From positions 26,478 to 90,477 of the forward strand of contig CACZDN010000027.1 of the NCBI GenBank assembly GCA_902779945.1: a stretch of DNA of 64,000 nt, given 5' to 3'. Origin of the DNA: Oscillospiraceae bacterium (GTDB lineage Bacteria > Bacillota > Clostridia > Oscillospirales > Oscillospiraceae). Each line of letters starts with the position of its first letter. Within the stretch, counting starts at the first letter, position 1. Below the pieces are notes generated by a model. It did no database searches. It was not told the origin of the DNA and saw only the letters and a list, made by a program, of their open reading frames with translations. The translations under genes and the position numbers were made by a program. Positions 1-64,000 of this stretch are shown piece after piece.

Positions 1-1
1 C

Positions 2-175
2 AAGAAATACTATGCCCGTGTGCTGAAAAACAATATGACAAAAGAAGAATTCACCGCGTGGGCAAAAGACGCTGAGAAGCTCCGCGATAAAGCCCTCTCA
101 GAGTATGAGCTTGTGCAGGACGATGACCGTCTATGGATTATCGCCAAACTGAAACAGGATTTGAATGAAAAATAG
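2..175 (+). CDS. C-terminal end of an unrecognised protein (partial at window edge)
   Basis: An open frame enters from the left edge and stops at TAG 173-175, giving the last 57 residues of a protein. The residues are charged and probably helical, with a TKEEFTAWAKDAEKLRDKAL stretch and a C-terminus ending in LKQDLNEK. I recognise no family. It converges on the aldo-keto reductase gene, with about 40 bp between the two stop codons. The codon pattern looks like real coding sequence, but function cannot be given from the fragment. Confidence 0.5.
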   Translation, partial: KKYYARVLKNNMTKEEFTAWAKDAEKLRDKALSEYELVQDDDRLWIIAKLKQDLNEK

Positions 176-215
176 AGGCAGACGAATCTAAACGCCTTAC
201 TACCAGTCTCCCTGA

Positions 216-1343
216 TTAATCTTCAAATTCCTCCGCCACCTGCTCCAGCAGCTTACGAATTGGCAGATGCTGCGGACAGATCTTTTCACACTTGCCGCAT
301 TTGAGGCAGTCTGACGCCTTGCCGTGATCGCGGGTCAGGATGTTCTTGTAATAGTAATCCGTATTCCAGCTGTGGAATGTGGTTTTCAGGTTGTAGCAGG
401 AGAACAGCTCCGGGATCTGGATTTTTTTGGGGCAGTCGTTGTCCAGCACGCAGTAGTGACAGGCTGTGCAGGGGATCATGCCCATGGAAGCGAATATTTC
501 ACGCACTTTATTGACCGCGGCGGTTTCTTCCTCCGTCAACTTCTGGGGATCAGCCATGAAGCTGACGTTTTCTTTGAGCTGTTCGATGGTGGACATGCCT
601 GAGAGCACCATCATCATATTGTCGAAACCCGCCGCGAAGCGCAGAGCGTAGCTGGCATTGCTGCCGCCGTGCAGCGCGTCGAACACCTTCTGCGCTTCCT
701 CCGGGAGCTTGACCAGGCATCCGCCCTTTACCGGTTCCATCACGATGACCGGCTTGCCGTGCTTCACCGCCATTTCGTAGACCTTACGGCTCTCCACAGA
801 GGGATCCTCGTAGTCCACATAGTTGAACTGCATCTGGACTACCTCAATTTCCGGGTACTCGGTGAGGATGCGGTCCAGCACGTCGGCCTTGTCGTGGAAG
901 GATATGCCGAAGTGACGGATCTTCCCCTCGGCTTTCAGCTCCAGCGCCGTCTCATAGGCGCGGCACTTTTTGAACTTCTCATAGATTGCGCCATCCTGGG
1001 CGTGCATCAGATAGAAGTCAAAATACTCCACGCCGCAGGCTTCCAGTTGCTGCTCAAACAGCGGGCGGATCTGATCCTCCCTGGTGAAGAAATGGGTGGA
1101 GAGCTTGTTGGTGAGAATGTACTTATCCCGGGGATAGCGGAAGGTCAGGCCATCGCGAAGAGCCAACTCACTCTTGCCGCCGAGATAGCCGTGAGCGGTG
1201 TCAAAATAGTTGAGGCCGGCGGCGAGAAAGGCGTCCACCATTTCGCAAAACTGCGGCATATCCACTTCGCCGTTTATCATCGGCAGGCGCATGCAGCCAA
1301 AGCCAAACTTGCCATGTATTTCAGAAAAGAATATGTTGGTCAT
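216..1343 (-). CDS. Aldo/keto reductase with C-terminal 4Fe-4S ferredoxin domain
   Basis: About 375 aa. The N-terminal part is an aldo/keto reductase TIM barrel: NYFDTAHGY supplies Asp and Tyr, ILTNKLS the Lys and YLMHAQ the His of the catalytic tetrad. The C-terminal ~80 residues carry cysteine clusters (CTACHYC and CLKCGKCEKICP) typical of the ferredoxin-fused AKR group of anaerobes, so electrons may pass through Fe-S centres rather than only NAD(P)H. The open frame reaches 1406, but ATG at 1343 follows an ATGAGGAC ribosome site and fits the family start. It is the last gene of the minus-strand unit that begins near 6232; the flavodoxin-like gene stops 11 bp upstream. The substrate is unknown. 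Confidence 0.9.
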   Translation of the reverse strand: MTNIFFSEIHGKFGFGCMRLPMINGEVDMPQFCEMVDAFLAAGLNYFDTAHGYLGGKSELALRDGLTFRYPRDKYILTNKLSTHFFTREDQIRPLFEQQLEACGVEYFDFYLMHAQDGAIYEKFKKCRAYETALELKAEGKIRHFGISFHDKADVLDRILTEYPEIEVVQMQFNYVDYEDPSVESRKVYEMAVKHGKPVIVMEPVKGGCLVKLPEEAQKVFDALHGGSNASYALRFAAGFDNMMMVLSGMSTIEQLKENVSFMADPQKLTEEETAAVNKVREIFASMGMIPCTACHYCVLDNDCPKKIQIPELFSCYNLKTTFHSWNTDYYYKNILTRDHGKASDCLKCGKCEKICPQHLPIRKLLEQVAEEFED

Positions 1344-1353
1344 CGTGTTGTCC

Positions 1354-1803
1354 TCATAGTTTCTTAGCCAGCGCCTTGGCGTCCTTCTGTGTCTCAGCCA
1401 TGCCAAGGTAGGTTAGCCCATAGAGCCGGGCAAAGCGGCTGATGGTGTACTCGCCCGCGTCCAGCATCCACTTCTCCGGGGCTTCACCCTGGTATAGGAA
1501 CGCCAGCTTCCGCCCGGCAAGCTCGCCCGGAGCGACCCTGCCGTAGAAGCGATCCAGGAGATTCCGCACCGCGCCGCAGATGTTGTGCCAGTAAACCGGG
1601 GAGCCGACCACAATCGTATCGGCGGCTTTCATCTTGCTCAGTATCCAGTCAAATTCGTCACCCTCCAGCGTGGAGCCGTAGGGGTAAATCCGGTGCTCCG
1701 GGAGCTGAACAGTTTCATACTCTTTTCCAGTCAGCAGAGTTGCAGCCAAGCTGGCTGTGGTGCCCTTGGGGTCAGGGCTACCATTGATGAACAGAATACT
1801 CAT
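1354..1803 (-). CDS. Flavodoxin-like / NADPH-dependent FMN reductase family protein
   Basis: 149 aa. The N-terminal FINGSPDPKGTTASL is the phosphate-binding loop of the NADPH-dependent FMN reductase/WrbA fold. VVGSPVYWHNICGAVRNLLD is the second conserved flavin-contact segment. A strong AAGGAG precedes ATG 1803. It probably binds FMN and carries electrons or reduces quinone-like substrates in the cytoplasm. It sits between the large esterase and the ferredoxin-type AKR in the LysR-linked unit. The C-terminus is short but complete for the family. Confidence 0.85.
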   Translation of the reverse strand: MSILFINGSPDPKGTTASLAATLLTGKEYETVQLPEHRIYPYGSTLEGDEFDWILSKMKAADTIVVGSPVYWHNICGAVRNLLDRFYGRVAPGELAGRKLAFLYQGEAPEKWMLDAGEYTISRFARLYGLTYLGMAETQKDAKALAKKL

Positions 1804-1818
1804 ATTTTAGTTCTCCTT

Positions 1819-3684
1819 TCAGGTCATATTGCGTTCCCAGAAAGCGACCGCATTGTCGAGCCAGCCTTCGGCCACCGTGCCAATGCCGAGGCCGAAGCCG
1901 TGAGGCAGGCCGTCGAAGATCTCGATCTCCGCGTCTGTGCCGTTTGCCCGGATAGCCTTGATGCGTCTCTCCATGGTCCTGTAGCTTGCAATCCCGTCCG
2001 AGGTGCCCACCGCACTGTAAGTCGGCGGTTCCGTCCCGGTCACCTCGGAGAGCCCGGTGTAATTGACGATGACCGCCGCGGGCCGGGGCCAGGCCGCCTC
2101 TCCGAAGGATTCCGTCCCATAGGAGCCCAGCCAGGCCGCCATCCTCGCGCCCGCGCTGCCGCCCCAGAGGGAGTAGTCGGTCATATCGATCTGAAGCTCG
2201 TCCGCGTGCTCATGGAGAAAGGCAATGGCCCGTGCCAGATCCTCGCAGGCAGTCTGCGCGCCGGGGCGGTAGATCAGCGCAAAGGCGTTGTAGCCTATCT
2301 TGCTCAGCTCCAGCGCGTGGGGGAAGCTGTCGTGCATCGCGCCAACATAGGCAAAGCCGCCTCCCGCGTTGCAGATAGCCACTTTAGCCTCCGGCTCACC
2401 CCGGAAGAAGAAAAGACCTGTATCCTTTTTTGCGGAATCTGCGGCTTTTTCCGCGTCGGTGTAGATGTCATAAAAGATCGTCTCGCCGGATTCGGCCCGG
2501 TGCTTGAGTGTGTTCACGATCTCTACGGTGGTGTCGGGGACAATGTAGTTATACCAGGTCAGGCGGAGATTGCCCAGGGTGTCACCGCTGTAGTAAGAGC
2601 TCTGCACGGGGAAAAGCAGGCGGCCATATTCTCCAAAGGCGGGGTCGTTCATGACCTCGCTGATTCTACTTTCAGCCGTATAATCCGTACTATCTCCCCC
2701 TTCCTCTTTGAAGAACAGCGGCAGGGCGTTGTACAGGTATTCCTGCACGGCGTTGAAGTCATGGTATCCGCCGTCCTTCTGGTAGAATACATAGTGCTCC
2801 GGGGTGAAGAGTTCTCTGGAAAGCATCTCATCCGCCATCATGAGCGACTGGCTCTTTACAGAGTCGCGTGTACCGACGGCATGATAGATGAAGTAGCCGC
2901 GCTCATCCAGGTCGTTGTCCTGAACAAGCTGTTCGATGAAGTCCACGTTCTTTTCAATCTGGAAGTCCCCGTAAGTCCCATAATACCAGCTCGACCCGCT
3001 CATGGGCAAGAAGTATCGGATATAATCCGTGTCGTGGCAGAATTCCAGCCAGGTAGTGACGGAACCCAGAGAGAAGCCGCCGAAGGCCCGGTGGTCGCGA
3101 GAGGCTTTCAGATCCTCGTCGGAGGGAGATGCCGCATAGGTATGGTACTTTCCTTCCACGGTCGGCATCAGGTGGTTTTCAAAGTCCAGGTGGAAGGCGC
3201 GAAACTCCTCGATGGAGCTTGAGAAATCCGTGCTGCTGTTGGCGTTGTAAAAGGTAGCCGAGACGATGATGAGGGGCGGAATATCGCCGTTTGCGATCAG
3301 GTTGTCAAAGACGTTTTTTATCTCGCTCAACTCGAAGTATTCCCCGGCGTGTCCGCCCCAGCCGTGCATCAGGTAGAGAATGTCATAACGCTTTTCCGTA
3401 TCGTTCTCATCGTAGCCGTAGGGTGTGTAGACATAGGCCGTCTTAGTGATGGGCGCGCTGTCGCGGACGTAGTCCTCGGAATCGTACTCCAGGCGTGTGA
3501 CTTTACCTGGTCGCGCGGACGCCTCTCTGTACGCTGCGGGCACTGCCGCGGTGTAGCCTGTTTGAGCGATTTGTGTTTCTGAGGCTGCTTCTGATGCGTG
3601 GGCCGCGTTTCCTTTACCGGTCAGGAAAGTGCCGACTGCGATGCAAAAGCATGCTGCGATCATAAGATAGATTGCATTTTTCAA
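1819..3684 (-). CDS. Secreted two-domain esterase (two alpha/beta hydrolase domains)
   Basis: 621 aa starting at TTG 3684: GGAAGGATCC lies at SD distance, and the nearest ATG is out of frame. An N-terminal signal peptide (hydrophobic IYLMIAACFCIAVGTFL, then an Ala-rich region) points to export. Residues ~55-330 look like an enterochelin/feruloyl-esterase domain, with LYLMHGWGG and the nucleophile elbow FGGFSLGS. Residues ~430-620 form a second alpha/beta hydrolase with VAICNAGGG, nucleophile elbow LWGGSAGAR and a late GLPHGFGLG supplying the catalytic His. Such fusions act on esterified carbohydrates or phenolics; the exact substrate is not visible. A repeat-filled gap of ~335 bp separates it from the upstream hydrolase gene, so it may have its own promoter. 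Confidence 0.85.
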   Translation of the reverse strand: MKNAIYLMIAACFCIAVGTFLTGKGNAAHASEAASETQIAQTGYTAAVPAAYREASARPGKVTRLEYDSEDYVRDSAPITKTAYVYTPYGYDENDTEKRYDILYLMHGWGGHAGEYFELSEIKNVFDNLIANGDIPPLIIVSATFYNANSSTDFSSSIEEFRAFHLDFENHLMPTVEGKYHTYAASPSDEDLKASRDHRAFGGFSLGSVTTWLEFCHDTDYIRYFLPMSGSSWYYGTYGDFQIEKNVDFIEQLVQDNDLDERGYFIYHAVGTRDSVKSQSLMMADEMLSRELFTPEHYVFYQKDGGYHDFNAVQEYLYNALPLFFKEEGGDSTDYTAESRISEVMNDPAFGEYGRLLFPVQSSYYSGDTLGNLRLTWYNYIVPDTTVEIVNTLKHRAESGETIFYDIYTDAEKAADSAKKDTGLFFFRGEPEAKVAICNAGGGFAYVGAMHDSFPHALELSKIGYNAFALIYRPGAQTACEDLARAIAFLHEHADELQIDMTDYSLWGGSAGARMAAWLGSYGTESFGEAAWPRPAAVIVNYTGLSEVTGTEPPTYSAVGTSDGIASYRTMERRIKAIRANGTDAEIEIFDGLPHGFGLGIGTVAEGWLDNAVAFWERNMT

Positions 3685-3707
3685 AATGGATCCTTCCTTT
3701 TACTTGG

Positions 3708-3870
3708 GGAAACGCTGAATAAATCGCCGCGCACGTCTTGACGGCGTATTTCCCGTCTGTCTTTGCCTGAAAAGCTTGAAATACACAAAGTATTCCTGCA
3801 CTTTTCAGGCTTCGACAGCCGAAAAATCCGTTCGCCAATCCGCACACTTCGATTTAATCAGCGCTTCCTT
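3708..3870. repeat. MITE-like element, second family (terminal inverted repeat, hairpin core)
   Basis: The left end GGGGAAACGCTGAATAAATC (3707-3726) is matched in inverse by GATTTAATCAGCGCTTCC (3851-3868), about 16 of 20 positions. The interior contains GAAATACACAAAGTATTCC, the same hairpin core found (inverted) in the more abundant MITE family of this window. No protein is encoded. It lies directly upstream of the esterase gene and next to the MITE at 3911, so the two elements form a double insertion. Only one copy was seen here. Confidence 0.6.
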
Positions 3871-3910
3871 AGAATCCCCCGCCTTAATCGACGGAGGATT
3901 CCTGTGTTTT

Positions 3911-4073
3911 AAGGCAATACCGCATAATTCGGCAAGAGCAGATCCTGAGAAAATTTGAGTTCTGATAAAGGCAGTTTTTCGCAGATGTACTTTGTGTACC
4001 TCAAGAAAAAGTGACGAAATCAGGGCACAAATTTTCCAGGAGATGCCGAAGGCGGATTGTGCGGTGTTGCCTT
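3911..4073 (+). repeat. MITE-like repeat, copy 1 (GTAC subfamily)
   Basis: 163 bp with ends AAGGCAATACCGCA and TGCGGTGTTGCCTT as terminal inverted repeats. The central hairpin is GTAC-TTTGT-GTAC. The right end lies inside the 3' end of the alpha/beta hydrolase gene and supplies its last ~16 codons and stop. Confidence 0.9.
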
Positions 4074-5054
4074 GAAAGCGTCGAGCTTGTTCACTGCCGC
4101 GCACACATATTCCTCCACCCAGTAGGTGCGGATGTGGCTGGCATTGGGGATTGTGTATAGTTCTTTGTCATCGGCATTGACCGCCTTAATGAAAGCGTCC
4201 ACGCTCATATACAGCGTGTCGGCCTTCTCGCCGCAGATCATCAGCAGCGGCTGGTCGATGAGATCCATGCGGTCCTCCACGTCGAATGCGATCAGCTTCA
4301 TGAACGATTCCGCCGTGTAGCTGCCCGTGGCGTTGGGGTGCCTGTGGGTCAGGCCATAATACTCAATGCCGTCCCGGTAAAGGGTGTTTTCCGGCAGGGT
4401 CAGCATCTGGGCACGCAGCTCCTCGTCGGTCTTGTCGGGAGGCAGGAAACCGATGTACTCCACCTCACCGCGCAGCTCTTTTGCCCTTGCTGCGGCCGCC
4501 TGACGCAGCCGTTTCTGCGCTCCTGCTTTGTCCGCGTCGTGGAAGCCGTTGCGGCGGACACGGCCGGAATTGAACATGGAGAGAGTCGCCACCGCCTTGA
4601 TGCGTTTGTCTGTCTGGGCGCAGGCCAGGGTGTATCCGCCGCCACCGCAGATGCCGAGGGCACCGATGCGTGAAAAGTCCACCTTGGGAAGCTGGGAGAG
4701 GTAGTCCACCATGCCGTTCACGTCCCCGATGCGGTTGGCGGGATAGTCCCGCAGTCGGGGCTCACCGCCGCTCTCCCCCTGATAACGGGCGTCACAGGCC
4801 AGTGTGATAAAGCCAAGCTCCGCAAGCCTTTGCGCATACAGGCCCGCCACCTGCTCCTTACAGCCGCCGTTGGGGTGGGCCACCGTGACGGCAGGATATT
4901 TTTTCTTGTTCTTCTCACTGTAATCCGCGGGCAGGTAGAGATTCGCCGCAGCCTCGATGCCGTCCACCGTGTAGCGCACGGGACGGATGTTGACTTTGCC
5001 GGGCTCGTTTGCCTCGATCGCCCCGCCGTAGATCAGTCCGAAAGGATTCGACAT
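4020..5054 (-). CDS. Alpha/beta hydrolase (dienelactone-hydrolase-like, Cys nucleophile), MITE-derived C-terminus
   Basis: 344 aa with an AAGGGGG ribosome site before ATG 5054. VAHPNGGCKEQV is the oxyanion region, GALGICGGGGY is the nucleophile elbow with Cys where Ser is usual, and ASHIRTYW carries the catalytic His. Paralogues at 11153 and 20244 share this layout. The ~16 residues after LDAFK (ATPHNPPSASPGKFVP) are encoded by the inserted repeat at 3911-4073, so the natural end was replaced. The catalytic His is upstream of the junction, so activity may be kept. It is the third gene after flavodoxins 5591 and 5068, 13 bp downstream of the latter. Confidence 0.87.
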   Translation of the reverse strand: MSNPFGLIYGGAIEANEPGKVNIRPVRYTVDGIEAAANLYLPADYSEKNKKKYPAVTVAHPNGGCKEQVAGLYAQRLAELGFITLACDARYQGESGGEPRLRDYPANRIGDVNGMVDYLSQLPKVDFSRIGALGICGGGGYTLACAQTDKRIKAVATLSMFNSGRVRRNGFHDADKAGAQKRLRQAAAARAKELRGEVEYIGFLPPDKTDEELRAQMLTLPENTLYRDGIEYYGLTHRHPNATGSYTAESFMKLIAFDVEDRMDLIDQPLLMICGEKADTLYMSVDAFIKAVNADDKELYTIPNASHIRTYWVEEYVCAAVNKLDAFKATPHNPPSASPGKFVP

Positions 5055-5067
5055 ATCCGTATCCCCC

Positions 5068-5556
5068 TTACTTTAATCCCAGTTTTTCTAGCCATTTGCT
5101 GATCGCTTTTGCATCGCCGCGTTCTGCGCTGCGCATCTCCATGGGCAGGCCGTCGAGCACACGGGCTTTGGGCTCCAATTGCTTGATCGTGCGGTAAGTT
5201 CCGCCGTCTTCGGAACCCATGTGGGTATTGAACGGAATAATGGTCTTGCCGGAAAAATCATACTTATCAAAGAAGGTGTACAGGATCATCGGGAAGGTGT
5301 ACCACCACATGGGGTAGCCCACTAAGATCGTGTCGTAGTCCTGGACAGGGATCTCGTTCTTGATAACCGGGCGGGCATTGCTGTCATGTTCCTGCTTGGC
5401 CAGCTTCGCGAGCTGGTTGTAATGATCCCGGTTGCTGTCGTAGGGCACAAGCGGCTCGATCTCCACAAGATCGGCGCCTGTCTGCTTTGCAATGATCTCG
5501 GCCATGTTCTTTGCCGTCCCGTATACGGAAAAATAAACAACAAGTGATTTGTTCAT
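5068..5556 (-). CDS. Flavodoxin
   Basis: 162 aa. LVVYFSVYGTAKNMAEII is the FMN phosphate loop. LVGYPMWWYTFPMILYTFF and GKTIIPFNTHMGS are the two further flavin loops of the Flavodoxin_4-type family, and the final helix KWLEKLGLK is intact. No signal peptide is present, so it is cytoplasmic. Gaps of 34 bp to the secreted flavodoxin and 13 bp to the hydrolase point to one operon. It probably donates electrons to, or itself reduces, small substrates in the LysR-linked pathway. Confidence 0.92.
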   Translation of the reverse strand: MNKSLVVYFSVYGTAKNMAEIIAKQTGADLVEIEPLVPYDSNRDHYNQLAKLAKQEHDSNARPVIKNEIPVQDYDTILVGYPMWWYTFPMILYTFFDKYDFSGKTIIPFNTHMGSEDGGTYRTIKQLEPKARVLDGLPMEMRSAERGDAKAISKWLEKLGLK

Positions 5557-5590
5557 TTTCGCTTCTCCACCATCATATCTTTGGTGATTA

Positions 5591-6232
5591 TTATTTCATC
5601 CAGTCCTGCGTATCAAGGTACTCCGTAAATTCTTTCTGAGCCGCCTCGTTGTCGATCATGGCGCTCAGGGAGTACTGGGCGAAGATCTCCATATCTGGCT
5701 GAAACTCTGCAAGCTCCTTCAGGATGCCGCTGTTGCCGCTTCCCCGGTTGATGCTGAAGTAAGCAAGCTGTTTGCCGGAGAGATCCACCTGCTGGAAGAA
5801 GCTGCGCACCGGCTGCGGCATCGTGTACCACCAGATTGGAGAGAGAAAATAGATCGTGTCGTACTCTTTCCATTCCGGCAGCGGATCACTAAAGCTGAAC
5901 TGTCTGTTTTCGTTTTTGTCCGTCTGTGCGCCGTCCACCATATCCTCAAACTTCGGCGCGTAGGGCTCTGTGATATGAAGGGCATAGACCTCGGCCCCGG
6001 TGCGCTCCTTGAGCATATCGGCCATCACCAGCACATTGCTGCGGTCACGGTAGCGCTCAGTCTCTGCGATGCTTGCCTGGCTTACGGCGTCGATGTCCAG
6101 TCCCTCGGTGTTGATGTTCTCGCTGTAATCAAAGTAGATGATCAAAGCCTTCTCCGGTTCGGCAGCTACGGCAGGGCTTGCGGCCAGAATGAGCGTCAGA
6201 ATAACAAGGCTTACAAGAATGATTTTTTTCAT
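5591..6232 (-). CDS. Exported flavodoxin-family protein
   Basis: 213 aa. MKKIILVSLVILTLILAASP followed by AVAAEP is a signal peptide with an Ala-x-Ala cleavage site. The mature part is flavodoxin-like (ALIIYFDYSENI, then FLSPIWWYTMPQPVRSFF and KQLAYFSINRGSGNSG). Flavodoxins are normally cytoplasmic, so an exported one suggests an extracytoplasmic flavin redox step. It is the first gene of the unit; the shared LysR-type promoter block lies at 6305-6346, about 75 bp upstream. Confidence 0.85.
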   Translation of the reverse strand: MKKIILVSLVILTLILAASPAVAAEPEKALIIYFDYSENINTEGLDIDAVSQASIAETERYRDRSNVLVMADMLKERTGAEVYALHITEPYAPKFEDMVDGAQTDKNENRQFSFSDPLPEWKEYDTIYFLSPIWWYTMPQPVRSFFQQVDLSGKQLAYFSINRGSGNSGILKELAEFQPDMEIFAQYSLSAMIDNEAAQKEFTEYLDTQDWMK

Positions 6233-6304
6233 GGGTATTTCCTCCTGTGAATCATAGATTTGTTTTTCCTGTCGTGTAAAAGTGTATCAGAAGAGCTTTC
6301 AAAT

Positions 6305-6346
6305 GTACAATGCCGATTGCGTATACTGCTATAAGTACAACTTATA
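6305..6346 (-). promoter_or_regulatory. Shared LysR-type promoter/operator block, copy A
   Basis: Plus-strand reading: GTACAATGCC, spacer, ATACTGC, then the palindrome TATAAGTACAACTTATA at 6330-6346 (TATAAGT-ACA-ACTTATA, perfect). Read on the minus strand, the T-N11-A type box lies upstream of a weak -35 and a TACATT -10. Nearly identical blocks stand at 9498, 11067 and 12079. Confidence 0.75.
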
Positions 6347-6398
6347 CTGAATGTTACTCCGCTTTGTTTCCCGATTCCCATTACATAGTACAATTTTC

Positions 6399-6427
6399 TT
6401 GCAATTATCTTTTCTATCCGGTATAAT
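6399..6427 (+). promoter_or_regulatory. Promoter of the divergent lysR gene
   Basis: TTGCAA (6399-6404), 17 bp, TATAAT (6422-6427), then a GAGGTG ribosome site before ATG 6461. It lies back to back with the operator block at 6305-6346, the usual LysR arrangement. Confidence 0.75.
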
Positions 6428-6460
6428 ACAATAAACAGACCGAATACTGAGGTGATCCTG

Positions 6461-7321
6461 ATGATTGAAATCTATCTGCTGGAGCAGTTGGAAGCCTTTG
6501 CGCGCTGCGGAACCTTGTCCGGTGCAGCAGAAGAGCTGCATTTAAGCCAGCCCGCGCTGACACGCTCCATGAAAAAGCTGGAGGAGTTGATCGGCGTTCC
6601 CCTCTTTGAGCGGCAGAAGAACAAGCTGGTACTCAACGAAAACGGGAAGCTCACCGCCGAGTATGCCCGCCGGGTACTGGAGCAGGATCGTGAGATCGCC
6701 GGACTTGTCCGGGCCTTTGACCGGCGCAATCATACGATCAGCATCGGCGGCTGTGCGCCGGTACCGGTACAGCAGCTCGTGCCGCAGGTCACCGCACTCT
6801 ATGAGGATATGACGGTCTCGCAGGAGGTTCACCCAGATGCGCCGCTGTTGGACGGTTTGCAGGACGGTACTTTCCAGTTGGTCATTCTTCATGAGGAGCC
6901 CGCCGATAAAGCACTGTATTGGGTGCCGTACGGGGAAGAAAAACTGTACATCGTTCTCCCGAAGGATCATCCGCTGGCTGGCCGTGAGGGCATCTGGCTG
7001 AAAGAACTGGAGAGCATGAACATCCTCCTGTTCAGTCAGATCGGTTTCTGGTATGAGCTGTGCGTCGATAAGATCCCCAATCCGCATTTTCTGCTGCAGA
7101 ACGATTTTGAAGCCTTCGGCGAGCTGATCAAGGCCTCCAACCTGCCTGTTTTCACCTCCAGTTATTTTATGGAACATGATCCGACGCCGGATTTCTACAC
7201 GGAGAATACCCGTGTGATCCTCCCCATTCTGGATCAAGAGGCTGACGTCCGCTATTATCTTGCCTGCAGGCTCGACGACAAAAAGCGCTTTAGCGCGCTG
7301 TTCAAAAGGATCTCGGGATAA
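6461..7321 (+). CDS. LysR-family transcriptional regulator
   Basis: 286 aa. The N-terminal winged helix reads LEQLEAFARCGTLSGAAEEL, then HLSQPALTRSMKKLEELIG, matching the LysR HTH signature. Residues ~90-286 form the periplasmic-binding-like effector domain. ATG 6461 after GAGGTGATCCTG is preferred to GTG 6452. It is transcribed divergently from the flavodoxin/hydrolase operon and is the obvious candidate to bind the four TATAA-N7-TTATA boxes. Its effector may be a substrate of the reductases or hydrolases. Confidence 0.92.
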   Translation: MIEIYLLEQLEAFARCGTLSGAAEELHLSQPALTRSMKKLEELIGVPLFERQKNKLVLNENGKLTAEYARRVLEQDREIAGLVRAFDRRNHTISIGGCAPVPVQQLVPQVTALYEDMTVSQEVHPDAPLLDGLQDGTFQLVILHEEPADKALYWVPYGEEKLYIVLPKDHPLAGREGIWLKELESMNILLFSQIGFWYELCVDKIPNPHFLLQNDFEAFGELIKASNLPVFTSSYFMEHDPTPDFYTENTRVILPILDQEADVRYYLACRLDDKKRFSALFKRISG

Positions 7322-7328
7322 AGAAGGG

Positions 7329-7472
7329 GCTGTCTCAAAATGCATGTTAACCCAAAACCGTAGGGGTCGATCCCCAGATCGACCCGTTGCATTACACACA
7401 TTGTCGTAAAACAGCGGGCCGATGAGGGCATCGGCCCCTACGATTTCGCATGGTTATGCATTTTGAGACAGC
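7329..7472. repeat. Inverted-repeat element containing GGTCGATCCCCAGATCGACC unit
   Basis: Ends GGCTGTCTCAAAATGCAT and ATGCATTTTGAGACAGC are inverted repeats about 110 bp apart. Inside lie two smaller palindromic units: a CGTAGGGGTCGATCCCCAG block (7359-7386) and GGGCCGATGAGGGCATCGGC. The first block recurs exactly at 41032-41059. It lies between two convergent genes, so it could also work as a bidirectional terminator, though no clear T-run is present. Confidence 0.6.
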
Positions 7473-7484
7473 ACGTTTATCATC

Positions 7485-8324
7485 TTAAATATCTTCTTTC
7501 AATTCCATCGTCGCGTAGGCTGCGACCATCTCCGGCGTCGCGTTATAGTAACGCACGCCCTTGTTGACCTTTGCGATTTCCGCCATATCCTCATCTGTCA
7601 GCTCAAAATCAAAGATATCGAGATTGTCACGGATGTGATCGGGATTCTTGGAGCCCGGGAAAATCACGTTGCCGCTCTGCACATGCCAGCGCAGGATGAT
7701 CTGGACGTTACTCTTGCCGTATTTCTCCGCGAGCTTTGTGAACACAGGTTCGTTCACCAGATTCTTATCGCCGTGTCCAAGGGGATACCAGGCCATCATC
7801 CCCATGCCGGTATCGCGCAGGAGCTTCTTCAGCTCATTCTGGGGATAGTAGGGATGCGCCTCCACCTGCACGATCTGGGGCTTGATTTCCGCGATTTCCA
7901 GCACTTCCCGGATCAGTTCTTCCGGGAAGTTGGAAAGGCCGATGGCTCTCACCTTGCCTTCTTTGTATGCCTTCTCCATCGCGCGATACCCGGCCTTCCA
8001 GTTGCCCGCGGGCTGATGGAGGAGCAGAAGGTCGATATAGCCCGTTCCGAGGCGCCCCAGCGTCTCATCCACAGCGGTCTCTTTTTCGTACACAGTGGGC
8101 CAGAGCTTGGTCACAAGGAAGATCTCCTCGCGGGCGACACCGCTCTTTTGGATGCCGCGGCCGGTGCCGCTCTCATTCATATAGCCGTTGGCCGTGTCAA
8201 TGAGCCGGATGCCGCTTTTCAGTGCACTCTCTACCGCTGCCTCTGCCTGATCCGGCGTCATCATAAACACGCCGATCCCCGCCATGGGCATTTCGATTCC
8301 GTTGTTGAGCCTTAAGCTTTCCAT
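7485..8324 (-). CDS. Aldo/keto reductase (2,5-diketogluconate reductase type)
   Basis: 279 aa, the full size of the short AKR group. RLIDTANGYMNE provides Asp and Tyr, LVTKLWP the Lys and LLLLHQP the His. IFPGSKNPDHIRDN is the NADPH 2'-phosphate loop. The start lies close behind a GGGGGAGG site. It follows the secreted hydrolase gene by ~45 bp in the unit driven from the block at 9498. It likely reduces an aldehyde or keto group using NADPH in the cytoplasm. Confidence 0.92.
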   Translation of the reverse strand: MESLRLNNGIEMPMAGIGVFMMTPDQAEAAVESALKSGIRLIDTANGYMNESGTGRGIQKSGVAREEIFLVTKLWPTVYEKETAVDETLGRLGTGYIDLLLLHQPAGNWKAGYRAMEKAYKEGKVRAIGLSNFPEELIREVLEIAEIKPQIVQVEAHPYYPQNELKKLLRDTGMGMMAWYPLGHGDKNLVNEPVFTKLAEKYGKSNVQIILRWHVQSGNVIFPGSKNPDHIRDNLDIFDFELTDEDMAEIAKVNKGVRYYNATPEMVAAYATMELKEDI

Positions 8325-8369
8325 TTTAGTCCTCCCCCAAATTTCTGTTATGGTATTTTTTCTATAATT

Positions 8370-9443
8370 TCACCCGAGGCCGCGCTCGTTGAGCCATGCC
8401 TCAATATGATCTGCGATCTCCTGATTGTTCAGCTCCTGGAACATGAAGTGGCTGTTGCCGGTGATGCCGATCTTCGGCAGGTCGATGACCGTCGCGTCAC
8501 CGCCGTCCGCGTTATACTGCTCGGCGAAGGCGATCGCGCCGTCCCGGATCATCTTCCAGAAGCCCGTTGAAGCGATATCCTCCGGACCGTTGTCGATGTA
8601 ATCGCCGAAATAGAGGATAACGGGGATCTTCGCCTCCAGGAGACGTGTATACTGCTCGGTGCCTGGCTGGGGCGCTCCGCCGGGCTCGATCGCCACGATG
8701 GCCGCGATGTTTTCGACTGCCACGTCCCAGCCGACAGCGCCGCCCTGGGAATGGGTGATGAACACAGCCTTCTGTCCGCTGCGCGCCGCAGCTTCCTTCA
8801 GCACCTCGCCCATTGCCTCAGCTGCGACCGTCTGGTTAAAGCTGCCCGTGTTCGGCGTCATCTGGCGGAAGAACTGATCCTGTGCCGCATCCCCCTCGGG
8901 GAACTGGCTGCCCTCGTAGCGTTCCGGCGCCACTCGGCCGATACGGAAATGGGTGTACCAGGCCTGATCGCCAGGCTTATAGTCCTTGGAATCCTCTGCC
9001 CAGGCATCGAGGAAGCCGTCCGCAGTCATGGACACGGCAGCGCCCGCTTCACCGCGGCGGGGCTGATCCACAAGATAGGCCGCATGCCCGTCGCGCAGGA
9101 ACATGGTGGCCCAGCCGTCGCGTCCGTCGGGAGTGGTCATCCAGCCCATGCGGGACTGGCCATAGCCGTGCAGGTAGACGATGGGCGCGCCTGTTTCCTC
9201 CGCGGGGATCTGGTAGAATACGTTCGCGTGATCCACATGGGCGGTATTGCCAGCACGGGTAACATCCAGCCAGTTCTGCGTGGGATCATACTCGCCTTCG
9301 ACCGGCTCCGTAACGGTACCTCCTGCCGAAAAATACCCCTGCTCCGCGATTATGAGCGGTGCCTTGGCTTCCTCCGCGAAGGCCGCAGCCGAGAGGCTGA
9401 GCAGCATCACAATTGTGAGAAAAATTGCAATCGTCTTTTTCAT
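8370..9443 (-). CDS. Secreted alpha/beta hydrolase
   Basis: 357 aa. A signal peptide (MKKTIAIFLTIVMLLSLSAA, then AFAEE) directs export. IVYLHGYGQSRMGW is the oxyanion loop, ITHSQGGAVGWD the nucleophile elbow and ITGNSHFMFQ the catalytic His. It resembles secreted esterases of unknown substrate that carry a large lid segment (~100-200). It is the first gene of the unit with the shared promoter block 55-97 bp upstream. Confidence 0.87.
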   Translation of the reverse strand: MKKTIAIFLTIVMLLSLSAAAFAEEAKAPLIIAEQGYFSAGGTVTEPVEGEYDPTQNWLDVTRAGNTAHVDHANVFYQIPAEETGAPIVYLHGYGQSRMGWMTTPDGRDGWATMFLRDGHAAYLVDQPRRGEAGAAVSMTADGFLDAWAEDSKDYKPGDQAWYTHFRIGRVAPERYEGSQFPEGDAAQDQFFRQMTPNTGSFNQTVAAEAMGEVLKEAAARSGQKAVFITHSQGGAVGWDVAVENIAAIVAIEPGGAPQPGTEQYTRLLEAKIPVILYFGDYIDNGPEDIASTGFWKMIRDGAIAFAEQYNADGGDATVIDLPKIGITGNSHFMFQELNNQEIADHIEAWLNERGLG

Positions 9444-9497
9444 TTGAATCAGCTCCTTATTTGATCTGTGTTTATTCTACCTGACCGGGTCGGAAAT

Positions 9498-9539
9498 GTA
9501 CAATGCCGATTGCGCATACTGCTATAATCGACATTTATA
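9498..9539 (-). promoter_or_regulatory. Shared LysR-type promoter/operator block, copy B
   Basis: GTACAATGCCGATTGCGCAT, ACTGC, then TATAATCGACATTTATA at 9523-9539 (TATAA-N7-TTATA). It is almost identical to copy A over the promoter half. It lies in the gap between two minus-strand units. Confidence 0.75.
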
Positions 9540-9542
9540 GTA

Positions 9543-10352
9543 TCAATGCTTGTCAAACAGCCAGCCCATGATCTTCTCATCCTTTGCAAACGCCATTCCC
9601 CCGCCATGCTGATCGGTATAGCCCCGCTGTGTGAAGTACGCCTGATCCTTTACGTCCAGCACAACAAGCTTGTCGATCTCTTCATCGCTCAGGCCCTGTT
9701 GCTCATACAGTTCACGAAGCTGTTCGGCCGCATTTTTCATGGAATCCGAGCCGTAATAGCTGTCCTGCTCCCCTGTTGCCAGATATACAGGCGTCCTTGC
9801 ATCAGCCAGTGTCTCCAGATCTCCGTCCCACTGGGAGGACACCATGAGGAAGGCTGCGTACAGCTCCGGCCGCATCCCCATCACAAGGGAGCCGGTCTCT
9901 CCGCCGCCGGAGTAGCCCTCCAGGTAAACCCGATCGGGGTCAATGTTGCAGGCTTCCATCAGGTATTCCGTGAGCGCGATGGTCTGACGCGCCGAGGTCT
10001 CGCGCCAGTCGTTAAGCTGCGGAGAGATCACGATCATCTTTTCGTTCCAGCCGATTGCCTCCGGGCCGAAGTCCTCCACCATGTTGGCCCCCACGCCATG
10101 AAAGTACAGCCCTTCCCAGCCGGGCAGCGTGATAAACAGCGCGTACGGTTCCCTGCCGTCATAGGAATCCGGGATATAGCTGCTGTAATGAATATCCCCC
10201 AGCTTGGAATGATAAATGTTGTCATTCACAAAGCCGCGCTGTGTCTGTGTCCCGCAGGTGATGGAAGCGCGGTCGGTTTCCGCAGAAGCCGCAGCGCAGC
10301 CCGTGAGCATGAGCGCAAGGACGAAGGCAGAAATCATAACGGAAATCTTCAT
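9543..10352 (-). CDS. Lipoprotein esterase (PHB-depolymerase/feruloyl-esterase-like)
   Basis: 269 aa. The lipobox LTGC at residues 16-19, after a hydrophobic stretch, marks a membrane-anchored lipoprotein. FITLPGWEG is the oxyanion region, LEGYSGGGETG the nucleophile elbow, and DQHGGGMAF carries the His. Its start overlaps the stop of the flavodoxin gene by 4 bp (ATGA), so the two are translationally coupled. It probably cleaves an ester outside the cell membrane. Confidence 0.85.
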   Translation of the reverse strand: MKISVMISAFVLALMLTGCAAASAETDRASITCGTQTQRGFVNDNIYHSKLGDIHYSSYIPDSYDGREPYALFITLPGWEGLYFHGVGANMVEDFGPEAIGWNEKMIVISPQLNDWRETSARQTIALTEYLMEACNIDPDRVYLEGYSGGGETGSLVMGMRPELYAAFLMVSSQWDGDLETLADARTPVYLATGEQDSYYGSDSMKNAAEQLRELYEQQGLSDEEIDKLVVLDVKDQAYFTQRGYTDQHGGGMAFAKDEKIMGWLFDKH

Positions 10353-11011
10353 CCTGCTACTCCGATCCTGTCCAGCCAGTTCCTTATATCCTCGTCCGAG
10401 GAATGGTTGATGCGGTAGCCGTCAAGCACCTTCGCGCCGCCGGATACGCTGCGGATATAATCCATGCAGATTTCAATGCCGTTATCCTGGCTTGTGCAGA
10501 ACGGGACAATGGTCTTGCCGCTCAGATCATAGCTTTCGAGGAAAGTCCCGATCGCCATGGGCGCGTTGAACCACCAGATCGGGAAACCGACATAGATCAC
10601 ATCATAGGCCGAGAGATCGTCCGGTTTTGCCGCGAGTCCGGGCCGCATATTCAGCGTCTCCTCGATCCACGCCGTTGCCGCTGTCCCAGCAAAGGAGTTG
10701 CGGTAGTAGCGCTCTGTCCGTATCTCATACAGGTCCGCCCCGGTGAGGCGCTGGAGTTGCATGGCGGCAGCCTCGGTCACACCGTCATGGATGTTCATGC
10801 TGGCCGAGGTCACAGCATCCGCGCTGCCCTCCGCTGTAATGACACCGGAGCGTGTAAAATAGACGATCAGTGCCTTCGTGTCTGCGTCACCTTTCGTGAT
10901 TTCCGCGCTTGCGCCCTTGATTTTATTTCCGAGGAACAGATACCACCAGCCGACAAGCAGCAGCACCAGCACAACCACCAGAACGATCAGTGCTTTTTTC
11001 TTTTTCTTCAT
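10349..11011 (-). CDS. Membrane-anchored flavodoxin
   Basis: 220 aa. A poly-Lys start and one hydrophobic segment (ALIVLVVVLVLLLVGWWYLF) with no cleavage site give a single N-terminal anchor. The rest is flavodoxin: ALIVYFTRSGVI, VGFPIWWFNAPMAIGTFL and GKTIVPFCTSQDNG. The charge pattern (Lys inside) places the flavin domain outside. Together with the exported flavodoxin at 5591 this suggests extracytoplasmic flavin chemistry. It is the first gene of its unit, with block C upstream. Confidence 0.87.
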   Translation of the reverse strand: MKKKKKALIVLVVVLVLLLVGWWYLFLGNKIKGASAEITKGDADTKALIVYFTRSGVITAEGSADAVTSASMNIHDGVTEAAAMQLQRLTGADLYEIRTERYYRNSFAGTAATAWIEETLNMRPGLAAKPDDLSAYDVIYVGFPIWWFNAPMAIGTFLESYDLSGKTIVPFCTSQDNGIEICMDYIRSVSGGAKVLDGYRINHSSDEDIRNWLDRIGVAG

Positions 11012-11066
11012 GCTTCAACACATCCTGTTGTAAGATGCTTTTATTCTAAAGGAGCATATTTCATTT

Positions 11067-11108
11067 GTACAATGCCGATTGTTTATACTGCTATAACCTG
11101 CAGGTATA
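11067..11108 (-). promoter_or_regulatory. Shared LysR-type promoter/operator block, copy C
   Basis: GTACAATGCCGATTG, ATACTGC, then TATAACCTGCAGGTATA at 11092-11108 (TATAA-N7-GTATA, CCTGCAGG centre). It has the same layout as copies A and B. Confidence 0.75.
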
Positions 11109-11113
11109 GAAAG

Positions 11114-11146
11114 GCCCCTTGACGTGTTTTCTGCACATCAAGGGGC
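11114..11146 (-). terminator. Rho-independent terminator of the 11153-12022 gene
   Basis: GCCCCTTGACGTG and CACATCAAGGGGC form a 13-bp stem with one mismatch and a 7-nt loop. On the minus strand it is followed by TTTC. It ends a few bases before operator copy C of the next unit. Confidence 0.65.
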
Positions 11147-11152
11147 TCTGTT

Positions 11153-12022
11153 TTACAGGTTCTTTGCGAAGAAGGGCAGGATATAGTCGAAGGCCTCAGA
11201 GACGAAGGGGGCCAGATCATACATGTCAAAGTGGCTGGCTTCAGGGATCACGTGCATCTCCTTGTTGCCGGGCACAGCATTAAACACGTCCTCGGAGGAC
11301 GGCTTCGACCAAGCATTCTCGCCGGAGATCACGCAGTAGGGCTTGGTCATTTCCTTCATGATGTTGGGGACATTGTACTTGATGAGCTCCAGCTGGCTCC
11401 AGGCTACGACCTGATTCGACCAGCGCGGATGAGTGCCGCGGGAGGAATAATAGTAGGCAGCGCCCTCGTCAAAAGCACGGGGCATGAAGTTAAGGAACAT
11501 CATCTCGCCCTCGCCCTTGTCATAGGCTTCCTTTGCGGCTACGACCTCTGCCTCGGGTTTAAAGAAGCCCATCATGGGAGAGGTGGAAATATCCGCGATG
11601 GCAGGAACGATGGCGGTGACAGCCTTCAGCCTGGGTTCCTTCACCCCGGCCACGGACATATACGAACCGGAACCGCAGATGCCAAGGCCGCCGATGCGTT
11701 CGCTGTCCACATAGGGCAGGCTGCAAAGGTAGTCCACCGCGCCTTCGATATCACTCTCTTTTACGTCCGGCAGTTCCTGACCGCGGGGTAGGCCCTCGCT
11801 CTCTCCAAAGTAGGAGCCGTCGAACACCAGCGTCACATAGCCGTCCTCGGTCAGACGCTCGGCGTAGACCGACTGCGCCTGCTCCTTGACAGAGAGCATC
11901 GGCCCGGTCACGACAACAGCGGGATAGTTTTTGCTGAGATCAAAAGGTTCGGGAATACGCAGCAGCCCTGCAAGGCGCAGGTTCAGCTGCTTGTTCATAA
12001 ATACAACTTTCTGAGTTTCCAT
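11153..12022 (-). CDS. Alpha/beta hydrolase (dienelactone-hydrolase-like, Cys nucleophile)
   Basis: 289 aa from ATG 12022, which follows AGGAGGCTTTCATC. The longer open frame to 12091 would run into the promoter block. VVTGPMLSVKEQ is the oxyanion region, GGLGICGSGSY the nucleophile elbow with Cys, and EASHFDMYD the His. It is a paralogue of 4020-5054 and 20244-21263 and is the only one of the three with a natural C-terminus beside the shared LysR block. It is a single-gene unit with its own terminator. Confidence 0.88.
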   Translation of the reverse strand: METQKVVFMNKQLNLRLAGLLRIPEPFDLSKNYPAVVVTGPMLSVKEQAQSVYAERLTEDGYVTLVFDGSYFGESEGLPRGQELPDVKESDIEGAVDYLCSLPYVDSERIGGLGICGSGSYMSVAGVKEPRLKAVTAIVPAIADISTSPMMGFFKPEAEVVAAKEAYDKGEGEMMFLNFMPRAFDEGAAYYYSSRGTHPRWSNQVVAWSQLELIKYNVPNIMKEMTKPYCVISGENAWSKPSSEDVFNAVPGNKEMHVIPEASHFDMYDLAPFVSEAFDYILPFFAKNL

Positions 12023-12078
12023 GATGAAAGCCTCCTGTTCTTTGATGTTGAGAACAGTATAAATGGCTTCTTTCAATT

Positions 12079-12121
12079 TGTACAATGCCAAAAGTGAATA
12101 CTGCTATAAGTTGCAGTTATT
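12079..12121 (-). promoter_or_regulatory. Shared LysR-type promoter/operator block, copy D
   Basis: TTGTACAATGCC, ATACTGC, then TATAAGTTGCAGTTATT at 12105-12121 (TATAA-N7-TTATT). It is the most diverged of the four copies between the two boxes. Confidence 0.7.
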
Positions 12122-12139
12122 GTTTTTCTTCACATAGTA

Positions 12140-12256
12140 CTATTTATAAGGATTATCCTGTTTGAACGCTGGCGGCCAGTACGGGAGTTGCTCGGCGTCA
12201 AGCTTGAGTTTGAAATCACAATAGTCACCGTCTTCAAAGCATGTGACTGCTGTGTT
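12140..12256 (-). pseudogene. Possible C-terminal remnant of an unrecognised protein
   Basis: A short open stretch on the minus strand reads ...CFEDGDYCDFKLKLDAEQL, then PYWPPAFKQDNPYK, and ends at TAG. Its composition looks protein-like, but it has no start and is bounded by a stop upstream. It adjoins direct repeats TGACTACTATT (12270-12300), which resemble the arm repeats found after tyrosine integrases. I read it as debris of the integrated element; family unknown. Confidence 0.3.
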
Positions 12257-12415
12257 CTAGCTTTCAACGCGCCTGACTACTATTTGACTACTATTTGATT
12301 CCAGGAAAAAACAGCACTCATGCGGTTTTCCGGGAATCGGCGAAATAGTAGTCAAAATTGGGGTGAACCCCGCAAAGCTGCACCGAATCAGACTTTTTAC
12401 AAATGCTGCCTGATA

Positions 12416-12461
12416 ACTCCGACTCTGGAGGTCGTGGGTTCGAATCCCGTCAGCCGTACCA
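12416..12461 (+). pseudogene. 3' part of tRNA-Arg(CCG), a probable attachment-site remnant
   Basis: The sequence starts inside the anticodon loop (ACTCCGAC), then the TCTGG stem strand, AGGTC variable loop, T-arm GTGGGTTCGAATCCCGT and acceptor CAGCCGTACCA. The 5' half is missing: the bases before it cannot form the D-arm or acceptor strand. Integrases of ICEs and phages often recombine in the tRNA 3' half and leave such a fragment. The assignment to Arg(CCG) rests on the loop CTCCGAC. Confidence 0.65.
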
Positions 12462-12466
12462 TAATT

Positions 12467-12513
12467 GGGCCAAACATTGATACAATGTGTCGATGTTTGG
12501 TCCGTTTCTTTTT
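12467..12513 (+). terminator. Terminator behind the tRNA fragment
   Basis: GGGCCAAACATTGATACA and TGTGTCGATGTTTGGTCC form a long stem with G-T pairs, followed by GTTTCTTTTT. The position and T-run fit the terminator of the original tRNA gene. Confidence 0.75.
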
Positions 12514-12673
12514 GCCCGGAAAGCCGCCTACCACAAGGCTTTCAGCTTTGAGCGGGTCCATTTGCGATGCCATCCGACATGATCGAGCGCCTTTCAGGAT
12601 GTTTTCTCCCGAAACCAGCTCTATGCCCGGAAAAGCAACCGTTTCAAACGGCCATAATCGTTTCAATGAGAAA

Positions 12674-12711
12674 GCCCGTGATGAGGATCAGTCAGTCCCC
12701 ACCACGGGCTG
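12674..12711 (-). terminator. Stem-loop downstream of the recombinase remnant
   Basis: AGCCCGTGATGAGG and CCACCACGGGCT flank a loop and give a stable GC stem 16 bp past the stop of the recombinase fragment. There is no strong T-run, so its function as a terminator is uncertain. Confidence 0.4.
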
Positions 12712-12726
12712 TTATCGTATCTGCCG

Positions 12727-13104
12727 TTACAGCGTCTCGGTGATCTCTGTTCCATTTTTGAATCGAAAGACCAGCCGCCCATCCTCATAAACCGTCACCC
12801 GGTCAATCAGATTGAGCCATAAGCGGTCACTGTATTTGACCGGGAGAGAATCGTCAAAGGCCCGGATCTCATTCATAAAGCTCTCGATCACATCAGCCTG
12901 AAAGCGCCGGGTAACCTTCTGGCTCTGAAGCTCCCTTGCTCTATCCTCGGCATCACGGTACCGCTGGGCCAGCGCATCGTATCTCCGCTTATACTCCTCC
13001 TGCTGCATGACCGTGGTGGCGTTTTCTGCGATCAGCTTCCGAGTGAGCTCTGAGACAATCTCCAGCTCGGTCTCCATTGCAGCGTTCGGTGTACACACCG
13101 ACAA
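12727..13104 (-). pseudogene. C-terminal fragment of a large serine recombinase
   Basis: About 120 residues. They begin in a coiled-coil region (ELTRKLIAENATTVMQQEEY) and end with KYSDRLWLNLIDRVTVYEDG, then RLVFRFKNGTEITETL. That ending is characteristic of TnpX/Tn4451-type large serine recombinases. The resolvase catalytic domain and zinc ribbon are missing. Upstream it is joined out of frame to a second recombinase remnant, so the gene is dead. Confidence 0.7.
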
Positions 13105-13306
13105 ATTCCCAGTCGGCGTGGCTACAAATAAACAAGGTGAAGGTCAGGCGCCCATACGCGCAGGCCGTGGCGTAGTCCGGCAGGCCGCACCGGAGCTTTT
13201 CGCTGAAGGCGGTGACCTCGCCGTCCTGCTGTTTCAGAATCCGGGGGGAATTCCTCCATCGTGCCGCGCCGGCCCCGGATGTCGCGGATCTGCTGTGCGA
13301 TTGCAT
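13105..13306 (-). pseudogene. Second degenerate serine-recombinase C-terminus (DUF4368-like)
   Basis: The frame LKQQDGEVTAFSEKLRCGL, then PDYATACAYGRLTFTLF, resembles the C-terminal end (DUF4368 type) of a different large serine recombinase, where a lesion has replaced the usual ending. It then runs into the other remnant. Two recombinase tails in tandem beside a tRNA fragment suggest successive insertions at one site. Confidence 0.5.
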
Positions 13307-13345
13307 GTCCTGCGACTATTCCGAAAACATCCTCGTCCAGGAGTT

Positions 13346-13398
13346 GAACAGCACCCCATTTGTTGGAAGCATACTGTCCAACAGATGGGGTGCTGTTC
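13346..13398. repeat. Strong 21-bp inverted repeat
   Basis: GAACAGCACCCCATTTGTTG, nine loop bases, then CAACAGATGGGGTGCTGTTC. Only one mismatch is seen in the stem. It follows the methyltransferase stop by 8 bp and could end that operon, but neither side has a T-run. Confidence 0.7.
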
Positions 13399-13405
13399 GT
13401 TATGC

Positions 13406-14002
13406 TTATGCAGTTTTGGTCATTTTGCCAGCCACCTGGTACATACTCTCATCCGAGATCACTGTGGTAATACTCAGGTATTTCCCGAAGATCGCGGCCA
13501 GGTCGTCCGCCGGCATGAGGCCGTTGGAGACATGGCTTGCCGTGCCGTGGTGGTGGGCGTCGATCTTCTCGCGGCTCATGCCGTGGGCCACCGTCAGGGT
13601 TCCGTCGGGCTTGAGAAGGCCCGAAAGTGTCCGGATCAGGCGCTCCGGATCGGGGAAATGCGGGAAGGCGTTGTAGACCACAATACAGTCAAACTTTCTG
13701 TCAAAGGCTGTCGCCTCCACATCGCCGCTGAGGATCGTGACGCGCTCCCGCTTAAACTTCTCCTTTGCGATCTCCGCCATCTTCGGGGAGATGTCGATGC
13801 CGGTGACGGATGCAGCCTTCCGCTTTAAGTAATCCGGGATCAGCACGCCGGTGCCGCAGGCCACGTCCAGAATGTCCTTCCCTTCCGTGACTCCGGCGTT
13901 ATCCAGAATGATGCCGATGATCTCGTCGCTGCGGATCATCTCCGCGTCCCAACCGGGCGCCAGGCGGTCAAAGAATTCGATGACTTCTTTTTTCTCGATC
14001 AT
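13406..14002 (-). CDS. Class I SAM-dependent methyltransferase
   Basis: 198 aa. ILDVACGTGVLIPDYL is motif I (SAM-binding GxGxG variant), TGIDISPKMAEIA motif II and DCIVVYNAFPHFPDPERLI motif IV; the RTLSGLLKPDGTLTVAHGM segment is typical of UbiE/Methyltransf_11 proteins. It starts 4 bp after the binding-protein stop, so it belongs to the importer operon. A methyltransferase fixed to a FecBCD importer may modify the imported chelate or a corrinoid-like ligand; that is inference. Confidence 0.9.
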   Translation of the reverse strand: MIEKKEVIEFFDRLAPGWDAEMIRSDEIIGIILDNAGVTEGKDILDVACGTGVLIPDYLKRKAASVTGIDISPKMAEIAKEKFKRERVTILSGDVEATAFDRKFDCIVVYNAFPHFPDPERLIRTLSGLLKPDGTLTVAHGMSREKIDAHHHGTASHVSNGLMPADDLAAIFGKYLSITTVISDESMYQVAGKMTKTA

Positions 14003-14005
14003 GGC

Positions 14006-15151
14006 TTATCCGAAGAAGGTTGCCGTGTCGATCTGCTGGTATCCGCCGAAGCTGGAGGGGGCGGCTGCGATCTGCTCGGCAAGATCCAGCCCAAAGAAGG
14101 CCTGTGTGACCTCATTGGTCTTGGCCGTCATGTCGATGTCCGCAAAGAGCTCGGGATACACGGTCTTCGCGATGAACCAGGTGTTGATGAGGGCGATCTC
14201 ATAGTTTGTGTAGTAGGCGTTGTAGGCCATCTCGAGGTACACATCGCCATTGCGCCAGGCCTTGCAGGTATCGAACATGTCGGGGGTCTCGGCATAGAGG
14301 GGCTTGATGTTCTTGACCGCGGCAGCGTCCATGATGATGATGTCCATATCCTCACCGAGCGCCACGAACTTCTCCTCCTCAATGGCCTGGATGCCGGGGG
14401 CAGCCAGATCGGTGACGGCGTTCCTGACGTTTGCCACATTGAAGGAGATGTAGTTCTGCGCGGTCATGAGGTGGTTGGTGGTGCCCCAGTTGCCGAGGCC
14501 GCAGATGTACACGGAGGGCTTGTCCGCGTCGGCAACATCGGCGGTGCGGCGGGAGATCTCCGCGCGCTCACTTTCAATGAAGGATACAAGCGCCTCAGCC
14601 TTCTCCTCGTTCTGGAAGATGGTGCCGAGCATGCGCATGGTGCCGAAGAAGTTTTCATCAAACACGCCGCCGGGGCCGGCCTTCAGGGTGATGACGGGCA
14701 CGCCGAGCTGCTCCTGCAGGGCGTCTTCCTTCTCCACATCCTCATACTCGGAGATGACGATGTCGGGATTGCAGGCGAGGATCTTCTCCGCCTCGGCCGT
14801 CTGCGCCTGGGGACCGCCGACGCCGCAGGAGGGCAGGGTTTTGAAGCTCTCGCCGTAGGCCATCATATAGGGGCGGGCCACGGAGTCGAACATTTTGGGA
14901 CGCTCGGCAAGGGAGGTGTTGTCAATGTCCTCCACGCCGCACAGCAGGCTCACATCGCCGATATAGCTGTACATGCGCAGGGCGCCCGCGCCGATGCAGA
15001 CCACGCGCTGATAACTGCCGGGCGTGACCGTGACCTCGCGGCCGATCATATCCGTGACGGTGATTTCATCCGCCGCAAACGCCGTGCCGGAAAAAGCGCA
15101 CAGGCCCAGCAGCAGGGTCAATGTCAGGATCAGGGTGATTGCTTTTTTCAT
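14006..15151 (-). CDS. Metal/siderophore ABC transporter substrate-binding protein (FecB/BtuF type)
   Basis: 381 aa with signal peptide (AITLILTLTLLLGLCAF, then AFAADE). ITVTDMIGREVTV is the start of the TroA/BtuF-like fold, and ACNPDIVISEYEDVEKEDAL is the second half of the first lobe. There is no lipobox Cys in the usual place, so membrane attachment is unclear. Its ATG overlaps the ATPase stop by 4 bp. The ligand is not readable: Fe-siderophore, haem, corrinoid or Ni/Co chelate are all possible. Confidence 0.9.
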   Translation of the reverse strand: MKKAITLILTLTLLLGLCAFSGTAFAADEITVTDMIGREVTVTPGSYQRVVCIGAGALRMYSYIGDVSLLCGVEDIDNTSLAERPKMFDSVARPYMMAYGESFKTLPSCGVGGPQAQTAEAEKILACNPDIVISEYEDVEKEDALQEQLGVPVITLKAGPGGVFDENFFGTMRMLGTIFQNEEKAEALVSFIESERAEISRRTADVADADKPSVYICGLGNWGTTNHLMTAQNYISFNVANVRNAVTDLAAPGIQAIEEEKFVALGEDMDIIIMDAAAVKNIKPLYAETPDMFDTCKAWRNGDVYLEMAYNAYYTNYEIALINTWFIAKTVYPELFADIDMTAKTNEVTQAFFGLDLAEQIAAAPSSFGGYQQIDTATFFG

Positions 15152-15915
15152 AGTTTGTGACCTCCGTTTATGATGATTTTTTTGCCTTCTATCTGCGCGA
15201 TGCGGACCTCCGCATCAAAGGTCTCCCGAATGACTTCCTCCGTGACGATCTCCGCTCCTCCGGCATGCGTGATCTTCCCGTTTTTCATGAAGAAGAAGCG
15301 GTCGCCCAGATCAAGCGCCTGATTGAGATCGTGCAGGGACGTGAGGATGGCGATGCCCTTTTCCCTTGCCGCGCGGCGGGCCTCGTCGATGATAAGCTGC
15401 TCGTTGGCAATATCCAGATTGCCGGTTGGTTCATCGAACACCAAAAGGCGCGGCTCCTGCGCAAGCGCCCGGGCAATGGCGATCTTCTGGCGCTCGCCGC
15501 CGGAGAGCTGTTCCACATTCCGGGCGGCGTAGTCCTCCAGCTTCATATCCCGGAGGATGGCTTCGACCGCGGCTTCGTCCTCCTTCCCGGCCTTGTAGCC
15601 GAAGTAAGAGACTCTGCCCATGAGCACCGTATCAAAGACGCTCAGGGCGCCGAAGTGGATGCTCTGCGGCACATAGGCGATGCGCCGCGCCCGCTCTCTG
15701 CGGCTGAGCCTTAAGAGATCTTCCCCGTCAAAACGGATGCTGCCGCTCTCCGGCTTCCGGATGCCGAGGATGTTCTTGAAAAGCGTCGTCTTGCCGGAGC
15801 CGTTTTTGCCCAGCAGGATGCCGATCTCCCCGTCGCGGAGGGTCAGGTTTACCCCGTCCAGCACCATCGGCGCACGGCGGGAGTAGCGAAAGCACAGGTC
15901 TTGAATTTCCAGCAT
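15148..15915 (-). CDS. ABC transporter ATP-binding protein (FecE/BtuD type)
   Basis: 255 aa from ATG 15915 (MLEIQDLCFRYS). The open frame extends to 16443 but only in a frame antisense to the permease reading. GKNGSGKTTLFKNI is Walker A, VEQLSGGERQKIAIARAL the signature, LLVFDEPTGNLD Walker B and LTSLHDLNQAL the H-loop. It overlaps the permease stop by one base and the binding protein by 4 bp. Confidence 0.95.
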   Translation of the reverse strand: MLEIQDLCFRYSRRAPMVLDGVNLTLRDGEIGILLGKNGSGKTTLFKNILGIRKPESGSIRFDGEDLLRLSRRERARRIAYVPQSIHFGALSVFDTVLMGRVSYFGYKAGKEDEAAVEAILRDMKLEDYAARNVEQLSGGERQKIAIARALAQEPRLLVFDEPTGNLDIANEQLIIDEARRAAREKGIAILTSLHDLNQALDLGDRFFFMKNGKITHAGGAEIVTEEVIRETFDAEVRIAQIEGKKIIINGGHKL

Positions 15916-16979
15916 CAGTCGTGCTCCCCCTTCCGTGTAAAGATAATGGCGAGGAAGAAGGGCGCGCCGAGCAGCGACGTGATCGCGCCCACCGGCAGGG
16001 CCGAACCGTTGCCCATGCTGCGGGAGAGGGTATCGGCCAGCAGAAGCAGCACGCTCCCGCTCAGGGCCGAGGCCGGGACGGAGACGCGGTGATCCTGCCC
16101 CAAAAGACGTTTTGTCACATGGGGGCAGATGATGCCCACAAAGCCGATGATGCCGAGGAAGGACACGCACACCGCCGTGATGACGGAGGCCAGCAGCATG
16201 GACACGAAGCGGAGCCTGTCCACCGCCACGCCCATGCTCCTGGCCGCGGCGTCGCCGCTCAGAAGGGCGTTGAACTGCCAGCTCATAAGCGTGAAGAACA
16301 GAAGTCCCGCCAGCACCACGACCGCCATGATGCAGTCCGTGCGGTAGGTGGCACGGCCCAGGTCGCCGAAGGTCCAGATCACCGCGGCGGAGAGGCCGAC
16401 GTCGGTGGCGTAAAACTGCAGAATCGTGGTCGCCGCCGTCCACACGGAGCCGATGGCGATACCCGCCAGCACCACCACGCCCGGCTGGAAGGCCCGCAGG
16501 CGGCAGAGGCCGAGGATCAGCAGGATCGAGACCGTGGAAAACAGGAACGCCATCAGGGACGTGGCATAGGGATTGGCACCCACGGTATAGCTCGACAAGT
16601 GGTTTCCCGTATCCAGAAAGCCGCCGGCAAAGGCGATGATGGAGAGATTCGCGCCGAACACCGCCGCGTTGGACACGCCCAGCGTGGAGGGCGAGGCCAT
16701 GGGGTTATTGAGGTCGGTCTGCATGATGAGGCCTGAGATCGACAGACCCGCCCCGGCGATGATGGCCGCCAGCACGCGCGGAATGCGGATGTTCCAGATG
16801 ATGCGCACCTGGGCGGCACTCCCCTTTTTTGCAAGAGCCGCAAAGCACTCCGCAACAGTCATATGAGAAGAACCCACGAACAGGCACACAAAGGCCAGCA
16901 CGATCACCGCCAAAGTGAGCAGGATCAGTGCCGTTCGGTTTCGTCTTCTGTTTTTGGTCAGATCAGATTGCACTCTCAT
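15915..16979 (-). CDS. FecCD-family ABC transporter permease
   Basis: 354 aa from ATG 16979, with about nine to ten membrane segments. IIWNIRIPRVLAAIIAGAGL is the FecCD N-terminal hallmark, GLIMQTDLNNPMASPSTLGV follows it, and FLGIIGFVGIICPHVTKRLL is the loop that docks the ATPase. The start has a distant GAGAGG site. The longer frame to 17075 covers the leader hairpin and is less likely. Only one permease gene is present, so the transporter is a homodimer. Confidence 0.93.
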   Translation of the reverse strand: MRVQSDLTKNRRRNRTALILLTLAVIVLAFVCLFVGSSHMTVAECFAALAKKGSAAQVRIIWNIRIPRVLAAIIAGAGLSISGLIMQTDLNNPMASPSTLGVSNAAVFGANLSIIAFAGGFLDTGNHLSSYTVGANPYATSLMAFLFSTVSILLILGLCRLRAFQPGVVVLAGIAIGSVWTAATTILQFYATDVGLSAAVIWTFGDLGRATYRTDCIMAVVVLAGLLFFTLMSWQFNALLSGDAAARSMGVAVDRLRFVSMLLASVITAVCVSFLGIIGFVGIICPHVTKRLLGQDHRVSVPASALSGSVLLLLADTLSRSMGNGSALPVGAITSLLGAPFFLAIIFTRKGEHD

Positions 16980-17015
16980 GAGGACATGATATCCTCTCGG
17001 GATCGGCTCCACAAG

Positions 17016-17031
17016 CCCCCCGGGGGGATAT
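17016..17031. promoter_or_regulatory. C-tract/G-tract palindrome 1 (candidate CsoR-family operator)
   Basis: CCCCCCGGGGGGATAT lies in the 5' leader of the FecCD permease gene. It is the same motif as at 17214, 17257, 17401 and 17437. Confidence 0.55.
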
Positions 17032-17049
17032 TTTTTGAAGAAAAACCAT

Positions 17050-17190
17050 GATAACGCCCTCCGTGTGACCGGCACGGAGGGCTCAGCAAGAGAGATCTTT
17101 GATTGCCGTCACGCGCAGAGAGGTGTAAATGCACGTTGGGATGAGGGAGCCCCTGGCAATCATCAAGCATCTGATCTGCTGAAAGTATAG
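17050..17190 (-). promoter_or_regulatory. Promoter and structured leader of the FecBCD operon
   Basis: On the minus strand TTTCGC (17207-17212), 17 bp, then TATACT (17184-17189) makes a weak promoter. The ~200-nt leader contains a hairpin CCCTCCGTG/CACGGAGGG-like (17055-17080) followed by a short T-run before the start codon, which resembles an attenuator. I could not match it to a known riboswitch; the cobalamin-box GCCACTG is absent. Confidence 0.4.
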
Positions 17191-17213
17191 CAGAAAAACG
17201 CTCTGCGCGAAAG

Positions 17214-17229
17214 CCCCCGGGGGGGATAC
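17214..17229. promoter_or_regulatory. C-tract/G-tract palindrome 2
   Basis: CCCCCGGGGGGGATAC directly abuts the inferred -35 of the FecBCD promoter, a position suited to repression. Confidence 0.6.
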
Positions 17230-17256
17230 AAATTACACTTTTTTGATGTCGCCGCC

Positions 17257-17275
17257 GTATCCCCCTCCGGGGTTA
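17257..17275. promoter_or_regulatory. C-tract/G-tract palindrome 3
   Basis: GTATCCCCCTCCGGGGTTA; the inverse reads TAACCCCGGAGGGGGATAC. It lies 28 bp from palindrome 2, between the two divergent units. Confidence 0.6.
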
Positions 17276-17400
17276 TTTCAGGCATTTTGCTGATTTTTAG
17301 CCTGAATATGCAGCCTGGCTTCCCACTTTTTTGAATACCGAAGCTTCAACTCTGGCATTTTGGCGGGTGAGCTGCCCCCTTTTTCGTCACTTTGCTGATT

Positions 17401-17421
17401 TAACCCCGGCAGGGGGATGTA
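17401..17421. promoter_or_regulatory. C-tract/G-tract palindrome 4
   Basis: TAACCCCGGCAGGGGGATGT on the plus strand lies upstream of the CsoR-like gene, 16 bp before palindrome 5. Confidence 0.6.
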
Positions 17422-17436
17422 TTCGGTACCAATTCT

Positions 17437-17455
17437 GTATCCCCCCACCGGGGTT
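17437..17455. promoter_or_regulatory. C-tract/G-tract palindrome 5
   Basis: GTATCCCCCCACCGGGGTT, inverse orientation to palindrome 4. It lies 34 bp before the MITE that separates the operators from the CsoR-like gene. Confidence 0.6.
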
Positions 17456-17488
17456 GTGGACTTTCCCTGAGACAGCTACAATAGCGTT

Positions 17489-17651
17489 AAGGCAACACCG
17501 CACAATTCGGCGAGAGCAAATTCCGAGAAAAATTGGGTTCTGACGATGGCATTTTTTTGCAGGAATACTTTGTGTATTGCAAGAAAAAGTGACGAAGTCA
17601 GGGCGCAATTTTTCCGGGAGGCGCCGATGGCGGATTGTGCGGTGTTGCCTT
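17489..17651 (+). repeat. MITE-like repeat, copy 2 (full length, ATAC subfamily)
   Basis: 163 bp with perfect 14-bp ends AAGGCAACACCGCA / TGCGGTGTTGCCTT and flanking TT/AA, so TA is present on both sides. It ends 3 bp before the first possible ATG of the CsoR-like gene and therefore forms its 5' leader. Confidence 0.93.
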
Positions 17652-17654
17652 AAA

Positions 17655-17960
17655 ATGGAAAGCGAGAACTGCCCAATGGACAACAGGAAAAAGCCCGCGC
17701 AGTACGATGCGCATTATATGTCAAGTCGTATGTCACGCACCATCGGCCATATGAAGCTCGTGCGCAGCATGGTCGAGGAAGGTGTGGACTGTACCGAAGT
17801 TCTGATACAGCTTGCCTCTGTGCGCGGACAGCTTGACAGCATCTGCAGCAGTTTCATGTCTCAGTATGCCGAGCAGTTTGCCGAGGAATACCGCAAAACC
17901 GGAGATACGGCACTGATCGAGGCCTTCAAGGCAGAACTCAACCGCGCGATAAGACAATAG
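17655..17960 (+). CDS. CsoR/RcnR/FrmR-family metal-sensing repressor
   Basis: About 101 aa, four-helix DUF156 type. MSRTIGHMKLVRSMVEEGVD, then CTEVLIQLASVRGQLDSI, contains the conserved Cys and the QLASVRG motif of the family. The usual second-helix His ligands are replaced (SSFMSQYAEQFAEE), so the metal or ligand set may differ from RcnR and CsoR. ATG 17655 lies right after a MITE; ATG 17676 is an alternative start and lacks the MITE problem. Five C/G-tract palindromes upstream match the operator style of this family. It probably represses itself, the two membrane genes downstream and the divergent importer. Confidence 0.8.
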   Translation: MESENCPMDNRKKPAQYDAHYMSSRMSRTIGHMKLVRSMVEEGVDCTEVLIQLASVRGQLDSICSSFMSQYAEQFAEEYRKTGDTALIEAFKAELNRAIRQ

Positions 17961-18013
17961 TGCACAGCGGCAGTCAGCCGTTTGCAAATAAAACCATTTG
18001 GGAGGAACATAGT

Positions 18014-18430
18014 ATGGCATGTTTTCTGGTTTCCGCCGCTGAGGCCGTTGTGGTCACTGCGGCCGCACAGATTACGAAAAACAACGAGATGAAGGCCGAC
18101 TCTCAGAAGCTGGCGAAGAAAGCCGCTGTCGAGACCAGGCAGGAGAAGCATCTCCCCTGGAGCAAGAAGCTCATGATCCTCGCGCAGCTTCTGTGGGGCG
18201 GCGCGTTCCTGCTCTGCTTTGAGCACATCTGGCACGGTGAAGTCGTCCCATGGTTCCCGTTCCTGACAGCGATGAATGATCCCGGTGACACAGCGGAGAT
18301 GCTGCACGAGATGAGCACCATCGGCGTCACCATGGCGATCATTGTAACCGTCACATGGGCGATCATGATGTTTGTCACCGACAGGATCATGGAACGTCCG
18401 GATACGAAGCCGCAGAAGACCGCCGCGTAA
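18014..18430 (+). CDS. Small membrane protein downstream of the CsoR-like gene
   Basis: 138 aa. GGGAGGAACATAGT gives a clear ribosome site before ATG 18014. An amphipathic N-terminus (MACFLVSAAEAVVVTAAAQI) is followed by a charged linker and two membrane segments (~55-75 and ~100-122). I do not recognise a named family. HIWHGE between the helices offers His residues that could bind metal. The next gene starts 13 bp downstream, so both are co-transcribed with the regulator. Confidence 0.75.
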   Translation: MACFLVSAAEAVVVTAAAQITKNNEMKADSQKLAKKAAVETRQEKHLPWSKKLMILAQLLWGGAFLLCFEHIWHGEVVPWFPFLTAMNDPGDTAEMLHEMSTIGVTMAIIVTVTWAIMMFVTDRIMERPDTKPQKTAA

Positions 18431-18442
18431 GGAGGAAACGAC

Positions 18443-18763
18443 ATGACACTTCTTATCTGTGTATTTGCGGCGATTATCGCCACAGTCAAGTGGTATCAGC
18501 GCAAGGATGACAGCATGATGCCTGGCGTCCCCTGCGTGCTCTTCTGGGGCGCCTCCCTCATGTGGCTGGGCGACGCGATCTTTGAGTATGCGGAGCTCGG
18601 CACGGAGTACTTCGCTCCTGCCGCTGAGGATATGCTTAACGACGCCTTCCTCGGCCTCTCCGTTGTGGCTCTCGGCCTGATTCTCTGGCTCGTGATCCTG
18701 CTCATCAAGGACCCCAAGGACGTCGTCAAGGCGAGCCTGCGGAAGAAAGCGGCAAGCAAATAA
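18443..18763 (+). CDS. Small membrane protein, second of the CsoR-linked pair
   Basis: 106 aa with three predicted membrane segments: MTLLICVFAAIIATVKWY, PGVPCVLFWGASLMWLGDAI and LGLSVVALGLILWLVILLI. The C-terminus is basic (KASLRKKAASK). AAGGAGGAAACGAC precedes the ATG. No family was recognised. A terminator follows, so the unit is regulator plus two membrane proteins. Confidence 0.75.
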   Translation: MTLLICVFAAIIATVKWYQRKDDSMMPGVPCVLFWGASLMWLGDAIFEYAELGTEYFAPAAEDMLNDAFLGLSVVALGLILWLVILLIKDPKDVVKASLRKKAASK

Positions 18764-18778
18764 TCTGAAATGCAAAAA

Positions 18779-18815
18779 GTGTCGGGTACTGTTCAGAATG
18801 GACAGTACCCGGCAC
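18779..18815 (+). terminator. Terminator of the CsoR-membrane protein unit
   Basis: GTGTCGGGTACTGT, nine loop bases, ACAGTACCCGGCAC form a 14-bp stem with one G-T pair, 15 bp after the stop codon. Confidence 0.75.
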
Positions 18816-18839
18816 ATTGTGATTCTTGCAGTTTTTCTC

Positions 18840-19090
18840 CGTTTTTCTTTTTCCCTGCATTTCAGGCAAGCATGCCCCTCCGAGCAGGAGGGGCATGCAG
18901 TTCTATATGGGGTTGACTCAGTCGATGTCGAGCTCGGCGGTGACCTCGCGGCAGTCGCAGGCGTGGGCGATCCGGTTATGGACGTCGGCTTTGAAGATCA
19001 TGCTCATTTCAAGGAAGGAGCAGAAGACAGCGCCATACTGTTGTAGTCAAAAACGGGGGCCCTCGACAAATCAGGCTTCCGGGGGCTGAA
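18840..19090. other. Intergenic stretch with possible gene debris
   Basis: It holds a small hairpin CCCCTCC-GAGCA-GGAGGGG (18876-18894). On the minus strand a 29-codon open piece (MSMIFKADVHNRIAHACDCR, then EVTAELDID) lies at ~18916-19006. I recognise nothing certain; it may be the tail of a lost gene. Confidence 0.3.
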
Positions 19091-19708
19091 TCACTGACTT
19101 ATGGCAATACCGCATAATTCGGCAAGAGCAGATCCTGAGAAAATTTGGGTTCTGATAAAGGCACTTTTTCGCAGATGTACTTTGTGTACCTCAAGAACCT
19201 GCCCGACGGCAGGATGCTCCGGCCTCTCCCCGGCTGCCGTGACGCCGCCCATGAAGACAGTCCCGGCAAGGCGCGCCCGCTCGAAGCATTCGACCCAGCC
19301 CTCAAGGCCGCTGACGGCGCGCTGCGGGACATGCTCCTCATCCTCGGCGGCAGCGGTCAGCAGATACACGTCGCGAAAAGTGTAATCGCTCGGAAAGAGC
19401 GGATTGAGCCGGTCGAGCAGGGTCTTGAGCTGACCCGACATCTCATAGTAATAGATCGGCGTGGCGAAAACCAGCACGTCAGCATGGAGCGCCTTTTGGC
19501 AAATCTCATCCGCATCGTCGCGGATCACGCAGCGCAGCTTCTCCTGGCACACAAAGCAGCCCCGGCAGAAGTTCACCGTCCTGCCGCGAAGGGAGACCAC
19601 TTCCGTCTCGTGGCCGGCGGCCTGCGCACCTTCGGCAAAGGCTTCTGCAAGAGCTTCCGAGTTGCTGTGCGCCCGAGGGCTTGTCGATACGATCAATACT
19701 TTTTTCAT
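19091..19708 (-). CDS. Flavodoxin family protein (WrbA/NADPH-FMN reductase), C-terminus replaced by a MITE fragment
   Basis: 205 aa. VLIVSTSPRAHSNSEALAEA is the FMN phosphate loop, FCRGCFVCQEKLRCVIRDDA the Cys-containing loop of this subgroup and VFATPIYYYEMSGQLKTLLD the second flavin loop. From about residue 175 (after EHPAVGQVLE) the reading enters a partial MITE (VHKVHLRKSAFIRTQIF...). The last helix of the family is lost, and the element itself lacks its right half, so a deletion followed insertion. It may be inactive. It is the last gene of the 21492 unit. Confidence 0.75.
   Translation of the reverse strand: MKKVLIVSTSPRAHSNSEALAEAFAEGAQAAGHETEVVSLRGRTVNFCRGCFVCQEKLRCVIRDDADEICQKALHADVLVFATPIYYYEMSGQLKTLLDRLNPLFPSDYTFRDVYLLTAAAEDEEHVPQRAVSGLEGWVECFERARLAGTVFMGGVTAAGERPEHPAVGQVLEVHKVHLRKSAFIRTQIFSGSALAELCGIAISQ
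19101..19197 (+). repeat. MITE-like repeat, copy 3 (left half only)
   Basis: It starts TTATGGCAATACCGCATAAT and stops after GTACTTTGTGTACCTCAAGA. It is joined directly to flavodoxin coding sequence. The right terminal repeat is absent. Confidence 0.85.
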
Positions 19709-20247
19709 GTTTCCTTCCCCTGTTCCAAAGATAATGTGATGACAACATCGCCGTTTGCGAGAAGCTCAGTCAGGTCCCCGGCCGACGCGTCCGTGATATG
19801 GCCGAGGCGGGTATAGGCCCATGTGTTTGAGCCGTAAAAAACAACGATCTGACTGCCGGAGTAGAGCACGATATCCCCGGCCTGTGTTGTGGTCTGCACA
19901 TCGTTTCTCGGCAGACCTGTCCCAAGGGAGCCAACCTGCTCAAAGCCGCCGTACATGGACATCTGCACGCTCAGCGAGGTTGCGGAAGCGAGGTCGCGCA
20001 GCGCCGCGACCGAGTCGTTTTCTTCCCAGTCTACCATGACCTCCGTGTCGTCGATATACAATCGCAGGGTCTTCTGCATCGCTGCTTCGCCTCCGTTTTC
20101 GTTCACAGCCGCGGGGACGTTCTCTGCTTCGGCCGCGCGCACGGGCTGCGCCGCCTCGGCCCGCGTTTCCGCTGCGCCGCAGGCGGGGAGGCAGAGCATG
20201 AGCAGCACCGCTCCGAGAGAGCTGAGTACAAATAAGCCTTTGTTCAT
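19705..20247 (-). CDS. Lipoprotein with cyclophilin-like domain
   Basis: 180 aa. The LPAC lipobox after a hydrophobic stretch marks a membrane-anchored lipoprotein, followed by an Ala/Glu-rich linker. From residue ~60 the sequence (LRLYIDDTEVMVDWEENDSV, then YGGFEQVGSLGTGLP, DIVLYSGSQIVVFYGSNTWAYTRLG) matches the cyclophilin-like fold protein of flavodoxin clusters. It is coupled by 4-bp overlaps on both sides. Its role is unknown; its repeated pairing with flavodoxins suggests a redox or ligand-holding function. Confidence 0.82.
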   Translation of the reverse strand: MNKGLFVLSSLGAVLLMLCLPACGAAETRAEAAQPVRAAEAENVPAAVNENGGEAAMQKTLRLYIDDTEVMVDWEENDSVAALRDLASATSLSVQMSMYGGFEQVGSLGTGLPRNDVQTTTQAGDIVLYSGSQIVVFYGSNTWAYTRLGHITDASAGDLTELLANGDVVITLSLEQGKET

Positions 20248-21263
20248 GCTTCGTCTCCGCGCTCCTTTTTCAGCCAGGCGGCAAAGAAGCTCTCGATCTT
20301 ATCAAAGGGGATCGCGCCCTTTCCGCCGCCGTCGTAGAGGTCGGTATGCACGGCGCCGGGAATGATCATCAGCTCCTTGTTGTCCGTGTATTTGCTGCCG
20401 TTTGTCATGTTCGCGTAGGCGTCGCGGCTGAAGTAGCAGGAATGGGCCTTCTCACCGTGGATCAGTAAAACGGCGCTGCGGATCTCATTGGAATATTGAA
20501 GAATGGGCTGGTTGACAAAGCTCTCGCAGCCGATGACGTTCCAGCCGCCGTTGGAGTTGAGAGAGCGGGGATGGTAGCCGCGCGGGGTCTTGTAGTAATC
20601 GTAGTAGTCCTTGACGAAGAAGGGGGCGTCCTCCGGCAGCGGATCGACCACGCCGCCGCCGAGCTTGTATTCTCCCGCCTTCAAATCGGCAAGACGCTGG
20701 GCGCACATGGCGGCCTTCATCTGATAGCGGGCCTCCTCGCTGTCGGCGGAATCGAAATAGCCCCTCGCGTTGACGCGGGTCATGTCGTACATGGTGGAGG
20801 CGACCGTCGCCCTGACGCGGGTATCCAGCGCGGCGGCGTTCAGCGCCATGCCGCCCCAGCCGCAGATACCGATGATGCCGATGCGCCCGGCATCGACCCG
20901 CTCATGCAGGGACAGAAAATCCACCGCCGCCATGAAATCCTCGGTGTTGATGTCGGGCGAGGCCATATAGCGCACGTTCCCGCCGCTCTCGCCTGTAAAG
21001 GAGGGGTCGAAGGCCAGCGTGACAAAGCCGCGCTCGGCCATGGTCTGGGCGTAGAGGCCGGAGCACTGCTCCTTGACCGCGCCGAAGGGGCCGGAAACGG
21101 CAATCGCCGGGAGCCTGCCCGCCGCGCGTTTCGGAATGTACAGATCCGCCGCAAGCGTGATGCCGTAGCGGTTGATAAAGCTCACCTTGCTGTGGTTGAC
21201 CTTGTCGCTTTTGGGAAAGGTCTTGTCCCATTCCCGGGTCAGATTCAGGTTTTCAAGCTTCAT
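20244..21263 (-). CDS. Alpha/beta hydrolase (dienelactone-hydrolase-like, Cys nucleophile)
   Basis: 339 aa from ATG 21263 after AAGGAG; the frame to 21293 has no ribosome site. VSGPFGAVKEQ is the oxyanion region, GIIGICGWGGMALN the nucleophile elbow with Cys and PGAVHTDLYD the His. It has an intact C-terminus (FAAWLKKERG) that shows what the MITE-truncated paralogue at 4020 lost. The start overlaps the small upstream gene by 11 bp. Confidence 0.88.
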   Translation of the reverse strand: MKLENLNLTREWDKTFPKSDKVNHSKVSFINRYGITLAADLYIPKRAAGRLPAIAVSGPFGAVKEQCSGLYAQTMAERGFVTLAFDPSFTGESGGNVRYMASPDINTEDFMAAVDFLSLHERVDAGRIGIIGICGWGGMALNAAALDTRVRATVASTMYDMTRVNARGYFDSADSEEARYQMKAAMCAQRLADLKAGEYKLGGGVVDPLPEDAPFFVKDYYDYYKTPRGYHPRSLNSNGGWNVIGCESFVNQPILQYSNEIRSAVLLIHGEKAHSCYFSRDAYANMTNGSKYTDNKELMIIPGAVHTDLYDGGGKGAIPFDKIESFFAAWLKKERGDEA

Positions 21264-21492
21264 GGTGCGTTCTCCTTTGCATGTTTTTCGCATCGCGGAT
21301 CAGCATGTCCAGCCGATCCAGCTGTTTCTGCTTTTTGTGTATCTCCTCCAGCGCGTCGCAGCGGCAGGACCGGAGACAGCGGAGCAGCTCATCGACAGCG
21401 CCCTCCTGACAGAGCGTCTCAGCGCGGCGAATGGCGGCCGCACTGCATCCGGCGTCCTCCATGCATTCCCTGATTCGGGTACAGTCCCCCAT
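21253..21492 (-). CDS. Small conserved-looking helical protein
   Basis: 79 aa: CTRIRECMEDAGCSAAAIRR, then AETLCQEGAVDELLRCLRSC, RCDALEEIHKKQKQLDRLDM. It is helical with regularly placed Cys residues, similar in feel to the C-terminal part of small MerR-like proteins but without a DNA-binding domain. It is the first gene of the unit divergent from the second lysR, overlaps the hydrolase gene and is probably translated. Function unknown. Confidence 0.65.
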   Translation of the reverse strand: MGDCTRIRECMEDAGCSAAAIRRAETLCQEGAVDELLRCLRSCRCDALEEIHKKQKQLDRLDMLIRDAKNMQRRTHHEA

Positions 21493-21537
21493 CCTTCTTT
21501 GTCCTCCGCGGTTTTCTTGCGAACATAGAATAGCATC

Positions 21538-21582
21538 TTGCGATCCGCTCCGCTAATGGTTATAATGAATATCATGATATTC
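21538..21582 (+). promoter_or_regulatory. Promoter and palindromic operator of the second lysR
   Basis: TTGCGA (21538-21543), 17 bp, TATAAT (21561-21566), immediately followed by the perfect 16-bp palindrome GAATATCATGATATTC (21567-21582). It sits in the short divergent gap, so it probably serves both directions. Confidence 0.75.
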
Positions 21583-21611
21583 TTTTACAGCATATCAAAG
21601 GAGGACAGGCG

Positions 21612-22496
21612 ATGGATTTACGAACGCTGCGCTATTTTCTCGCCGTGGCGCGGGAGGAGAACATGTCCCGGGCCGCCGAGCAGCTCCATGTAACGCAGCC
21701 GACCCTCTCAAAGGCGCTGCGATCGCTGGAGGATGAGCTCGGGAAAAAGCTGTTCACGCGGCACAGCTTCTCCATTGCCCTTACGGAGGAAGGCGTTCTG
21801 CTCCGCAGCCGGGCCGAGGATCTTGTCTCCATGGCGGACAAGATCGAGCAGGAGTTTCTGTCTCTGGACGACATGTCCGGCGGCGATCTTTACTTCGGGC
21901 TTGCGGAGTCCTATCAGATCCGTTATCTGGCGAGGGAGATCCGGGAGTTCAGGAAGCTGGTTCCGAATCTTCGCTATCACATCACGAGCGGCGACACAGA
22001 GCAGGTGACGGAAAAGCTGGACAAGGGGCTGCTGGACTTTGCGGTTATCTGCGAAGCGCCGGACGAACGGAAGCATAACCATATCCTCTTTCCGGAAGCG
22101 GACTATTTCGGCGCCGTTATCCCGACGGACCTGGAGCTTGCCGGGAAAGCGTGCATCAGCGCCGACGACCTTGCAGGGCTGCCGCTGTTCACCTCCGAGC
22201 AGAGCTGGGAGAACGATATTCGCCCCTGGGCCGGGGACAGGTTCTCCGGCCTTCATCTCGAAGGCTCCTTCCGTCTTGCGTACAACGGTTCCATGTTTGC
22301 AAAGGAGGGTCTCGGGATCCTGCTGACGCTGAACAATCTGATCGACACCTCACCGGGAAGCGGTCTCGTTTTCAGACCGCTGTACCCTCATTTGGAGGTA
22401 AAGATGTACCTGATCTGGAATAAGTATCAAAGCTTCACCCCGATCGCGGAGCGCTTTCTGAGGCAGATACAAAGCTCTTTTGCAGGACACGGATGA
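21612..22496 (+). CDS. LysR-family transcriptional regulator (second)
   Basis: 294 aa. LRTLRYFLAVAREENMSRAA, then EQLHVTQPTLSKALRSLEDE, is the LysR winged helix. The effector domain runs from ~90. AAAGGAGGACAGGCG precedes the ATG. It is divergent from the small protein-hydrolase-lipoprotein-flavodoxin unit and probably regulates it through the 21567 palindrome. It does not share the TATAA-N7-TTATA box of the first LysR region. Confidence 0.92.
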   Translation: MDLRTLRYFLAVAREENMSRAAEQLHVTQPTLSKALRSLEDELGKKLFTRHSFSIALTEEGVLLRSRAEDLVSMADKIEQEFLSLDDMSGGDLYFGLAESYQIRYLAREIREFRKLVPNLRYHITSGDTEQVTEKLDKGLLDFAVICEAPDERKHNHILFPEADYFGAVIPTDLELAGKACISADDLAGLPLFTSEQSWENDIRPWAGDRFSGLHLEGSFRLAYNGSMFAKEGLGILLTLNNLIDTSPGSGLVFRPLYPHLEVKMYLIWNKYQSFTPIAERFLRQIQSSFAGHG

Positions 22497-22550
22497 CGCA
22501 AAACACCGGGGCAGCGACGCGCAATCCGCATACGGCATTGCCCCGGCCGA

Positions 22551-22596
22551 AAACGGCGATACCGGAGCTGACACTCCGGCACCGCCGTTTTATATT
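22551..22596 (+). terminator. Terminator behind the second lysR
   Basis: AAAACGGCGATACCGGAG, loop, CTCCGGCACCGCCGTTTT, then ATATTT. Long stem with T-run. Confidence 0.8.
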
Positions 22597-22686
22597 TGAT
22601 TCACAGGCCGCCGACCGCGTCAGGGGTCCGGGCCGCTGTCGCCGGGAAAGGCTGCAGCGAGCGCCGGTCCCCTGCTTTTCCGCTTC

Positions 22687-22799
22687 AGGCAACACCGCAT
22701 AATTCGGCGAGAGCGAATCCTGAGAAAATTTGGGTTCTGATGAAGGCATTTTTTTGCAGGAATACTTTGTGTATTTCAAGAAAAATGCGGTGTTGCCTT
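22687..22799 (+). repeat. MITE-like repeat, copy 4 (internal deletion)
   Basis: Both terminal repeats are present (AGGCAACACCGCA, TGCGGTGTTGCCTT), but about 50 bp after the central hairpin are lost. The flanks are TTC on both sides rather than TA. Confidence 0.88.
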
Positions 22800-22885
22800 C
22801 ATGCAGATGCTGCACCGAGGGGCACCCGCGCGTTTTCCGGAAAAAGCGCCGGAACACCCGCTCATGATCGGCGCCTGTCTCTTCG

Positions 22886-23365
22886 TTATTCCAGGCCCAG
22901 AGCGGTGATCCATTCCTTCAGCTCCCGCTCCGAGGCGCGGGCGGAGAAGCGCCTGCCCGCAGGGACCTGCGCGCCCTTCGCCAGCGCTGCGATCCGTTCC
23001 TGTCCCTCGCCGAGCTGGCTGCCGCCGGAGGTGAAGAAGGGGACGATCGTCTTGCCGGAAAAATCATAGGCGTCCAGGAAGCTGTCGATGATGCTGGGCT
23101 CACGGTACCACCAGATGGGAAAACCCAGGAAAATGACGTCTGCTTCCCCAACGGGCGCGGCAGTATCGGCAAGCGCCGGTCGGCAGCTCTTGTCCTGCAT
23201 CTCCACGGTGCTGCGGGCCTTCTTGTCCATCCAGTTCAGGTCACGCCGTTCATAGGGGACGGCGGGCTTGATTTCATACAGTTCGGCGTTCGCCGCTGCG
23301 GCGAGCGTATTGGCCAGCCTGGCAGTGCTGCCGCCGGCGGAGAAACAGGCAACCAGTGTTTTCAT
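22886..23365 (-). CDS. Flavodoxin
   Basis: 159 aa. TLVACFSAGGSTARLANTLA is the FMN loop, FLGFPIWWYREPSIIDSFLD the second, and GKTIVPFFTSGGSQLG the third. LKEWITALGLE is the closing helix. It is the last of three minus-strand genes (flavodoxin 24703, HD-GYP 23417, this one) with a 51-bp gap upstream. Confidence 0.92.
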   Translation of the reverse strand: MKTLVACFSAGGSTARLANTLAAAANAELYEIKPAVPYERRDLNWMDKKARSTVEMQDKSCRPALADTAAPVGEADVIFLGFPIWWYREPSIIDSFLDAYDFSGKTIVPFFTSGGSQLGEGQERIAALAKGAQVPAGRRFSARASERELKEWITALGLE

Positions 23366-23416
23366 TTGTTGTACTCCCTTCCTGCTGTTTTTCAGAATTG
23401 TTTTGACACTGCCGCA

Positions 23417-24679
23417 TCATGCGTATTGTGCATTCTTTTGGGCGAGGATCTCCTGATATTTTTTGCTTGCGGCTTTGCTCTCAACTGCGCGGCGCCCGTT
23501 GATTGCATCATAGTGCTCTATGAGAAGATCCGCAACGCTGCCTGACAGAAGCCCTCGCTGCGCATCTTCCCGGAGAATGGTGACCACCCTTTCCTTTTCC
23601 ATGCTCTTTCGGTAAGGGCGTTCTTCGGTCAGAGCTGAGAAAATGTCGGCGACGGTCATGATGCGTGAGCCGAGAGACAATTCTCTCTCGCCCAGATGGA
23701 ACGGGTACCCGCTGCCGTTCAGCTTTTCGTGATGGAGCGCTGCCCATGCGCTGATCTGCTCAAAGCCGCCGACATCCTTCAGAATGATCCATGTGTAGTA
23801 GGCGTGCTCCTTCATGATGTTGAATTCTTCATCGGTGAGCTTGCCTGGCTTGTCCAGGATCTCGTTCGGGATTTTCAGCTTTCCGATGTCATGCAGATAA
23901 CCGGCAATGCGCATCATTTTGCACTCATCCTCCGACATGCCGACCAGCTCCGCGAGAGCCACGGCGGTCGTGGCGACGCCGGCCGAGTGCATGGCGGTAA
24001 ACGGGCTTCGGAAGTCGATGATTTTGGACATGAATTCTGTCAGGATCACGGTCTCGTCCAGCGTTATGAATCGGTTTTCTGTAATCAGGTCCAGGAAGAA
24101 CTGCGGCCGATAGATCATATCCATCCAGATTGCCTCGCGGGAACACAGCATGTCGAAAGCGGACAGCAGCTCGGGGCTGAATTCCGACTCCCCGTCGCAG
24201 TGAATCATCTGCTGTACCTGGCCGATCTGATTCAGGACCGGGCTCTCGTCATTGAGCAGCAGTGATACCGCATCCGCGAGATGGACGATCTGCCCGATCT
24301 GATGCGTGAGCTTCAGGTCCGCATGAATACTCTTCAGGCGCTGCCACGGCGTCTGGCTTTCCCGGACGACGGCCGCCAACGGAGAAGTCACCGGGAACGT
24401 TTTCAAAATGGACGCTCCCACTGCGGCAACCTGCCCCGCGCTCATTTCAAGGTCGGAAAGCGAGATGCCGCCCTGCTTCAAGATCCCCCCGATGTCGTGG
24501 AGCAGCCCGCCGGCAAAAGCCATGACACGGTGCCTCTCGTCCATGTCCAGCGCCTCCGCAAGACGATAGGCGAGGTAGGAGACCTTCTCGTGGTGGTCCT
24601 GCAGCTCCGGGCTGACCAGATTCATCGTATTGGCAAATGCGCTGACGATATCCCGTTTTGTTGTAAACTGCCGAATCAT
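23417..24679 (-). CDS. HD-GYP cyclic-di-GMP phosphodiesterase-like protein
   Basis: 420 aa with two HD domains. The first (~25-150) has DHHEKVSYLAYRLAEALD and LLHDIGG. The second (~225-400) is HD-GYP: HSAGVATTAV, YLHDIGKLKIPNEILDKPGK, HHEKLNGSGYPFHLGERELS and DIFSALTEERPYRKSM. All HD metal ligands and the GYP motif are present, so c-di-GMP cleavage is likely. There is no membrane or PAS sensor, so the first HD domain may bind a ligand. It is sandwiched between two flavodoxin genes. Confidence 0.9.
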   Translation of the reverse strand: MIRQFTTKRDIVSAFANTMNLVSPELQDHHEKVSYLAYRLAEALDMDERHRVMAFAGGLLHDIGGILKQGGISLSDLEMSAGQVAAVGASILKTFPVTSPLAAVVRESQTPWQRLKSIHADLKLTHQIGQIVHLADAVSLLLNDESPVLNQIGQVQQMIHCDGESEFSPELLSAFDMLCSREAIWMDMIYRPQFFLDLITENRFITLDETVILTEFMSKIIDFRSPFTAMHSAGVATTAVALAELVGMSEDECKMMRIAGYLHDIGKLKIPNEILDKPGKLTDEEFNIMKEHAYYTWIILKDVGGFEQISAWAALHHEKLNGSGYPFHLGERELSLGSRIMTVADIFSALTEERPYRKSMEKERVVTILREDAQRGLLSGSVADLLIEHYDAINGRRAVESKAASKKYQEILAQKNAQYA

Positions 24680-24702
24680 AGCATTTCGCCTCTCTGCGGG
24701 TA

Positions 24703-25116
24703 TTACGATCCGATCAAATCTTTTGCAAACCGTGCCGCCGCCTTGCAGTCTTCCTCGTCGGGCCTGCCCTTGTGGATCCCCTTGAACTCGCCCTTGCAGT
24801 GGAACTCCCGCTCATCGAGGGGAATCCCGACCCTGTCCGCCTCGGCCTTGACTTTTTTGTAGGTAGAGTTGAGCATTGCCGCCGAGCCGAAGTTGACGAT
24901 CTTTCCGACCAGCTTTTTATCCAGCGAGGCTATGAATTTTCTTACCTCCGGGTCGATCGAGAAGGCGTAGTAGGAGTTGCCCAGAAAGAGGATATCCACC
25001 GGCTCCGTGACCGGCGCGCTGATGGGCAGCGCCTCAGCCCCGACCGCTTCTGCGACCGCCTCAGCCAGCCGCTTCGTGTTTCCGGTCTTTGTATAATAGC
25101 GCACTGCGATTTTCAT
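24703..25116 (-). CDS. Flavodoxin
   Basis: 137 aa from ATG 25116, which follows ATGGAGGCTTCACT. IAVRYYTKTGNTKRLAEAVA is a classic FMN phosphate loop, and DILFLGNSYYAFSIDPEVRK the second loop. It is short-chain and cytoplasmic. First gene of a three-gene unit with the HD-GYP protein. Confidence 0.9.
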   Translation of the reverse strand: MKIAVRYYTKTGNTKRLAEAVAEAVGAEALPISAPVTEPVDILFLGNSYYAFSIDPEVRKFIASLDKKLVGKIVNFGSAAMLNSTYKKVKAEADRVGIPLDEREFHCKGEFKGIHKGRPDEEDCKAAARFAKDLIGS

Positions 25117-25291
25117 AGTGAAGCCTCCATTCATGAAGTGATTTCCCCCTGCTTCTCCGTGAGCTCATGCGGTGTCTTCCCGTACCGGGTCGGACTGAGC
25201 GCGGCAGCGGATACGGGGGTGAGTGTTCTTTTTCTATTGTACACGGTGAACCGCGTTCTTTCAATGCTTAAATGATTTTGGCGTTTTCTTT

Positions 25292-25413
25292 AAGGCAGCA
25301 CCGCATAATTCGGCAAGAGCAGATCCTGAGAAAATTTGGGTTCTGATGAAGGCAGTTTTTTGCAGGAATACTTTGTGTATTGCAAGAAAAAGTGACGTTG
25401 TGCGGTGTTGCTT
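25292..25413 (+). repeat. MITE-like repeat, copy 5 (internal deletion)
   Basis: AAGGCAGCACCGCATAAT to TGCGGTGTTGCTTT, flanked by TT and AA. About 40 bp are missing after AAAAAGTGACG. It lies 64 bp upstream of the VTC gene. Confidence 0.88.
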
Positions 25414-25477
25414 TAAGGTTGGATTTAGTTTGAGGGGCTATGATGACCTCAGAAACGAGGAAGGAAGGTCATTACGA

Positions 25478-26224
25478 ATGGACGCGACCTGTGTTTTCAA
25501 GCGGATCGAGAAGAAGTATCTTCTCTCCGAAGCGCAGTATGACGCGCTGCTGCAGAGGATCGGCACGCACCTGGAGCCAGACAGATACGGCCGCAGCACA
25601 GTGCTGAGCCTCTATCTGGACACGCCGGATCACCGGATCATCCGCAGCTCCATGGAGGCTGTGGACTATAAGGAGAAGCTGCGCCTGCGCAGCTACGGCA
25701 CAGCCGGTGCGGATTCAACCGTGTTTCTGGAACTCAAGAAGAAGTTCGGCGGTGTGGTGTACAAGCGCCGCGCAGCGATGACGCTGAGGGAAGCGGAGCG
25801 CTATCTGCAAATGGGGATCAAGCCCTTCGAGAGCCAGATCATGTCCGAGCTTGACTGGGCCATGCGGCTCTACGGAAGGCCCGCAGGCGCGATGCTGATC
25901 GCCTGCGAGCGCGAGGCCTGGTTCGACGAGGAGTATCCCGACCTGCGCCTGACCTTTGACCGGAACATCCGCTGCCGCGAAAACGAGCTGCGCCTTGACC
26001 GCGGCTCCGCGGGGCTCCGTCTGCTGCCGGAAGACACGGTGCTGCTCGAGATCAAAACAGCCGGCGCCATGCCTCTGTGGCTGGCGGACGCGCTGGATGC
26101 GGAAAAAATCCTGCCGGGCAGCTTTTCCAAGTACGGAGCCGCCTATATGCGGACGCTGGAAGAAAAGCGGCGCCCTGTTTCCACGACAGAAGAAGGAGGA
26201 AAAAAACATGTCGTCAATTTTTAG
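25478..26224 (+). CDS. VTC-domain polyphosphate polymerase-like protein
   Basis: 248 aa from ATG 25478 after AAGGAAGG; the open frame upstream is MITE sequence. CVFKRIEKKYLLSEAQYDAL is the start of the VTC tunnel fold. SLYLDTPDHRIIRSSMEAVD, YKEKLRLRSYG, FLELKKKFGGVVYKRR and a late LLEIKTAGAMPLWL supply the basic and acidic tunnel residues. VTC proteins polymerise phosphate from nucleotides. It overlaps the next gene by 17 bp, the standard VTC-DUF4956 pair. Confidence 0.9.
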   Translation: MDATCVFKRIEKKYLLSEAQYDALLQRIGTHLEPDRYGRSTVLSLYLDTPDHRIIRSSMEAVDYKEKLRLRSYGTAGADSTVFLELKKKFGGVVYKRRAAMTLREAERYLQMGIKPFESQIMSELDWAMRLYGRPAGAMLIACEREAWFDEEYPDLRLTFDRNIRCRENELRLDRGSAGLRLLPEDTVLLEIKTAGAMPLWLADALDAEKILPGSFSKYGAAYMRTLEEKRRPVSTTEEGGKKHVVNF

Positions 26225-26876
26225 TTCGATCCTGACCGGGAGCTTTTCGGTCGGACAGTATCTGCTCAGCCTGCTCTTTGCCGGGCTGTGCGGCGTGATC
26301 ACCGCACTTGTGCTGAGCCGCGAGAGCAATGCCACCCGCAGCTTTTTGAGCTCTCTGGTCGTGCTGCCGATCATCGTCACCACGGTGATTCTGATGGTCA
26401 ACGACAACGTGGGCACCGGCATCGCCGTGGCGGGTGCCTTCTCGCTGGTGCGTTTTCGCTCGGCGGCGGGGAAAGCCAGGGATATATCCGCGATCTTCCT
26501 GGTCATGACCGCAGGTCTCACCTGCGCGGCCGGATACGGCGCTGTCGCGCTGCTGTTCACACTCCTCGCGTCCGGCGTCATGCTCCTGCTCTCCCGGGTT
26601 CCGATGAGCTGCGAGCGCTTTGTACAGCTTCACATCACGGTTCCCGAATCGCTGCACTTTGCCGACGCCTTTGACGATCTGTTCGAGCAGTACACGAGGA
26701 GCCGGAAGCTCGTGAGGGCCAGGACCTCCAATATGGGTAGTCTGTATAAGCTGGATTACAAAATTGAGATGAAAGACCCCGCCGCCGCGCAGGAATTTCT
26801 GGACGCCCTGCGCTGCCGGAACGGAAACCTTGAAATTGCGATTCTGAATGAAACCGAAGGAGGAGAAGAATTATGA
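26208..26876 (+). CDS. DUF4956 membrane protein
   Basis: 222 aa from ATG 26208 after AGAAGGAGG. Four membrane segments fill the first ~130 residues; GIAVAGAFSLVRFRSAAGKA, then RDISAIFLVMTAGL, is the DUF4956 signature. A cytoplasmic domain follows (~140-222). This family is a constant partner of bacterial VTC proteins and may move or sense the polymer. Confidence 0.9.
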   Translation: MSSIFSSILTGSFSVGQYLLSLLFAGLCGVITALVLSRESNATRSFLSSLVVLPIIVTTVILMVNDNVGTGIAVAGAFSLVRFRSAAGKARDISAIFLVMTAGLTCAAGYGAVALLFTLLASGVMLLLSRVPMSCERFVQLHITVPESLHFADAFDDLFEQYTRSRKLVRARTSNMGSLYKLDYKIEMKDPAAAQEFLDALRCRNGNLEIAILNETEGGEEL

Positions 26877-28402
26877 AAAAGTCTTTGAAGAACACACTGG
26901 TGTGCGCGCTCGCGCTCTTAATGCCGCTCGGGTGCACCGCCGCCCCGGCAAGCGCGGCGGAGAGTCTTCCCGCCGCATCTGTCTCATCGGAAGCTGTACA
27001 GTCAGCCGTGCCGGATGCCGCAGTCTCCGACCGTGACGCCTCGGGCGGCTACGACGTCTCCGCGGCGGTGGCGCTCTCCCCGGACGGCGATCTGACGGTC
27101 AGGTCGGCCGGTACCTATATCCTCTCCGGCAATTATGAGGGCATCATCGTTGTCGAGGCCGGCGGTGAGGACAAGGTCCAGCTCGTGCTGGAGAACGCGA
27201 CGATCACCAACGAAAACGGCCCCGCGTTCTATGTCCGCAGCGCGGATAAGGTCTTTCTCACGGCAGCAGAGGGCACGGTCAATGTGATCTCCGACGGCGC
27301 GGATTATTCGCTTGCCGAGGAAGATACGACGCTGGACGCGGCTGTTTTCAGCAGAGCCGATCTCACGGTCAACGGCTCCGGCAGGCTGACGATCAACGGC
27401 AACTGTAAGCACGCGGTCGTCTCCAAGGATGACCTCGTTGTCACGGCAAAGGATCTCGTCGTGAACGCGCAAAACGTCGGTCTGAACGGCAAGGACTCCG
27501 TCACGCTCTCGGGGGCGGCTGTCAGTATCACGGCGGGCAGCGACGGTGTTCGCGCGGAAAATGACACGGACGCGGGCAAGGGCTTCGTCTCTGTCACGGA
27601 CTCAACGCTCACCATCGTATCCGGCAAAGACGGCATCCAGGCCGAGACGGTTTTCGCGGCGGAAAACGCGGACATCAGCATTACCTCCGGCGGCGGAAGC
27701 AGCGCGCACAGCGGCAGCACCGGGGAATCCTTCAAGGGCATCAAGGCCGGAGACGACATCACGATCAGCGGCGGCTCCTATCGTATCGACTCCCTCGACG
27801 ACGCCATCCACACGGATGCCTCGATCCTCATCGGCGACGGCGCGTTTACGCTCCTCAGCCCGGACGACGGCATCCACGCAGACGAAAAGGTTACGATCTC
27901 CGGCGGCACGCTGAACATCACGGCGAACGAGGGAATTGAGGGAAGCTATATTCTCATCAGCGGCGGAGACATCACGATCGCGGCCTCGGGCGACGGCATC
28001 AATGCGGCGCACAAGTCCTCTGCCCTTACCCCGACCGTGGAGATCACCGGCGGCTCCGTTTCCGTCACGATGGGCGCGGGAGACACCGACGGCATCGACT
28101 CCAACGGCAACATCATCATCAGCGGAGGAACGATCAGCATCAACGGCCCATCCGCCTTTGACTACGACGGCAGCGCGAGCTTCACCGGCGGGACGATCTA
28201 CATCAACGGCCAGCAGGTCAGCGCGATCCCGAATCAGATGATGGGCCGCGGCCAGGGCGGCTTCGGCGGTCAGGGCGGCTTCGGCGGCCGGGGCGGCTTC
28301 GGCGGCCAGGGCGGCTTCGACGGCCAGGGCGGCTTCGGCGGCCAGGGCGGCTTCGATGGTCAGGGCGGCTTCGGCGGAGGCCGCGGGGGTGTACGCCCCT
28401 GA
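26873..28402 (+). CDS. Secreted DUF4353 carbohydrate-binding-domain protein with Gly-rich tail
   Basis: 509 aa. N-terminal export signal with LMPLGC, possibly a lipobox. Residues ~50-440 are repeats with ITISGG-type turns (DDITISGGSYRIDSLDDAI), the right-handed beta-helix pattern of DUF4353. Residues ~456-509 are ~9 units of a GQGGFG hexapeptide. The ATG overlaps the DUF4956 stop. In related operons it accompanies VTC and CotH-like kinases; a cell-surface or matrix role is plausible. Confidence 0.87.
   Translation: MKKSLKNTLVCALALLMPLGCTAAPASAAESLPAASVSSEAVQSAVPDAAVSDRDASGGYDVSAAVALSPDGDLTVRSAGTYILSGNYEGIIVVEAGGEDKVQLVLENATITNENGPAFYVRSADKVFLTAAEGTVNVISDGADYSLAEEDTTLDAAVFSRADLTVNGSGRLTINGNCKHAVVSKDDLVVTAKDLVVNAQNVGLNGKDSVTLSGAAVSITAGSDGVRAENDTDAGKGFVSVTDSTLTIVSGKDGIQAETVFAAENADISITSGGGSSAHSGSTGESFKGIKAGDDITISGGSYRIDSLDDAIHTDASILIGDGAFTLLSPDDGIHADEKVTISGGTLNITANEGIEGSYILISGGDITIAASGDGINAAHKSSALTPTVEITGGSVSVTMGAGDTDGIDSNGNIIISGGTISINGPSAFDYDGSASFTGGTIYINGQQVSAIPNQMMGRGQGGFGGQGGFGGRGGFGGQGGFDGQGGFGGQGGFDGQGGFGGGRGGVRP
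28250..28384 (+). repeat. 18-bp tandem repeat coding Gly-Gln-Gly-Gly-Phe-Gly/Asp
   Basis: GGCCAGGGCGGCTTCGGC-type units repeat about eight times in the 3' end of the DUF4353 gene with small changes (GGT/GGC, GAC/GGC). Such arrays change length by slippage. Confidence 0.85.
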
Positions 28403-28423
28403 TTTCGTCAGGAAAAAAGAAGG

Positions 28424-28456
28424 AGGACCCGGATCATGTTCCGGGTCCCCTTTTTA
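28424..28456 (+). terminator. Terminator of the VTC-DUF4956-DUF4353 operon
   Basis: GGACCCGGA, short loop, TTCCGGGTCC, then CCTTTTTATT. Strong stem and T-run just after the stop. Confidence 0.88.
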
Positions 28457-28496
28457 TTGCTCCCCCAATCAATCCCTGAATCTGTTGGGGAGCCAT

Positions 28497-28543
28497 TTTG
28501 CCATGCTTCGCGCTTGCCCCGTCAAGGGGCGGGCGAAGCGGCA
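28497..28543. repeat. Interrupted inverted repeat between convergent genes
   Basis: TTGCCATGCTTCGCGCTTGC and GGGCGGGCGAAGCGGCAA form a hairpin around CCCCGTCAAGGGG. No T-run. Confidence 0.5.
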
Positions 28544-28623
28544 ATCAAATCATGATTGATCTGCCAGGCAGCAGGCCGCATCCTGATTCAAGATTTCATT
28601 GGCACATCAATAGCTTCCGGGAA

Positions 28624-29901
28624 TCAGCAAAGCGGCAGCTCCGCCGTCACCGTCAGGGAAATACCGTCCCCGGATTCCGCGTGGATCGTTCCCTTGTGCG
28701 CTTCCGTCACGGCCTTCGCGATCGCGAGGCCCAGGCCGAAGCCGCCGGACTCCGAATTGCGGGAACGGTCCTCCCGGGCGAAGCGCTCGAACAGCCGATC
28801 CGCGTTTCCCTTTTCCATGGGCGGCGTGCTGTTTTTGACAGTCAGTCGGGCAAGCCTCCCGCTCTTTTCCAGTCTGAGTTCCACCGTCCCGTTTTCCGGC
28901 GAATATTTCATGGCGTTATCCAGCAGGATGGAGATCAGCTTCGCGAGCGCCTTCTCATCGCCGTTCACCTGCAAATCGGGCGCGACGGAGGCGGAAAAGG
29001 TCTTGCCCTTTGAGAAAGCGAGCGACTGGAAGGACTGCGCGGTCTCGTCGACAAGCTCGGAAAACGAGAAGCCCTGCATCTGCAGCGCAGCGTTCTCTTC
29101 CTCCATTCTGGACAGGTAGATGAGATCTCCGGTGAGCTCCGTCAGCCGCTCCGTCTGTCTGCGGATATCCGTGATCCACTCGTTTTCTGCGTCCAGCTCG
29201 GACTCCAACACGTCTGCGTCGGCCCGGATGATCGTGATCGGCGTTTTCAGCTCGTGGCCGGCGTCCGTGATGAAGCGTTTCTGCTTCTCATAGCTCTCCG
29301 CGACCGGGCGCACGACCCGCCCGGAGAACACCAGCAGGAGCAGGAAAACCGCGAGGACGCCCACCGCGGAGATACCGATGCTGGCATACAGGAAGCTGCG
29401 GAAGGTCGCAAGCTCCCGCTGGCAATTGAGGAACACGAGCATGGTATCGCCGTCGCAGACTGCGCGGCAATAGCGGTATTCCTCCGCAAAGCCCTTTCCC
29501 CGCCCGGTGGCGTACACGCTCTCCGCAAGAGCCGCGGCTTCCTCCTCAGTCAGAGAGGCGAGGTTGTCCAGATTGATACGCGAGAGGCTGCCGTCGGAAA
29601 ACCACGCCGTGAAAAAGCGTGACTGGTACGCCAGCTCGCCGCTGCCGCCGCGTCTTCCGAGGAAGGGATTATTCTTCCCCTCGTTCGGCGGGATCAGCGG
29701 CTCCGGAGGCCGATCCTGCTCCCGAAACATCTGCCGGGGAAAGGCGCCTTTGTTTTCCGCAAGGATCTGCAGGGTGCTGTCGGCGTCGGAAATCAGGCTG
29801 CGGCGGTTGAGCACGTTGATCGAGCCGATCAGAACGAGCAGCACAAGGAATACCGCGACGATCGCCGCGGCGATGAGCTTTTTCCGGAGTCTGCTTATCA
29901 C
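28624..29901 (-). CDS. Sensor histidine kinase
   Basis: 425 aa from GTG 29901, which overlaps the response-regulator stop. Two membrane helices (residues ~5-27 and ~168-190) enclose an extracytoplasmic sensor of ~140 residues. H-box DAGHELKTPITIIRADADVL, N-box LISILLDNAMKYSPENGTVE and G-box GGFGLGLAIAKAVTEAHKG are intact. A classical HAMP domain is not obvious. It probably responds to a surface condition linked to the convergent VTC operon. Confidence 0.92.
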   Translation of the reverse strand: MISRLRKKLIAAAIVAVFLVLLVLIGSINVLNRRSLISDADSTLQILAENKGAFPRQMFREQDRPPEPLIPPNEGKNNPFLGRRGGSGELAYQSRFFTAWFSDGSLSRINLDNLASLTEEEAAALAESVYATGRGKGFAEEYRYCRAVCDGDTMLVFLNCQRELATFRSFLYASIGISAVGVLAVFLLLLVFSGRVVRPVAESYEKQKRFITDAGHELKTPITIIRADADVLESELDAENEWITDIRRQTERLTELTGDLIYLSRMEEENAALQMQGFSFSELVDETAQSFQSLAFSKGKTFSASVAPDLQVNGDEKALAKLISILLDNAMKYSPENGTVELRLEKSGRLARLTVKNSTPPMEKGNADRLFERFAREDRSRNSESGGFGLGLAIAKAVTEAHKGTIHAESGDGISLTVTAELPLC

Positions 29902-30572
29902 GGCCGCACCTCCAGATAATAGCCGACGCCGCGCTGGGCTTTGATCTCGATATCCGCATCGATCCCCTTGAGCTTCTTTCGCAGTGTGGAGATATACACC
30001 CACACGATGTTCAGCTCCGCCTCGCTGTCATAGCCCCAGATGCGATCCATGAAGGTCTCGGTGGAGACCAGCTTGCGGGGATTGCGCATCAGCATCTCCA
30101 TCATCTGAAATTCCTTCCCGGCGAGCTTCGTGCCGCCGCCCGGTCCGCTCAGATCGTAGCTTGCACAGTCGAGCGTGACCTTGCCGAAGGTAAGGGTCTT
30201 GTCCGGCTGAACGGACAGCACCCGCGTCATCGCGCGGATGCGGGCCAGCAGCTCCTTCATGTCGAAGGGCTTGGTCAGGTAGTCGTTGGCCCCGCTGTCG
30301 AGGCCGGCGACGCGGTCGTCGATCTCCGCCCTGGCCGTGAGCAGCAGCACCGGCGTGCTGTCGCCGCTCCGGCGCATGCGCCGGAGCACCTCGATGCCGT
30401 CCAGCTTCGGCATCATCACGTCCAGGATTGCGCCGTCATAGTTCTCTGTCGATAGATAGTCCAGCGCGCTTTCGCCGTCATAGACGACATCGACGGAATA
30501 GTTGTTCTTGACCAGGATCGTCGAAACTGCTCTGGCCAGGGATTTTTCATCTTCGGCGTACAGAAGTCTCAT
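29898..30572 (-). CDS. OmpR-family response regulator
   Basis: 224 aa. MRLLYAEDEKSLARAVSTIL has the acidic pocket, GAILDVMMPKLDGIEVLRRM the phospho-acceptor Asp and LTKPFDMKELLARIRAM the Lys. The C-terminal winged helix ends VWVYISTLRKKLKGID, then GVGYYLEV. It is coupled to the kinase gene by a 4-bp overlap. Confidence 0.95.
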   Translation of the reverse strand: MRLLYAEDEKSLARAVSTILVKNNYSVDVVYDGESALDYLSTENYDGAILDVMMPKLDGIEVLRRMRRSGDSTPVLLLTARAEIDDRVAGLDSGANDYLTKPFDMKELLARIRAMTRVLSVQPDKTLTFGKVTLDCASYDLSGPGGGTKLAGKEFQMMEMLMRNPRKLVSTETFMDRIWGYDSEAELNIVWVYISTLRKKLKGIDADIEIKAQRGVGYYLEVRP

Positions 30573-30654
30573 CAGGCTTCACCTCGTCTCAAGCATACCA
30601 CAGACGGGCGAAAAAATCATCTGTTTTGTCAGGTACTTACCTTGAGAAAAGTAT

Positions 30655-30817
30655 AGGGCAGCACCGCACAATGCGCCTGCGGCATCTCCTGGAAAATTTG
30701 CGCCCTGATTTCGTCACTTATTCTTGAGGTACACAAAGTACATCTGCGAAAAAGCGCCTTTATCAGAACCCAAATTTTCTCAGGATCTGTTCTTGCCGAA
30801 TTATGCGGTATTGCCCT
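30655..30817 (-). repeat. MITE-like repeat, copy 6 (GTAC subfamily)
   Basis: Left end AGGGCAGCACCGCACAAT, right end ATTATGCGGTATTGCCCT, with TA on both outer sides. The element is inverted relative to copy 1. It lies between the response regulator and the DUF1269 gene. Confidence 0.9.
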
Positions 30818-30833
30818 ATTGTCTGTTGAAGAT

Positions 30834-31451
30834 TTATTCCCCTTTTCCCAGACGGGAGAACCAGGTTTTGAGCTCTTCGCTCTTCCTGGCGACGGTCTCT
30901 TTAAATGCCTCAGACCGCTCTTCTCTCATTTTTTCTCTGGCCTCTTTCGCCATCTGCTTCTCCACTTCGCGGGCGTGCTCGACCTCGGCCGCGACCTCGG
31001 CCGCATCAAAGCGGATGATCGAAACATCAAAGCTGTTCAGCTTCGCGGTGAGGGCCGTTTCATACTCCTCCTGGGCCAGCAGAATGATTGCCGTCTCACC
31101 ATCGAGGATGCTGTCACCGGCCTTTTCCAACAGGGAGGTATGATCTGCCATGTCGCCTGCATCCACGGCGCCGCCGATCAGCATGCCCATACTGCCGCCC
31201 AGCAGAACGCCGAGCGGACCGCCGAGGATCCCGATCAGACTGCCGACCAGCCCGCCGGTGAAGGTGTCGTCACCCGCCGCCGCACCGTTTACGAAGCCGT
31301 CCATGATGTTGAGCGCGCCGTTCTCCTTCTTCACGATCACCGCCTGTGAGAGCGTGTAGTTGGCATTGGCAGGTTCCCGCTTCAACTGGGACAGCGCCTG
31401 ATATGCTTCGCTCTCGACTTTATAGTTTGCCAGAATCAAATTCTCTTTCAT
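30834..31451 (-). CDS. DUF1269-type protein with glycine-zipper membrane segment
   Basis: 205 aa from ATG 31451, since AGGGAG lies too close to the ATG at 31460. The N-terminal ferredoxin-like part (NLILANYKVESEAYQALSQL) is followed by GGLVGSLIGILGGPLGVLLG, then GSMGMLIGGAVDAGD, a Gly-zipper hairpin that can enter membranes. A second ferredoxin-like half and a charged helix (~160-205) follow. Proteins of this family are stress-linked; the adjoining hsp20 fits that. Confidence 0.8.
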   Translation of the reverse strand: MKENLILANYKVESEAYQALSQLKREPANANYTLSQAVIVKKENGALNIMDGFVNGAAAGDDTFTGGLVGSLIGILGGPLGVLLGGSMGMLIGGAVDAGDMADHTSLLEKAGDSILDGETAIILLAQEEYETALTAKLNSFDVSIIRFDAAEVAAEVEHAREVEKQMAKEAREKMREERSEAFKETVARKSEELKTWFSRLGKGE

Positions 31452-31476
31452 CTCAAACATCTCCCTCGCAAAAAAG

Positions 31477-31501
31477 AGCGCCCCGCGGTCCGCAGGGCGC
31501 T
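31477..31501 (-). terminator. Terminator of hsp20
   Basis: Minus strand: AGCGCCC, loop, GGGCGCT, then CTTTTTT. It separates hsp20 from the DUF1269 gene. Confidence 0.8.
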
Positions 31502-31513
31502 GAGCAATTCTGA

Positions 31514-31960
31514 TTATCCTTGAATCTGAATGGTCTTGCGCTCCGGAAGCGCCACCGCCTTCTCCTTCGGGAAATCCAGCGTCAGGACGCCGTCCTCAAA
31601 CCTGGCGTGAACGTCCTCTTCCTGAACATTCTCGCCGATATAGAAGCTTCTGGTCATCGAGCCCTCATAGCGTTCCTGATGAACGATCCGGCCCTTTTTA
31701 TCCTTGCCCTCTTCTTCGAGGCCCTTGGAAGCGGTGATCGTCAGGTATCCGTTCTGAAGCTGCAGATCAATCTGATCCTTCTTGAAGCCCGGCAGATCGA
31801 CTTTCAGCTCATAGCCTTCGTCGTGTTCCTTCAAATCCGTCTTCATCACGCGAGCCGCATGTTTCCCATACACCTTGTGATCCACATCGGATTCAAAGCC
31901 CCTGAACGGGAAGCCCATCCAGTCATCAAACAAACTCTCTCCAAAAATACTCGGTAACAT
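31514..31960 (-). CDS. Hsp20/alpha-crystallin small heat-shock protein
   Basis: 148 aa. The alpha-crystallin domain runs ~40-140: YELKVDLPGFKKDQIDLQLQ, GYLTITASKG, SFYIGENVQEEDVHARFEDG, then VLTLDFPKE. It ends with a short IQIQG tail, a variant of the I-x-I anchor. It acts as an ATP-independent holdase. Its promoter carries a CIRCE operator, so HrcA controls it. Confidence 0.95.
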   Translation of the reverse strand: MLPSIFGESLFDDWMGFPFRGFESDVDHKVYGKHAARVMKTDLKEHDEGYELKVDLPGFKKDQIDLQLQNGYLTITASKGLEEEGKDKKGRIVHQERYEGSMTRSFYIGENVQEEDVHARFEDGVLTLDFPKEKAVALPERKTIQIQG

Positions 31961-32050
31961 AAGTCATGCCTCCTTTTGCAATCTGTCACTGTTACCTGAG
32001 CAAGGGGATGGAGGTCATCCATTCGATCTTCGTTCCTTTGTTCGATTATC

Positions 32051-32078
32051 ATTATAGCACTGTTTTTAGCACTGTCAA
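32051..32078 (-). promoter_or_regulatory. Promoter of hsp20
   Basis: Minus strand TTGACA (32073-32078), 16 bp, TATAAT (32051-32056). It is a near-perfect vegetative promoter. Confidence 0.88.
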
Positions 32079-32092
32079 GAGGAGAGTGCTAA
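32066..32092. promoter_or_regulatory. CIRCE operator (HrcA binding site)
   Basis: TTAGCACTG-N9-GAGTGCTAA, one base off the TTAGCACTC-N9-GAGTGCTAA consensus. It covers the -35 of the hsp20 promoter, the usual site for HrcA repression. Confidence 0.93.
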
Positions 32093-32134
32093 ATCTCTGT
32101 GAACAATCCTTACATATTTTGTTAACGGCCATGC

Positions 32135-33064
32135 TCACAGCTTTGGCAGAAGGTCCCGGCGCTTTTGCAGGATGGCCTGTTTCTCTTCCACTTCGTGCTT
32201 GAGGGCCTTCATCTCATCGCTTGCGGTATCCTCCCGATACAGCAGCTCGATCAGCGCCTCCTGCTTTTCGATGATCGTGTTCTTGACCCTGGCCGTCGGC
32301 TCAAGATTCGCTGTGAGCTCCTCCTTCATCTCAGCGGCGTGCCGCTCAGCCTCCATGCGAAGCCGCTCGGTCTCCGCTTTGATGGCTTCCATCCTTGCGG
32401 TAATGCGTTCCGTTTTATAGATGACCTCCGGATAAGCCTCCGCAAAGCGGCGGTGGAAGAAGGATCGGTCGCGCAGCAGCAGACGGACCTCTTTGTTGAT
32501 CGCCTCGGTATCGTCGGCTTTGCTGTTCTCGACGCCGGTTTTTACCAGCTTCAGCACGAAGTGGGACATTCCATAGTCCGCGGCAAAGATACATGACAGA
32601 ACAATTGCCAGGATCTCCCGCAGGCGAAGGCTCATGTGCCCGAAAAGCCGGAAGAGCAGCGGATTGAACAGCTCCACAATCAAAACGCCGCCCAGGCCGA
32701 AGAGAATCAGGTTCCCGATCCATACCCGGCCGTGAAGGTTCATCGGCTTTCGGCTGTAATCCCACCAGCGGGCATGGAAGCGTTTCTCAAGGACAAAGCT
32801 CGTCATATACTCGACGATGCCGCAAAGGATGAAAGATACAACGAATGTTGTCCCGACCGAGGATTCCAATGGGGCAAGTCCGTCGACGGCGACGGTGATC
32901 AACGCCGCACCGGAGCCATAGATCGGCAGCCAGGGTCCGGTCAGGAAGCCGCGGTTAATGAAGCGATGGAACTCGAAATACTTCAATGTGACCTCGATAC
33001 ACCAGCCGAGAAAGGCGTACGCGAAGAACAGCAATATGAGATGAATCAGGTTTTCCGACGTCAT
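32135..33064 (-). CDS. Putative ABC transporter permease family membrane protein (CmpB-like)
   Basis: 309 aa. FFAYAFLGWCIEVTLKYFEF, RGFLTGPWLPIYGSGA and EYMTSFVLEKRFHARWWDYS mark the family often labelled putative ABC transporter permease. Four to five membrane segments occupy ~1-165. A long charged coiled-coil (~200-309) follows. It has no ATPase partner here, and transport function is unproven for the family. Confidence 0.82.
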   Translation of the reverse strand: MTSENLIHLILLFFAYAFLGWCIEVTLKYFEFHRFINRGFLTGPWLPIYGSGAALITVAVDGLAPLESSVGTTFVVSFILCGIVEYMTSFVLEKRFHARWWDYSRKPMNLHGRVWIGNLILFGLGGVLIVELFNPLLFRLFGHMSLRLREILAIVLSCIFAADYGMSHFVLKLVKTGVENSKADDTEAINKEVRLLLRDRSFFHRRFAEAYPEVIYKTERITARMEAIKAETERLRMEAERHAAEMKEELTANLEPTARVKNTIIEKQEALIELLYREDTASDEMKALKHEVEEKQAILQKRRDLLPKL

Positions 33065-33128
33065 GATCTGATCTCCCCGGCAGTCAGGTTTTTTCTTTTT
33101 TCCGCTGCTGTTTCGGTGCTTCGATTTT

Positions 33129-33683
33129 TTATGGTGCTGCCCTCTCTTTCAGGTAATCCCGCAGGACCGCGAGACCGGGCTTCGGAACGCAGAAGCGCTC
33201 ACGGTCGGTCTGTATCTCGTCCCAAACCTCATTCAGGTCAAACCATCGCACTTCAGAGACTTCGCTCTCCTGGAGCTTCAACTCCCCGATCGCTCCGTCA
33301 TAAACATATACGTTTGCAAATTCATTGTCACGGAACATGCGCCCGTGAAACTCTTTCTCGTACCGGAGTCTGAATGTCCCCGCAAAGCACAGCTGTTCAG
33401 GCTCCGCTCTGATCCCCAGTTCCTCCTCCAGCTCACGGATCGCTGACGGCAGCGGTTCGTCTCCGGCAGGGATATGGCCGGCTGAGGAGGTATCAAACAT
33501 GCCGGGGAACGAATCCTTCTCCTCGCTCCGCTTTTGCAGAAGAATGTCATATCCGGTGTTTGAAGGGCGAACGATCCATACATGGCTTGTGCGGTGAGGG
33601 ATGCCCTTTTGATGCGCTTCCTCCCGGGAAACCGTTTTCCCTGTCGGGAGGCCGTTTTCATCTACGATATCAAAATACTCCAT
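33129..33683 (-). CDS. Nudix hydrolase (IDI-like subgroup)
   Basis: 184 aa from ATG 33683 after GAGGGGGG. MEYFDIVDENGLPTGKTVSR and KGIPHRTSHVWIV resemble the IDI-like Nudix group. The Nudix box AGHIPAGDEPLPSAIRELEE has Asp where the first conserved Glu is usual, while REL-EE-LG is kept. It likely cleaves a nucleoside diphosphate derivative. The open frame to 33761 lacks a ribosome site. Confidence 0.88.
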   Translation of the reverse strand: MEYFDIVDENGLPTGKTVSREEAHQKGIPHRTSHVWIVRPSNTGYDILLQKRSEEKDSFPGMFDTSSAGHIPAGDEPLPSAIRELEEELGIRAEPEQLCFAGTFRLRYEKEFHGRMFRDNEFANVYVYDGAIGELKLQESEVSEVRWFDLNEVWDEIQTDRERFCVPKPGLAVLRDYLKERAAP

Positions 33684-33929
33684 CGTCTGCCCCCCTCGTT
33701 CTGCAAGCATTGAGACGATCCGCATCATCTCAGATTCTCCCTCATTTTCCCGTTCTGCCAATTCTGGCGGTTGCTGCGCTTCTCACATCGCAGCTTCGCC
33801 ACACTCCGCCGACTTCCTCGTTTTCCATCTTTATCCGCTTCTAATATAGTATCATTTCATGCTGTGCGCAAGCTGAAAAAGCAAAAACCTGTTGCGAATC
33901 CGTCTCCCGTACCGTGTAAGAAAACGATT

Positions 33930-34089
33930 AAGGCAATACCGCATAATTCGGCAAGAGCAGATCCTGAGAAAAATTGGGTTCTGATGAAGATTTTTTTGCG
34001 GGAATACTTTGTGTATTGCAAGAAAAAGGCTCAAAATCAGAGCGCAATCTTCCGGGAGACGCCGACGGCGGATTGTGCGGTGTTGCCTT
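33930..34089 (+). repeat. MITE-like repeat, copy 7
   Basis: AAGGCAATACCGCATAAT to TGCGGTGTTGCCTT with TA on both sides. The central hairpin is ATAC-TTTGT-GTAT. The right end overlaps the stop codon of the NTF2-like gene. Confidence 0.92.
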
Positions 34090-34456
34090 AGTATGTGGAA
34101 GCGCGGGAGCTGCTGAGCTTCCAGCGCCCTTCTTCTTTTCTCAGGCTAAAGTCTCCCCGCAGACGCCAGCAGTGCTTCCCGCCGCCGTAAACGGCGGCCA
34201 GCACCCGGCTCTTGCCGATCATGCTTGCCCGATCGCCGGTCACTGTGACCTCGATGCTGTCATGCTCTGCCGCGTAGTAACGGAAGGTACCGTCCAGCAG
34301 GCCCTTCAAAAACGTCTCGGCAGACTGCTTCACGCCGGTCATGTGCTGCAGCGTATAGTCCTCCGTCATCATGCCGCGCAGGCCGTCCGCGTCCTTCGCG
34401 ATCATGCAGCGCCAGTATTCCCGGTACAGGCTGCGGATCATTTCCTCGTCATCCAT
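34088..34456 (-). CDS. NTF2-like (SnoaL/DUF4440-type) protein
   Basis: 122 aa from ATG 34456 after AAGGAATAAA. DEEMIRSLYREYWRCMIAKD, then ADGLRGMMTEDYTLQHMTG, is the start of the NTF2 cone, and RWKLSSSRAS its final strand. The MITE ends at the stop codon, so the protein is nearly or fully intact. Often a small-molecule binding fold; no catalytic role can be read. It starts just after the acetyltransferase remnant. Confidence 0.8.
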   Translation of the reverse strand: MDDEEMIRSLYREYWRCMIAKDADGLRGMMTEDYTLQHMTGVKQSAETFLKGLLDGTFRYYAAEHDSIEVTVTGDRASMIGKSRVLAAVYGGGKHCWRLRGDFSLRKEEGRWKLSSSRASTY

Positions 34457-34457
34457 T

Positions 34458-35044
34458 TTATTCCTTCTGCTCCGCCGGGTCAAGCATACGGATCACTTTT
34501 GCCGGGACGCCGCCCACGACGGCATAGTCCGGCACGTCCTTCGTGACCACCGCGCCTGCCGCAACGACCGCATAGGCCCCGATCGTGACGCCGGGACAGA
34601 TCGTGACGTTCATGCCGAGCCACGCGTTCTTCTTGACCAGTACTTTTCCGTAGGTGTAACGGGTGTGCCGCTCGTTCATGTCATGGTTGATCGTGGCGAT
34701 CCGCAGTCCCGGCGCGGCCATGGAGCCGTCCTCGAACTCGATCCCGCCGGAGAGGCCGAGAGAATGGCGGAGTGATTGATGAAAACGCCCTTTCCGAACT
34801 TGACCCGGTTCCCGAAATCGCAGAGAAAAGGGGTGAGGATCCGCACGTCGTCCAGCTTCCGCCCGAACAGCTCTTCCAGATAGCCCACACAGGCGGGATC
34901 GTCGGGCATCGTGGCGTTTGCCCTGGCGCAGAGTGTTCTGGCGCGCATCATTTCCTCCACGGCCTCCCGGAAATAGGGCTCCCGGGTATCCGTCGGCCAG
35001 CCCCGGTCCATCAGCTCGTACACATAGCCTTTTTCATAGTCCAT
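34458..35044 (-). pseudogene. Maltose/galactoside O-acetyltransferase (frameshifted)
   Basis: The 5' frame (34760-35044) reads MDYEKGYVYELMDRGWPTDT through VRILTPFLCDFGNRVKFGKG, typical of Maa/LacA. The 3' frame (34458-34755) continues with GMNVTICPGVTIGAYAVVAA, then GAVVTKDVPDYAVVGGVPAK, the hexapeptide left-handed helix. The shift lies near 34750-34760 (NHSAILSAS | GGIEFEDG). Joined, they make a full ~195-residue enzyme. It is either a recent frameshift or an assembly error. Confidence 0.85.
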
Positions 35045-35055
35045 CTGTTTTCACC

Positions 35056-35577
35056 TCACAGCAATCCGTTTGCAGACAGCCAGCGCCTGACGGCTTCTTT
35101 GGAATTCGCCGCGCTGCTGCCCGTGATGGGCAGTCCGCTCTTCACAATCGCGCCGGGACAAGTGCGCCTGATGTCCCGCTCGCTGCCGCCCATACCGCTG
35201 CCCTCGTTGGTGCAGAGCGGCAAAATGGTTTTGCCGGAGAAATCGTAATGCTCCAGGAAGGTGAAGACGGCCATCGGCATGGTGCCCCAGTAGTTGGGGT
35301 AGGCCAGGACGACGGTATCATACCCGTCGATGGAATCCGGCAGGGAAACCAGCTCCGGCCTGGCCTTTGCGCGCAGATCCCTCTTGGCCTCCTCGATGCA
35401 GGTCATATACACCGGCGAGTAAGGGTTTTTCATCTCGATTTTGAAGCTGTCCGCCGGGAGCAGTTCCTTTATGATATTGCAGACGATCTCCGTGTTGCCG
35501 ACCTTCACATAGCGCATCGCGCCGCCGAAGTAGTTCTCATCCGCTCTGGAATAGTATGCGATCAAAGATTTAGACAT
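35056..35577 (-). CDS. Flavodoxin
   Basis: 173 aa. LIAYYSRADENYFGG replaces the usual TGNT loop, and LAYPNYWGTMPMAVFTFLEH and GKTILPLCTNEGSGMGGSER are the other flavin loops. It is divergent from the third lysR with a ~110-bp gap and followed by the acetyltransferase remnant. This makes a third independent LysR-flavodoxin pair in the window. Confidence 0.92.
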   Translation of the reverse strand: MSKSLIAYYSRADENYFGGAMRYVKVGNTEIVCNIIKELLPADSFKIEMKNPYSPVYMTCIEEAKRDLRAKARPELVSLPDSIDGYDTVVLAYPNYWGTMPMAVFTFLEHYDFSGKTILPLCTNEGSGMGGSERDIRRTCPGAIVKSGLPITGSSAANSKEAVRRWLSANGLL

Positions 35578-35623
35578 TGCCTGTTCCTCCTTTTTGTTCT
35601 GACTCCATTATACGCATCAACTA

Positions 35624-35658
35624 TTGCAATGTCTAATTGAAATGCTGTATAATCAATT
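35624..35658 (+). promoter_or_regulatory. Promoter and candidate operator of the third lysR
   Basis: TTGCAA (35624-35629), 18 bp, TATAAT (35648-35653). AATTGA (35635) and TCAATT (35653) form an inverted repeat with a 12-bp spacer across the -10. Confidence 0.6.
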
Positions 35659-35686
35659 GAATTCTTAAATAGCAGGGGGGCGCGCC

Positions 35687-36574
35687 ATGACCACGAAACA
35701 GATCGACTGTTGTATAGAGCTTGCCCATACCCTGAACTTCAGCCGGGCAGCGGAAAATATGTTCGTCAGCCAGCCGACCCTGACCTATCAGATCCGGCTG
35801 CTGGAAGAAGAGGTGGGCTTCCCGATCTTTGAACGCAGCGGAAAGGGTGCGGCGCTGACGCCTGCGGGAGCACAGTTCGTCTCCTTTTTGGCAGGCATGC
35901 GGGAAGAGCTGAAGCGCGCCATCGAGCAGGGACAGAATTTCAGCGCGACCTGCCGGGACAGCATCTCCATCGGCCTCATGGTCCGGCAGGCCGTTTACTT
36001 TCTCCCGGAGGCCATACGGCTGTTTTCGGAAACAAACGGCGACGTTCAGATCACGCCCGTATTTCGGTATGAAAACGGCGTCGAGTCCTTTCTGCGCAAC
36101 GAGGTCGATATCCTGTTCGCGCTGAAGGAGCAGACGAAGCAGATCCCCGGGATCGCCGTCCATGAGCTGTTTGAAAGCCGCATCTATCTGATCGCGGACA
36201 GGAACGATCCGCTCGCCGGAAAGAACATCATCCGGGAAGCGGATCTATACGGACGCACCCTGATGGTCGGCGGCGGTTCTCCTCCCGCACTGAAAGCGGT
36301 CCAGCACCGCTTGATCAATTCTGGGAAGATCCGGTATTTCAACAGCCCGGATCACGACACGACCCTTACGAATGTCGCCGCCGGAAGAGGCGTCTGTCTC
36401 GCCCCGGGTTTCCTCAATGACCACAGCGGCCAGTTTGCCTGGATCCCCTATGACTGCGAAGAGAGTTTTTCCTGCGTGCTGTGTACCCACAAAGCGGATA
36501 AGCGGCCAAGCGTGTCATCGTTTATCGACATTCTGAAGGGCCTGTATCGGGAGGCTGTGGCCTTTCCACTTTAA
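35687..36574 (+). CDS. LysR-family transcriptional regulator (third)
   Basis: 295 aa. KQIDCCIELAHTLNFSRAAE, then NMFVSQPTLTYQIRLLEEEV, is the LysR winged helix, and the effector domain follows. A GGGGGG tract precedes the ATG. It is divergent from flavodoxin 35056 and likely controls it. A MITE starts 6 bp after its stop. Confidence 0.92.
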   Translation: MTTKQIDCCIELAHTLNFSRAAENMFVSQPTLTYQIRLLEEEVGFPIFERSGKGAALTPAGAQFVSFLAGMREELKRAIEQGQNFSATCRDSISIGLMVRQAVYFLPEAIRLFSETNGDVQITPVFRYENGVESFLRNEVDILFALKEQTKQIPGIAVHELFESRIYLIADRNDPLAGKNIIREADLYGRTLMVGGGSPPALKAVQHRLINSGKIRYFNSPDHDTTLTNVAAGRGVCLAPGFLNDHSGQFAWIPYDCEESFSCVLCTHKADKRPSVSSFIDILKGLYREAVAFPL

Positions 36575-36579
36575 ACGCA

Positions 36580-36742
36580 AAGGCAACACCGCGCGATCCG
36601 CCACCGACGTCTCCCGGAAAAACTGTGTCCTGATTTTAAGCCTTTTCTTGCAATACACGAAGTATTCCTTCGGAAAACTGCCATCGTCAGAACCCAAATT
36701 TTTCTCAGGATTCGCTCTCGGCGAATTGTGCGGTGTTGCCCT
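36580..36742 (-). repeat. MITE-like repeat, copy 8
   Basis: AAGGCAACACCGCGCGAT to AATTGTGCGGTGTTGCCCT. It has no TA pair at the ends (GCA / TGA). It supplies the last residues and stop of the DUF5655-like gene. Confidence 0.9.
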
Positions 36743-37142
36743 GATCGGCAGGCCGCCGTTTTGCTTCGGCAAATTCATAGGACGCCCGTATCCAGGCCCT
36801 TATTTCCCCGTCGAGCTCGTCTGCCCTGCTCAGGACGAAATGGTGTGTCCAGCGGCCCGGATAAGGCTCGCACTTGACCGCCACGCGCCGAGAATCCAGC
36901 GGCTCAGGCAGTCCGAGCGTCAGAGTCAGCCAGCCCTCGGGCAGCTCAGTCTTGGGCCTGACTCTCGTGAAGGACACGCAGGCAAAGACATGGCTGTTAC
37001 AGAAGGTGATCTGCGTCTTCTGCACACGCTTGTTCACACGGGGAAAACTGCTGCAGAGTATATCTTCCAGTGCTTGATACAGCCCCAGTGCCTCTTTGTG
37101 CCCGGCAAAAAACAGCAGGGTATCGTCGTCCGGCACTCTCAT
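36705..37142 (-). CDS. DUF5655-like protein with MITE-derived C-terminus
   Basis: 145 aa from ATG 37142 (MRVPDDDTLLFFAGHKEALG), coupled to the upstream DUF1801 gene by ATGA. VNKRVQKTQITFCNSHVFAC, then VSFTRV, fits the DUF5655 fold that often accompanies DUF1801. About 13 residues after EAKRRPAD come from the repeat at 36580-36742. Function unknown. Confidence 0.7.
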   Translation of the reverse strand: MRVPDDDTLLFFAGHKEALGLYQALEDILCSSFPRVNKRVQKTQITFCNSHVFACVSFTRVRPKTELPEGWLTLTLGLPEPLDSRRVAVKCEPYPGRWTHHFVLSRADELDGEIRAWIRASYEFAEAKRRPADQGNTAQFAESES

Positions 37143-37474
37143 CTTCTGTTCGTCTCCCAACACCACCGGGCGATCTCGGCGATCAGCTCCAGAGGCAGCC
37201 CACGGTCGTTGGGGAGTCGGATTGCGCCCTTGCTCGTCTTGTATTCCGTCAGCCGTGGCGCAAAAAACGCCACCGCCTCCGAGCCGGGATACAGCCCGAT
37301 GTGGTTTTTCGCCGGGGAGAAGTGAATGATGTTATGGTCCTTCCAGAAGGTGGGCATGCCCCAGGACAGACGCTCCTCCGCCTCGGGGATCACGGCACGG
37401 ATTGTGTCATAGATCGCGTTCAGCCGCGGCCGGATGCTCTCGTCCTGGCAGTCAATGAATTCCCGAATGGTCAT
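37139..37474 (-). CDS. DUF1801 / YdhG-like protein
   Basis: 111 aa. MTIREFIDCQDESIRPRLNA, then AERLSWGMPTFWKDHNIIHF, SPAKNHIGLYPG and KGAIRLPNDRGLPLELI match DUF1801, whose members include proteins called iron chaperones. It forms a two-gene unit with the DUF5655-like gene. Confidence 0.87.
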   Translation of the reverse strand: MTIREFIDCQDESIRPRLNAIYDTIRAVIPEAEERLSWGMPTFWKDHNIIHFSPAKNHIGLYPGSEAVAFFAPRLTEYKTSKGAIRLPNDRGLPLELIAEIARWCWETNRR

Positions 37475-37583
37475 GGTGTATCTCTCCGTTCACTATCAAA
37501 TGCGCAAATACGGTGTCCGGAAAAGGGAATTTGCGTCAAAAGGTGTCTGGCAGGATATATTTGTCCTGCTTTTTCTTATATCT

Positions 37584-37746
37584 AAGGCAACACCGCATAA
37601 TTCGGCTAGAGCGAATCCAGAGAAAATTCGGGTTCTGATGAAGGCATTTTTTTGCAGGAATACTTTGTGTATTTCAAGAAAAAGTGACAAAATCAGAGCG
37701 CGATTTTTCCAGGAGGCGCCGAAGGCGGATTGTGCGGTGTTGCCTT
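37584..37746 (+). repeat. MITE-like repeat, copy 9
   Basis: Full-length copy with perfect AAGGCAACACCGCA/TGCGGTGTTGCCTT ends and TA on both sides. ATAC subfamily. Confidence 0.93.
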
Positions 37747-37751
37747 AAGCT

Positions 37752-38125
37752 GCTCCCATGTAATGGCACTGATCTGCCTCTTATACTATTCCCTGCTAGA
37801 AAGCTGACTTGGCATTTCGAGCAGAAATTGCGCCAGACAAGGCAGCTTTCGCAGAGCATAATGGAGATATATGGTCAAGAAAGCTAACGCAGTATGGCAT
37901 AATTCCTGCCGGAAGGACTGTCAGATTCCTATTAGGGCAACACCGCATAATTCGGCAAGAGCAGATCCTGAGAAAATTTGGGTTCTGATAAAGGCACTTT
38001 TTCGCAGATGTACTTTGTGTACCTCAAGAACAAGAAAAAGTGACGAAATCAGGACACATATTTTCCAGGAGATGCCGCAGGCGGATTATGCGGTATTGCC
38101 TTAGGGGATAGTATTACATGGGAGC
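37752..38125. repeat. Region bounded by 13-bp inverted repeats that contains a MITE
   Basis: GCTCCCATGTAAT (37752-37764) is repeated in inverse at 38113-38125 (ATTACATGGGAGC). Between them are ~170 bp of non-coding sequence and the MITE at 37934. Removing the MITE leaves ~200 bp, the size of another mobile hairpin element. Confidence 0.5.
37934..38102 (+). repeat. MITE-like repeat, copy 10 (GTAC subfamily)
   Basis: AGGGCAACACCGCATAAT to TTATGCGGTATTGCCTT, TA on both sides. It carries a 6-bp duplication (AAGAAC) after the central hairpin. Confidence 0.92.
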
Positions 38126-38132
38126 AATTCTA

Positions 38133-38513
38133 TCATTCCATATCTGAGCCGTATTTTTTCATGTGCGCCTTTATCGCTGCGAAAGATGTATCGCTGATAT
38201 AATGCTCGATCCGACAGGCGTCATCTGCCGCAGTTTTCTCGTCTACGCCAAGTTTCATGAGAAGCCTGGTAAAAATGACATGCCGTTCATAGATACTCCT
38301 GGCCTTTTCCTCGCCTGTTTCTGTCAGCTTGATATAGCCGGAATCATCTATCCGAACAAATCCTTCTTTTTTCAGCAAACTGACAGCCCGGCTGACAGAT
38401 GGTTTGGAGTAGCCCATGTATTCGCCGACGTCTATTCCGCGAACACACGATGACTTTTTTGAAAGAATATAGATCGTCTCGAGGTACATTTCCCCGGATT
38501 CCTGCATGGCCAT
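38133..38513 (-). CDS. DtxR/MntR-family metal-dependent regulator
   Basis: 126 aa. GEMYLETIYILSKKSSCVRG, then IDVGEYMGYSKPSVSRAVSL, is the DtxR winged helix. The dimerisation domain follows with ERHVIFTRLLMKLGV and CRIEHYISD, which has the His/Glu metal ligands. No SH3-like third domain, as in MntR. It is the last gene of the metal island and probably senses Fe(II) or Mn(II). Confidence 0.92.
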   Translation of the reverse strand: MAMQESGEMYLETIYILSKKSSCVRGIDVGEYMGYSKPSVSRAVSLLKKEGFVRIDDSGYIKLTETGEEKARSIYERHVIFTRLLMKLGVDEKTAADDACRIEHYISDTSFAAIKAHMKKYGSDME

Positions 38514-38624
38514 CTGATCAACCTCCCTTGATTTCTTGTATCAGCTTACCATAGGCCCCGGAAAAATGCAATGCTTTATCGACGATTATCCTTTGTCTCA
38601 TTCGCCGTCCCGGTTGTTTGCGTT

Positions 38625-40706
38625 TTATTCCGAGAGCAAATCGGTCAGGCAGTCCATGCTCAGAAGCAAAGTCGAGCTGTTGTGCAGCAGGGCTGAGGTG
38701 GCCGGAGGCAGAAGGCCGAGAGCGCCAAGGAAAATCAGCGCGCCGTTGAAGCTCATGACAAAACGGTAGTTTCGCCCGATGCGCTGCATTAGCTTCTCCG
38801 AAAGCCTGCGCAGCAGCACCAGCTCCCGCAGATCCTCCGCGGCGATCGTAATGTCCGCCACCTCGCGGGCGATGGTCGCGCCGCTGCCGATGGCGATGCC
38901 CACATCCGCGAGTGAGAGTGCCGGCGCGTCGTTGATCCCGTCGCCGATCATGACGACCGTGCGCCCCTGCGTCTGCTCCGCCTTGATGTAGGCCGCCTTG
39001 TCTTCGGGCAGAACCTCCGCGCGGTAATCGTCGATCTGAAGAGTCTTTGCGATGGCTGCCGCGGTATTTCGGCTGTCGCCGGTCAGCATGACAGCTTTCC
39101 CGATCCCGGCCTGATGCAGCTGTTCCACGATTTCCTCCGCCTCCGGGCGCAGGGGATCAAGGATACCGATGGCCGCGGACAGCACGCCGCCGATCGCCAG
39201 ATACAGCCAGGAGCAGCCGGGATCAAGTGCGTCAAAACGCTGCTGATCCTCCGGGCGTATTTTGGCCCCTTCGTCCTCAAAAACAAAGTGGCGGCTGCCG
39301 ATGACCGCCCGTTCGCCGCCAATTCTGGTGGCGATGCCGTGCGCGACCACATACTCCGGTTCGCTGTGCATCTCCCGGTGGTTAAGTCCCCGCTCCCGGG
39401 CAGCGCGTACAACGGCGTTGGCAACGGAATGGGGGAAATGCTCCTCCAGGCAGGCCGCGACGCGCAGCATCTCACGCTCGTCCTGCCCGTTGAATGCGAC
39501 AATCTGTGATACCGTCGGACAGGCGTGGGTCAGGGTTCCCGTCTTGTCAAAGATCACGGTGTCGGCCTGACTGAGCTTTTCGAGGAATTTGCCGCCCTTG
39601 ACCGTGATTTTATGCCTGCCCGCCTCGCGCATGGCGGAGAGGACGCTCAGCGGCATGGAGAGCTTCAGCGCGCAGGAGAAGTCCACCATCAGTACCGACA
39701 CGGCGCGCATTGTATTCCCGGTGAGCAGCCAGGTCAGCAGGCTTCCGCCCAGACACCAGGGCACAAGCTTGTCCGCCAGATTGTAGGCCCTGCTCTCAGC
39801 GCCGGATTTCAGGCGTTCCGACTCCTCGATCATGCGCACAATGCGGTCATAGCGGTTCTCGCCCAGCGAGCCGGTGACGCGCACGACGCAGTTGCCCTCC
39901 TCCACGACGCTGCCCGCGTAGACCGCCGAGCCGGGCCGTTTGGCAACAGGAACGGATTCCCCGGTGAGGGACGCCTGGTTGAGCATCACGTCCCCTTCTT
40001 CGAGTACGCCGTCCATCGGCAGCACATGTCCAGTGTGGACGATGATCCTGTCCCCGGTCTTTACCTCGTCCAGGGAAGCCATGACCTGTGAGCCGTCCTC
40101 TGTCCGCAGCCAGACCTGCTCCACCTGCAGGGACATGCTCTTCGCCAGATCGTCGACAGATTTCTTGTGCGTCCACTCGTCGAGCGTTTCGCCGAGACTC
40201 AGGAGGAAGCGCACGGAGCCCGCGGTCGGATGATCGCCTGTCAGCAGCGAAACGCCGATGGCCACACCGTCCAGCACGTCCACCGTCAGTCTGCCGCTCA
40301 GCAGGACTCTGCCCGCCCGCCAGATGCGCGGAACGGCCATGCAGGTCGTGATGACACGCCGCACCGGCATCGGGAGAAAGAGCTTTTTCAGATAGTGGCA
40401 CAGCACCCGGAAAACCAGCTTTTCCTTGTATTCCCGGTTGATCGCCCGGCTGTTCCGGCTGAGGACATGTACCTGCTCGGCGGCAAGCTCGTAGGAAAAG
40501 GCTGCAAGGCTCTGATAGAGCGCAGCGCGGTCGCCCCGGAAGACGATGATCACGCCGCAGACGCGCTCATGCACGGTCACATGCTCCACGCCCGGAAGGG
40601 CCGTCAGATACGCCTCCAGCAGATCCGCCTGCTCCATGCTCATAAAAGGCCGGACGGTGCGCAGGCGAACGCGCCCCGGGCTTTCGTGCAGAATCTGAAA
40701 TTTCAT
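38625..40706 (-). CDS. Heavy-metal P1B-type ATPase
   Basis: 693 aa. An HMA-like N-terminus lacks the CxxC pair. TGES (248-251), phosphorylation motif DKTGTLTH (~387) and GDGINDAP are intact. The membrane metal site reads DFSCALKLSMP (~342-352), not the CPC of Cu/Zn pumps, so the ion may be Mn or Fe. It starts at the stop of the DUF6110 gene, and the two are coupled. Export of excess metal is the likely role. Confidence 0.92.
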   Translation of the reverse strand: MKFQILHESPGRVRLRTVRPFMSMEQADLLEAYLTALPGVEHVTVHERVCGVIIVFRGDRAALYQSLAAFSYELAAEQVHVLSRNSRAINREYKEKLVFRVLCHYLKKLFLPMPVRRVITTCMAVPRIWRAGRVLLSGRLTVDVLDGVAIGVSLLTGDHPTAGSVRFLLSLGETLDEWTHKKSVDDLAKSMSLQVEQVWLRTEDGSQVMASLDEVKTGDRIIVHTGHVLPMDGVLEEGDVMLNQASLTGESVPVAKRPGSAVYAGSVVEEGNCVVRVTGSLGENRYDRIVRMIEESERLKSGAESRAYNLADKLVPWCLGGSLLTWLLTGNTMRAVSVLMVDFSCALKLSMPLSVLSAMREAGRHKITVKGGKFLEKLSQADTVIFDKTGTLTHACPTVSQIVAFNGQDEREMLRVAACLEEHFPHSVANAVVRAARERGLNHREMHSEPEYVVAHGIATRIGGERAVIGSRHFVFEDEGAKIRPEDQQRFDALDPGCSWLYLAIGGVLSAAIGILDPLRPEAEEIVEQLHQAGIGKAVMLTGDSRNTAAAIAKTLQIDDYRAEVLPEDKAAYIKAEQTQGRTVVMIGDGINDAPALSLADVGIAIGSGATIAREVADITIAAEDLRELVLLRRLSEKLMQRIGRNYRFVMSFNGALIFLGALGLLPPATSALLHNSSTLLLSMDCLTDLLSE

Positions 40707-40969
40707 CAGGTCTTTGCCGCGTCCTCGATGTACGCGGCTTCACGCTCGGCTGCTTTGGCCTCGTTGATTGCCTTCGCGTCGGCCAGAATGTCCGAGCACT
40801 TCTCCTGCATGCTCTCCACGTCGCGCATGACCTGATCCTTGCAGCGAAGCACCGCGGCCGTGGTATGGGTATAGACCTTTCTGGCATCCTTGCTGCCAAG
40901 GAGCTTGAAACCGTAGGAGCCGAACAGCGTCCCGCCCACAAAGAGTGCAATTTTTCCTGTTGTCGTCAT
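40706..40969 (-). CDS. DUF6110 small membrane-associated protein
   Basis: 87 aa from ATG 40969 after TGGAGG. TTGKIALFVGGTLFGSYGFK, then LLGSKDARKVYTHTTAAVLR, followed by a charged helix, matches the DUF6110 proteins found just before this type of P-type ATPase. It has one short hydrophobic segment. It may help load metal into the pump. Confidence 0.8.
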   Translation of the reverse strand: MTTTGKIALFVGGTLFGSYGFKLLGSKDARKVYTHTTAAVLRCKDQVMRDVESMQEKCSDILADAKAINEAKAAEREAAYIEDAAKT

Positions 40970-41009
40970 TTTGAAATCCTCCAATTTTTATTCTTTATGG
41001 GTATCGGCT

Positions 41010-41717
41010 TTAATCAGCAAACCGCCCATTTCGTAGGGGTCGATCCCCAGATCGACCCGAACTCCGGGGCACTGTACAAGCCATAAGGTTTCGGTGTTCC
41101 GCTTCAAAAACATCAAGACCGTTTTGTATCATTTCATTTCTGAGCGTTTCATGCTGTCGATATAAAAGCTCCGCGAGTTCTCTGCCGTCCCTGGAGAGCT
41201 TGACTGTCGTTTTCTCTCCCCGGCTCACAAGCCCGTATTCTTCAAGACGTTCAAGCGCGGTCCGCACCGAGGCGCTGCTTCGTCCCATAAACTGACTGAT
41301 GTCAATGATTCGCACGCTATAGTAGCGCTTGGAGAGGATCAGAATCGCTTCCAGAACGCTTGCGGATTGATCTTTCAAAAGAAGTCTAAGCAGATGTTCT
41401 TCTTTTCTTATTTCCATGTGCTCTGACGGCATGGCTTTCTCGCCCTGGATCTGTCTCGCAATGCTCCTGTAATTATTGCCGCGATCCACCGTTTCGCGAA
41501 TGGATATCTCCGCCTTCCGCATCCCCTCCTCTGTCAGATGGATCAGATGGCCGCTGTCGACGATGAGATATCCGTCACTCTCCAAAGCCTTCAGCGCAAC
41601 AGAGACAGACGGACGACTCACCATCATTTCCTTTGCAATATACGATGCGCGTACAGCGCCGTAGGACGCCAGCAGATAGATCGTACTCAGGTATTCTTTT
41701 GCCTTTTGTTCCCGCAC
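41010..41717 (-). CDS. Double winged-helix DtxR-like regulator
   Basis: 235 aa. It contains two DtxR-type winged helices: EYLSTIYLLASYGAVRASYI, then MMVSRPSVSVALKALESDGY (~8-60), and AILILSKRYYSVRIIDISQF, then MGRSSASVRTALERLEEYGL (~125-170). Ordinary DtxR proteins have one such domain and a metal-binding dimer domain. The final ~20 residues (VPRSSGRSGDRPLRNGRFAD) come from the repeat unit at 41032-41059. It lies next to the iron ABC genes and probably regulates the island. Confidence 0.8.
   Translation of the reverse strand: MREQKAKEYLSTIYLLASYGAVRASYIAKEMMVSRPSVSVALKALESDGYLIVDSGHLIHLTEEGMRKAEISIRETVDRGNNYRSIARQIQGEKAMPSEHMEIRKEEHLLRLLLKDQSASVLEAILILSKRYYSVRIIDISQFMGRSSASVRTALERLEEYGLVSRGEKTTVKLSRDGRELAELLYRQHETLRNEMIQNGLDVFEAEHRNLMACTVPRSSGRSGDRPLRNGRFAD
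41032..41059. repeat. 28-bp repeat unit, second copy
   Basis: Identical to 7359-7386: CGTAGGGGTCGATCCCCAG, then ATCGACCCG. It encodes the C-terminus of the double winged-helix regulator. Confidence 0.85.
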
Positions 41718-41735
41718 TGTCCGTCATCTCCAGCT

Positions 41736-42434
41736 TTATGTCAATTCTGTCATCACGCCGCCGTCCATTCTAAACGCCCGGTCGGCAAATTTCAAAGCAT
41801 CGGCTTCGTGGCTGACGATCAGAACAGCTGCGTGGGTCTCCGCCGCCTGGCGAAAGCAGCGAAAAACCAGTTCTGTATTCTCATCGTCAAGATCGCCTGT
41901 CGGTTCATCCGCCAGAATGATGGGTGGATTCATGGAAAGCGTCCTCGCGATGGCCGTACGCCGGACTTCCCCGCCGGAGAGTTCCCCTGCCCGCACATCC
42001 CTGAGATGCAGGATGTTCAGTGTATCCATCCATTGTTCGGCGCTTTGCCGATCTGCCTTTGTTTTGTAAAGCGTCTGAGGGAGAAGGATGTTCTCTGACA
42101 CCGTCAGGATGTCCAATACACTCCTCGACTGCGGCACGATGCCGACGGAGCGGCTTCGCAGGGCAGAGAGTTCCTTGTCCGGCAGGCTGTAAATGTCTGT
42201 CTCTCCGAGCCGCACCTTCCCTTCCGTCGGTCTCAGGAGACCGGCGAGTATATGGAGCAGCGTCGTCTTGCCGGAGCCGCTTCTCCCACAGAGGACCGTC
42301 ACAGTTCCCGGCTCCAGCGTCAGGCTGAGCGGTTTCACCGCGAAAAAGCAGTTAGCCGCGCCTGTCTTTCTGAAATACCGTTTGCTGATCTGTTCGGCTT
42401 TCACCTCGAAAGACTTTCCTTCATGTCGCTGCAT
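41736..42434 (-). CDS. ABC transporter ATP-binding protein (MacB/LolD type)
   Basis: 232 aa. CGRSGSGKTTLLHILAGLL is Walker A, AGELSGGEVRRTAIARTL the signature, IILADEPTGDLDDENTELVF Walker B with D-loop and LIVSHEADALKFADRAF the H-loop. It ends one base before the FtsX-like permease start and serves that permease. Confidence 0.93.
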   Translation of the reverse strand: MQRHEGKSFEVKAEQISKRYFRKTGAANCFFAVKPLSLTLEPGTVTVLCGRSGSGKTTLLHILAGLLRPTEGKVRLGETDIYSLPDKELSALRSRSVGIVPQSRSVLDILTVSENILLPQTLYKTKADRQSAEQWMDTLNILHLRDVRAGELSGGEVRRTAIARTLSMNPPIILADEPTGDLDDENTELVFRCFRQAAETHAAVLIVSHEADALKFADRAFRMDGGVMTELT

Positions 42435-42435
42435 A

Positions 42436-43641
42436 TCAGTTCCCCTCCCTCAGCACGGTTCCCGGATCGACCCTGCTGAGTCGAAAGGATGTCCAGGCGG
42501 AGGCTGCCGCGCCGATCATCACCGTCGCTGCCAGAGAAGTCAGTCCCAGCAGAGTCACGGATGAGATTTCCGGCCGCAGATAGGGCAATCCGAGTTTTGT
42601 TTCGATCAGCGTTGTGAAGGGGAAGACGATCAGCGATGCAAGCAGGACGCCAAGCACACCGCCCGCCAGGCTGCAAAGCGCAGACTCCTTCAAAACCAGC
42701 CCGATCAGCATAGCGCGTGAGCTTCCCAGCAGGCGGAGTACCGCGAATTCCCTCTTTCTTTCCCCGGCTATCATTGCAAAAGCGATCAGCAGGATCACCA
42801 GCGCCAGCGCCCAGATCGCAGCAATAAGGACCGTAACTGTTTTGGAAATCCCGGCGAGGCTGTCGGAAACATCCGTCAGCATGCTCTTGGTACGGACTGC
42901 GCTGCATTTTCGGGTATGTCCCTGGATTTTGCTGTTGACCTCGCTGATGTCGTAACCGTCCTTTACCTTTACATAGATAGCCGAGATCACATCGTCATCC
43001 GGATCGCTTGTCACCTTGTGAGAAACGCCCTTGGTCTCGGCGGCTTTCAGAAGAATTTTCATGGTGTCCATGCCGCAGTAGACCGCGGTATCGAGTCCTG
43101 TACCGGTCGGTGCAGGCTTTCCGACGACCTTACAGCGTTCATCATAGATGCGGATATTCTCGCCGACGTTCGCTTCAACCTTACAGCCTGTCACAACGTC
43201 CAGTTTGCCCAGCTCCTGCGAATAGCTCTGCCCGATCCACGGACGTACAAAAAAATCCGTCTCCGGATCAAAGCCGATGACCTGGATTTTTACGGAGCAG
43301 CAGTCAGCTTTCAGGGAGGCAAGGAACACCTGCGGTGCGGCGATCTCCACGCCCTCGACTTCCCGGACACGGGTCAGATTATCCGCGTCCATATAAAAAG
43401 CCCCTGTCGTTCCCTGCAGCAGCATGTTCTGAAAGCTCACCTTTGACTGCGCGGAGGACGGTACAACGATGATATCCGCACCGAGGCGCGACTCCAGGCT
43501 GTTCAGTCCCTGCCGCAGCGACATCACGACGATGGAGCCTCCGAAGACCGAAAATGCCAGCAGTGCCGTAAGCGCGGCCAGAGCCATCGTCCGCCCGGGC
43601 CTGCGCAGCAGGTTCTGAACGGGAAGCTGTCGCATGCTCAT
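42436..43641 (-). CDS. FtsX/MacB-type ABC permease
   Basis: 401 aa. One N-terminal membrane segment, a ~230-residue extracytoplasmic domain and three C-terminal membrane segments. FAMIAGERKREFAVLRLLGS, then SRAMLIGLVLKESALCSLAG, is the FtsX hallmark. In the Campylobacter P19/FTR1 locus two such permeases and an ATPase accompany the iron proteins. It overlaps the DUF4418 gene by 4 bp. Confidence 0.92.
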   Translation of the reverse strand: MSMRQLPVQNLLRRPGRTMALAALTALLAFSVFGGSIVVMSLRQGLNSLESRLGADIIVVPSSAQSKVSFQNMLLQGTTGAFYMDADNLTRVREVEGVEIAAPQVFLASLKADCCSVKIQVIGFDPETDFFVRPWIGQSYSQELGKLDVVTGCKVEANVGENIRIYDERCKVVGKPAPTGTGLDTAVYCGMDTMKILLKAAETKGVSHKVTSDPDDDVISAIYVKVKDGYDISEVNSKIQGHTRKCSAVRTKSMLTDVSDSLAGISKTVTVLIAAIWALALVILLIAFAMIAGERKREFAVLRLLGSSRAMLIGLVLKESALCSLAGGVLGVLLASLIVFPFTTLIETKLGLPYLRPEISSVTLLGLTSLAATVMIGAAASAWTSFRLSRVDPGTVLREGN

Positions 43642-44045
43642 GCCCGGCTCCCCGCCCTTCTTTTCTCAGCAAAAAATCCGATCAGTGAAATAATCGCGGA
43701 AATCGAAAAGAGGAGGATCATGGCAGGCTGCATCAGCGCGCGGCAGCGCATGGTCGCCATGCGGCAGAGGTCGATCAGCGTGCCCGGGATCAGGCACCCA
43801 AGGCAGGCGGTAAGAAACATCGGGACAAAGGCCCCCTGACGCATCCGGCTGTCCCTGCAAAGCAGGGTAAAAAGGCTCTCCGCTGTCAAAAGGATCCCGA
43901 TTCCAAGAAGCGCCCGGCCTGCCCAGTGACAGGCGCCGAAGCTTCCGTCATCGTGAACGCAGGGGCCGAGAAAGCTCACGCTGCCGACAGCGATCACCAC
44001 AGAAAGCAGCAGGACAAACAGTGCGCATAGAGAATAGTGTTTCAT
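43638..44045 (-). CDS. DUF4418 membrane protein
   Basis: 135 aa from ATG 44045; the open frame to 44249 is antisense to the ATPase. Four membrane segments. GPCVHDDGSFGACHWAGRAL has His/Cys residues on the outer side that might bind iron or copper. DUF4418 proteins are regular members of FTR1-P19-FtsX loci. Confidence 0.82.
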   Translation of the reverse strand: MKHYSLCALFVLLLSVVIAVGSVSFLGPCVHDDGSFGACHWAGRALLGIGILLTAESLFTLLCRDSRMRQGAFVPMFLTACLGCLIPGTLIDLCRMATMRCRALMQPAMILLFSISAIISLIGFFAEKRRAGSRA

Positions 44046-44049
44046 AGAC

Positions 44050-44724
44050 TTATTTTTCAAAATTCTCGTTGATGATTTCCCTCGCCACCCTGCCGTGTTC
44101 CAGTACGATCGTGCGCTGCGCCGCCTCGGCCACCTCCGGGTCATGCGTGACGACAATGAGCGTGGTGCCCTCGTCATGGAGCTGGCGGAAAAGATCAAGG
44201 ACGATATTCTCATTCGCCTCATCCAGATTGCCCGTCGGTTCGTCGGCAAGGATTAGCTCAGGATGGTTGATTAACGCCCTGGCTACGCAGACGCGCTGCT
44301 GTTCGCCGCCGGAAAGCTGACTCGGCAGATGCCTGGCGCGCTCCCGCAGGCCGACGCGGCCGAGCGCTTCCAGCGCCTCCTCCTCATCCGGCATGGAGTG
44401 GTAGTACTGACTGACCATCACATTCTCAACAGCGGTCAAATAGTTCACCATATGAAACTGCTGAAAAACAAGGCCGATCTTGTCCCGCCGGATATCCGTC
44501 AGGGCCTTGCTGCTCTCTTTGGAAATATCCACACCGTGCAGCAAAACCTCACCGGAGCTCGGTTTATCCATGCAGCCGATAATATTCATCATCGTGCTCT
44601 TGCCGGAGCCGGAGGGTCCCATAATGGCGACCCACTCTCCCTTGTCCACATGGATGCTCACATTATCCAGTGCCTTCAGTTCTCCGTAGATTTTTGAAAT
44701 ATTCTTTAATTCCAGAAGGCTCAT
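44050..44724 (-). CDS. ABC transporter ATP-binding protein (MacB/LolD type)
   Basis: 224 aa. GPSGSGKSTMMNIIGCMD is Walker A, QLSGGEQQRVCVARALI the signature, LILADEPTGNLDEANENIVL Walker B and VVTHDPEVAEAAQRTI the H-loop. It lies 2 bp from the FtsX permease. Confidence 0.95.
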   Translation of the reverse strand: MSLLELKNISKIYGELKALDNVSIHVDKGEWVAIMGPSGSGKSTMMNIIGCMDKPSSGEVLLHGVDISKESSKALTDIRRDKIGLVFQQFHMVNYLTAVENVMVSQYYHSMPDEEEALEALGRVGLRERARHLPSQLSGGEQQRVCVARALINHPELILADEPTGNLDEANENIVLDLFRQLHDEGTTLIVVTHDPEVAEAAQRTIVLEHGRVAREIINENFEK

Positions 44725-44726
44725 GA

Positions 44727-46190
44727 TTATTCTCCTTTCAGAACCAGTGCCGGGTCGATCGCCACCGCGCGCTTGATGGGCAGCAGACAGGAGACCGCCG
44801 CGATCAGCATGGACATAAGCAGCGTAACCGGCAGCAGAAGCGGCTGGAACGTGATGGATGAGCCGAACACGTTCACACTCACGACCTGGGCAAACACGAA
44901 GCCCAGGAGCGCGCCGAGTACCCCGCCGAGCCCGCCGAGGAACATGCCCTCTCCCAGAAACTCCGCCCGTATCGAGCTGTCCGGTGCGCCGAGTGCCTTG
45001 CGAAGTCCGATCTCCCGCCGCCGCTCCGACACGACCGCCATCATTGTGGTTGACACACAGATCGTGGTGAGCAGCAGCACGACCACCGTAACGAGGAAGA
45101 CCAGCGCCTGGAGTTTGCCCAGAACTGCTGTCTCCGAGCGCGTCACTCTCTTGACAAGCCGGGCCATGACACCGGTATCCGCTTTGTCGATTTCACTGAC
45201 ATACTTTTCAAGCTGCTCTGCGTTTGCAGAGATGCTGAGCTCCGCGACGTCAAGGTTTTTGTCCTGCGTGAGATCCTCCAGATCCCGCAGTTTCATGTAG
45301 ATGTAAGATTCCTCTTCCCCGCCGGTGACAAGAATGCCGGTAACGCTGAAATATCCGGAACGCTCCGCCGCCGCAGTGCCCTTTGTGATGCTGTGGGCGT
45401 TGTTCAGCGCGTCAACGACAGCCTGTGAGGAGATCGTTGCACCCGAAACAGCGTCCACATCCTCGCCCAAAGTAACCGGCAGTTTCTTCCCGATAAAGCG
45501 GGATTGAAAATTTTTGTCAGTCCCCACCTGCCCGCCGATCTCCGGCGTCTGTGAGGAAGCGTCAATTGTGAGTCTCGCAATTCTCCCCTCATCGTCAAGC
45601 TCCGCCTCGACCACGACGATCCCGGCGTTAAAGCCCTCGGCGCTGCCGCTGAGCTTTGCGCCCCCAATCCAATCGTCCGACGCGTTTTCATTCACCGTGA
45701 CGCTCGGCCGCCAGGTAAGCTGGATATAACTGCCTGCCTTTGCCCCGATGGTGTCGGCGATCTCCTTGCCGACAAGGATTTCCTTATCCTCGCGGGGGTA
45801 TTCACCCTCGACACTGAAATAAGGGCTTGTCTTCTGCACCTCGTCAAAATCCGTTCCGGCAGTAGTAAAGGATTGCTGGCGGCTCGTCATATCAAGACGG
45901 ACGTAGCGATAAGGTGTCGCGCCGACAAGCTGCTCCTCGGGGAACACGTCGAGCGCCTTTTGCATCGTATCCGCAGTGAGCGTCTGCCCCTCTTTTGCCA
46001 AAAGGATCATGTTAGCGCCGTAGGAGCGAAACTGTGCGCCCATTTGTCGCGGAACGTCATAATAGATGGTCACAAGGCCGGAAAGAATGGTCGCGCCGAT
46101 CGCAATGGACAGGAGGGCAATGAGCATACGGGAACGCCGGCGCAGGAGCGAGGCCGTGATCATCCGCAGGAACATTTTTCTTTTTGTCAT
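44727..46190 (-). CDS. FtsX/MacB-type ABC permease with FMN-binding-like insert
   Basis: 487 aa from ATG 46190 after GGGGGG. SLLRRRSRMLIALLSIAIGA is the N-terminal segment, and VVSERRREIGLRKALGAPDS the FtsX cytoplasmic loop. The external domain contains DVDAVSGATISSQAVVDALN, the SGAT-type sequence of FMN-binding domains, where FMN is linked to Thr. That would make this permease a flavin-carrying iron-reductase-like subunit. Confidence 0.9.
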   Translation of the reverse strand: MTKRKMFLRMITASLLRRRSRMLIALLSIAIGATILSGLVTIYYDVPRQMGAQFRSYGANMILLAKEGQTLTADTMQKALDVFPEEQLVGATPYRYVRLDMTSRQQSFTTAGTDFDEVQKTSPYFSVEGEYPREDKEILVGKEIADTIGAKAGSYIQLTWRPSVTVNENASDDWIGGAKLSGSAEGFNAGIVVVEAELDDEGRIARLTIDASSQTPEIGGQVGTDKNFQSRFIGKKLPVTLGEDVDAVSGATISSQAVVDALNNAHSITKGTAAAERSGYFSVTGILVTGGEEESYIYMKLRDLEDLTQDKNLDVAELSISANAEQLEKYVSEIDKADTGVMARLVKRVTRSETAVLGKLQALVFLVTVVVLLLTTICVSTTMMAVVSERRREIGLRKALGAPDSSIRAEFLGEGMFLGGLGGVLGALLGFVFAQVVSVNVFGSSITFQPLLLPVTLLMSMLIAAVSCLLPIKRAVAIDPALVLKGE

Positions 46191-46206
46191 CAGGCTGCCC
46201 CCCCTC

Positions 46207-47505
46207 TCAGTGCCCGCCGTGAAGCACCTCGGCCGGACGAAGCCGAAGCACCATCCGAATGGCCGGGAGGCTGCCCGCCATGGTGACAAGCGTGATCAGG
46301 GCCGCTACAATCGGAATGACCTTCAGCTTCATCTCCACCGCCGAGCCGAAAACGCTCTGTCCGATCAGCTGTGCAAAACCGAAGCCCATGAAGTATCCGA
46401 TCACACCGCCGATGAGGGCCGTGATCAGTATTTCTACGATAATGACCCCGGTGATGGAGCGATCCTTTGCGCCGATCGCTTTCAACAGTCCGATCTCCTG
46501 CGCGCGCTCCATAACACTGGCCGTCACCAGGTTGGAAATGCCGAGGGCTGAGCCCACCAGGCTCAGCGCCGTGATGAGGATCATCAGGAGCTGTGTTTTT
46601 TCAAGAATCGCGCCTTCCCCCTCCGCCACCTGGCGCACAGCCGTGGCGAGCGAATTGGGGATCGCCTCCTGGATCTGATAGCAGATGGCGCTGACGTAGG
46701 CCGTGCAGTACCAGGTCTCATAGTCCCTGCTGCTGAGAGCCTGAGGATTCTTCGCCGCTCGTTTGGCAAGCTCATTGTCCGGCGTCGTGATTGCCGAAAC
46801 CTCAATGGATGCCACCTTGCCTTCCCGGTCTGTCAGCCCCTGCACGCAGTCCAGCGTGGCAAAGATCTGCTGATCCTCGTCTCCGCCTGCGTCATAGATG
46901 CCGGCAATGACAAGCTGCTTTTCATGCTGCCCCGCTTTGATCGTCACGGTATCGCCCACGGACCAGCCCTGCTGATCGGCAAGAACAGCGCCGACCATGA
47001 TCTCGCTGTCGGCATTGGCATCCTTTTCGTCAAGCCATTTCCCCGCCGTTATATCCCACCAGGAGCGCATGCCGACCACGCCGGCGTCCAGCTCTTCGCC
47101 GGTCGGCAGAGAGAGATGATGATTGAACCAGGTTCCGACCGTCTTCACAGGCGTTCCATCCGGGATTGTGACCGTTGTGTCAAGGAAGGGCGTAAAGTCC
47201 ACAATATTGAATGCCCAGAAGATGGTTTTGATCTTTCCCAAATCCTCTTCCCGCAGATAAGAGGCGGCAATCGCTTCCCCGCTGCCTCCGATGTCATAGA
47301 TGTCTGAAAGCAATGAGGCGTCCTTCGGCTTCACGGTAATATTGGCGCCATAAGTTTTGAGTTCCTGATTCACCTTATCGCCGACATCCATCATGACGTT
47401 CAGCATACCGGTTGCCAGCGAGGCGCCGAGCGCAATGGTAAACGCGATCAGCAGCATCTTGCCGCGCTGATGAAACAGCACCCCGCGTATCATTTTTAAA
47501 AGCAT
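46207..47505 (-). CDS. FtsX/MacB-type ABC permease
   Basis: 432 aa. GVLFHQRGKMLLIAFTIALG, then ASLATGMLNVMMDVGDKVNQ, starts the family. VMERAQEIGLLKAIGAKDRS is the FtsX loop. The external domain (~45-290) includes TAGKWLDEKDANADSEIMVG. It pairs with the 44727 permease and the 44050 ATPase. Confidence 0.92.
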   Translation of the reverse strand: MLLKMIRGVLFHQRGKMLLIAFTIALGASLATGMLNVMMDVGDKVNQELKTYGANITVKPKDASLLSDIYDIGGSGEAIAASYLREEDLGKIKTIFWAFNIVDFTPFLDTTVTIPDGTPVKTVGTWFNHHLSLPTGEELDAGVVGMRSWWDITAGKWLDEKDANADSEIMVGAVLADQQGWSVGDTVTIKAGQHEKQLVIAGIYDAGGDEDQQIFATLDCVQGLTDREGKVASIEVSAITTPDNELAKRAAKNPQALSSRDYETWYCTAYVSAICYQIQEAIPNSLATAVRQVAEGEGAILEKTQLLMILITALSLVGSALGISNLVTASVMERAQEIGLLKAIGAKDRSITGVIIVEILITALIGGVIGYFMGFGFAQLIGQSVFGSAVEMKLKVIPIVAALITLVTMAGSLPAIRMVLRLRPAEVLHGGH

Positions 47506-47521
47506 GGATTCTCATCCCCCT

Positions 47522-48823
47522 TCATCGGAATTCCTTTTCTCCGGCAAGAATCTCCGCGAGCCGGAACACAAGGCTTCCGTCGCGCACCTCATAAGAGATC
47601 GGGATCGGGTTGCAGCCGCCCTTAAAGCCGATGGTATTGATGTTCATGACCACGTCGCAGCGGCGGCATACCACCTGCCCGTTTCGTTCAAAGTACCCTG
47701 CGTTTCCGCAGACCTCGCAGGCATCCAGACCTGTGCCGAAGCTCGCCGAACCGGGCTTTTTCACGACGATCCAGCGGACGTTGACGCCGTTTTCCGTCTG
47801 ATACTCAAAGCGGTGCAGATGTCCGTCAGAGACGGTTTCCATCGGAATCAGGATCTCTTCGCCCTCCACGGTATAGGTCTCCGGCGGAGAGAGTTCGATG
47901 ACGCGGGTATCGTGACTTTTAACCGCGCTGAGGATCACGGCGATCGCCGCGAGGAAAACGGTCAAAGCGACTGCGAGCCTTCTGTGGCGGCGGTTTCGCG
48001 CGCGAAGCTTTCTGTGTTGGGCAGAGTTGTCATAGGGCTCCGTGACCTTTGTGTTCTCAAAGAAAAATACAATCGCCAGAATCAGGCACAGCACGATAAC
48101 TGTCCATATGAACATCATCGCGTTTTGTGAGGCAAACTGTGTCAGTCTCCGAATCCAGCCATATTTCTCTGCACTGTATTTGATCGGCCACTTCAGCCAT
48201 TTCGCCCGGCTGACAAACGGCACGAAGAAATAGCAGAAGCAGTAAAACGCATTCCACACGGTCCCAAGCGCCAGCGTGAGCTTCGGAGTCCCTTCCCTCT
48301 TTATCTGCAATGCACATTCATAAAGCAGACGCGCATATATAGTCAGAATCACAAGTGCAAGCGCCCATCCCAGCAGGCGCTGCATATAATACCAGGACCA
48401 GTAGCCGTTCCCCATGGTGTTGAAGTTAAAGGGATAGCCCATGACACCGGGAAGCTTATAAAAAATCCAGCTTGCCGAAAGTCCCGCGCCCGAAAAGCAC
48501 AGGAGTCCTTCCCCGAAGCGAAGGGGAAGCTCTTCCGATTCGCGCTTCTTTCTTCCGAAGATCAGCAGAAGCAGGATGAAGATCGCGGTAAAGCCCATGA
48601 TGATCCCATAGATCACATGGTTCCAGTGACTGGAGATGATGCGGTTGGACGTGTTCTTGAACCAGGCAAGCACGGCTGACGCAAGGACGCCGAGGACAAT
48701 GCCCATCCCGTTAAAGGCGCGTCCCTTCCTGCCGAACTGTCTTCCCAGCACGGCGTGCATCAGCGAAACGAAGGCAACCGGCAAGATCAGATCCTGCGTC
48801 ACCATCCAGAGATATTTCAGCAT
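47522..48823 (-). CDS. DUF2318 membrane protein with C-terminal Cys cluster
   Basis: 433 aa. Eight membrane segments occupy ~1-295. The external C-terminal domain (~310-433) contains CEVCGNAGYFERNGQVVCRR, then CDVVMNINTIGFKGGCNPIP, the DUF2318 Cys signature of Fe-S-containing proteins. In P19-type loci it may handle electrons for Fe reduction at the membrane. It lies 16 bp upstream of the permease. Confidence 0.88.
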   Translation of the reverse strand: MLKYLWMVTQDLILPVAFVSLMHAVLGRQFGRKGRAFNGMGIVLGVLASAVLAWFKNTSNRIISSHWNHVIYGIIMGFTAIFILLLLIFGRKKRESEELPLRFGEGLLCFSGAGLSASWIFYKLPGVMGYPFNFNTMGNGYWSWYYMQRLLGWALALVILTIYARLLYECALQIKREGTPKLTLALGTVWNAFYCFCYFFVPFVSRAKWLKWPIKYSAEKYGWIRRLTQFASQNAMMFIWTVIVLCLILAIVFFFENTKVTEPYDNSAQHRKLRARNRRHRRLAVALTVFLAAIAVILSAVKSHDTRVIELSPPETYTVEGEEILIPMETVSDGHLHRFEYQTENGVNVRWIVVKKPGSASFGTGLDACEVCGNAGYFERNGQVVCRRCDVVMNINTIGFKGGCNPIPISYEVRDGSLVFRLAEILAGEKEFR

Positions 48824-48883
48824 ATACTCATGCCTCCAGATACGACATTACGATAAACATGGAAATTCAAAAAATGCGCAAGG

Positions 48884-48920
48884 TGCTGACACACAATACC
48901 CCGCGTATTGTGTGTCAGCA
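48884..48920 (-). terminator. Perfect 16-bp stem-loop inside the iron operon
   Basis: TGCTGACACACAATAC, a short GC loop, GTATTGTGTGTCAGCA. It stands between the P19 and DUF2318 genes. On the minus strand a T-run follows only after ~12 bases, so it may be a partial terminator or RNA-stabilising end that raises expression of the first two genes. Confidence 0.6.
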
Positions 48921-48959
48921 ACACTGTTTCTTACTCTGTATAAGGTCAGTGCGGGAGAA

Positions 48960-49517
48960 TTACCACTGCTTGACAAACTCCCACTCGGTCCAGGTCGCGG
49001 TGAGGGGCTCGGTCCAGAATTCATCCGCTTCGACGCCGGTCTCATCGTCCACATGGAGCAGATAGCCGTTCTCGGCAGGGCTCTTGATGGAGAGGGTGAT
49101 GTCATACAGGCCGTCCTTCAGGGCGATGTTGTTGCCATAGTGGGGGCCGTCGGAAGCGGCCATCGGCATCATGGAGCCGTCCAGAACCTTTTCACCGGTC
49201 GCGTGATCGTAGATCACATAGTCAATGCTCAGGTAGGGGACCCAGCCGTCAACCGGGAAGCCGTAGGGGTTCTCATTCGCAGTGAGGTCAACCTCAATGT
49301 GAAGGTCGGAGCCTTCTTTGGGAGTCGCGCTCTCAACAGGGGCCATATCGACAGGCTGGAAATAAACCATGCTCATGGTCATAAAGCCGACTTCCTGTTC
49401 GCCTTCAACGCCAAGCTCGAACTCGTCGAAGCCGGCCTCTTCGTCCGCCGCGTAGGCAACGGCGCCAAGGCTGAGTACCATCATGACCGCCAGCAGCAGT
49501 GCAAGAAGTTTTTTCAT
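48960..49517 (-). CDS. P19/Tp34-type periplasmic iron-binding protein
   Basis: 185 aa from ATG 49517 after ATGGAGG. Signal peptide KKLLALLLAVMMVLSLGA, then VAYAAD. EFELGVEGEQEVGFMTMSMV and YFQPVDM, with Met residues, and MMPMAASDGPHYGNNIALKD, with His and Met, make the two-metal (Fe/Cu) site of the P19 fold. It feeds iron to FTR1. In Gram-positive cells it is secreted or surface-held. Confidence 0.93.
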   Translation of the reverse strand: MKKLLALLLAVMMVLSLGAVAYAADEEAGFDEFELGVEGEQEVGFMTMSMVYFQPVDMAPVESATPKEGSDLHIEVDLTANENPYGFPVDGWVPYLSIDYVIYDHATGEKVLDGSMMPMAASDGPHYGNNIALKDGLYDITLSIKSPAENGYLLHVDDETGVEADEFWTEPLTATWTEWEFVKQW

Positions 49518-49610
49518 GAAACAATCCTCCATTTTTTACTTTACCCTTTACAGGGTGGATCTATTGCCGAGGCAGCGTACCGCGGGGAAACACTGTCCGG
49601 AACAGCAAAT

Positions 49611-51368
49611 TTACTTTGCGCTCAGCTCCGCGCGCAGCGCATCCATCTTTCCGCGATAATGCGCTACAAGGAAAGTCACGAGCAGGATAATGCTGAGAAT
49701 GAGCTGAGGAACCAGCGTCTCAAGCCACGGATAGATACCGAAGATCTGGATCACGTCGTTTTCCGGGATTCCCGGAACATTCAGGGTCAGATCGAAGACA
49801 TTGCCCTCTGCGAGCTCCTTGATTCCGCCGCCGAGGAAGCTTACGCACATGACAGCCATCAGGATGCTGGTCGCGGTGAAGAACACCTTGATCGGCAGCC
49901 GGATCGACAGCTTTGTGATGGCGAGGTACACGAATACCAGCAGTACGCAGCCGACGCCAAAGCCGGCCCATACCATGCCGGGATTTCCTTCGTTCAGCAT
50001 CGGCTGGTAGAACAGCACGACCTCCGCGCCCTCGCGGAACACGCTGAGGAAGGCGGTGAAGGCCAGCGCGAAGCTGCTCCCGGTCTCTACCGAGGACTGT
50101 ACCTTTCCGTCAATGTAGCGGCTCCAGGAGGCAGCCTCTGCTTTTGAAATCATCCAGTTGGACACATAGAAGAGGACGCAGACCGCAATCAAAGCCGTTA
50201 TGCCTTCAATAACCTCCTGGCTCTGTCCCGCACCTGTCCACACGCGCTTGAGCCACGCCAGCAGCCAGGCGGCAGCGAAGCTCATGACGACGCCGAGGAA
50301 TGAGCCGATATACACATTTTTGAGCGTCTTCTGATTGCCGCTTTTTACGAGGTAGGCAATCATACCCGCAATAACCAGAATGGCTTCCAGGCCCTCACGG
50401 ACGATGATGCCAAACGCCCCCAGGAAGGTCAGCAGCCGGGGATCGCTCTGCGAAGCGCTTTCCTCTTCCATCTGCGCCGCGAGCTGTTCCGCCGCCGCTG
50501 CCGCCGCCGCTGCTTTCGCCTCCTCTTCCTTCACATCCAGTGCCTTTGCCATTTTGAGAATGTCATTCTTGGCGCTGTCTGTGCCGGTGCGGTACTTGTT
50601 CTTCTGATATTTCTCGGAGGCGGAGGAAATCAGGCTGTGAAGCGCGGTAAAATGCGCGTCCATTTTCTCTCGATCCTTCAGGGAGAGATCCGCGTAAATC
50701 GCATGGCTGAGACCGGATTCTTCGTAGACGGTATAGTAGGCGGTATTCAGGTTATCTGTCGCCGCCTCAAAATCCTTGTCCAGATAAGCCATATATGCTG
50801 TATCCAGCAGCTCCTTCACAAGCGTTGCCGCTTCATACCAGCTTTCATACTTTGCAGCCGCATTGGGATCCTCGGAAAAATCAGCGTATGGGTCTGTATC
50901 CACAAGCTCCCCGTGCAGATAATACTTCATCTCACTGAGGAGTCCCCCCTGCTGGGTGGCGAGCTTGTTGCCATCCTCGCGGATCATGCTTTTGAGCTTT
51001 GTGAGGGCTGAGCGTACCTTGATTTTGGTTTCAAGATCCGTGTTGTCCTTTTTGACCGCCGCCTTGCAAGTCGAAAACTGCATCTCCACCGCATTCTTAC
51101 GATTGCCGGAGACATAGCTCATCGTCTGCCGCTCAAAACCAGTCGTCTCATAGATACGAAAATAGGCATTGCTTACGCTGTCATAAGCTGCTTTTGCGTC
51201 CCCTTCCAGATAATACTCAAAGGCCGCGTCGAGATACTTGTCGATCTCATCCGCCGCATCCGCCCAGCGAGTCGATGGTTCTTCTGCAAAAGCCGCTGTT
51301 TCTGCCAGGACGGAAAACAGCAAAACCAGCGCCAGCAGAACAAGCATCTTCCGTTTTATTTTCTCCAT
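49611..51368 (-). CDS. FTR1-family iron permease with N-terminal extracellular domain
   Basis: 585 aa. Signal peptide, then a helical extracellular domain (~28-290) of the imelysin-like kind. The FTR1 membrane part (~310-575) has both iron motifs REGLE (GIIVREGLEAILVIAG) and REGAE (FLSVFREGAEVVLFYQ). It is the first gene of the P19-type operon, with the 30-bp palindrome and the GTTAG-N6-CTAAC box in its promoter. Confidence 0.95.
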   Translation of the reverse strand: MEKIKRKMLVLLALVLLFSVLAETAAFAEEPSTRWADAADEIDKYLDAAFEYYLEGDAKAAYDSVSNAYFRIYETTGFERQTMSYVSGNRKNAVEMQFSTCKAAVKKDNTDLETKIKVRSALTKLKSMIREDGNKLATQQGGLLSEMKYYLHGELVDTDPYADFSEDPNAAAKYESWYEAATLVKELLDTAYMAYLDKDFEAATDNLNTAYYTVYEESGLSHAIYADLSLKDREKMDAHFTALHSLISSASEKYQKNKYRTGTDSAKNDILKMAKALDVKEEEAKAAAAAAAAEQLAAQMEEESASQSDPRLLTFLGAFGIIVREGLEAILVIAGMIAYLVKSGNQKTLKNVYIGSFLGVVMSFAAAWLLAWLKRVWTGAGQSQEVIEGITALIAVCVLFYVSNWMISKAEAASWSRYIDGKVQSSVETGSSFALAFTAFLSVFREGAEVVLFYQPMLNEGNPGMVWAGFGVGCVLLVFVYLAITKLSIRLPIKVFFTATSILMAVMCVSFLGGGIKELAEGNVFDLTLNVPGIPENDVIQIFGIYPWLETLVPQLILSIILLVTFLVAHYRGKMDALRAELSAK

Positions 51369-51421
51369 GGGATCCCTTCCTCACATCTTGTATAATTCGC
51401 GTTTATCTAACAGTTCATTGT

Positions 51422-51451
51422 ACCATCTGTTAGATATATCTAACAGATGGT
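51422..51451. promoter_or_regulatory. 30-bp perfect palindrome upstream of ftr1
   Basis: The half ACCATCTGTTAGATA is mirrored exactly by TATCTAACAGATGGT. It overlaps the candidate -35/-10 region (TACAAT) on the minus strand. A TCTAAC half-site recurs at 51406. Confidence 0.85.
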
Positions 51452-51465
51452 TAGCATCCGCTAAC
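51450..51465. promoter_or_regulatory. GTTAG-N6-CTAAC box 1 (ftr1)
   Basis: GTTAGCATCCGCTAAC joins the 30-bp palindrome end to end. The same 16-bp architecture occurs at 53948, 57179 and 61556. Confidence 0.7.
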
Positions 51466-51552
51466 CATTCGTCAAAATAAGGAATCGCACGGGTAACCCA
51501 CACGATTCAAGCGATCTCCTGATTTAGCTGGGTGAAGTTTACCATTTTTAAT

Positions 51553-51600
51553 GTTAGTTGTCAAGTGCTAACTTTCGCTTCCCGTTTAGGCAACACCTCG
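51553..51600. other. Half-site pair and MITE scar between ftr1 and feoB
   Basis: GTTAG and CTAAC occur with a 10-bp spacer (51553-51572). Fifteen bases later AGGCAACACC is the isolated tip of the MITE terminal repeat. The remaining ~90 bp to feoB hold nothing else I can recognise. Confidence 0.4.
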
Positions 51601-51691
51601 CCCGCCGCCCAGTTCCGGAATGACGCCCGAGGTCTGCTTTTTCGGCTATCGCCAAAAAGTTGCCGATAGCAGACTCTTTGTCCCTGTGGTT

Positions 51692-53539
51692 TTACAGGAA
51701 CAGAGCCGCAATATGATAGACGATGCAGGCGAGGATCAGCGCGCCGCAGACATAGAAGGCGGCGATTCTGGCCGTCCATTTGAGAGAGTGGGATTCCCGG
51801 TAGGTGGTGCTCAGGGCCATGACGCAGGGGATGTTGAAGGTGCAGGCGCACATGAAAGCCAGCGCTTCGGCCTTGCTGACCACGTTAGACATAGCCTGAC
51901 CCAGCACGGCGTTGTCAGTCGCTACATTAAAGGCGGAGCGGAAGGTCGCGTCCAGAACGGTGCCCTCCCCGACGAAGACCGCGTTGAGCACGCCCAGTAC
52001 CGCTTCCTTGGCAAAGGCAGAGCTGAGGAAGCCCATGAAGGTCCGCCAGCCGAGACCGAAGATACGGGTCACAGGCTCAATGGCGGTTCCGACCTTATAG
52101 AGCAGACTGTCCGCCACGTTGCCGGTGCCGCTGTAAGAGAATGCCCAGAACAGCAGGGAAATCAGCGTCACCGTCCGAAGCGCGCGATTGAAAATGTCCC
52201 AGGCCTTCAGGAAGGCCTCCTTGAGGATGTGCTTCCAGTGGGGCTTATGGTAAGGCGGCAGCTCCATGATCATGCCGCTGCGCGAGCTTCCAGGCACCAG
52301 CGTGCGGCCGAACACCTTGGACACGATCGTCATCAGGAGCACCACATAAAGCAGGATGCCCAGGATGACAAGCATCGTCTGCCAGGGAGTGAAGAACATG
52401 GAACTGATGACCGGGATGATGGTCCATATGGAGGCGCAGGGCACCGCCCACACCACCGCCATGGTCAGCATCCGCTGTCCCCAGTTATCCATCACTCGTG
52501 TGCCGCAGGTGCCGCCGATAGTGCAGCCAAAGCCCATCAGGATCGGGCAGATGGCCTTGCCCTGCAGGCCCAGGCCGGACAGAAGGCTGTCAAACTGATA
52601 GGCCGCCCGGGCCAGGAAACCGATCTCCTCCAGATAGCCGAATACCAGATTGACGCCGAAGACGAATCCAGACATGGCGATGCAGAAGTATAAGGTGTTG
52701 GGCAGGATGATGCTGAAGATCGAGACCAGCCAGGGGTGTACGTTCCAGCCATTTAAGAGATCGGCGATGGGCTTGTTCAAAAACTGCGGAATCATGGATC
52801 CGATTCCCATCAGGGGGAAGCAGATGATCATCGCCGCGAGGAAGCCGACCAGGATCGTCCCGAAGCAGGCGAATTTACCGCGGATGGGACTCAGCAGCCG
52901 TTTGTCCCGCTTGCTCAGTTCAAAGTGCTTCTGTTCGGAATGGGTTACGCCCGCAAGCACGCTTTGGATCCAGCGGTATTTGGCCTCGCTTTCCGCCTGC
53001 ACGTCGCCTCCCGCCGGGATCTCCGGTACGGACGCGAGCTTGTGGGGGCTCACCAATTCTTTGGCCAGGAGCGCTTTCAGCTCGTCGTAGCCTTTGCTCT
53101 CGGCTGCGGTGAAAGGCAGTACGGGGATGCCCAGGCGCTGTTCCAGTAGCTTGTGGTCGATCTCCTTTTTCTGTGCCTTTGCCACGTCCATCATGTTCAG
53201 CAGCAGCAACGCGGGCTTATTTAGCTGAGCAAACTCGGCTACCATGTACATGCTGCGTTCAAGCTGAGAGGCGTCCACCAGAATGCAGACCAGATCCGCC
53301 TGATTTGCTTTGATGAAATCCGCTGTGATGATTTCCTCATCCGAATTGCCGGAGAGGCCGTAGCTGCCGGGCAGGTCGGTGACGGTATAGCGTGTGCCGT
53401 TATAGGTGTAGAATCCATCGTTCTTCTCCACGGTCTTGCCGGGCCAGTTGCCCACATGCTGCCGCGAGCCGGTCAAGGCGTTATAAACGGTAGATTTACC
53501 GGAGTTCGGCTGGCCCAAAAGGGCGATCGCGTTTTTCAT
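51692..53539 (-). CDS. feoB: Ferrous iron transporter FeoB
   Basis: 615 aa. The G domain (~1-165) has ALLGQPNSGKSTVYNALTGS (G1), VTDLPGSYGLSG (G3) and NMMDVAK (G4). The membrane region has two Gate motifs with LVFGYLEEIGFLARAAYQFD, GFGCTIGGTCGTRVM and FAKEAVLGVLN. It is shorter than the usual 700 residues, mainly in the linker and C-terminus. It overlaps feoA by 4 bp. Confidence 0.96.
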   Translation of the reverse strand: MKNAIALLGQPNSGKSTVYNALTGSRQHVGNWPGKTVEKNDGFYTYNGTRYTVTDLPGSYGLSGNSDEEIITADFIKANQADLVCILVDASQLERSMYMVAEFAQLNKPALLLLNMMDVAKAQKKEIDHKLLEQRLGIPVLPFTAAESKGYDELKALLAKELVSPHKLASVPEIPAGGDVQAESEAKYRWIQSVLAGVTHSEQKHFELSKRDKRLLSPIRGKFACFGTILVGFLAAMIICFPLMGIGSMIPQFLNKPIADLLNGWNVHPWLVSIFSIILPNTLYFCIAMSGFVFGVNLVFGYLEEIGFLARAAYQFDSLLSGLGLQGKAICPILMGFGCTIGGTCGTRVMDNWGQRMLTMAVVWAVPCASIWTIIPVISSMFFTPWQTMLVILGILLYVVLLMTIVSKVFGRTLVPGSSRSGMIMELPPYHKPHWKHILKEAFLKAWDIFNRALRTVTLISLLFWAFSYSGTGNVADSLLYKVGTAIEPVTRIFGLGWRTFMGFLSSAFAKEAVLGVLNAVFVGEGTVLDATFRSAFNVATDNAVLGQAMSNVVSKAEALAFMCACTFNIPCVMALSTTYRESHSLKWTARIAAFYVCGALILACIVYHIAALFL

Positions 53540-53757
53540 ATCGTCTCCACCTCGATTCTTTCCGCATCCGCGCGGTTAATTGCGATCAGCGTCTCACGCA
53601 TATAGATCAGCATCGGCATCTTTTTATCGTTGCGCACGGTCTGGAACTCTGTCCCTTCCGTAACGCCGATGGCGGTGATGCGGTTGAGAAAGTGCGCGTC
53701 CCCGCCGATCCTTTGGATCAAGCCGTTCTGATCCGGTTTCATTTCTGTCAGTCTCAT
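53536..53757 (-). CDS. feoA: FeoA-type SH3-like protein
   Basis: 73 aa from ATG 53757 after GGGAGGAAAGAT. The upstream frame to 53796 belongs to another gene. LTEMKPDQNGLIQRIGGDAH, then FLNRITAIGVTEGTEFQTVR, is FeoA. It binds and tunes FeoB. Confidence 0.92.
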   Translation of the reverse strand: MRLTEMKPDQNGLIQRIGGDAHFLNRITAIGVTEGTEFQTVRNDKKMPMLIYMRETLIAINRADAERIEVETI

Positions 53758-53927
53758 ATCTTTCCTCCCTTTTTTTGGGCCGCGCAGCCGCTGCATCCTT
53801 CACAGCCGCAGCCGCATGACCCTTGTTTTCTTTCCTTGATTTTGCTTCTGATCAAAAAGAATACGATTGCAGCCACCACAAGCAGCAGTACGATGGAAGC
53901 AAGGTTCTCCATGATCCAGGTCGCCAT
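53754..53927 (-). CDS. FeoB-associated Cys-rich membrane protein
   Basis: 57 aa. ATG 53927 after AAAGGAG. One membrane helix (LASIVLLLVVAAIVFFLI), a basic stretch, then CGCGCEGCSGC with six Cys. The stop overlaps the feoA start by ATGA. This is the small FeoB-associated protein that may hand iron across or sense it; it replaces FeoC in Firmicutes. Confidence 0.9.
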   Translation of the reverse strand: MATWIMENLASIVLLLVVAAIVFFLIRSKIKERKQGSCGCGCEGCSGCAAQKKGGKI

Positions 53928-53947
53928 TTCAGTTCTCCTTTCTGCGT

Positions 53948-53963
53948 GTTAGCTTTCGCTAAC
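53948..53963. promoter_or_regulatory. GTTAG-N6-CTAAC box 2 (feo operon)
   Basis: GTTAGCTTTCGCTAAC lies 21 bp upstream of the first feo start codon and 10 bp from a MITE end. It therefore overlaps the transcription start. Confidence 0.7.
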
Positions 53964-53973
53964 CCTTTGCCTT

Positions 53974-54104
53974 AAGGCAACACCGCATAATTCGGCGAGA
54001 GCGAATCCTGAGAAAATTTGGGTTCTGATGAAGGCATTTTTTTGCAGGAATACTTTGTGTATTTCAAGAAAAGGCGCCGATGGCGGATTATGCGGTGTTG
54101 CCTT
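53974..54104 (+). repeat. MITE-like repeat, copy 11 (internal deletion) at the feo promoter
   Basis: AAGGCAACACCGCATAAT to TTATGCGGTGTTGCCTT, flanked by TT/AA. About 30 bp are lost next to the central hairpin. TTGCCTTAAGGCAA at the left junction looks like two element tips back to back. Confidence 0.92.
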
Positions 54105-54139
54105 AAAAGCTGCCCCACAAAAAGTGAGGCAAAACGTTG

Positions 54140-54766
54140 TTATAGACCCAGTACTCCGTAGGCACCAGCCGTAAAGAATTTCACGATGGTATGAATGTAG
54201 TTTTCCATCACGTCCCGGCTCAGATCGTGCAGTACCGCTTCAAAAACGCTGGAGACATAGGCGTGGCAAATCATGTGCATCTCCGGTTCTGAGGGAAGCT
54301 CCGCCGAGAGATAGCCGTGCTTCCTGGCTAAATTCAGAGAACGCAGGGATATATCCGTCTCCATACAGACCACGTCGTTCAGGAAATCGCTGTACTTTGT
54401 CCCGTCCGAGCATTTCAGCAGCAGCTTCAGCGCGTCAAAGTGCCGATAGATATAGTCCAGCAGCCGATCCGCGTCCATGATCATCCAGAGCCTGCGTATC
54501 TCTCCCGTCTCTACCGCCTCACGGCAGACTGGCTCGGCTTCGGCAAAAATTTTTCTGATCTCATCCACAGCGGGCTGAACAAAAAAGGAGAAGATGTCCT
54601 CTTTGCTCTCAAAATGCCGGTAGAAGGAGCCTGTCGTGACGCCGGCCTCGGCGCAGAGATCCCGGAGGTTTGTGCGCTCAAAGCCCTTTTCCAGAAACAT
54701 CTTCATGCCGCTTTCAAGGATCCGTTGATGGGTTTCGTCATAGGTTCCGTAGGCCAAGCGCCTCAC
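54140..54766 (-). CDS. TetR-family regulator
   Basis: 208 aa. QRILESGMKMFLEKGFERTN, then LRDLCAEAGVTTGSFYRHFE, is the TetR HTH. The ligand domain follows. A GTTAGC half-site lies upstream on the minus strand. It may control the degenerate genes behind it or the ABC pair. Confidence 0.92.
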   Translation of the reverse strand: MRRLAYGTYDETHQRILESGMKMFLEKGFERTNLRDLCAEAGVTTGSFYRHFESKEDIFSFFVQPAVDEIRKIFAEAEPVCREAVETGEIRRLWMIMDADRLLDYIYRHFDALKLLLKCSDGTKYSDFLNDVVCMETDISLRSLNLARKHGYLSAELPSEPEMHMICHAYVSSVFEAVLHDLSRDVMENYIHTIVKFFTAGAYGVLGL

Positions 54767-54833
54767 CTCCTGTGATAACAGTGATTGCTAACTTTGTTAC
54801 CATTATAGCCACAGGAGTTCTCTTTGTCAACCG

Positions 54834-55135
54834 GATTTTTGGATACCCAACTCTCCAAGGTCATTCTTTCCGTGCGGTGCACAGGAATGAAAATGGCGAG
54901 ATTTTACGATAATACCAACGTTCAAAGCCTGCGTTTTGGATCATCTCCGTGATCTCCCGGCGGGTATACATCTTCACATCTCCACCCGGCAAACGGGGAA
55001 AGACCCAGTTGGCCAGGGCCCGGATCGGGGCGGCACAGTCCATGTCGTTCAAGAGCAGCGTTCCGCCGTGGTACCAGGATACGGTACATCTCATTCAAAG
55101 CGCCCTGGGGATAGGGGTAGTGGTGGATGCTCATG
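54834..55135 (-). pseudogene. C-terminal remnant of a class I methyltransferase (frameshifted)
   Basis: Two frames join: VVTCNMSIHHYPYPQGALNE, then MYRILVP, and after a shift near 55070 GGTLLLNDMDCAAPIRALAN and MIQNAGFERWYYRKISPFSF. Together they are the C-terminal half of a UbiE-like methyltransferase. The N-terminal SAM motif is gone. Confidence 0.7.
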
Positions 55136-55139
55136 TTGC

Positions 55140-55425
55140 AGGTCACGACGTTATGTTTCTTTACCTTCCTGTTCAAGCCAGCTGTAAAACCGCTCGTGCA
55201 GCCGCCGCATTTCATCCGGCGCTTTCATCGAGTGCCGGTACATAAACCGATCACCGAAGGAGCTTTGAAAAACCAAGCCGAGGATCCATTCCACAAGCGG
55301 CACGGGCAGCAGGCGAAACGCCTGCATTTTCCTCGGGGAAAGACGAATGTTCCGGGCCGCAATCTCATTGAGGTTATCCCGAATCTGCTTTCTCTGTCCT
55401 TTCTTCAGTGAAGCTATGGTGTTCC
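55140..55425 (-). pseudogene. C-terminal remnant resembling ketopantoate reductase
   Basis: About 85 residues: RKMQAFRLLPVPLVEWILGL, then VFQSSFGDRFMYRHSMKAPD, EMRRLHERFYSWLEQEG, ending at TAA. This resembles the ApbA C-terminal domain. No Rossmann half is present upstream. The following methyltransferase remnant begins inside its end. Confidence 0.5.
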
Positions 55426-55438
55426 CTGTTATTTCACT

Positions 55439-55675
55439 TCAATTGTCTGAGATTTCTTCACATGCTGGCGTAATCACAGCACTCGCCGCCTCTTTCTGGC
55501 TCTTTTCCTGATGAAAAACACTTCCATAGCAGCTCTCGGCTGTTGCGGAAAGCCCGTGTATAAAAAGGAGCGTCGGAAACGCCTCCGCCCCCATTGTGAT
55601 CCGTAGCTGTCCTCCTTCATCTCTTCTCCGCCGGGCCGGCCATAAGTTTTTCTTGCCAAATTCAAAGTATTTCAT
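55439..55675 (-). pseudogene. N-terminal fragment of an alpha/beta hydrolase
   Basis: MKYFEFGKKNL is a common hydrolase start. After an insertion the frame reads FPTLLFIHGLSATAESCYGS, the oxyanion region. It stops before the nucleophile. I take it as decayed; a short real peptide cannot be excluded. Confidence 0.45.
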
Positions 55676-55734
55676 CTGTTAAGATACCCCTCTGCCATTT
55701 CTCATCGAATCAAGGTCACGATCCGGCCAACTTT

Positions 55735-56244
55735 TCAGAACAGGGTGCAGATCCAGGCCGCCAGCGCAGAGGCCGCCGGAAAGATCACAAACAGCTTCAG
55801 AAGCTGGCTTTTCAGGTTGTACCCGTATTTCCTGCCATCGTACACGGGCGCCACCTCGGGGTAGTAATACTGGAAGAAACGAAAGCGGCACAGCAGAAAC
55901 CAGTCAAAGAAAACCATGTCGTAGGCTTTGTAGATCGTAAAGATCAATACAAAGCGCAGGAAGAACTGTTTAAAAGAAAAGCCGCTCCGAAACCCGTCCC
56001 AGACGGAGAGCACACCCACGCCCAATATCAGCAGGATGCTGATGATCATCAGCACCCATCCCATTGCCCTTGCGCCGCAGAACAATTCCTCATTTCTGGC
56101 TTTTAAGACCTCCAGAGCTTCCTTCGGGGCTGACGAGAAAAACCATTTGTTCGTGCCGTCATACTGAACGAAAGCCACTGCAGATATCAGCAGGAGCGTG
56201 ATCGCCGCGCAGAATACGACCGCCAGAAATATTGTTAAAAGCAT
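55735..56244 (-). CDS. Unrecognised membrane protein
   Basis: 169 aa with four membrane segments: LLTIFLAVVFCAAITLLLIS, GWVLMIISILLILGVGVLSV, FFLRFVLIFTIYKAYDMVFF and LLKLFVIFPAASALAAWICT. A conserved-looking FFDWFLLCRFRFFQYYYPEV loop sits before the last helix. No family name comes to mind. It lies downstream of the DUF6796-like gene. Confidence 0.7.
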   Translation of the reverse strand: MLLTIFLAVVFCAAITLLLISAVAFVQYDGTNKWFFSSAPKEALEVLKARNEELFCGARAMGWVLMIISILLILGVGVLSVWDGFRSGFSFKQFFLRFVLIFTIYKAYDMVFFDWFLLCRFRFFQYYYPEVAPVYDGRKYGYNLKSQLLKLFVIFPAASALAAWICTLF

Positions 56245-56362
56245 GATGACCTCCCGATTGTAAATGATGTTTTTCTTTTTTTGAAATCGCTTGTCTCCAT
56301 CTGTTGCAGCTTTTGAAATACCGTTTCTTTCGAGGCCGGAAAGATAGAGGTCTTCTTTACAA

Positions 56363-57055
56363 TCATCTTTCCCGCTCCTCGCTCACATATTTTTTCCAGC
56401 CAATCAGCAGCGCAGTAAACATGACGATCGCGCCAAGGCTCATGTTTGACGTTGCGATCCCGTTGATCAAGGCTGTGTTTCCAAGCTGACGGACTGCGTT
56501 GAAAACAGCCTTTCCGATCAGCAGGTTAAAAACGCAGTACCATTTTGGAAACGGCGTGCGACCCTTTACAAAAGCGATGAACTGCACCACGCTCGCGCCT
56601 GTGAAGAATATGCCGAATACAGCCGCCGCCGGGAGCAGAAAGTACAACAGATATCTCAGCGCTATGTCATAACCGATCTCCGGGCCCGCCACTTCCGTGA
56701 CGGATTTGTATATCCACATAAACACGCCGCACGGCAGGTGTACGGCTCCTCCGCCCACGGCAAGATAAACGTACATGGAAAGCTTATAAAAACTGCCGAT
56801 GCGGGGCATTCTCTCCCGGATCAACGGCCAGATTGTCATTAGGCCGGGAAACTCCAGGCATATCCCCACATAGCCGATAAGGCCACCCAGAATTGGCCGC
56901 CACGCGGGCATGGCCAGTGCAATGGCAAAATAGCCTTCGATCATGTTTGCCCCGTCCGGGAACTTCGCCGCGCCGATCAAGCAATCGCCGATCAGTGTCA
57001 GCGCCGCTCCGAAGAGGCCGATTTTTAAATCCCGCTGCGCTTTTTCTCCGTTCAT
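56363..57055 (-). CDS. DUF6796-like membrane protein
   Basis: 230 aa from ATG 57055. Seven membrane segments. GLFGAALTLIGDCLIGAAKF, PILGGLIGYVGICLEFPGLM and LAVGGGAVHLPCGVFMWIYK are the most regular parts. I associate it with DUF6796 from memory, not a search. Box 3 of the GTTAG-N6-CTAAC motif lies ~125 bp upstream. Confidence 0.6.
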   Translation of the reverse strand: MNGEKAQRDLKIGLFGAALTLIGDCLIGAAKFPDGANMIEGYFAIALAMPAWRPILGGLIGYVGICLEFPGLMTIWPLIRERMPRIGSFYKLSMYVYLAVGGGAVHLPCGVFMWIYKSVTEVAGPEIGYDIALRYLLYFLLPAAAVFGIFFTGASVVQFIAFVKGRTPFPKWYCVFNLLIGKAVFNAVRQLGNTALINGIATSNMSLGAIVMFTALLIGWKKYVSEERER

Positions 57056-57178
57056 GTCCGCGCCTCTTACCATTCTTCATTTATTATGAGTTGACTTCTT
57101 TTATCTTGAACACACATCTGCGACTGCTTCCGGCTCCCGGTCCCCCAGGATCCAATGTACCTTGTATCCATCAAGTAA

Positions 57179-57194
57179 GTTAGCGATAACTAAC
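57179..57194. promoter_or_regulatory. GTTAG-N6-CTAAC box 3
   Basis: GTTAGCGATAACTAAC, extended to AAGTTAG...CTAACTT (57177-57196), followed by TTTATTATATA. It lies upstream of the DUF6796-like gene. Confidence 0.7.
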
Positions 57195-57266
57195 TTTATT
57201 ATATACATTCTATTTCTTCTCGTCAATGAATACTGTTAAAAATATTTATTGCGAAGTTTAAAGAAA

Positions 57267-57294
57267 CCGTTGCAAAACGAGAGTTTTGCAACGG
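57267..57294 (-). terminator. Terminator of the ABC exporter operon
   Basis: CCGTTGCAAAAC-GAGA-GTTTTGCAACGG perfect 12-bp stem; on the minus strand TTTCTTT follows. Confidence 0.88.
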
Positions 57295-57325
57295 TCCTAT
57301 TTGTTATCAAGGATTCATTCCTCTT

Positions 57326-59065
57326 TTATGTTCTGACCTTCCAGCTGGCCGCCTCGCGGCGCTCGCCGATAAAGGTTTTATACAAGCCGTCCTCTTCCAT
57401 CAGGCTCTCATGATTCCCCTGCTGGGCGATCTTCCCGTGGTCGATCACCAGGATCTGGTCGGCATGCTCCACGGTCTTAAGCCGGTGGGCGATCATGATG
57501 ACGGTCTTTTCCGCCGTCAGCGCCTGGATGGCCCGCATGAGCTCGTTTTCGTTCTCCGGGTCCACGTTGGCCGTGGCCTCGTCCAGGAAGATCACCGGCG
57601 CGTCCTTCATCATGGCGCGGGCAATGGAGATGCGCTGCTTCTCCCCGCCGGAGAGGCTGGCGCCGCCCTCGCCGATCACCGTGTCGTAGCCCTCCGGCAG
57701 CGCCATGATGAAGTCGTGGCAGCAGGCTTGCTTCGCCGCCGCGATCACAGCGTCCATGCTCGCCTCCGGCCGGCCGAAACGGATGTTGTTGGCGATGGTG
57801 TCGTGGAAGAGGTACACGTTCTGGAACACAAAGGAGAAGTTGGCCATCAGGGAATCCATGTCGTAGTCCTTCACGTTCCGTCCGCCGAGGGCGACGCTGC
57901 CCGCGTCCACATCCCAGAAGCGGGCCAGGAGATTGACCAGCGTGGTCTTGCCGCCCCCCGAGGGACCGACGATGGCCGTGGTGGTCTTCTCGGGGATTTG
58001 GAGCGATATGCTGTCTATGACCTTGCGCTTTTCGTAGGAGAATTCCACCGCATCGGCGCGGAGCTCCCGCGTCTCAGGCGCGATCACCTCGCCGCTGATA
58101 TCCATCTGCGGCGTGTCCAGGATCTCCTGAGCACGATTGACACTGACATCTACCACCCGCAGCAGGGCGGAGTAGTTGCCCGCGGTCTCGAGGCTGGCAT
58201 AGACGATGAAGGCGGAGATCACCATGACCACAGCCGTCAGAGCGTCCATGCTGCCCGCGCAGAAGAAGGCGCAGGAGAAGCCCACCATGCAAACGCCCGT
58301 GAGCTTGGCGATGAAATTCTGCGCCGTCAAACGCGGGATGAACGTCACTTCCATATCCGTGTTGATCTGCGCGTTTGCGGAGATGGCGTCGTTGAGCTCG
58401 CGGCTCTTGGCGCCGGTCAGGTGATAGGCCTTGACCTCCGCCATGCCCTGAAGGTACTCCAGCACCTTCTCAACCAGCTTCTCATCGGCCTTGATCTTCT
58501 TTCCGGCGAGCTTCCCGGCGGCTTTCTGCAGGAATGTGTTTTCCAGAAGGAAGAGGGCAAAGCCCGCCAGCAGCACCAGGGCGATGCGCCAGTCGAAGAA
58601 AAACAGCATCACGATGATCAGCGAGGTGGTCAGCAGCCCCTCGCACACCAGCATCACCACGCGGGTTGCCACGTTTTCGAGGTTCTCCATGACATTGGTT
58701 GTGACGGATGTAATCTGCCCGAGGGAGTTTTCGTTGAAATATCCCATGGGGAGATAGCGCATGTGCTCGGCGATCTCCACCCGCTTTTTCGCGCAGGTGT
58801 CGTAGCCCGCCTCGGTCTGGAGCATGGTGCTTTTGGCCTTGATGAGGCCGGAGCCCAGGATTGAAAGCAGCATGATGCCCAGGGAGAGCAGAATGTCCCT
58901 CGTTTCCACGCTCCCCCGCAGCAGAGCGCGCGCCATGCAGGCGATGGCCGGGATCTTCAAAGCTTCAAAGATGGCCTGCAGCACGCCCAGGGCAATGGAG
59001 AGGCGGAACTTATGCCGGTTTTCCTCGCCGCAGAAGGCGAAAAAGCGCTGTATTGTTTTAACCAT
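57326..59065 (-). CDS. ABC half-exporter (membrane + ATPase), second of pair
   Basis: 579 aa. Six membrane segments in ~1-310. ATPase: GPSGGGKTTLVNLLARFW (Walker A), GGASLSGGEKQRISIARAMM (signature), PVIFLDEATANVDPENENEL (Walker B). It overlaps its partner by 8 bp and forms a heterodimer with it. Such pairs (IrtAB/YbtPQ-like) move siderophores or peptides. Confidence 0.93.
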   Translation of the reverse strand: MVKTIQRFFAFCGEENRHKFRLSIALGVLQAIFEALKIPAIACMARALLRGSVETRDILLSLGIMLLSILGSGLIKAKSTMLQTEAGYDTCAKKRVEIAEHMRYLPMGYFNENSLGQITSVTTNVMENLENVATRVVMLVCEGLLTTSLIIVMLFFFDWRIALVLLAGFALFLLENTFLQKAAGKLAGKKIKADEKLVEKVLEYLQGMAEVKAYHLTGAKSRELNDAISANAQINTDMEVTFIPRLTAQNFIAKLTGVCMVGFSCAFFCAGSMDALTAVVMVISAFIVYASLETAGNYSALLRVVDVSVNRAQEILDTPQMDISGEVIAPETRELRADAVEFSYEKRKVIDSISLQIPEKTTTAIVGPSGGGKTTLVNLLARFWDVDAGSVALGGRNVKDYDMDSLMANFSFVFQNVYLFHDTIANNIRFGRPEASMDAVIAAAKQACCHDFIMALPEGYDTVIGEGGASLSGGEKQRISIARAMMKDAPVIFLDEATANVDPENENELMRAIQALTAEKTVIMIAHRLKTVEHADQILVIDHGKIAQQGNHESLMEEDGLYKTFIGERREAASWKVRT

Positions 59066-60803
59066 TGTCTTTCACCTCCATATGTGCGTTCCACATCTTC
59101 TCATAGAGACCGTGCCTTCCGAGCAGTTCTTTGTGCGTCCCGGCATCGTCGATCTGCCCGTCTTTGATGACATAGATCTTGTCTGCGTCCATGACGGTGG
59201 AGAGCCGGTGGGCAATGACGATCAGCGTCTTGCCCTCGGTGAGCTTCGAGACGGAGCGCTGGATGACGGCCTCGTTCTCCGGGTCGGTGTAGGCGGTGGC
59301 CTCGTCGAGGATGACGATGGGCGCCGCCTTCAGCATGGCGCGGGCGATGGAGATGCGCTGCCGCTCGCCGCCGGAGAGGTGGCCCCCGGAGGAGCCCACC
59401 AGCGTGTCGTAGCCCTTTTCCAGGCCGAGAATAAAGTCGTGGCAGCCGGACTGCCGGGCGGCCTCCTCCACTTCCGCGTCCGTGGCGGTGGGGCGGCCGA
59501 TGCGGATGTTTTCCCGCACGCTCATGTTGAAAAGATAGTTGTCCTGGGAGACGAAGGCGATCTTGTCGGCGTAGGCCTCCTGGGGGATCTGGCGGATGTC
59601 CGTTCCGCCCAGGCTGATGCTGCCGCTCGTCACATCCCAGAGGGAAGCGATGAGCCTTGCGATGGTGCTCTTGCCGCTGCCGCTGGGGCCGACGAGGGCC
59701 ACAAAGCTGCCCTCCGGGATCGCCATAGAGACGCCGTGCAGCACCTCTTTCTCCTGATAGGCAAAACGCACGTCCTTCAGCTCAAGATCGTTTCTCTCCG
59801 GCACTTCCCCCTCCGCCGGGCGGATCATCTCCGGGGCGTCCAGAATGGCCCGCACTTCGCCGAAGATGGTGCCCATGGTGCGAAAATCGTCGGAGTAGCT
59901 CATCATGGTGATGATGGGTGTGATGACGCCCACCGAGAGGATGATGACGGTCACGAAGTCCTGCGCGCTCAGCGAGCCGTTTTTCACCAGCAGACCGCCG
60001 ATCGGCAGCACGGAGACCATAGTAGCCGGCATGAGCACCATGGCAAAGGTAAAGGGGATGATGCTGGCGCGCATCCAGTCGATGAAGCTGTGGGCCGCCT
60101 CATAGGCGTCGTGTACGAAGCGCTCATAGCTGGATTTGGTCTTGCCGAAGACCTTGATGACCTGGATGCCGCCGATATACTCCACCGCCGTGTCGTTGAG
60201 GGCCTTGGTGGCCGTAACCGTGCGCTGATAGAACTTGGCGCTGCCCGCCATCATGAACACATAGCAGAACATCCCCAGCGGCACGGTGGCGAGCGAGGCC
60301 AGACCCATGCGCCAGTCCACGGTGAAGATATAGACCAGAATGATGATGGGGATCAGCAGATTGGCCGTAAACTCCGGCACAATATGGGCCAGGGTTGTCT
60401 CGATGGAGTCGATGCGTTCGATGAGGGTGTTTTTCAGCGCGCCGGAGCTCTGCTCCAGTACGGCGCCAAGCGGCATCCGCGTCAGCTTCTCCAAACATTT
60501 CTTGCGGATCTCGCCCAGCACAGCGAAGGTAGCCTTGTGGCTGGTGGTGGTGGACAGAGCATGAAACAGCACCCGTCCCAGCCAGAGCGCCGCCATGATC
60601 AGGCAGCGGCTCAGGTAAAAAGGAAAGTCCATCACGCCGTCCATCAGTCCCTGTACGACGCCGATCACCACAAAGTACGGCGCCAGGGAAAAAGCCACCC
60701 CGATGATCGCCAGGGCCACGCTCAGGATATACTGTCCCCCGTGGTCGCCTGTTTGACCCAGCACCCAGGCCATGGGTGACTGGGTCTTTTTCGTTTTCTG
60801 CAT
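59058..60803 (-). CDS. ABC half-exporter (membrane + ATPase), first of pair
   Basis: 581 aa from ATG 60803 after GGGAGG; the frame to 60887 covers the operator. GPSGSGKSTIARLIASLW, GGHLSGGERQRISIARAML and PIVILDEATAYTDPENEAVI are all intact, so both ATP sites of the dimer may work. The 16-bp TTAGCTAA palindrome lies 19 bp upstream. Confidence 0.93.
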   Translation of the reverse strand: MQKTKKTQSPMAWVLGQTGDHGGQYILSVALAIIGVAFSLAPYFVVIGVVQGLMDGVMDFPFYLSRCLIMAALWLGRVLFHALSTTTSHKATFAVLGEIRKKCLEKLTRMPLGAVLEQSSGALKNTLIERIDSIETTLAHIVPEFTANLLIPIIILVYIFTVDWRMGLASLATVPLGMFCYVFMMAGSAKFYQRTVTATKALNDTAVEYIGGIQVIKVFGKTKSSYERFVHDAYEAAHSFIDWMRASIIPFTFAMVLMPATMVSVLPIGGLLVKNGSLSAQDFVTVIILSVGVITPIITMMSYSDDFRTMGTIFGEVRAILDAPEMIRPAEGEVPERNDLELKDVRFAYQEKEVLHGVSMAIPEGSFVALVGPSGSGKSTIARLIASLWDVTSGSISLGGTDIRQIPQEAYADKIAFVSQDNYLFNMSVRENIRIGRPTATDAEVEEAARQSGCHDFILGLEKGYDTLVGSSGGHLSGGERQRISIARAMLKAAPIVILDEATAYTDPENEAVIQRSVSKLTEGKTLIVIAHRLSTVMDADKIYVIKDGQIDDAGTHKELLGRHGLYEKMWNAHMEVKDNG

Positions 60804-60821
60804 AAGCAAACCTCCCGTGTT

Positions 60822-60858
60822 TTTGTTAGCTAACAAAGTCATTCTCTCGTTAACTAAC
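60822..60858. promoter_or_regulatory. Operator region of the ABC exporter pair
   Basis: TTTGTTAGCTAACAAA (60822-60837) is a perfect 16-bp palindrome of GTTAG and CTAAC without a spacer. GTTAACTAAC follows at 60849. Likely bound by the TetR protein encoded just upstream. Confidence 0.7.
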
Positions 60859-60873
60859 CTTAAAAATAGCCAT

Positions 60874-60902
60874 CGCCTATCCCCCAAGGAGAGGGATAGG
60901 CG
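60874..60902 (-). terminator. Terminator of the 60927 tetR gene
   Basis: CGCCTATCCC and GGGATAGGCG around a short loop; on the minus strand GGCTATTTTT follows. Confidence 0.8.
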
Positions 60903-60926
60903 GTGTTTACGAAAGGATCGTTCCGG

Positions 60927-61535
60927 CTAAAAACCCATTAGTTTTTTCCAGCCGGGAAGGAAAAAGGCTTCAATGGTGTCCAGACAGCGGATTGCATCCT
61001 CAGGCGGATAGCTGTGTATGACCGGTTCAAAAAGCGCTGTCGAATAAGCGGATAGCAGCAGATGCAGGGCCTCGGGATCAATGTCACAGACCGGATAGCC
61101 CAATTTCCGAAGTACAGGCAGATAGGAAAGAAATTGCTTCTGTCCTGTCTCCGTCAGGTCGTGCAGGAAGTTCTCGTATTTCGTCCCCCCGGATTTGGCG
61201 ACCAGGAGGATATAGTCCTCCATGTGGGGATAGACGACCTCGCGCATCATGTCGGTCCAGGAATCCCGCCACTGGGGTTCCCGACTGCTCCGGGCATCGT
61301 TCACATAGCGTTCAACATGCTCTTTCAGCCAGATGTTCAGCCGCTCGATGGAGGGAGAGACCAGTTGGTCGAACAGATCCTCTTTATCCCGGCAATGGCG
61401 GTAGAGCCCCGCTGCCGTCATGCCGCAGCGCTCCCCAATGGAGCGCATGGAGGCTTTCTCAAATCCAAATGTGAGAAATTCCTCCCGCGCCGCAGCCATC
61501 AGTTTGATATGATTGGCGCTTTTGTCCCGTGGCAT
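60927..61535 (-). CDS. TetR-family regulator
   Basis: 202 aa. HIKLMAAAREEFLTFGFEKA, then SMRSIGERCGMTAAGLYRHC, is the TetR HTH. Box 4 (GTTAG-N6-CTAAC) lies 21 bp upstream. It precedes the ABC exporter pair and probably represses it and itself. Confidence 0.93.
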   Translation of the reverse strand: MPRDKSANHIKLMAAAREEFLTFGFEKASMRSIGERCGMTAAGLYRHCRDKEDLFDQLVSPSIERLNIWLKEHVERYVNDARSSREPQWRDSWTDMMREVVYPHMEDYILLVAKSGGTKYENFLHDLTETGQKQFLSYLPVLRKLGYPVCDIDPEALHLLLSAYSTALFEPVIHSYPPEDAIRCLDTIEAFFLPGWKKLMGF

Positions 61536-61555
61536 ATCTTTGCTCCATTCTTGTG

Positions 61556-61571
61556 GTTAGCCGTGACTAAC
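61556..61571. promoter_or_regulatory. GTTAG-N6-CTAAC box 4
   Basis: GTTAGCCGTGACTAAC, 21 bp upstream of the tetR start, next to ATATGTTAAC. Confidence 0.7.
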
Positions 61572-61599
61572 TATATGTTAACAGAATGAACGGTTTTTG

Positions 61600-61893
61600 T
61601 CAAGGGAAGATTCTGTCATTGAAATTTGCATATGGCAAGCTTCACTGGTATAACGATGTGACTGGCCAGTTCACCGGCTTGTCCCCGCCTGATATGTGGT
61701 AATTTCTGGACTTGCCCAAACGATGGATTTGTGCTATCGTCTTGTCTTGTGGTTTGCGTCACTGACGTATTTGATGATCACGAGGAGAGTGAAAGTCCTA
61801 TGAATTCTGCCGGAGCCGCAGAAACGCAAGGCCAGCAGCCCCCTGAGGATGATTTCATCTATGAGCTGCTGGCCGAGATGAGACTGCCATAGC
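61600..61893 (+). pseudogene. Remnant of an unrecognised protein, C-terminal end
   Basis: A plus-strand frame ends ...MNSAGAAETQGQQPPEDDFI, then YELLAEMRLP and TAG at 61891-61893. No start and no ribosome site are seen. The acidic tail looks like the end of a mobile-element protein. The rest of this ~400-bp stretch shows nothing clear. Confidence 0.35.
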
Positions 61894-61987
61894 CGATTCC
61901 TTCGACAACAGCCTCCGCGCGTACAATACTGACACAACCATGAGCCGGTACCGTTTACTCGGTACCAGCTCTATTTTTTCTTTACCT

Positions 61988-62188
61988 AAGGCAACACCGC
62001 ACAATTCGCCTTCAGCGCCTCCTGGAAAAATTGCGCTCTGATTTTGTCACTTTTTCTTGAAATACACAAAGTATTCCTGCAAAAAAATGCCTTCATCAGA
62101 ACCCAAATTTTCTCAGGATTCGCTCTCGCTTCATCAGAACCCAAATTTTCTCAGGATTCGCTCTCGCCGAATTATGCGGTGTTGCCCT
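61988..62188 (-). repeat. MITE-like repeat, copy 12 (with internal 36-bp duplication)
   Basis: AAGGCAACACCGCACAAT to TTATGCGGTGTTGCCCT, TA on both sides. A 36-bp segment (CTTCATCAGAACCCAAATTT...CGCTCTCG) is tandemly doubled. It truncates the integrase gene at its N-terminus. Confidence 0.92.
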
Positions 62189-62189
62189 A

Positions 62190-63018
62190 ACAATTTATCT
62201 TTGCCTGATGATGAAGGAAATGTTTTATCCCCGAAAAGCATAAAAAACGTCCATATAATATTAAGTGGTATCCTTCAGCAGGCTGTTGAAAACGAAATGA
62301 TCGCAAAAAATCCATGCAAAAGGTAAAGCTGCCCAAAGTATTCAAAAAGGACATCGTTCCGCTTACAGATGATCAGGTTAAGGAATTCCTTAAAATTGTC
62401 TCCACTGATGAGATCTATGGTACTCTCCTTAAAGTCATTGTGTTTACAGGTCTGCGTCTTGGTGAGGCAATGGGTCTTACTTGGGATTGCGTTGATTTTG
62501 AGAAAGGTGCGCTTAATATCAACAAGCAGCTTCAGCGTCGCCCGCGAAAAGATGGTGGCAGCACGCTTACCTCTGTCAAGAGCGGTAAACCGAGAATGCT
62601 TCGCCCTGCCCCCTTTGTAATGGATCTTCTAAAGGTTCAATACACTGAACAGCTTATGCAGAAAAGCCGCGCCGGGGAGGCATGGATTGGCTGGAACAAC
62701 GAGAAAGAGCATAAGAAATCCCTTGTTTTCACGAACTTGGATGGGGGTTATATCACTCCAAAAAGGGTCTACCAGCATTTCAAATCTGCAGCAAAAGAAA
62801 TCGGAGCTCCGAATGCACGCGTTCATGATCTGCGGCATACTTATGCAGTTTTGTCTCTTCAAAATGGTGATGATGTAAAGACTGTTCAGGAGAATCTCGG
62901 GCATGCCTCGGCTACATTCACTCTTGACGTATATGGACATGTCTCAGACAAAATGAAGCGGGACAGCGCTGCCAGGATGGAAGAATACATTAAGCGTCTC
63001 AATGCCTCCGGAACCTAA
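62190..63018 (+). pseudogene. Tyrosine recombinase (ICE/phage integrase), truncated and frameshifted
   Basis: LSPKSIKNVHIILSGILQQA, then VENEMIAKNPCK, is the end of the core-binding domain. A single-base loss in an A-run near 62318 shifts the frame, and VKLPKVFKKDIVPLTDDQVK continues with the catalytic domain. Arg (TGLRLGEAMG), HxxR (HDLRHTYAVL), LGHAS and the Tyr in LDVYGHVS are all present. It is more AT-rich than its neighbours, a sign of transfer. The arm and N-terminal part were replaced by the MITE. Confidence 0.85.
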
Positions 63019-63045
63019 TGGCGGTCAAATGGCGGTCAAGTTTTT
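63019..63045 (+). repeat. Direct repeats after the integrase
   Basis: ATGGCGGTCAA occurs twice in tandem directly after the stop codon. Such short direct repeats behind integrase genes are often arm-type sites near the attachment site. Confidence 0.5.
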
Positions 63046-63088
63046 TACTGTTAACTTTTTACGGGTAATAAAAGGCCACTTAATGCAA

Positions 63089-63123
63089 AAATCGTCTTGA
63101 AACAGAACTCTTCAAGACGATTT
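63089..63123 (-). terminator. Terminator of the tRNA/rRNA unit
   Basis: AAATCGTCTTGAA, loop, TTCAAGACGATTT is a perfect 13-bp stem; on the minus strand the stem runs into TTTTTGC. It follows tRNA-Trp. Confidence 0.88.
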
Positions 63124-63124
63124 C

Positions 63125-63200
63125 TGGCAGGGGAAGAAGGCTTCGAACCCTCGGCCTACGGTTTTGGAGACCGCCGCTCTACCAGCTGAGCTATTCCCCT
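63125..63200 (-). tRNA. tRNA-Trp (CCA)
   Basis: 76 nt, minus strand. AGGGGAATAGCTCAGCTGG start, anticodon loop CTCCAAA, T-loop TTCGAAG, CCA encoded. Confidence 0.95.
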
Positions 63201-63227
63201 GTATTCAATTCCCATCTTAAGGAAAGA

Positions 63228-63303
63228 TGGTGGACCGTCAGGGACTCGAACCCCGGGCCGATCGGTTATGAGCCGACTGCTCTACCAACTGAGCTAACGG
63301 TCC
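63228..63303 (-). tRNA. tRNA-Met (CAT), elongator type
   Basis: 76 nt. GGACCGTTAGCTCAGTTGG start, anticodon loop CTCATAA, CCA encoded. The 5' G-C acceptor pair argues against the initiator; Ile2 (modified CAU) is not excluded. Confidence 0.9.
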
Positions 63304-63358
63304 AAATCCCGCAATAGAAACGTTGCCGCCACGATATCGTGACGGCAATACCGTTTCC

Positions 63359-63523
<165 letters not shown>

Positions 63524-63605
63524 TATATTTGGAACAAACCAAATATAAGCTATTTAATTCTCCCTGTCAAGGGATTCCTTGAGGATGGTTTCCCATCCTC
63601 AAGGA

Positions 63606-63681
63606 TGGTACACCTTCAGGGACTCGAACCCTGGACACCCTGATTAAGAGTCAGGTGCTCTACCAGCTGAGCTAAAGGTGC
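63606..63681 (-). tRNA. tRNA-Lys (CTT)
   Basis: 76 nt. GCACCTTTAGCTCAGCTGG start, anticodon loop CTCTTAA, CCA encoded. Confidence 0.95.
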
Positions 63682-63684
63682 ATA

Positions 63685-63759
63685 TGGTGACCCGAGGGAG
63701 AGTCGAACTCCCGATTGGGGCGTGAGAGGCCCCCGTCTTGACCACTTGACCATCGGGCC
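63685..63759 (-). tRNA. tRNA-Glu (CTC)
   Basis: 75 nt. GGCCCGATGGTCAAGTGG start, anticodon loop CTCTCAC with GGGGC/GCCCC stem, CCA encoded. The CTC isoacceptor is the less common one. Confidence 0.92.
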
Positions 63760-63830
63760 GGAACCAACAAGGCTTGCGCCCTGAAAACTAAACAGAGAAG
63801 GAGGAGGCAAGGTTTGTGCCTGCATATTGT

Positions 63831-64000
63831 AGGTCAAGCCCTCGGGCTATTAGTACCGGTAGGCTGAACACATTGCTGTGCGTACACCGCCGGCCTATCA
63901 ACGAAGTAGTCTTCTTCGGCCCTTACTCCAAATGGATGGGAGATCTTATCTTAGGGGGAGTTTCACGCTTAGATGCCTTCAGCGTTTATCTCGTCCAGAC
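63831..64000 (-). rRNA. rrl: 23S rRNA, 3' end (partial)
   Basis: Minus strand: GTCTGGACGAGATAAACGCT, GAAGGCATCTAAGCGTGAAA, then GTGTTCAGCCTACCGGTACT and AATAGCCCGAGGGCTTGACC, the conserved end of bacterial 23S. It runs off the right edge. The gene order is 23S, tRNA-Glu, tRNA-Lys, 5S, tRNA-Asn, tRNA-Met, tRNA-Trp. Confidence 0.95.

Follow-up and report, generated by a model that had tools for sequence, protein, structure and literature searches.

The repeat found in twelve copies in the window (the whole 64,000-nucleotide stretch of DNA analysed) is best explained as a miniature element mobilised by IS5-family transposases, the hairpin fold of which has been kept, probably through a bound protein, while its terminal repeats have changed with the transposase; we place the probability of this reading at roughly two in three.

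Repeat copies in the window

All twelve copies listed in an earlier note on this DNA were present, eleven with both ends and one (copy 3) as a half copy. The element is quasi-palindromic and around 159 bp long, with terminal inverted repeats of 11-12 bp, and hence is both short and bounded by inverted repeats, as is a MITE. With up to three mismatches allowed, the window contains 26 occurrences of the 14-mer end, whereas chance would give 5.55; none of 100 shuffles reached 26. Copies 6, 8 and 12 (at 30655, 36580 and 61988 in the earlier note) are in reverse orientation. The copies, with a related element just upstream of the first, are as follows.

Copy 1: 3913..4071, + strand; 159 bp; family I, subfamily A; flanks TTAA/TTGA
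Copy 2: 17491..17649, + strand; 159 bp; flanks TTAA/TTAA
Copy 3: 19103..19196 (end approximate), + strand; half copy with only the left arm and apical hairpin, right arm absent; possible assembly artefact
Copy 4: 22688..22797, + strand; 110 bp; most of the right arm gone; flanks TTCA/TTCA
Copy 5: 25294..25412, + strand; 119 bp; most of the right arm gone; flanks TTAA/TTAA
Copy 6: 30657..30815, - strand; 159 bp; flanks ATAG/CTAT (match 2/4)
Copy 7: 33932..34087, + strand; 156 bp; flanks TTAA/TTAG (match 3/4)
Copy 8: 36582..36740, - strand; 159 bp; flanks CAAA/CTGA (match 2/4)
Copy 9: 37586..37744, + strand; 159 bp; query sequence; flanks CTAA/TTAA
Copy 10: 37936..38100, + strand; 165 bp; six additional bases after the apical hairpin; flanks TTAG/TTAG
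Copy 11: 53976..54102, + strand; 127 bp; right arm partly gone; flanks TTAA/TTAA
Copy 12: 61990..62186, - strand; 197 bp; 38-bp tandem duplication in the contig-downstream arm; flanks CTAA/CTAA
Family III relative: 3708..3868, - strand; 161 bp; hairpin core shared with the copies above, terminal repeats different

Across the 2.87 Mb genome, the left-end pattern (three or fewer mismatches) has 189 matches, and the reversed-pattern control none. This amounts to one per ~15 kb, compared with the one per ~5 kb originally reported for the copies here. At the genome rate, 64 kb would contain 4.2 copies, and twelve were seen. The Poisson probability of this enrichment (p = 0.0014) is optimistic, as the window was flagged for its copies and some copies may lack a match to the pattern.

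In 45 of 54 cases, the missing hairpin arm is that on the contig-downstream side. Because arm loss follows contig orientation, it is doubtful that the apparent internal-deletion derivatives are real: assembly may have produced the short copies 3, 4, 5 and 11 as well as the duplication in copy 12. Such contig-oriented loss calls for caution when repeats are studied in draft assemblies.

Target site duplication

The target duplication is 4 bp long and lies immediately outside GGCAACACCGC...GCGGTGTTGCC. The flanks agreed at all four positions in 33 of the 55 testable copies in the source genome (2000 shuffles gave a mean of 6.2 and a maximum of 14), and no other register tried had more than one such copy; a full match was absent from the other 22, and 24 of the 33 exact duplications are non-palindromic. 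YTAR is described as the target duplication of IS5 in PMC10359306. This motif forms the left flank of 28 of the 55 copies and the right flank of 23, against a background of 0.12% of tetramers in the sample; 16 of the exact duplications fit it strictly and 17 do not.

The earlier note had instead taken TA to be the target, in keeping with mobilisation by an IS630/Tc1-mariner-type transposase, and had counted nine or more TA-bounded copies. A recount gave eight of the twelve (copies 2, 5, 6, 7, 9, 10, 11 and 12), and the duplication is 4 bp rather than TA. It was correct that copy 4 lacks TA, and the TTCA on either side of this copy points to a 4-bp duplication. Although TA is found on both sides of 32 of the 55 copies, as a TA-specific transposase would predict, it is contained within YTAR, and 12 further copies duplicate AA (seven), TT (two), TC (two) or GA (one), with the match extending to 4 bp; additionally, no DDE_3 domain was found in the source genome, and the transposons found with the element's ends belong to the IS5 family. 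Mobilisation by IS630/Tc1-mariner is consequently a very improbable explanation. Nor is TA the tip of the terminal repeat, the other role suggested for it, as among the 17 copies without a left TA those 12 repeat their dinucleotide directly, none has it inverted and five do neither. A search for an IS630 partner found PF13358 (DDE_3) in four of 37 genomes, the source genome not being one of them, and the six loci fetched from relatives had no inverted pair of the element's ends.

Mobility and a candidate partner transposase

That the element is a mobile MITE, as first proposed, is upheld by its terminal repeats, the exact 4-bp duplications, nested insertions, the empty sites corresponding to copy 5 and the 189 left-end matches. 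The comparison of filled and empty sites that had been suggested found the copy 5 site empty in relatives, at L006-L008, L093 and L094, and, with reservation, at L005. At L123 the element has inserted into another copy of itself, with TTAG on each side, and a nested insertion is also present at L129.

The suggested search for a complete transposase element with the same ends was likewise successful, recovering two IS5 transposons (NF033581) in other species of the genus. L162 (E = 3e-99) has family I ends and flanks CTAA/TTAA, whilst L163 (E = 4e-88) has family III ends and TTAA on either side. Judged by eye, the element and these transposons have no more than their outer 12-17 bp in common, and the hairpin body was not seen in the latter; G012, the genome carrying L162, has only two weak matches to the element. 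No IS5-type transposase, DDE_3 domain or L162-type left end was found in the source genome, which is 85.8% complete, hence the role of this IS5 transposase in moving the element is one that we infer. The repeat is best read as a non-autonomous element bearing the terminal repeats of an IS5-family transposon, the DDE transposase of which would insert it at YTAR-like sites with duplication of 4 bp.

A conserved hairpin fold

Comparison of sequences shows the 159-bp body to be one long hairpin that varies little in length and in which the apical stem-loop and two internal loops are conserved; the length is near 160 bp in 21 of 28 cases, though the ends differ. Folded as RNA, copy 9 has a predicted energy of -86.3 kcal/mol on the + strand and -57.6 kcal/mol on the other. 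In the A4 alignment of 57 distinct sequences, which was fitted to the same model that found its members, 89.5% of cells are paired (61.9% when shuffled, 40-49% when slid), 30 of 32 pairs have changed on both sides, and the covariation score is 0.665 against 0.18 when shuffled. Loop columns 27, 29, 42-44, 72 and 85-87 carry 1.1-1.7 bits, compared with 0.1-0.85 bits in 15 of the 16 helix-2 columns; averaged over all columns, conservation is barely higher at unpaired positions (0.87 bits) than at paired ones (0.82 bits). Hence both covariation and conserved loops, the marks of a structured RNA, were found, although template switching and the fitting of the alignment to its model qualify this result. 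The strand test was weak in its conservative form, which found 53 GU against 19 AC cells, in 29 and 16 columns respectively (p = 0.07), with GU exceeding AC in 13 of 22 sequences; this count was preferred to those on the energy-derived structure (A2, 87 and 20; copies in the source genome, 214 and 26; A4, 122 and 50), which were set aside.

Template switching at quasi-palindromes is able to create and maintain hairpins (PMC8794818), and stable stem-loops are typical of prokaryotic MITE transcripts (PMC10969869); the repeat might thus be an ordinary IS5 MITE, its arms complementary through this process alone and its fold without function. Pure correction of one arm by the other would erase internal loops, however, whereas mismatched loops persist in constant positions throughout the order and are better conserved than helix 2 next to them. 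This counts against such an explanation, as does an apical stem that keeps its sequence and orientation while the ends vary. We therefore regard it as unlikely.

No Rfam family reached its gathering score in the whole window, in positions 37500-38200 or at 20 of 40 order-wide loci, the microRNA matches being far below theirs. Resemblances to the hammerhead and to attC were rejected by eye, as CUGAUGA is not conserved and the attC core sites were not seen. The reading frame through the core, also inspected by eye, is open in families I and II and broken in family III.

Distribution and gene context

A covariance model of the 93-nt core matched 62 of 245 genomes of the order, in 35 of 127 genera, and three of 299 genomes in a phylum-wide sample. 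The presence of this core in many related bacteria, despite differing ends, suggests that it is the fold that has been preserved in evolution. Copy 9 matched nothing among plasmids and phages. The exact apical 25-mer is present in one viral contig. No description of the element was found in the open-access literature.

Copies might alternatively be retained as cis-regulatory or mRNA-stabilising hairpins for host genes; a review describes such effects for ERIC and Correia elements (PMC10969869), and the fold is strong on one strand. However, orientation relative to neighbouring ORFs, which were crudely called, is unbiased (19, 18, 17 and 15 of 69 placed), an argument against a role in host mRNA. 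Moreover, 24 of 97 fragments fall within called ORFs, and 15 of 36 same-genus genomes (57-97% complete) have no match. This role thus seems improbable.

On our preferred reading of an IS5-mobilised element with a retained fold, a protein of the host or of the element would most likely bind the folded single strand, probably RNA from read-through, and so preserve the fold while the terminal repeats change with the transposase. More tentatively, and at slightly less than even odds, these repeats may represent a new class of mobile structured nucleic acid that extends across the order. Its members would be hairpins of ~160 nt, as RNA or single-stranded DNA, putatively protein-bound and with fold, length and apical motif under selection; they would spread by acquiring, or co-evolving with, the terminal repeats of various IS5-type transposons.

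Comparison with known systems

Three repeats of other bacteria can be likened to the element by description, rather than by sequence. The pneumococcal RUP, mobilised by IS630-Spn1, is similarly a small element mobilised in trans with TA at its ends, but the element described here has a 4-bp duplication and IS5-type ends. ERIC (enterobacterial repetitive intergenic consensus) is an imperfect palindrome that folds as RNA, and its duplication is TA, in contrast to the 4 bp found here. Like the element, ERIC is a multicopy palindromic repeat, and it affects transcripts (PMC10969869). Correia/NEMIS elements are likewise short, palindromic and mobile, and RNase III is able to cleave their transcripts (PMC10969869).

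With the IS5 family (NF033581) and its MITEs, the element shares the terminal repeats of the genus' IS5 transposons and the YTAR-type 4-bp duplication; it differs in its hairpin body, not seen in the transposons found, and in that no partner was found in its own genome. On the usual view, a MITE is maintained through the ends that its transposase recognises, and its middle can vary without constraint. The reverse is observed in this element, the middle being kept across the order whilst the ends change; should the fold be under selection, the elements would form a mobile family of structured RNAs, or of hairpins in single-stranded DNA, and their putative binding partner could be searched for directly.

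Target site duplications and empty sites

The genome holding the window is a draft (2.87 Mb in 39 contigs, 85.8% complete; the window lies within contig 27), and the nearest named relatives of the protein encoded at 26873-28402 of the window come from four Clostridiales/Ruminococcaceae assemblies, at 74-84% identity. All twelve repeats claimed in the window by the earlier note are real. They are copies of a quasi-palindromic MITE of about 159 bp, whose terminal repeats we term family I; those discussed individually are:

25294..25412, plus strand: copy 5, 119 bp
37586..37744, plus strand: copy 9, the query
61990..62186, minus strand: copy 12, with a 38-bp tandem duplication

Two subfamilies, A (AATACC...GTACTTTGTGTACCTC) and G (AACACC...AATACTTTGTGTATTTC), could be told apart by eye. 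The left end, allowing up to three mismatches, matched the whole genome 189 times (124 plus, 65 minus), and a reversed-pattern control gave 0 matches. Separately, a second dispersed repeat, also palindromic and bounded by GGGCTGTCTCAAAATGCAT...ATGCATTTTGAGACAGC, was seen at 7321-7480 of the window and at 11552-11703 and 14870-15021 of L007, a stretch from a relative, with up to 98% identity among copies in a relative. A hairpin-like sequence, GAAGGATC(T)...GATCCTTCG, adjoins element copies in three further stretches (L124 at ~9786, L126 at ~15360 and L128 at ~820-900), and is perhaps a third repeat family.

An nhmmer search over the window plus 20 fetched stretches, 334,954 bases altogether, gave 193 matches, merged into 97 element fragments. 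The test for target site duplication took in the 55 with two recognisable ends and left out the other 42; at least one of the 55 has a spurious right end (L124:15617). The tetramers directly outside GGC...GCC were identical on both sides in 33 of the 55, the remainder agreeing at three (9 copies), two (5), one (5) or none (3) of the four positions; random pairing of left and right flanks gave a mean of 6.2 and a maximum of 14 exact matches (2000 shuffles), and each of 15 alternative registers 0 or 1. Exact duplications flank six of the window's eleven two-ended copies (2, 4, 5, 10, 11 and 12). The commonest of the 33 were TTAA (9), TTAG (6) and ATAG (3), and 24 are non-palindromic; hence the flanks match as a direct repeat rather than by extension of the terminal repeat. 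The suggestion that the flanking TA is the tip of the terminal repeat can accordingly be set aside, as can a target consisting of TA alone, since the duplication spans 4 bp. YTAR accounts for 28 of the 55 left flanks and 23 of the right, whereas its share of all tetramers in the same sequence is 0.12%; of the 33 exact duplications, 16 conform to it and 17 do not. YTAR occurs 394 times in the 334,954 bases of the window and L122-L141, around nine times less often than predicted by a hand calculation from the base counts of that sample, so the element's targets are scarce.

Comparison of filled and empty sites, as proposed in the earlier note, was made at copy 5, which is flanked by TTTTCTTTAA and TTTAAGGTTGG. 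Five fetched stretches (L006, L007, L008, L093 and L094) are element-free there, with a single TTTAA or TTTTAA. L005 joins them with a reservation: its single TTAA is preceded by TTGCC, which resembles the right end of the element, and the site could therefore be a remnant. In L005 and L006 the alignment of both flanks came to within ~20 bases of the element and left 31 and 34 bases between them, as against ~135 in the window; in L007, L008, L093 and L094, the right flank alone aligns well. In L123 and L129, one copy lies within another and is flanked on each side by TTAG; the outer copy's consensus has TTGG at this place.

Short copies

Full-length copies number 21 on the plus strand and 20 on the minus. 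Truncated plus copies lack the right arm from just past the apical hairpin (27 left-only copies and five of five short two-ended ones), and truncated minus copies lack the left arm (eight right-only and five of five short two-ended); the ten short two-ended copies were placed by eye. The missing arm is thus the contig-downstream one in 45 of 54 truncated copies (p = 7e-7), the nine exceptions being the outer parts of nested copies (two), pieces next to another copy (four, among them the duplication of copy 12) and low-scoring degenerate pieces (three, at 20.8-29.6 bits). Exact end matches, counted by hand, were 71 plus and 28 minus for the left end and 36 plus and 53 minus for the right (p = 1.8e-5). 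As stretches were selected by left-end matches, left-only copies are enriched; this selection does not explain the link to strand. Neither GC skew nor coding strand is uniform from stretch to stretch. Because no biological process senses contig orientation, we think that the truncated copies are artefacts of assembly or sequencing at long hairpins. Another assembly (G035) has three partial copies at the ends of contigs, and Nanopore errors at inverted duplicates have been described (PMC7229812).

IS5-type transposons with the same ends

A search of 60 relatives with PF01609 found matches in 18 genomes, and none in the window's own genome, itself 85.8% complete. In L162, from relative G012, family I ends at 401 and 2166 enclose a 378-codon open frame, with flanks CTAA and TTAA; in L163 (G015), ends of family III (described below) lie at 1008 and 2230 with TTAA on both sides, and L164 (G006) has one such end. 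Both proteins tested belong to IS5 family NF033581, with PF01609 and PF05598. At E < 1e-80, the L162 protein was found in G012, G006 and G015 only of the 60 genomes, and had no match in the window's own. The L162-type left end is present in G012, which has two weak matches to the element, and in G024 with a mismatch. IS5 is reported to duplicate YTAR (PMC10359306). The full transposase element with the same ends sought by the earlier note therefore exists in relatives, whilst the own genome matched neither PF01609 nor the L162 protein; with no partner match there, we infer that an IS5 transposase moves the element, and this enzyme may lie within the missing 14% of the genome or have been lost. 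An additional structure at 5291-5355 of L007 is a ~40-bp mini-element combining family I ends with the inner start of the L162-type insertion sequence; it adjoins a further solo end, near the site orthologous to copy 3.

A hairpin conserved across the order

The predicted folding energy of copy 9 is -86.3 kcal/mol (z -10.5) for the plus strand and -57.6 (z -6.7) for the opposite one. As a DNA query, copy 9 had matches in 23 of 60 genomes (the own genome among them), which belong to the same genus except for G042; 15 of the 36 other genomes of the genus gave no match. In several genomes the match ends before the element termini, and 20 such places, when fetched, had the same hairpin with different ends, including families II (AGTAAACGATGATTAAATCGGC...) and III (GGAAACGCTGATTAAATCG...); a family III copy lies inside the window at 3708-3868. 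The alignment of families I-III (22 sequences) is nearly gap-free, and RNAalifold gave 56 pairs, 40 with change on both sides.

A covariance model built from 24 cores (93 columns) found matches in 62 of 245 genomes from the order, counting the own genome, and in 35 of 127 genera, each match listed covering positions 1-93. In a phylum sample it matched 3 of 299: the own genome, one of the same family (G060) and one outside the class (G486). Copy numbers are lower bounds, as the filters were strict and no more than 14-17 candidates were scored in each genome. Forty further loci were fetched, and the resulting alignment covers 51 loci, every one selected as a model match, with 58 matches (57 distinct), seven of them a second module beside the first. 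Fitted to the model, it pairs in 89.5% of 1799 cells (61.9% shuffled, 40-49% slid), with change on both sides in 30 of 32 pairs. Its covariation score is 0.665, compared with 0.18 after shuffling and 0.17 or less after sliding.

The main rival source of this covariation is template switching, which is described as able to maintain hairpins (PMC8794818). The fixed internal loops argue against it as the whole story: helix 2 is almost free in sequence, and conserved loop columns lie on either side (27, 29, 42-44, 72 and 85-87; 1.1-1.7 bits). The means over all unpaired and paired columns are nevertheless alike (0.87 vs 0.82 bits). The modelled strand, its orientation taken from the model, is the better fold in 54 of 57 sequences. 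A conservative count, restricted to pairs at least half Watson-Crick, gave 53 GU against 19 AC cells or, counted by columns, 29 against 16 (p = 0.07), with GU exceeding AC in 13 of 22 sequences.

A script requiring at least 11 of 14 complementary positions found terminal repeats in 28 of 50 loci. These elements have widely different ends, and 21 are 158-164 bp long (permitted range 115-270). Duplications were 4/4 in five and 3/4 in four, both upper counts since the script favours a matching duplication among equal ends. In G273 (L247-L250) the module shares an element of ~282 bp with a second hairpin; the predicted fold of this element has a junction, and its copies are up to 99.6% identical. 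G042, G066 and G085 have single matches, within one conserved 8-kb neighbourhood. Elsewhere, the exact apical 25-mer occurs in one viral contig (IMG/VR; L256, 10050-10074), and a T-box leader match, at 65.1 of 93 bits under the gathering score, lies near an element copy (L237, 435-605).

Possible role and known systems

The ends, the duplication, the empty and nested sites, the IS5 transposons with the same ends and the conservation of the fold across the order are established; selection would be acting on the fold as RNA or as single-stranded DNA. Since the 69 placed fragments have no orientation bias to neighbouring ORFs (19, 18, 17 and 15), a role in spreading the element and a role for the host seem equally likely; 24 of the 97 fragments are inside called ORFs. 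Searches of open-access papers turned up no description of this hairpin element family, and we found no Rfam family for it. MITEs with folded transcripts are already on record (PMC10969869), and Borrelia plasmid repeats are reported to have conserved RNA motifs with compensatory changes (PMC2674063).
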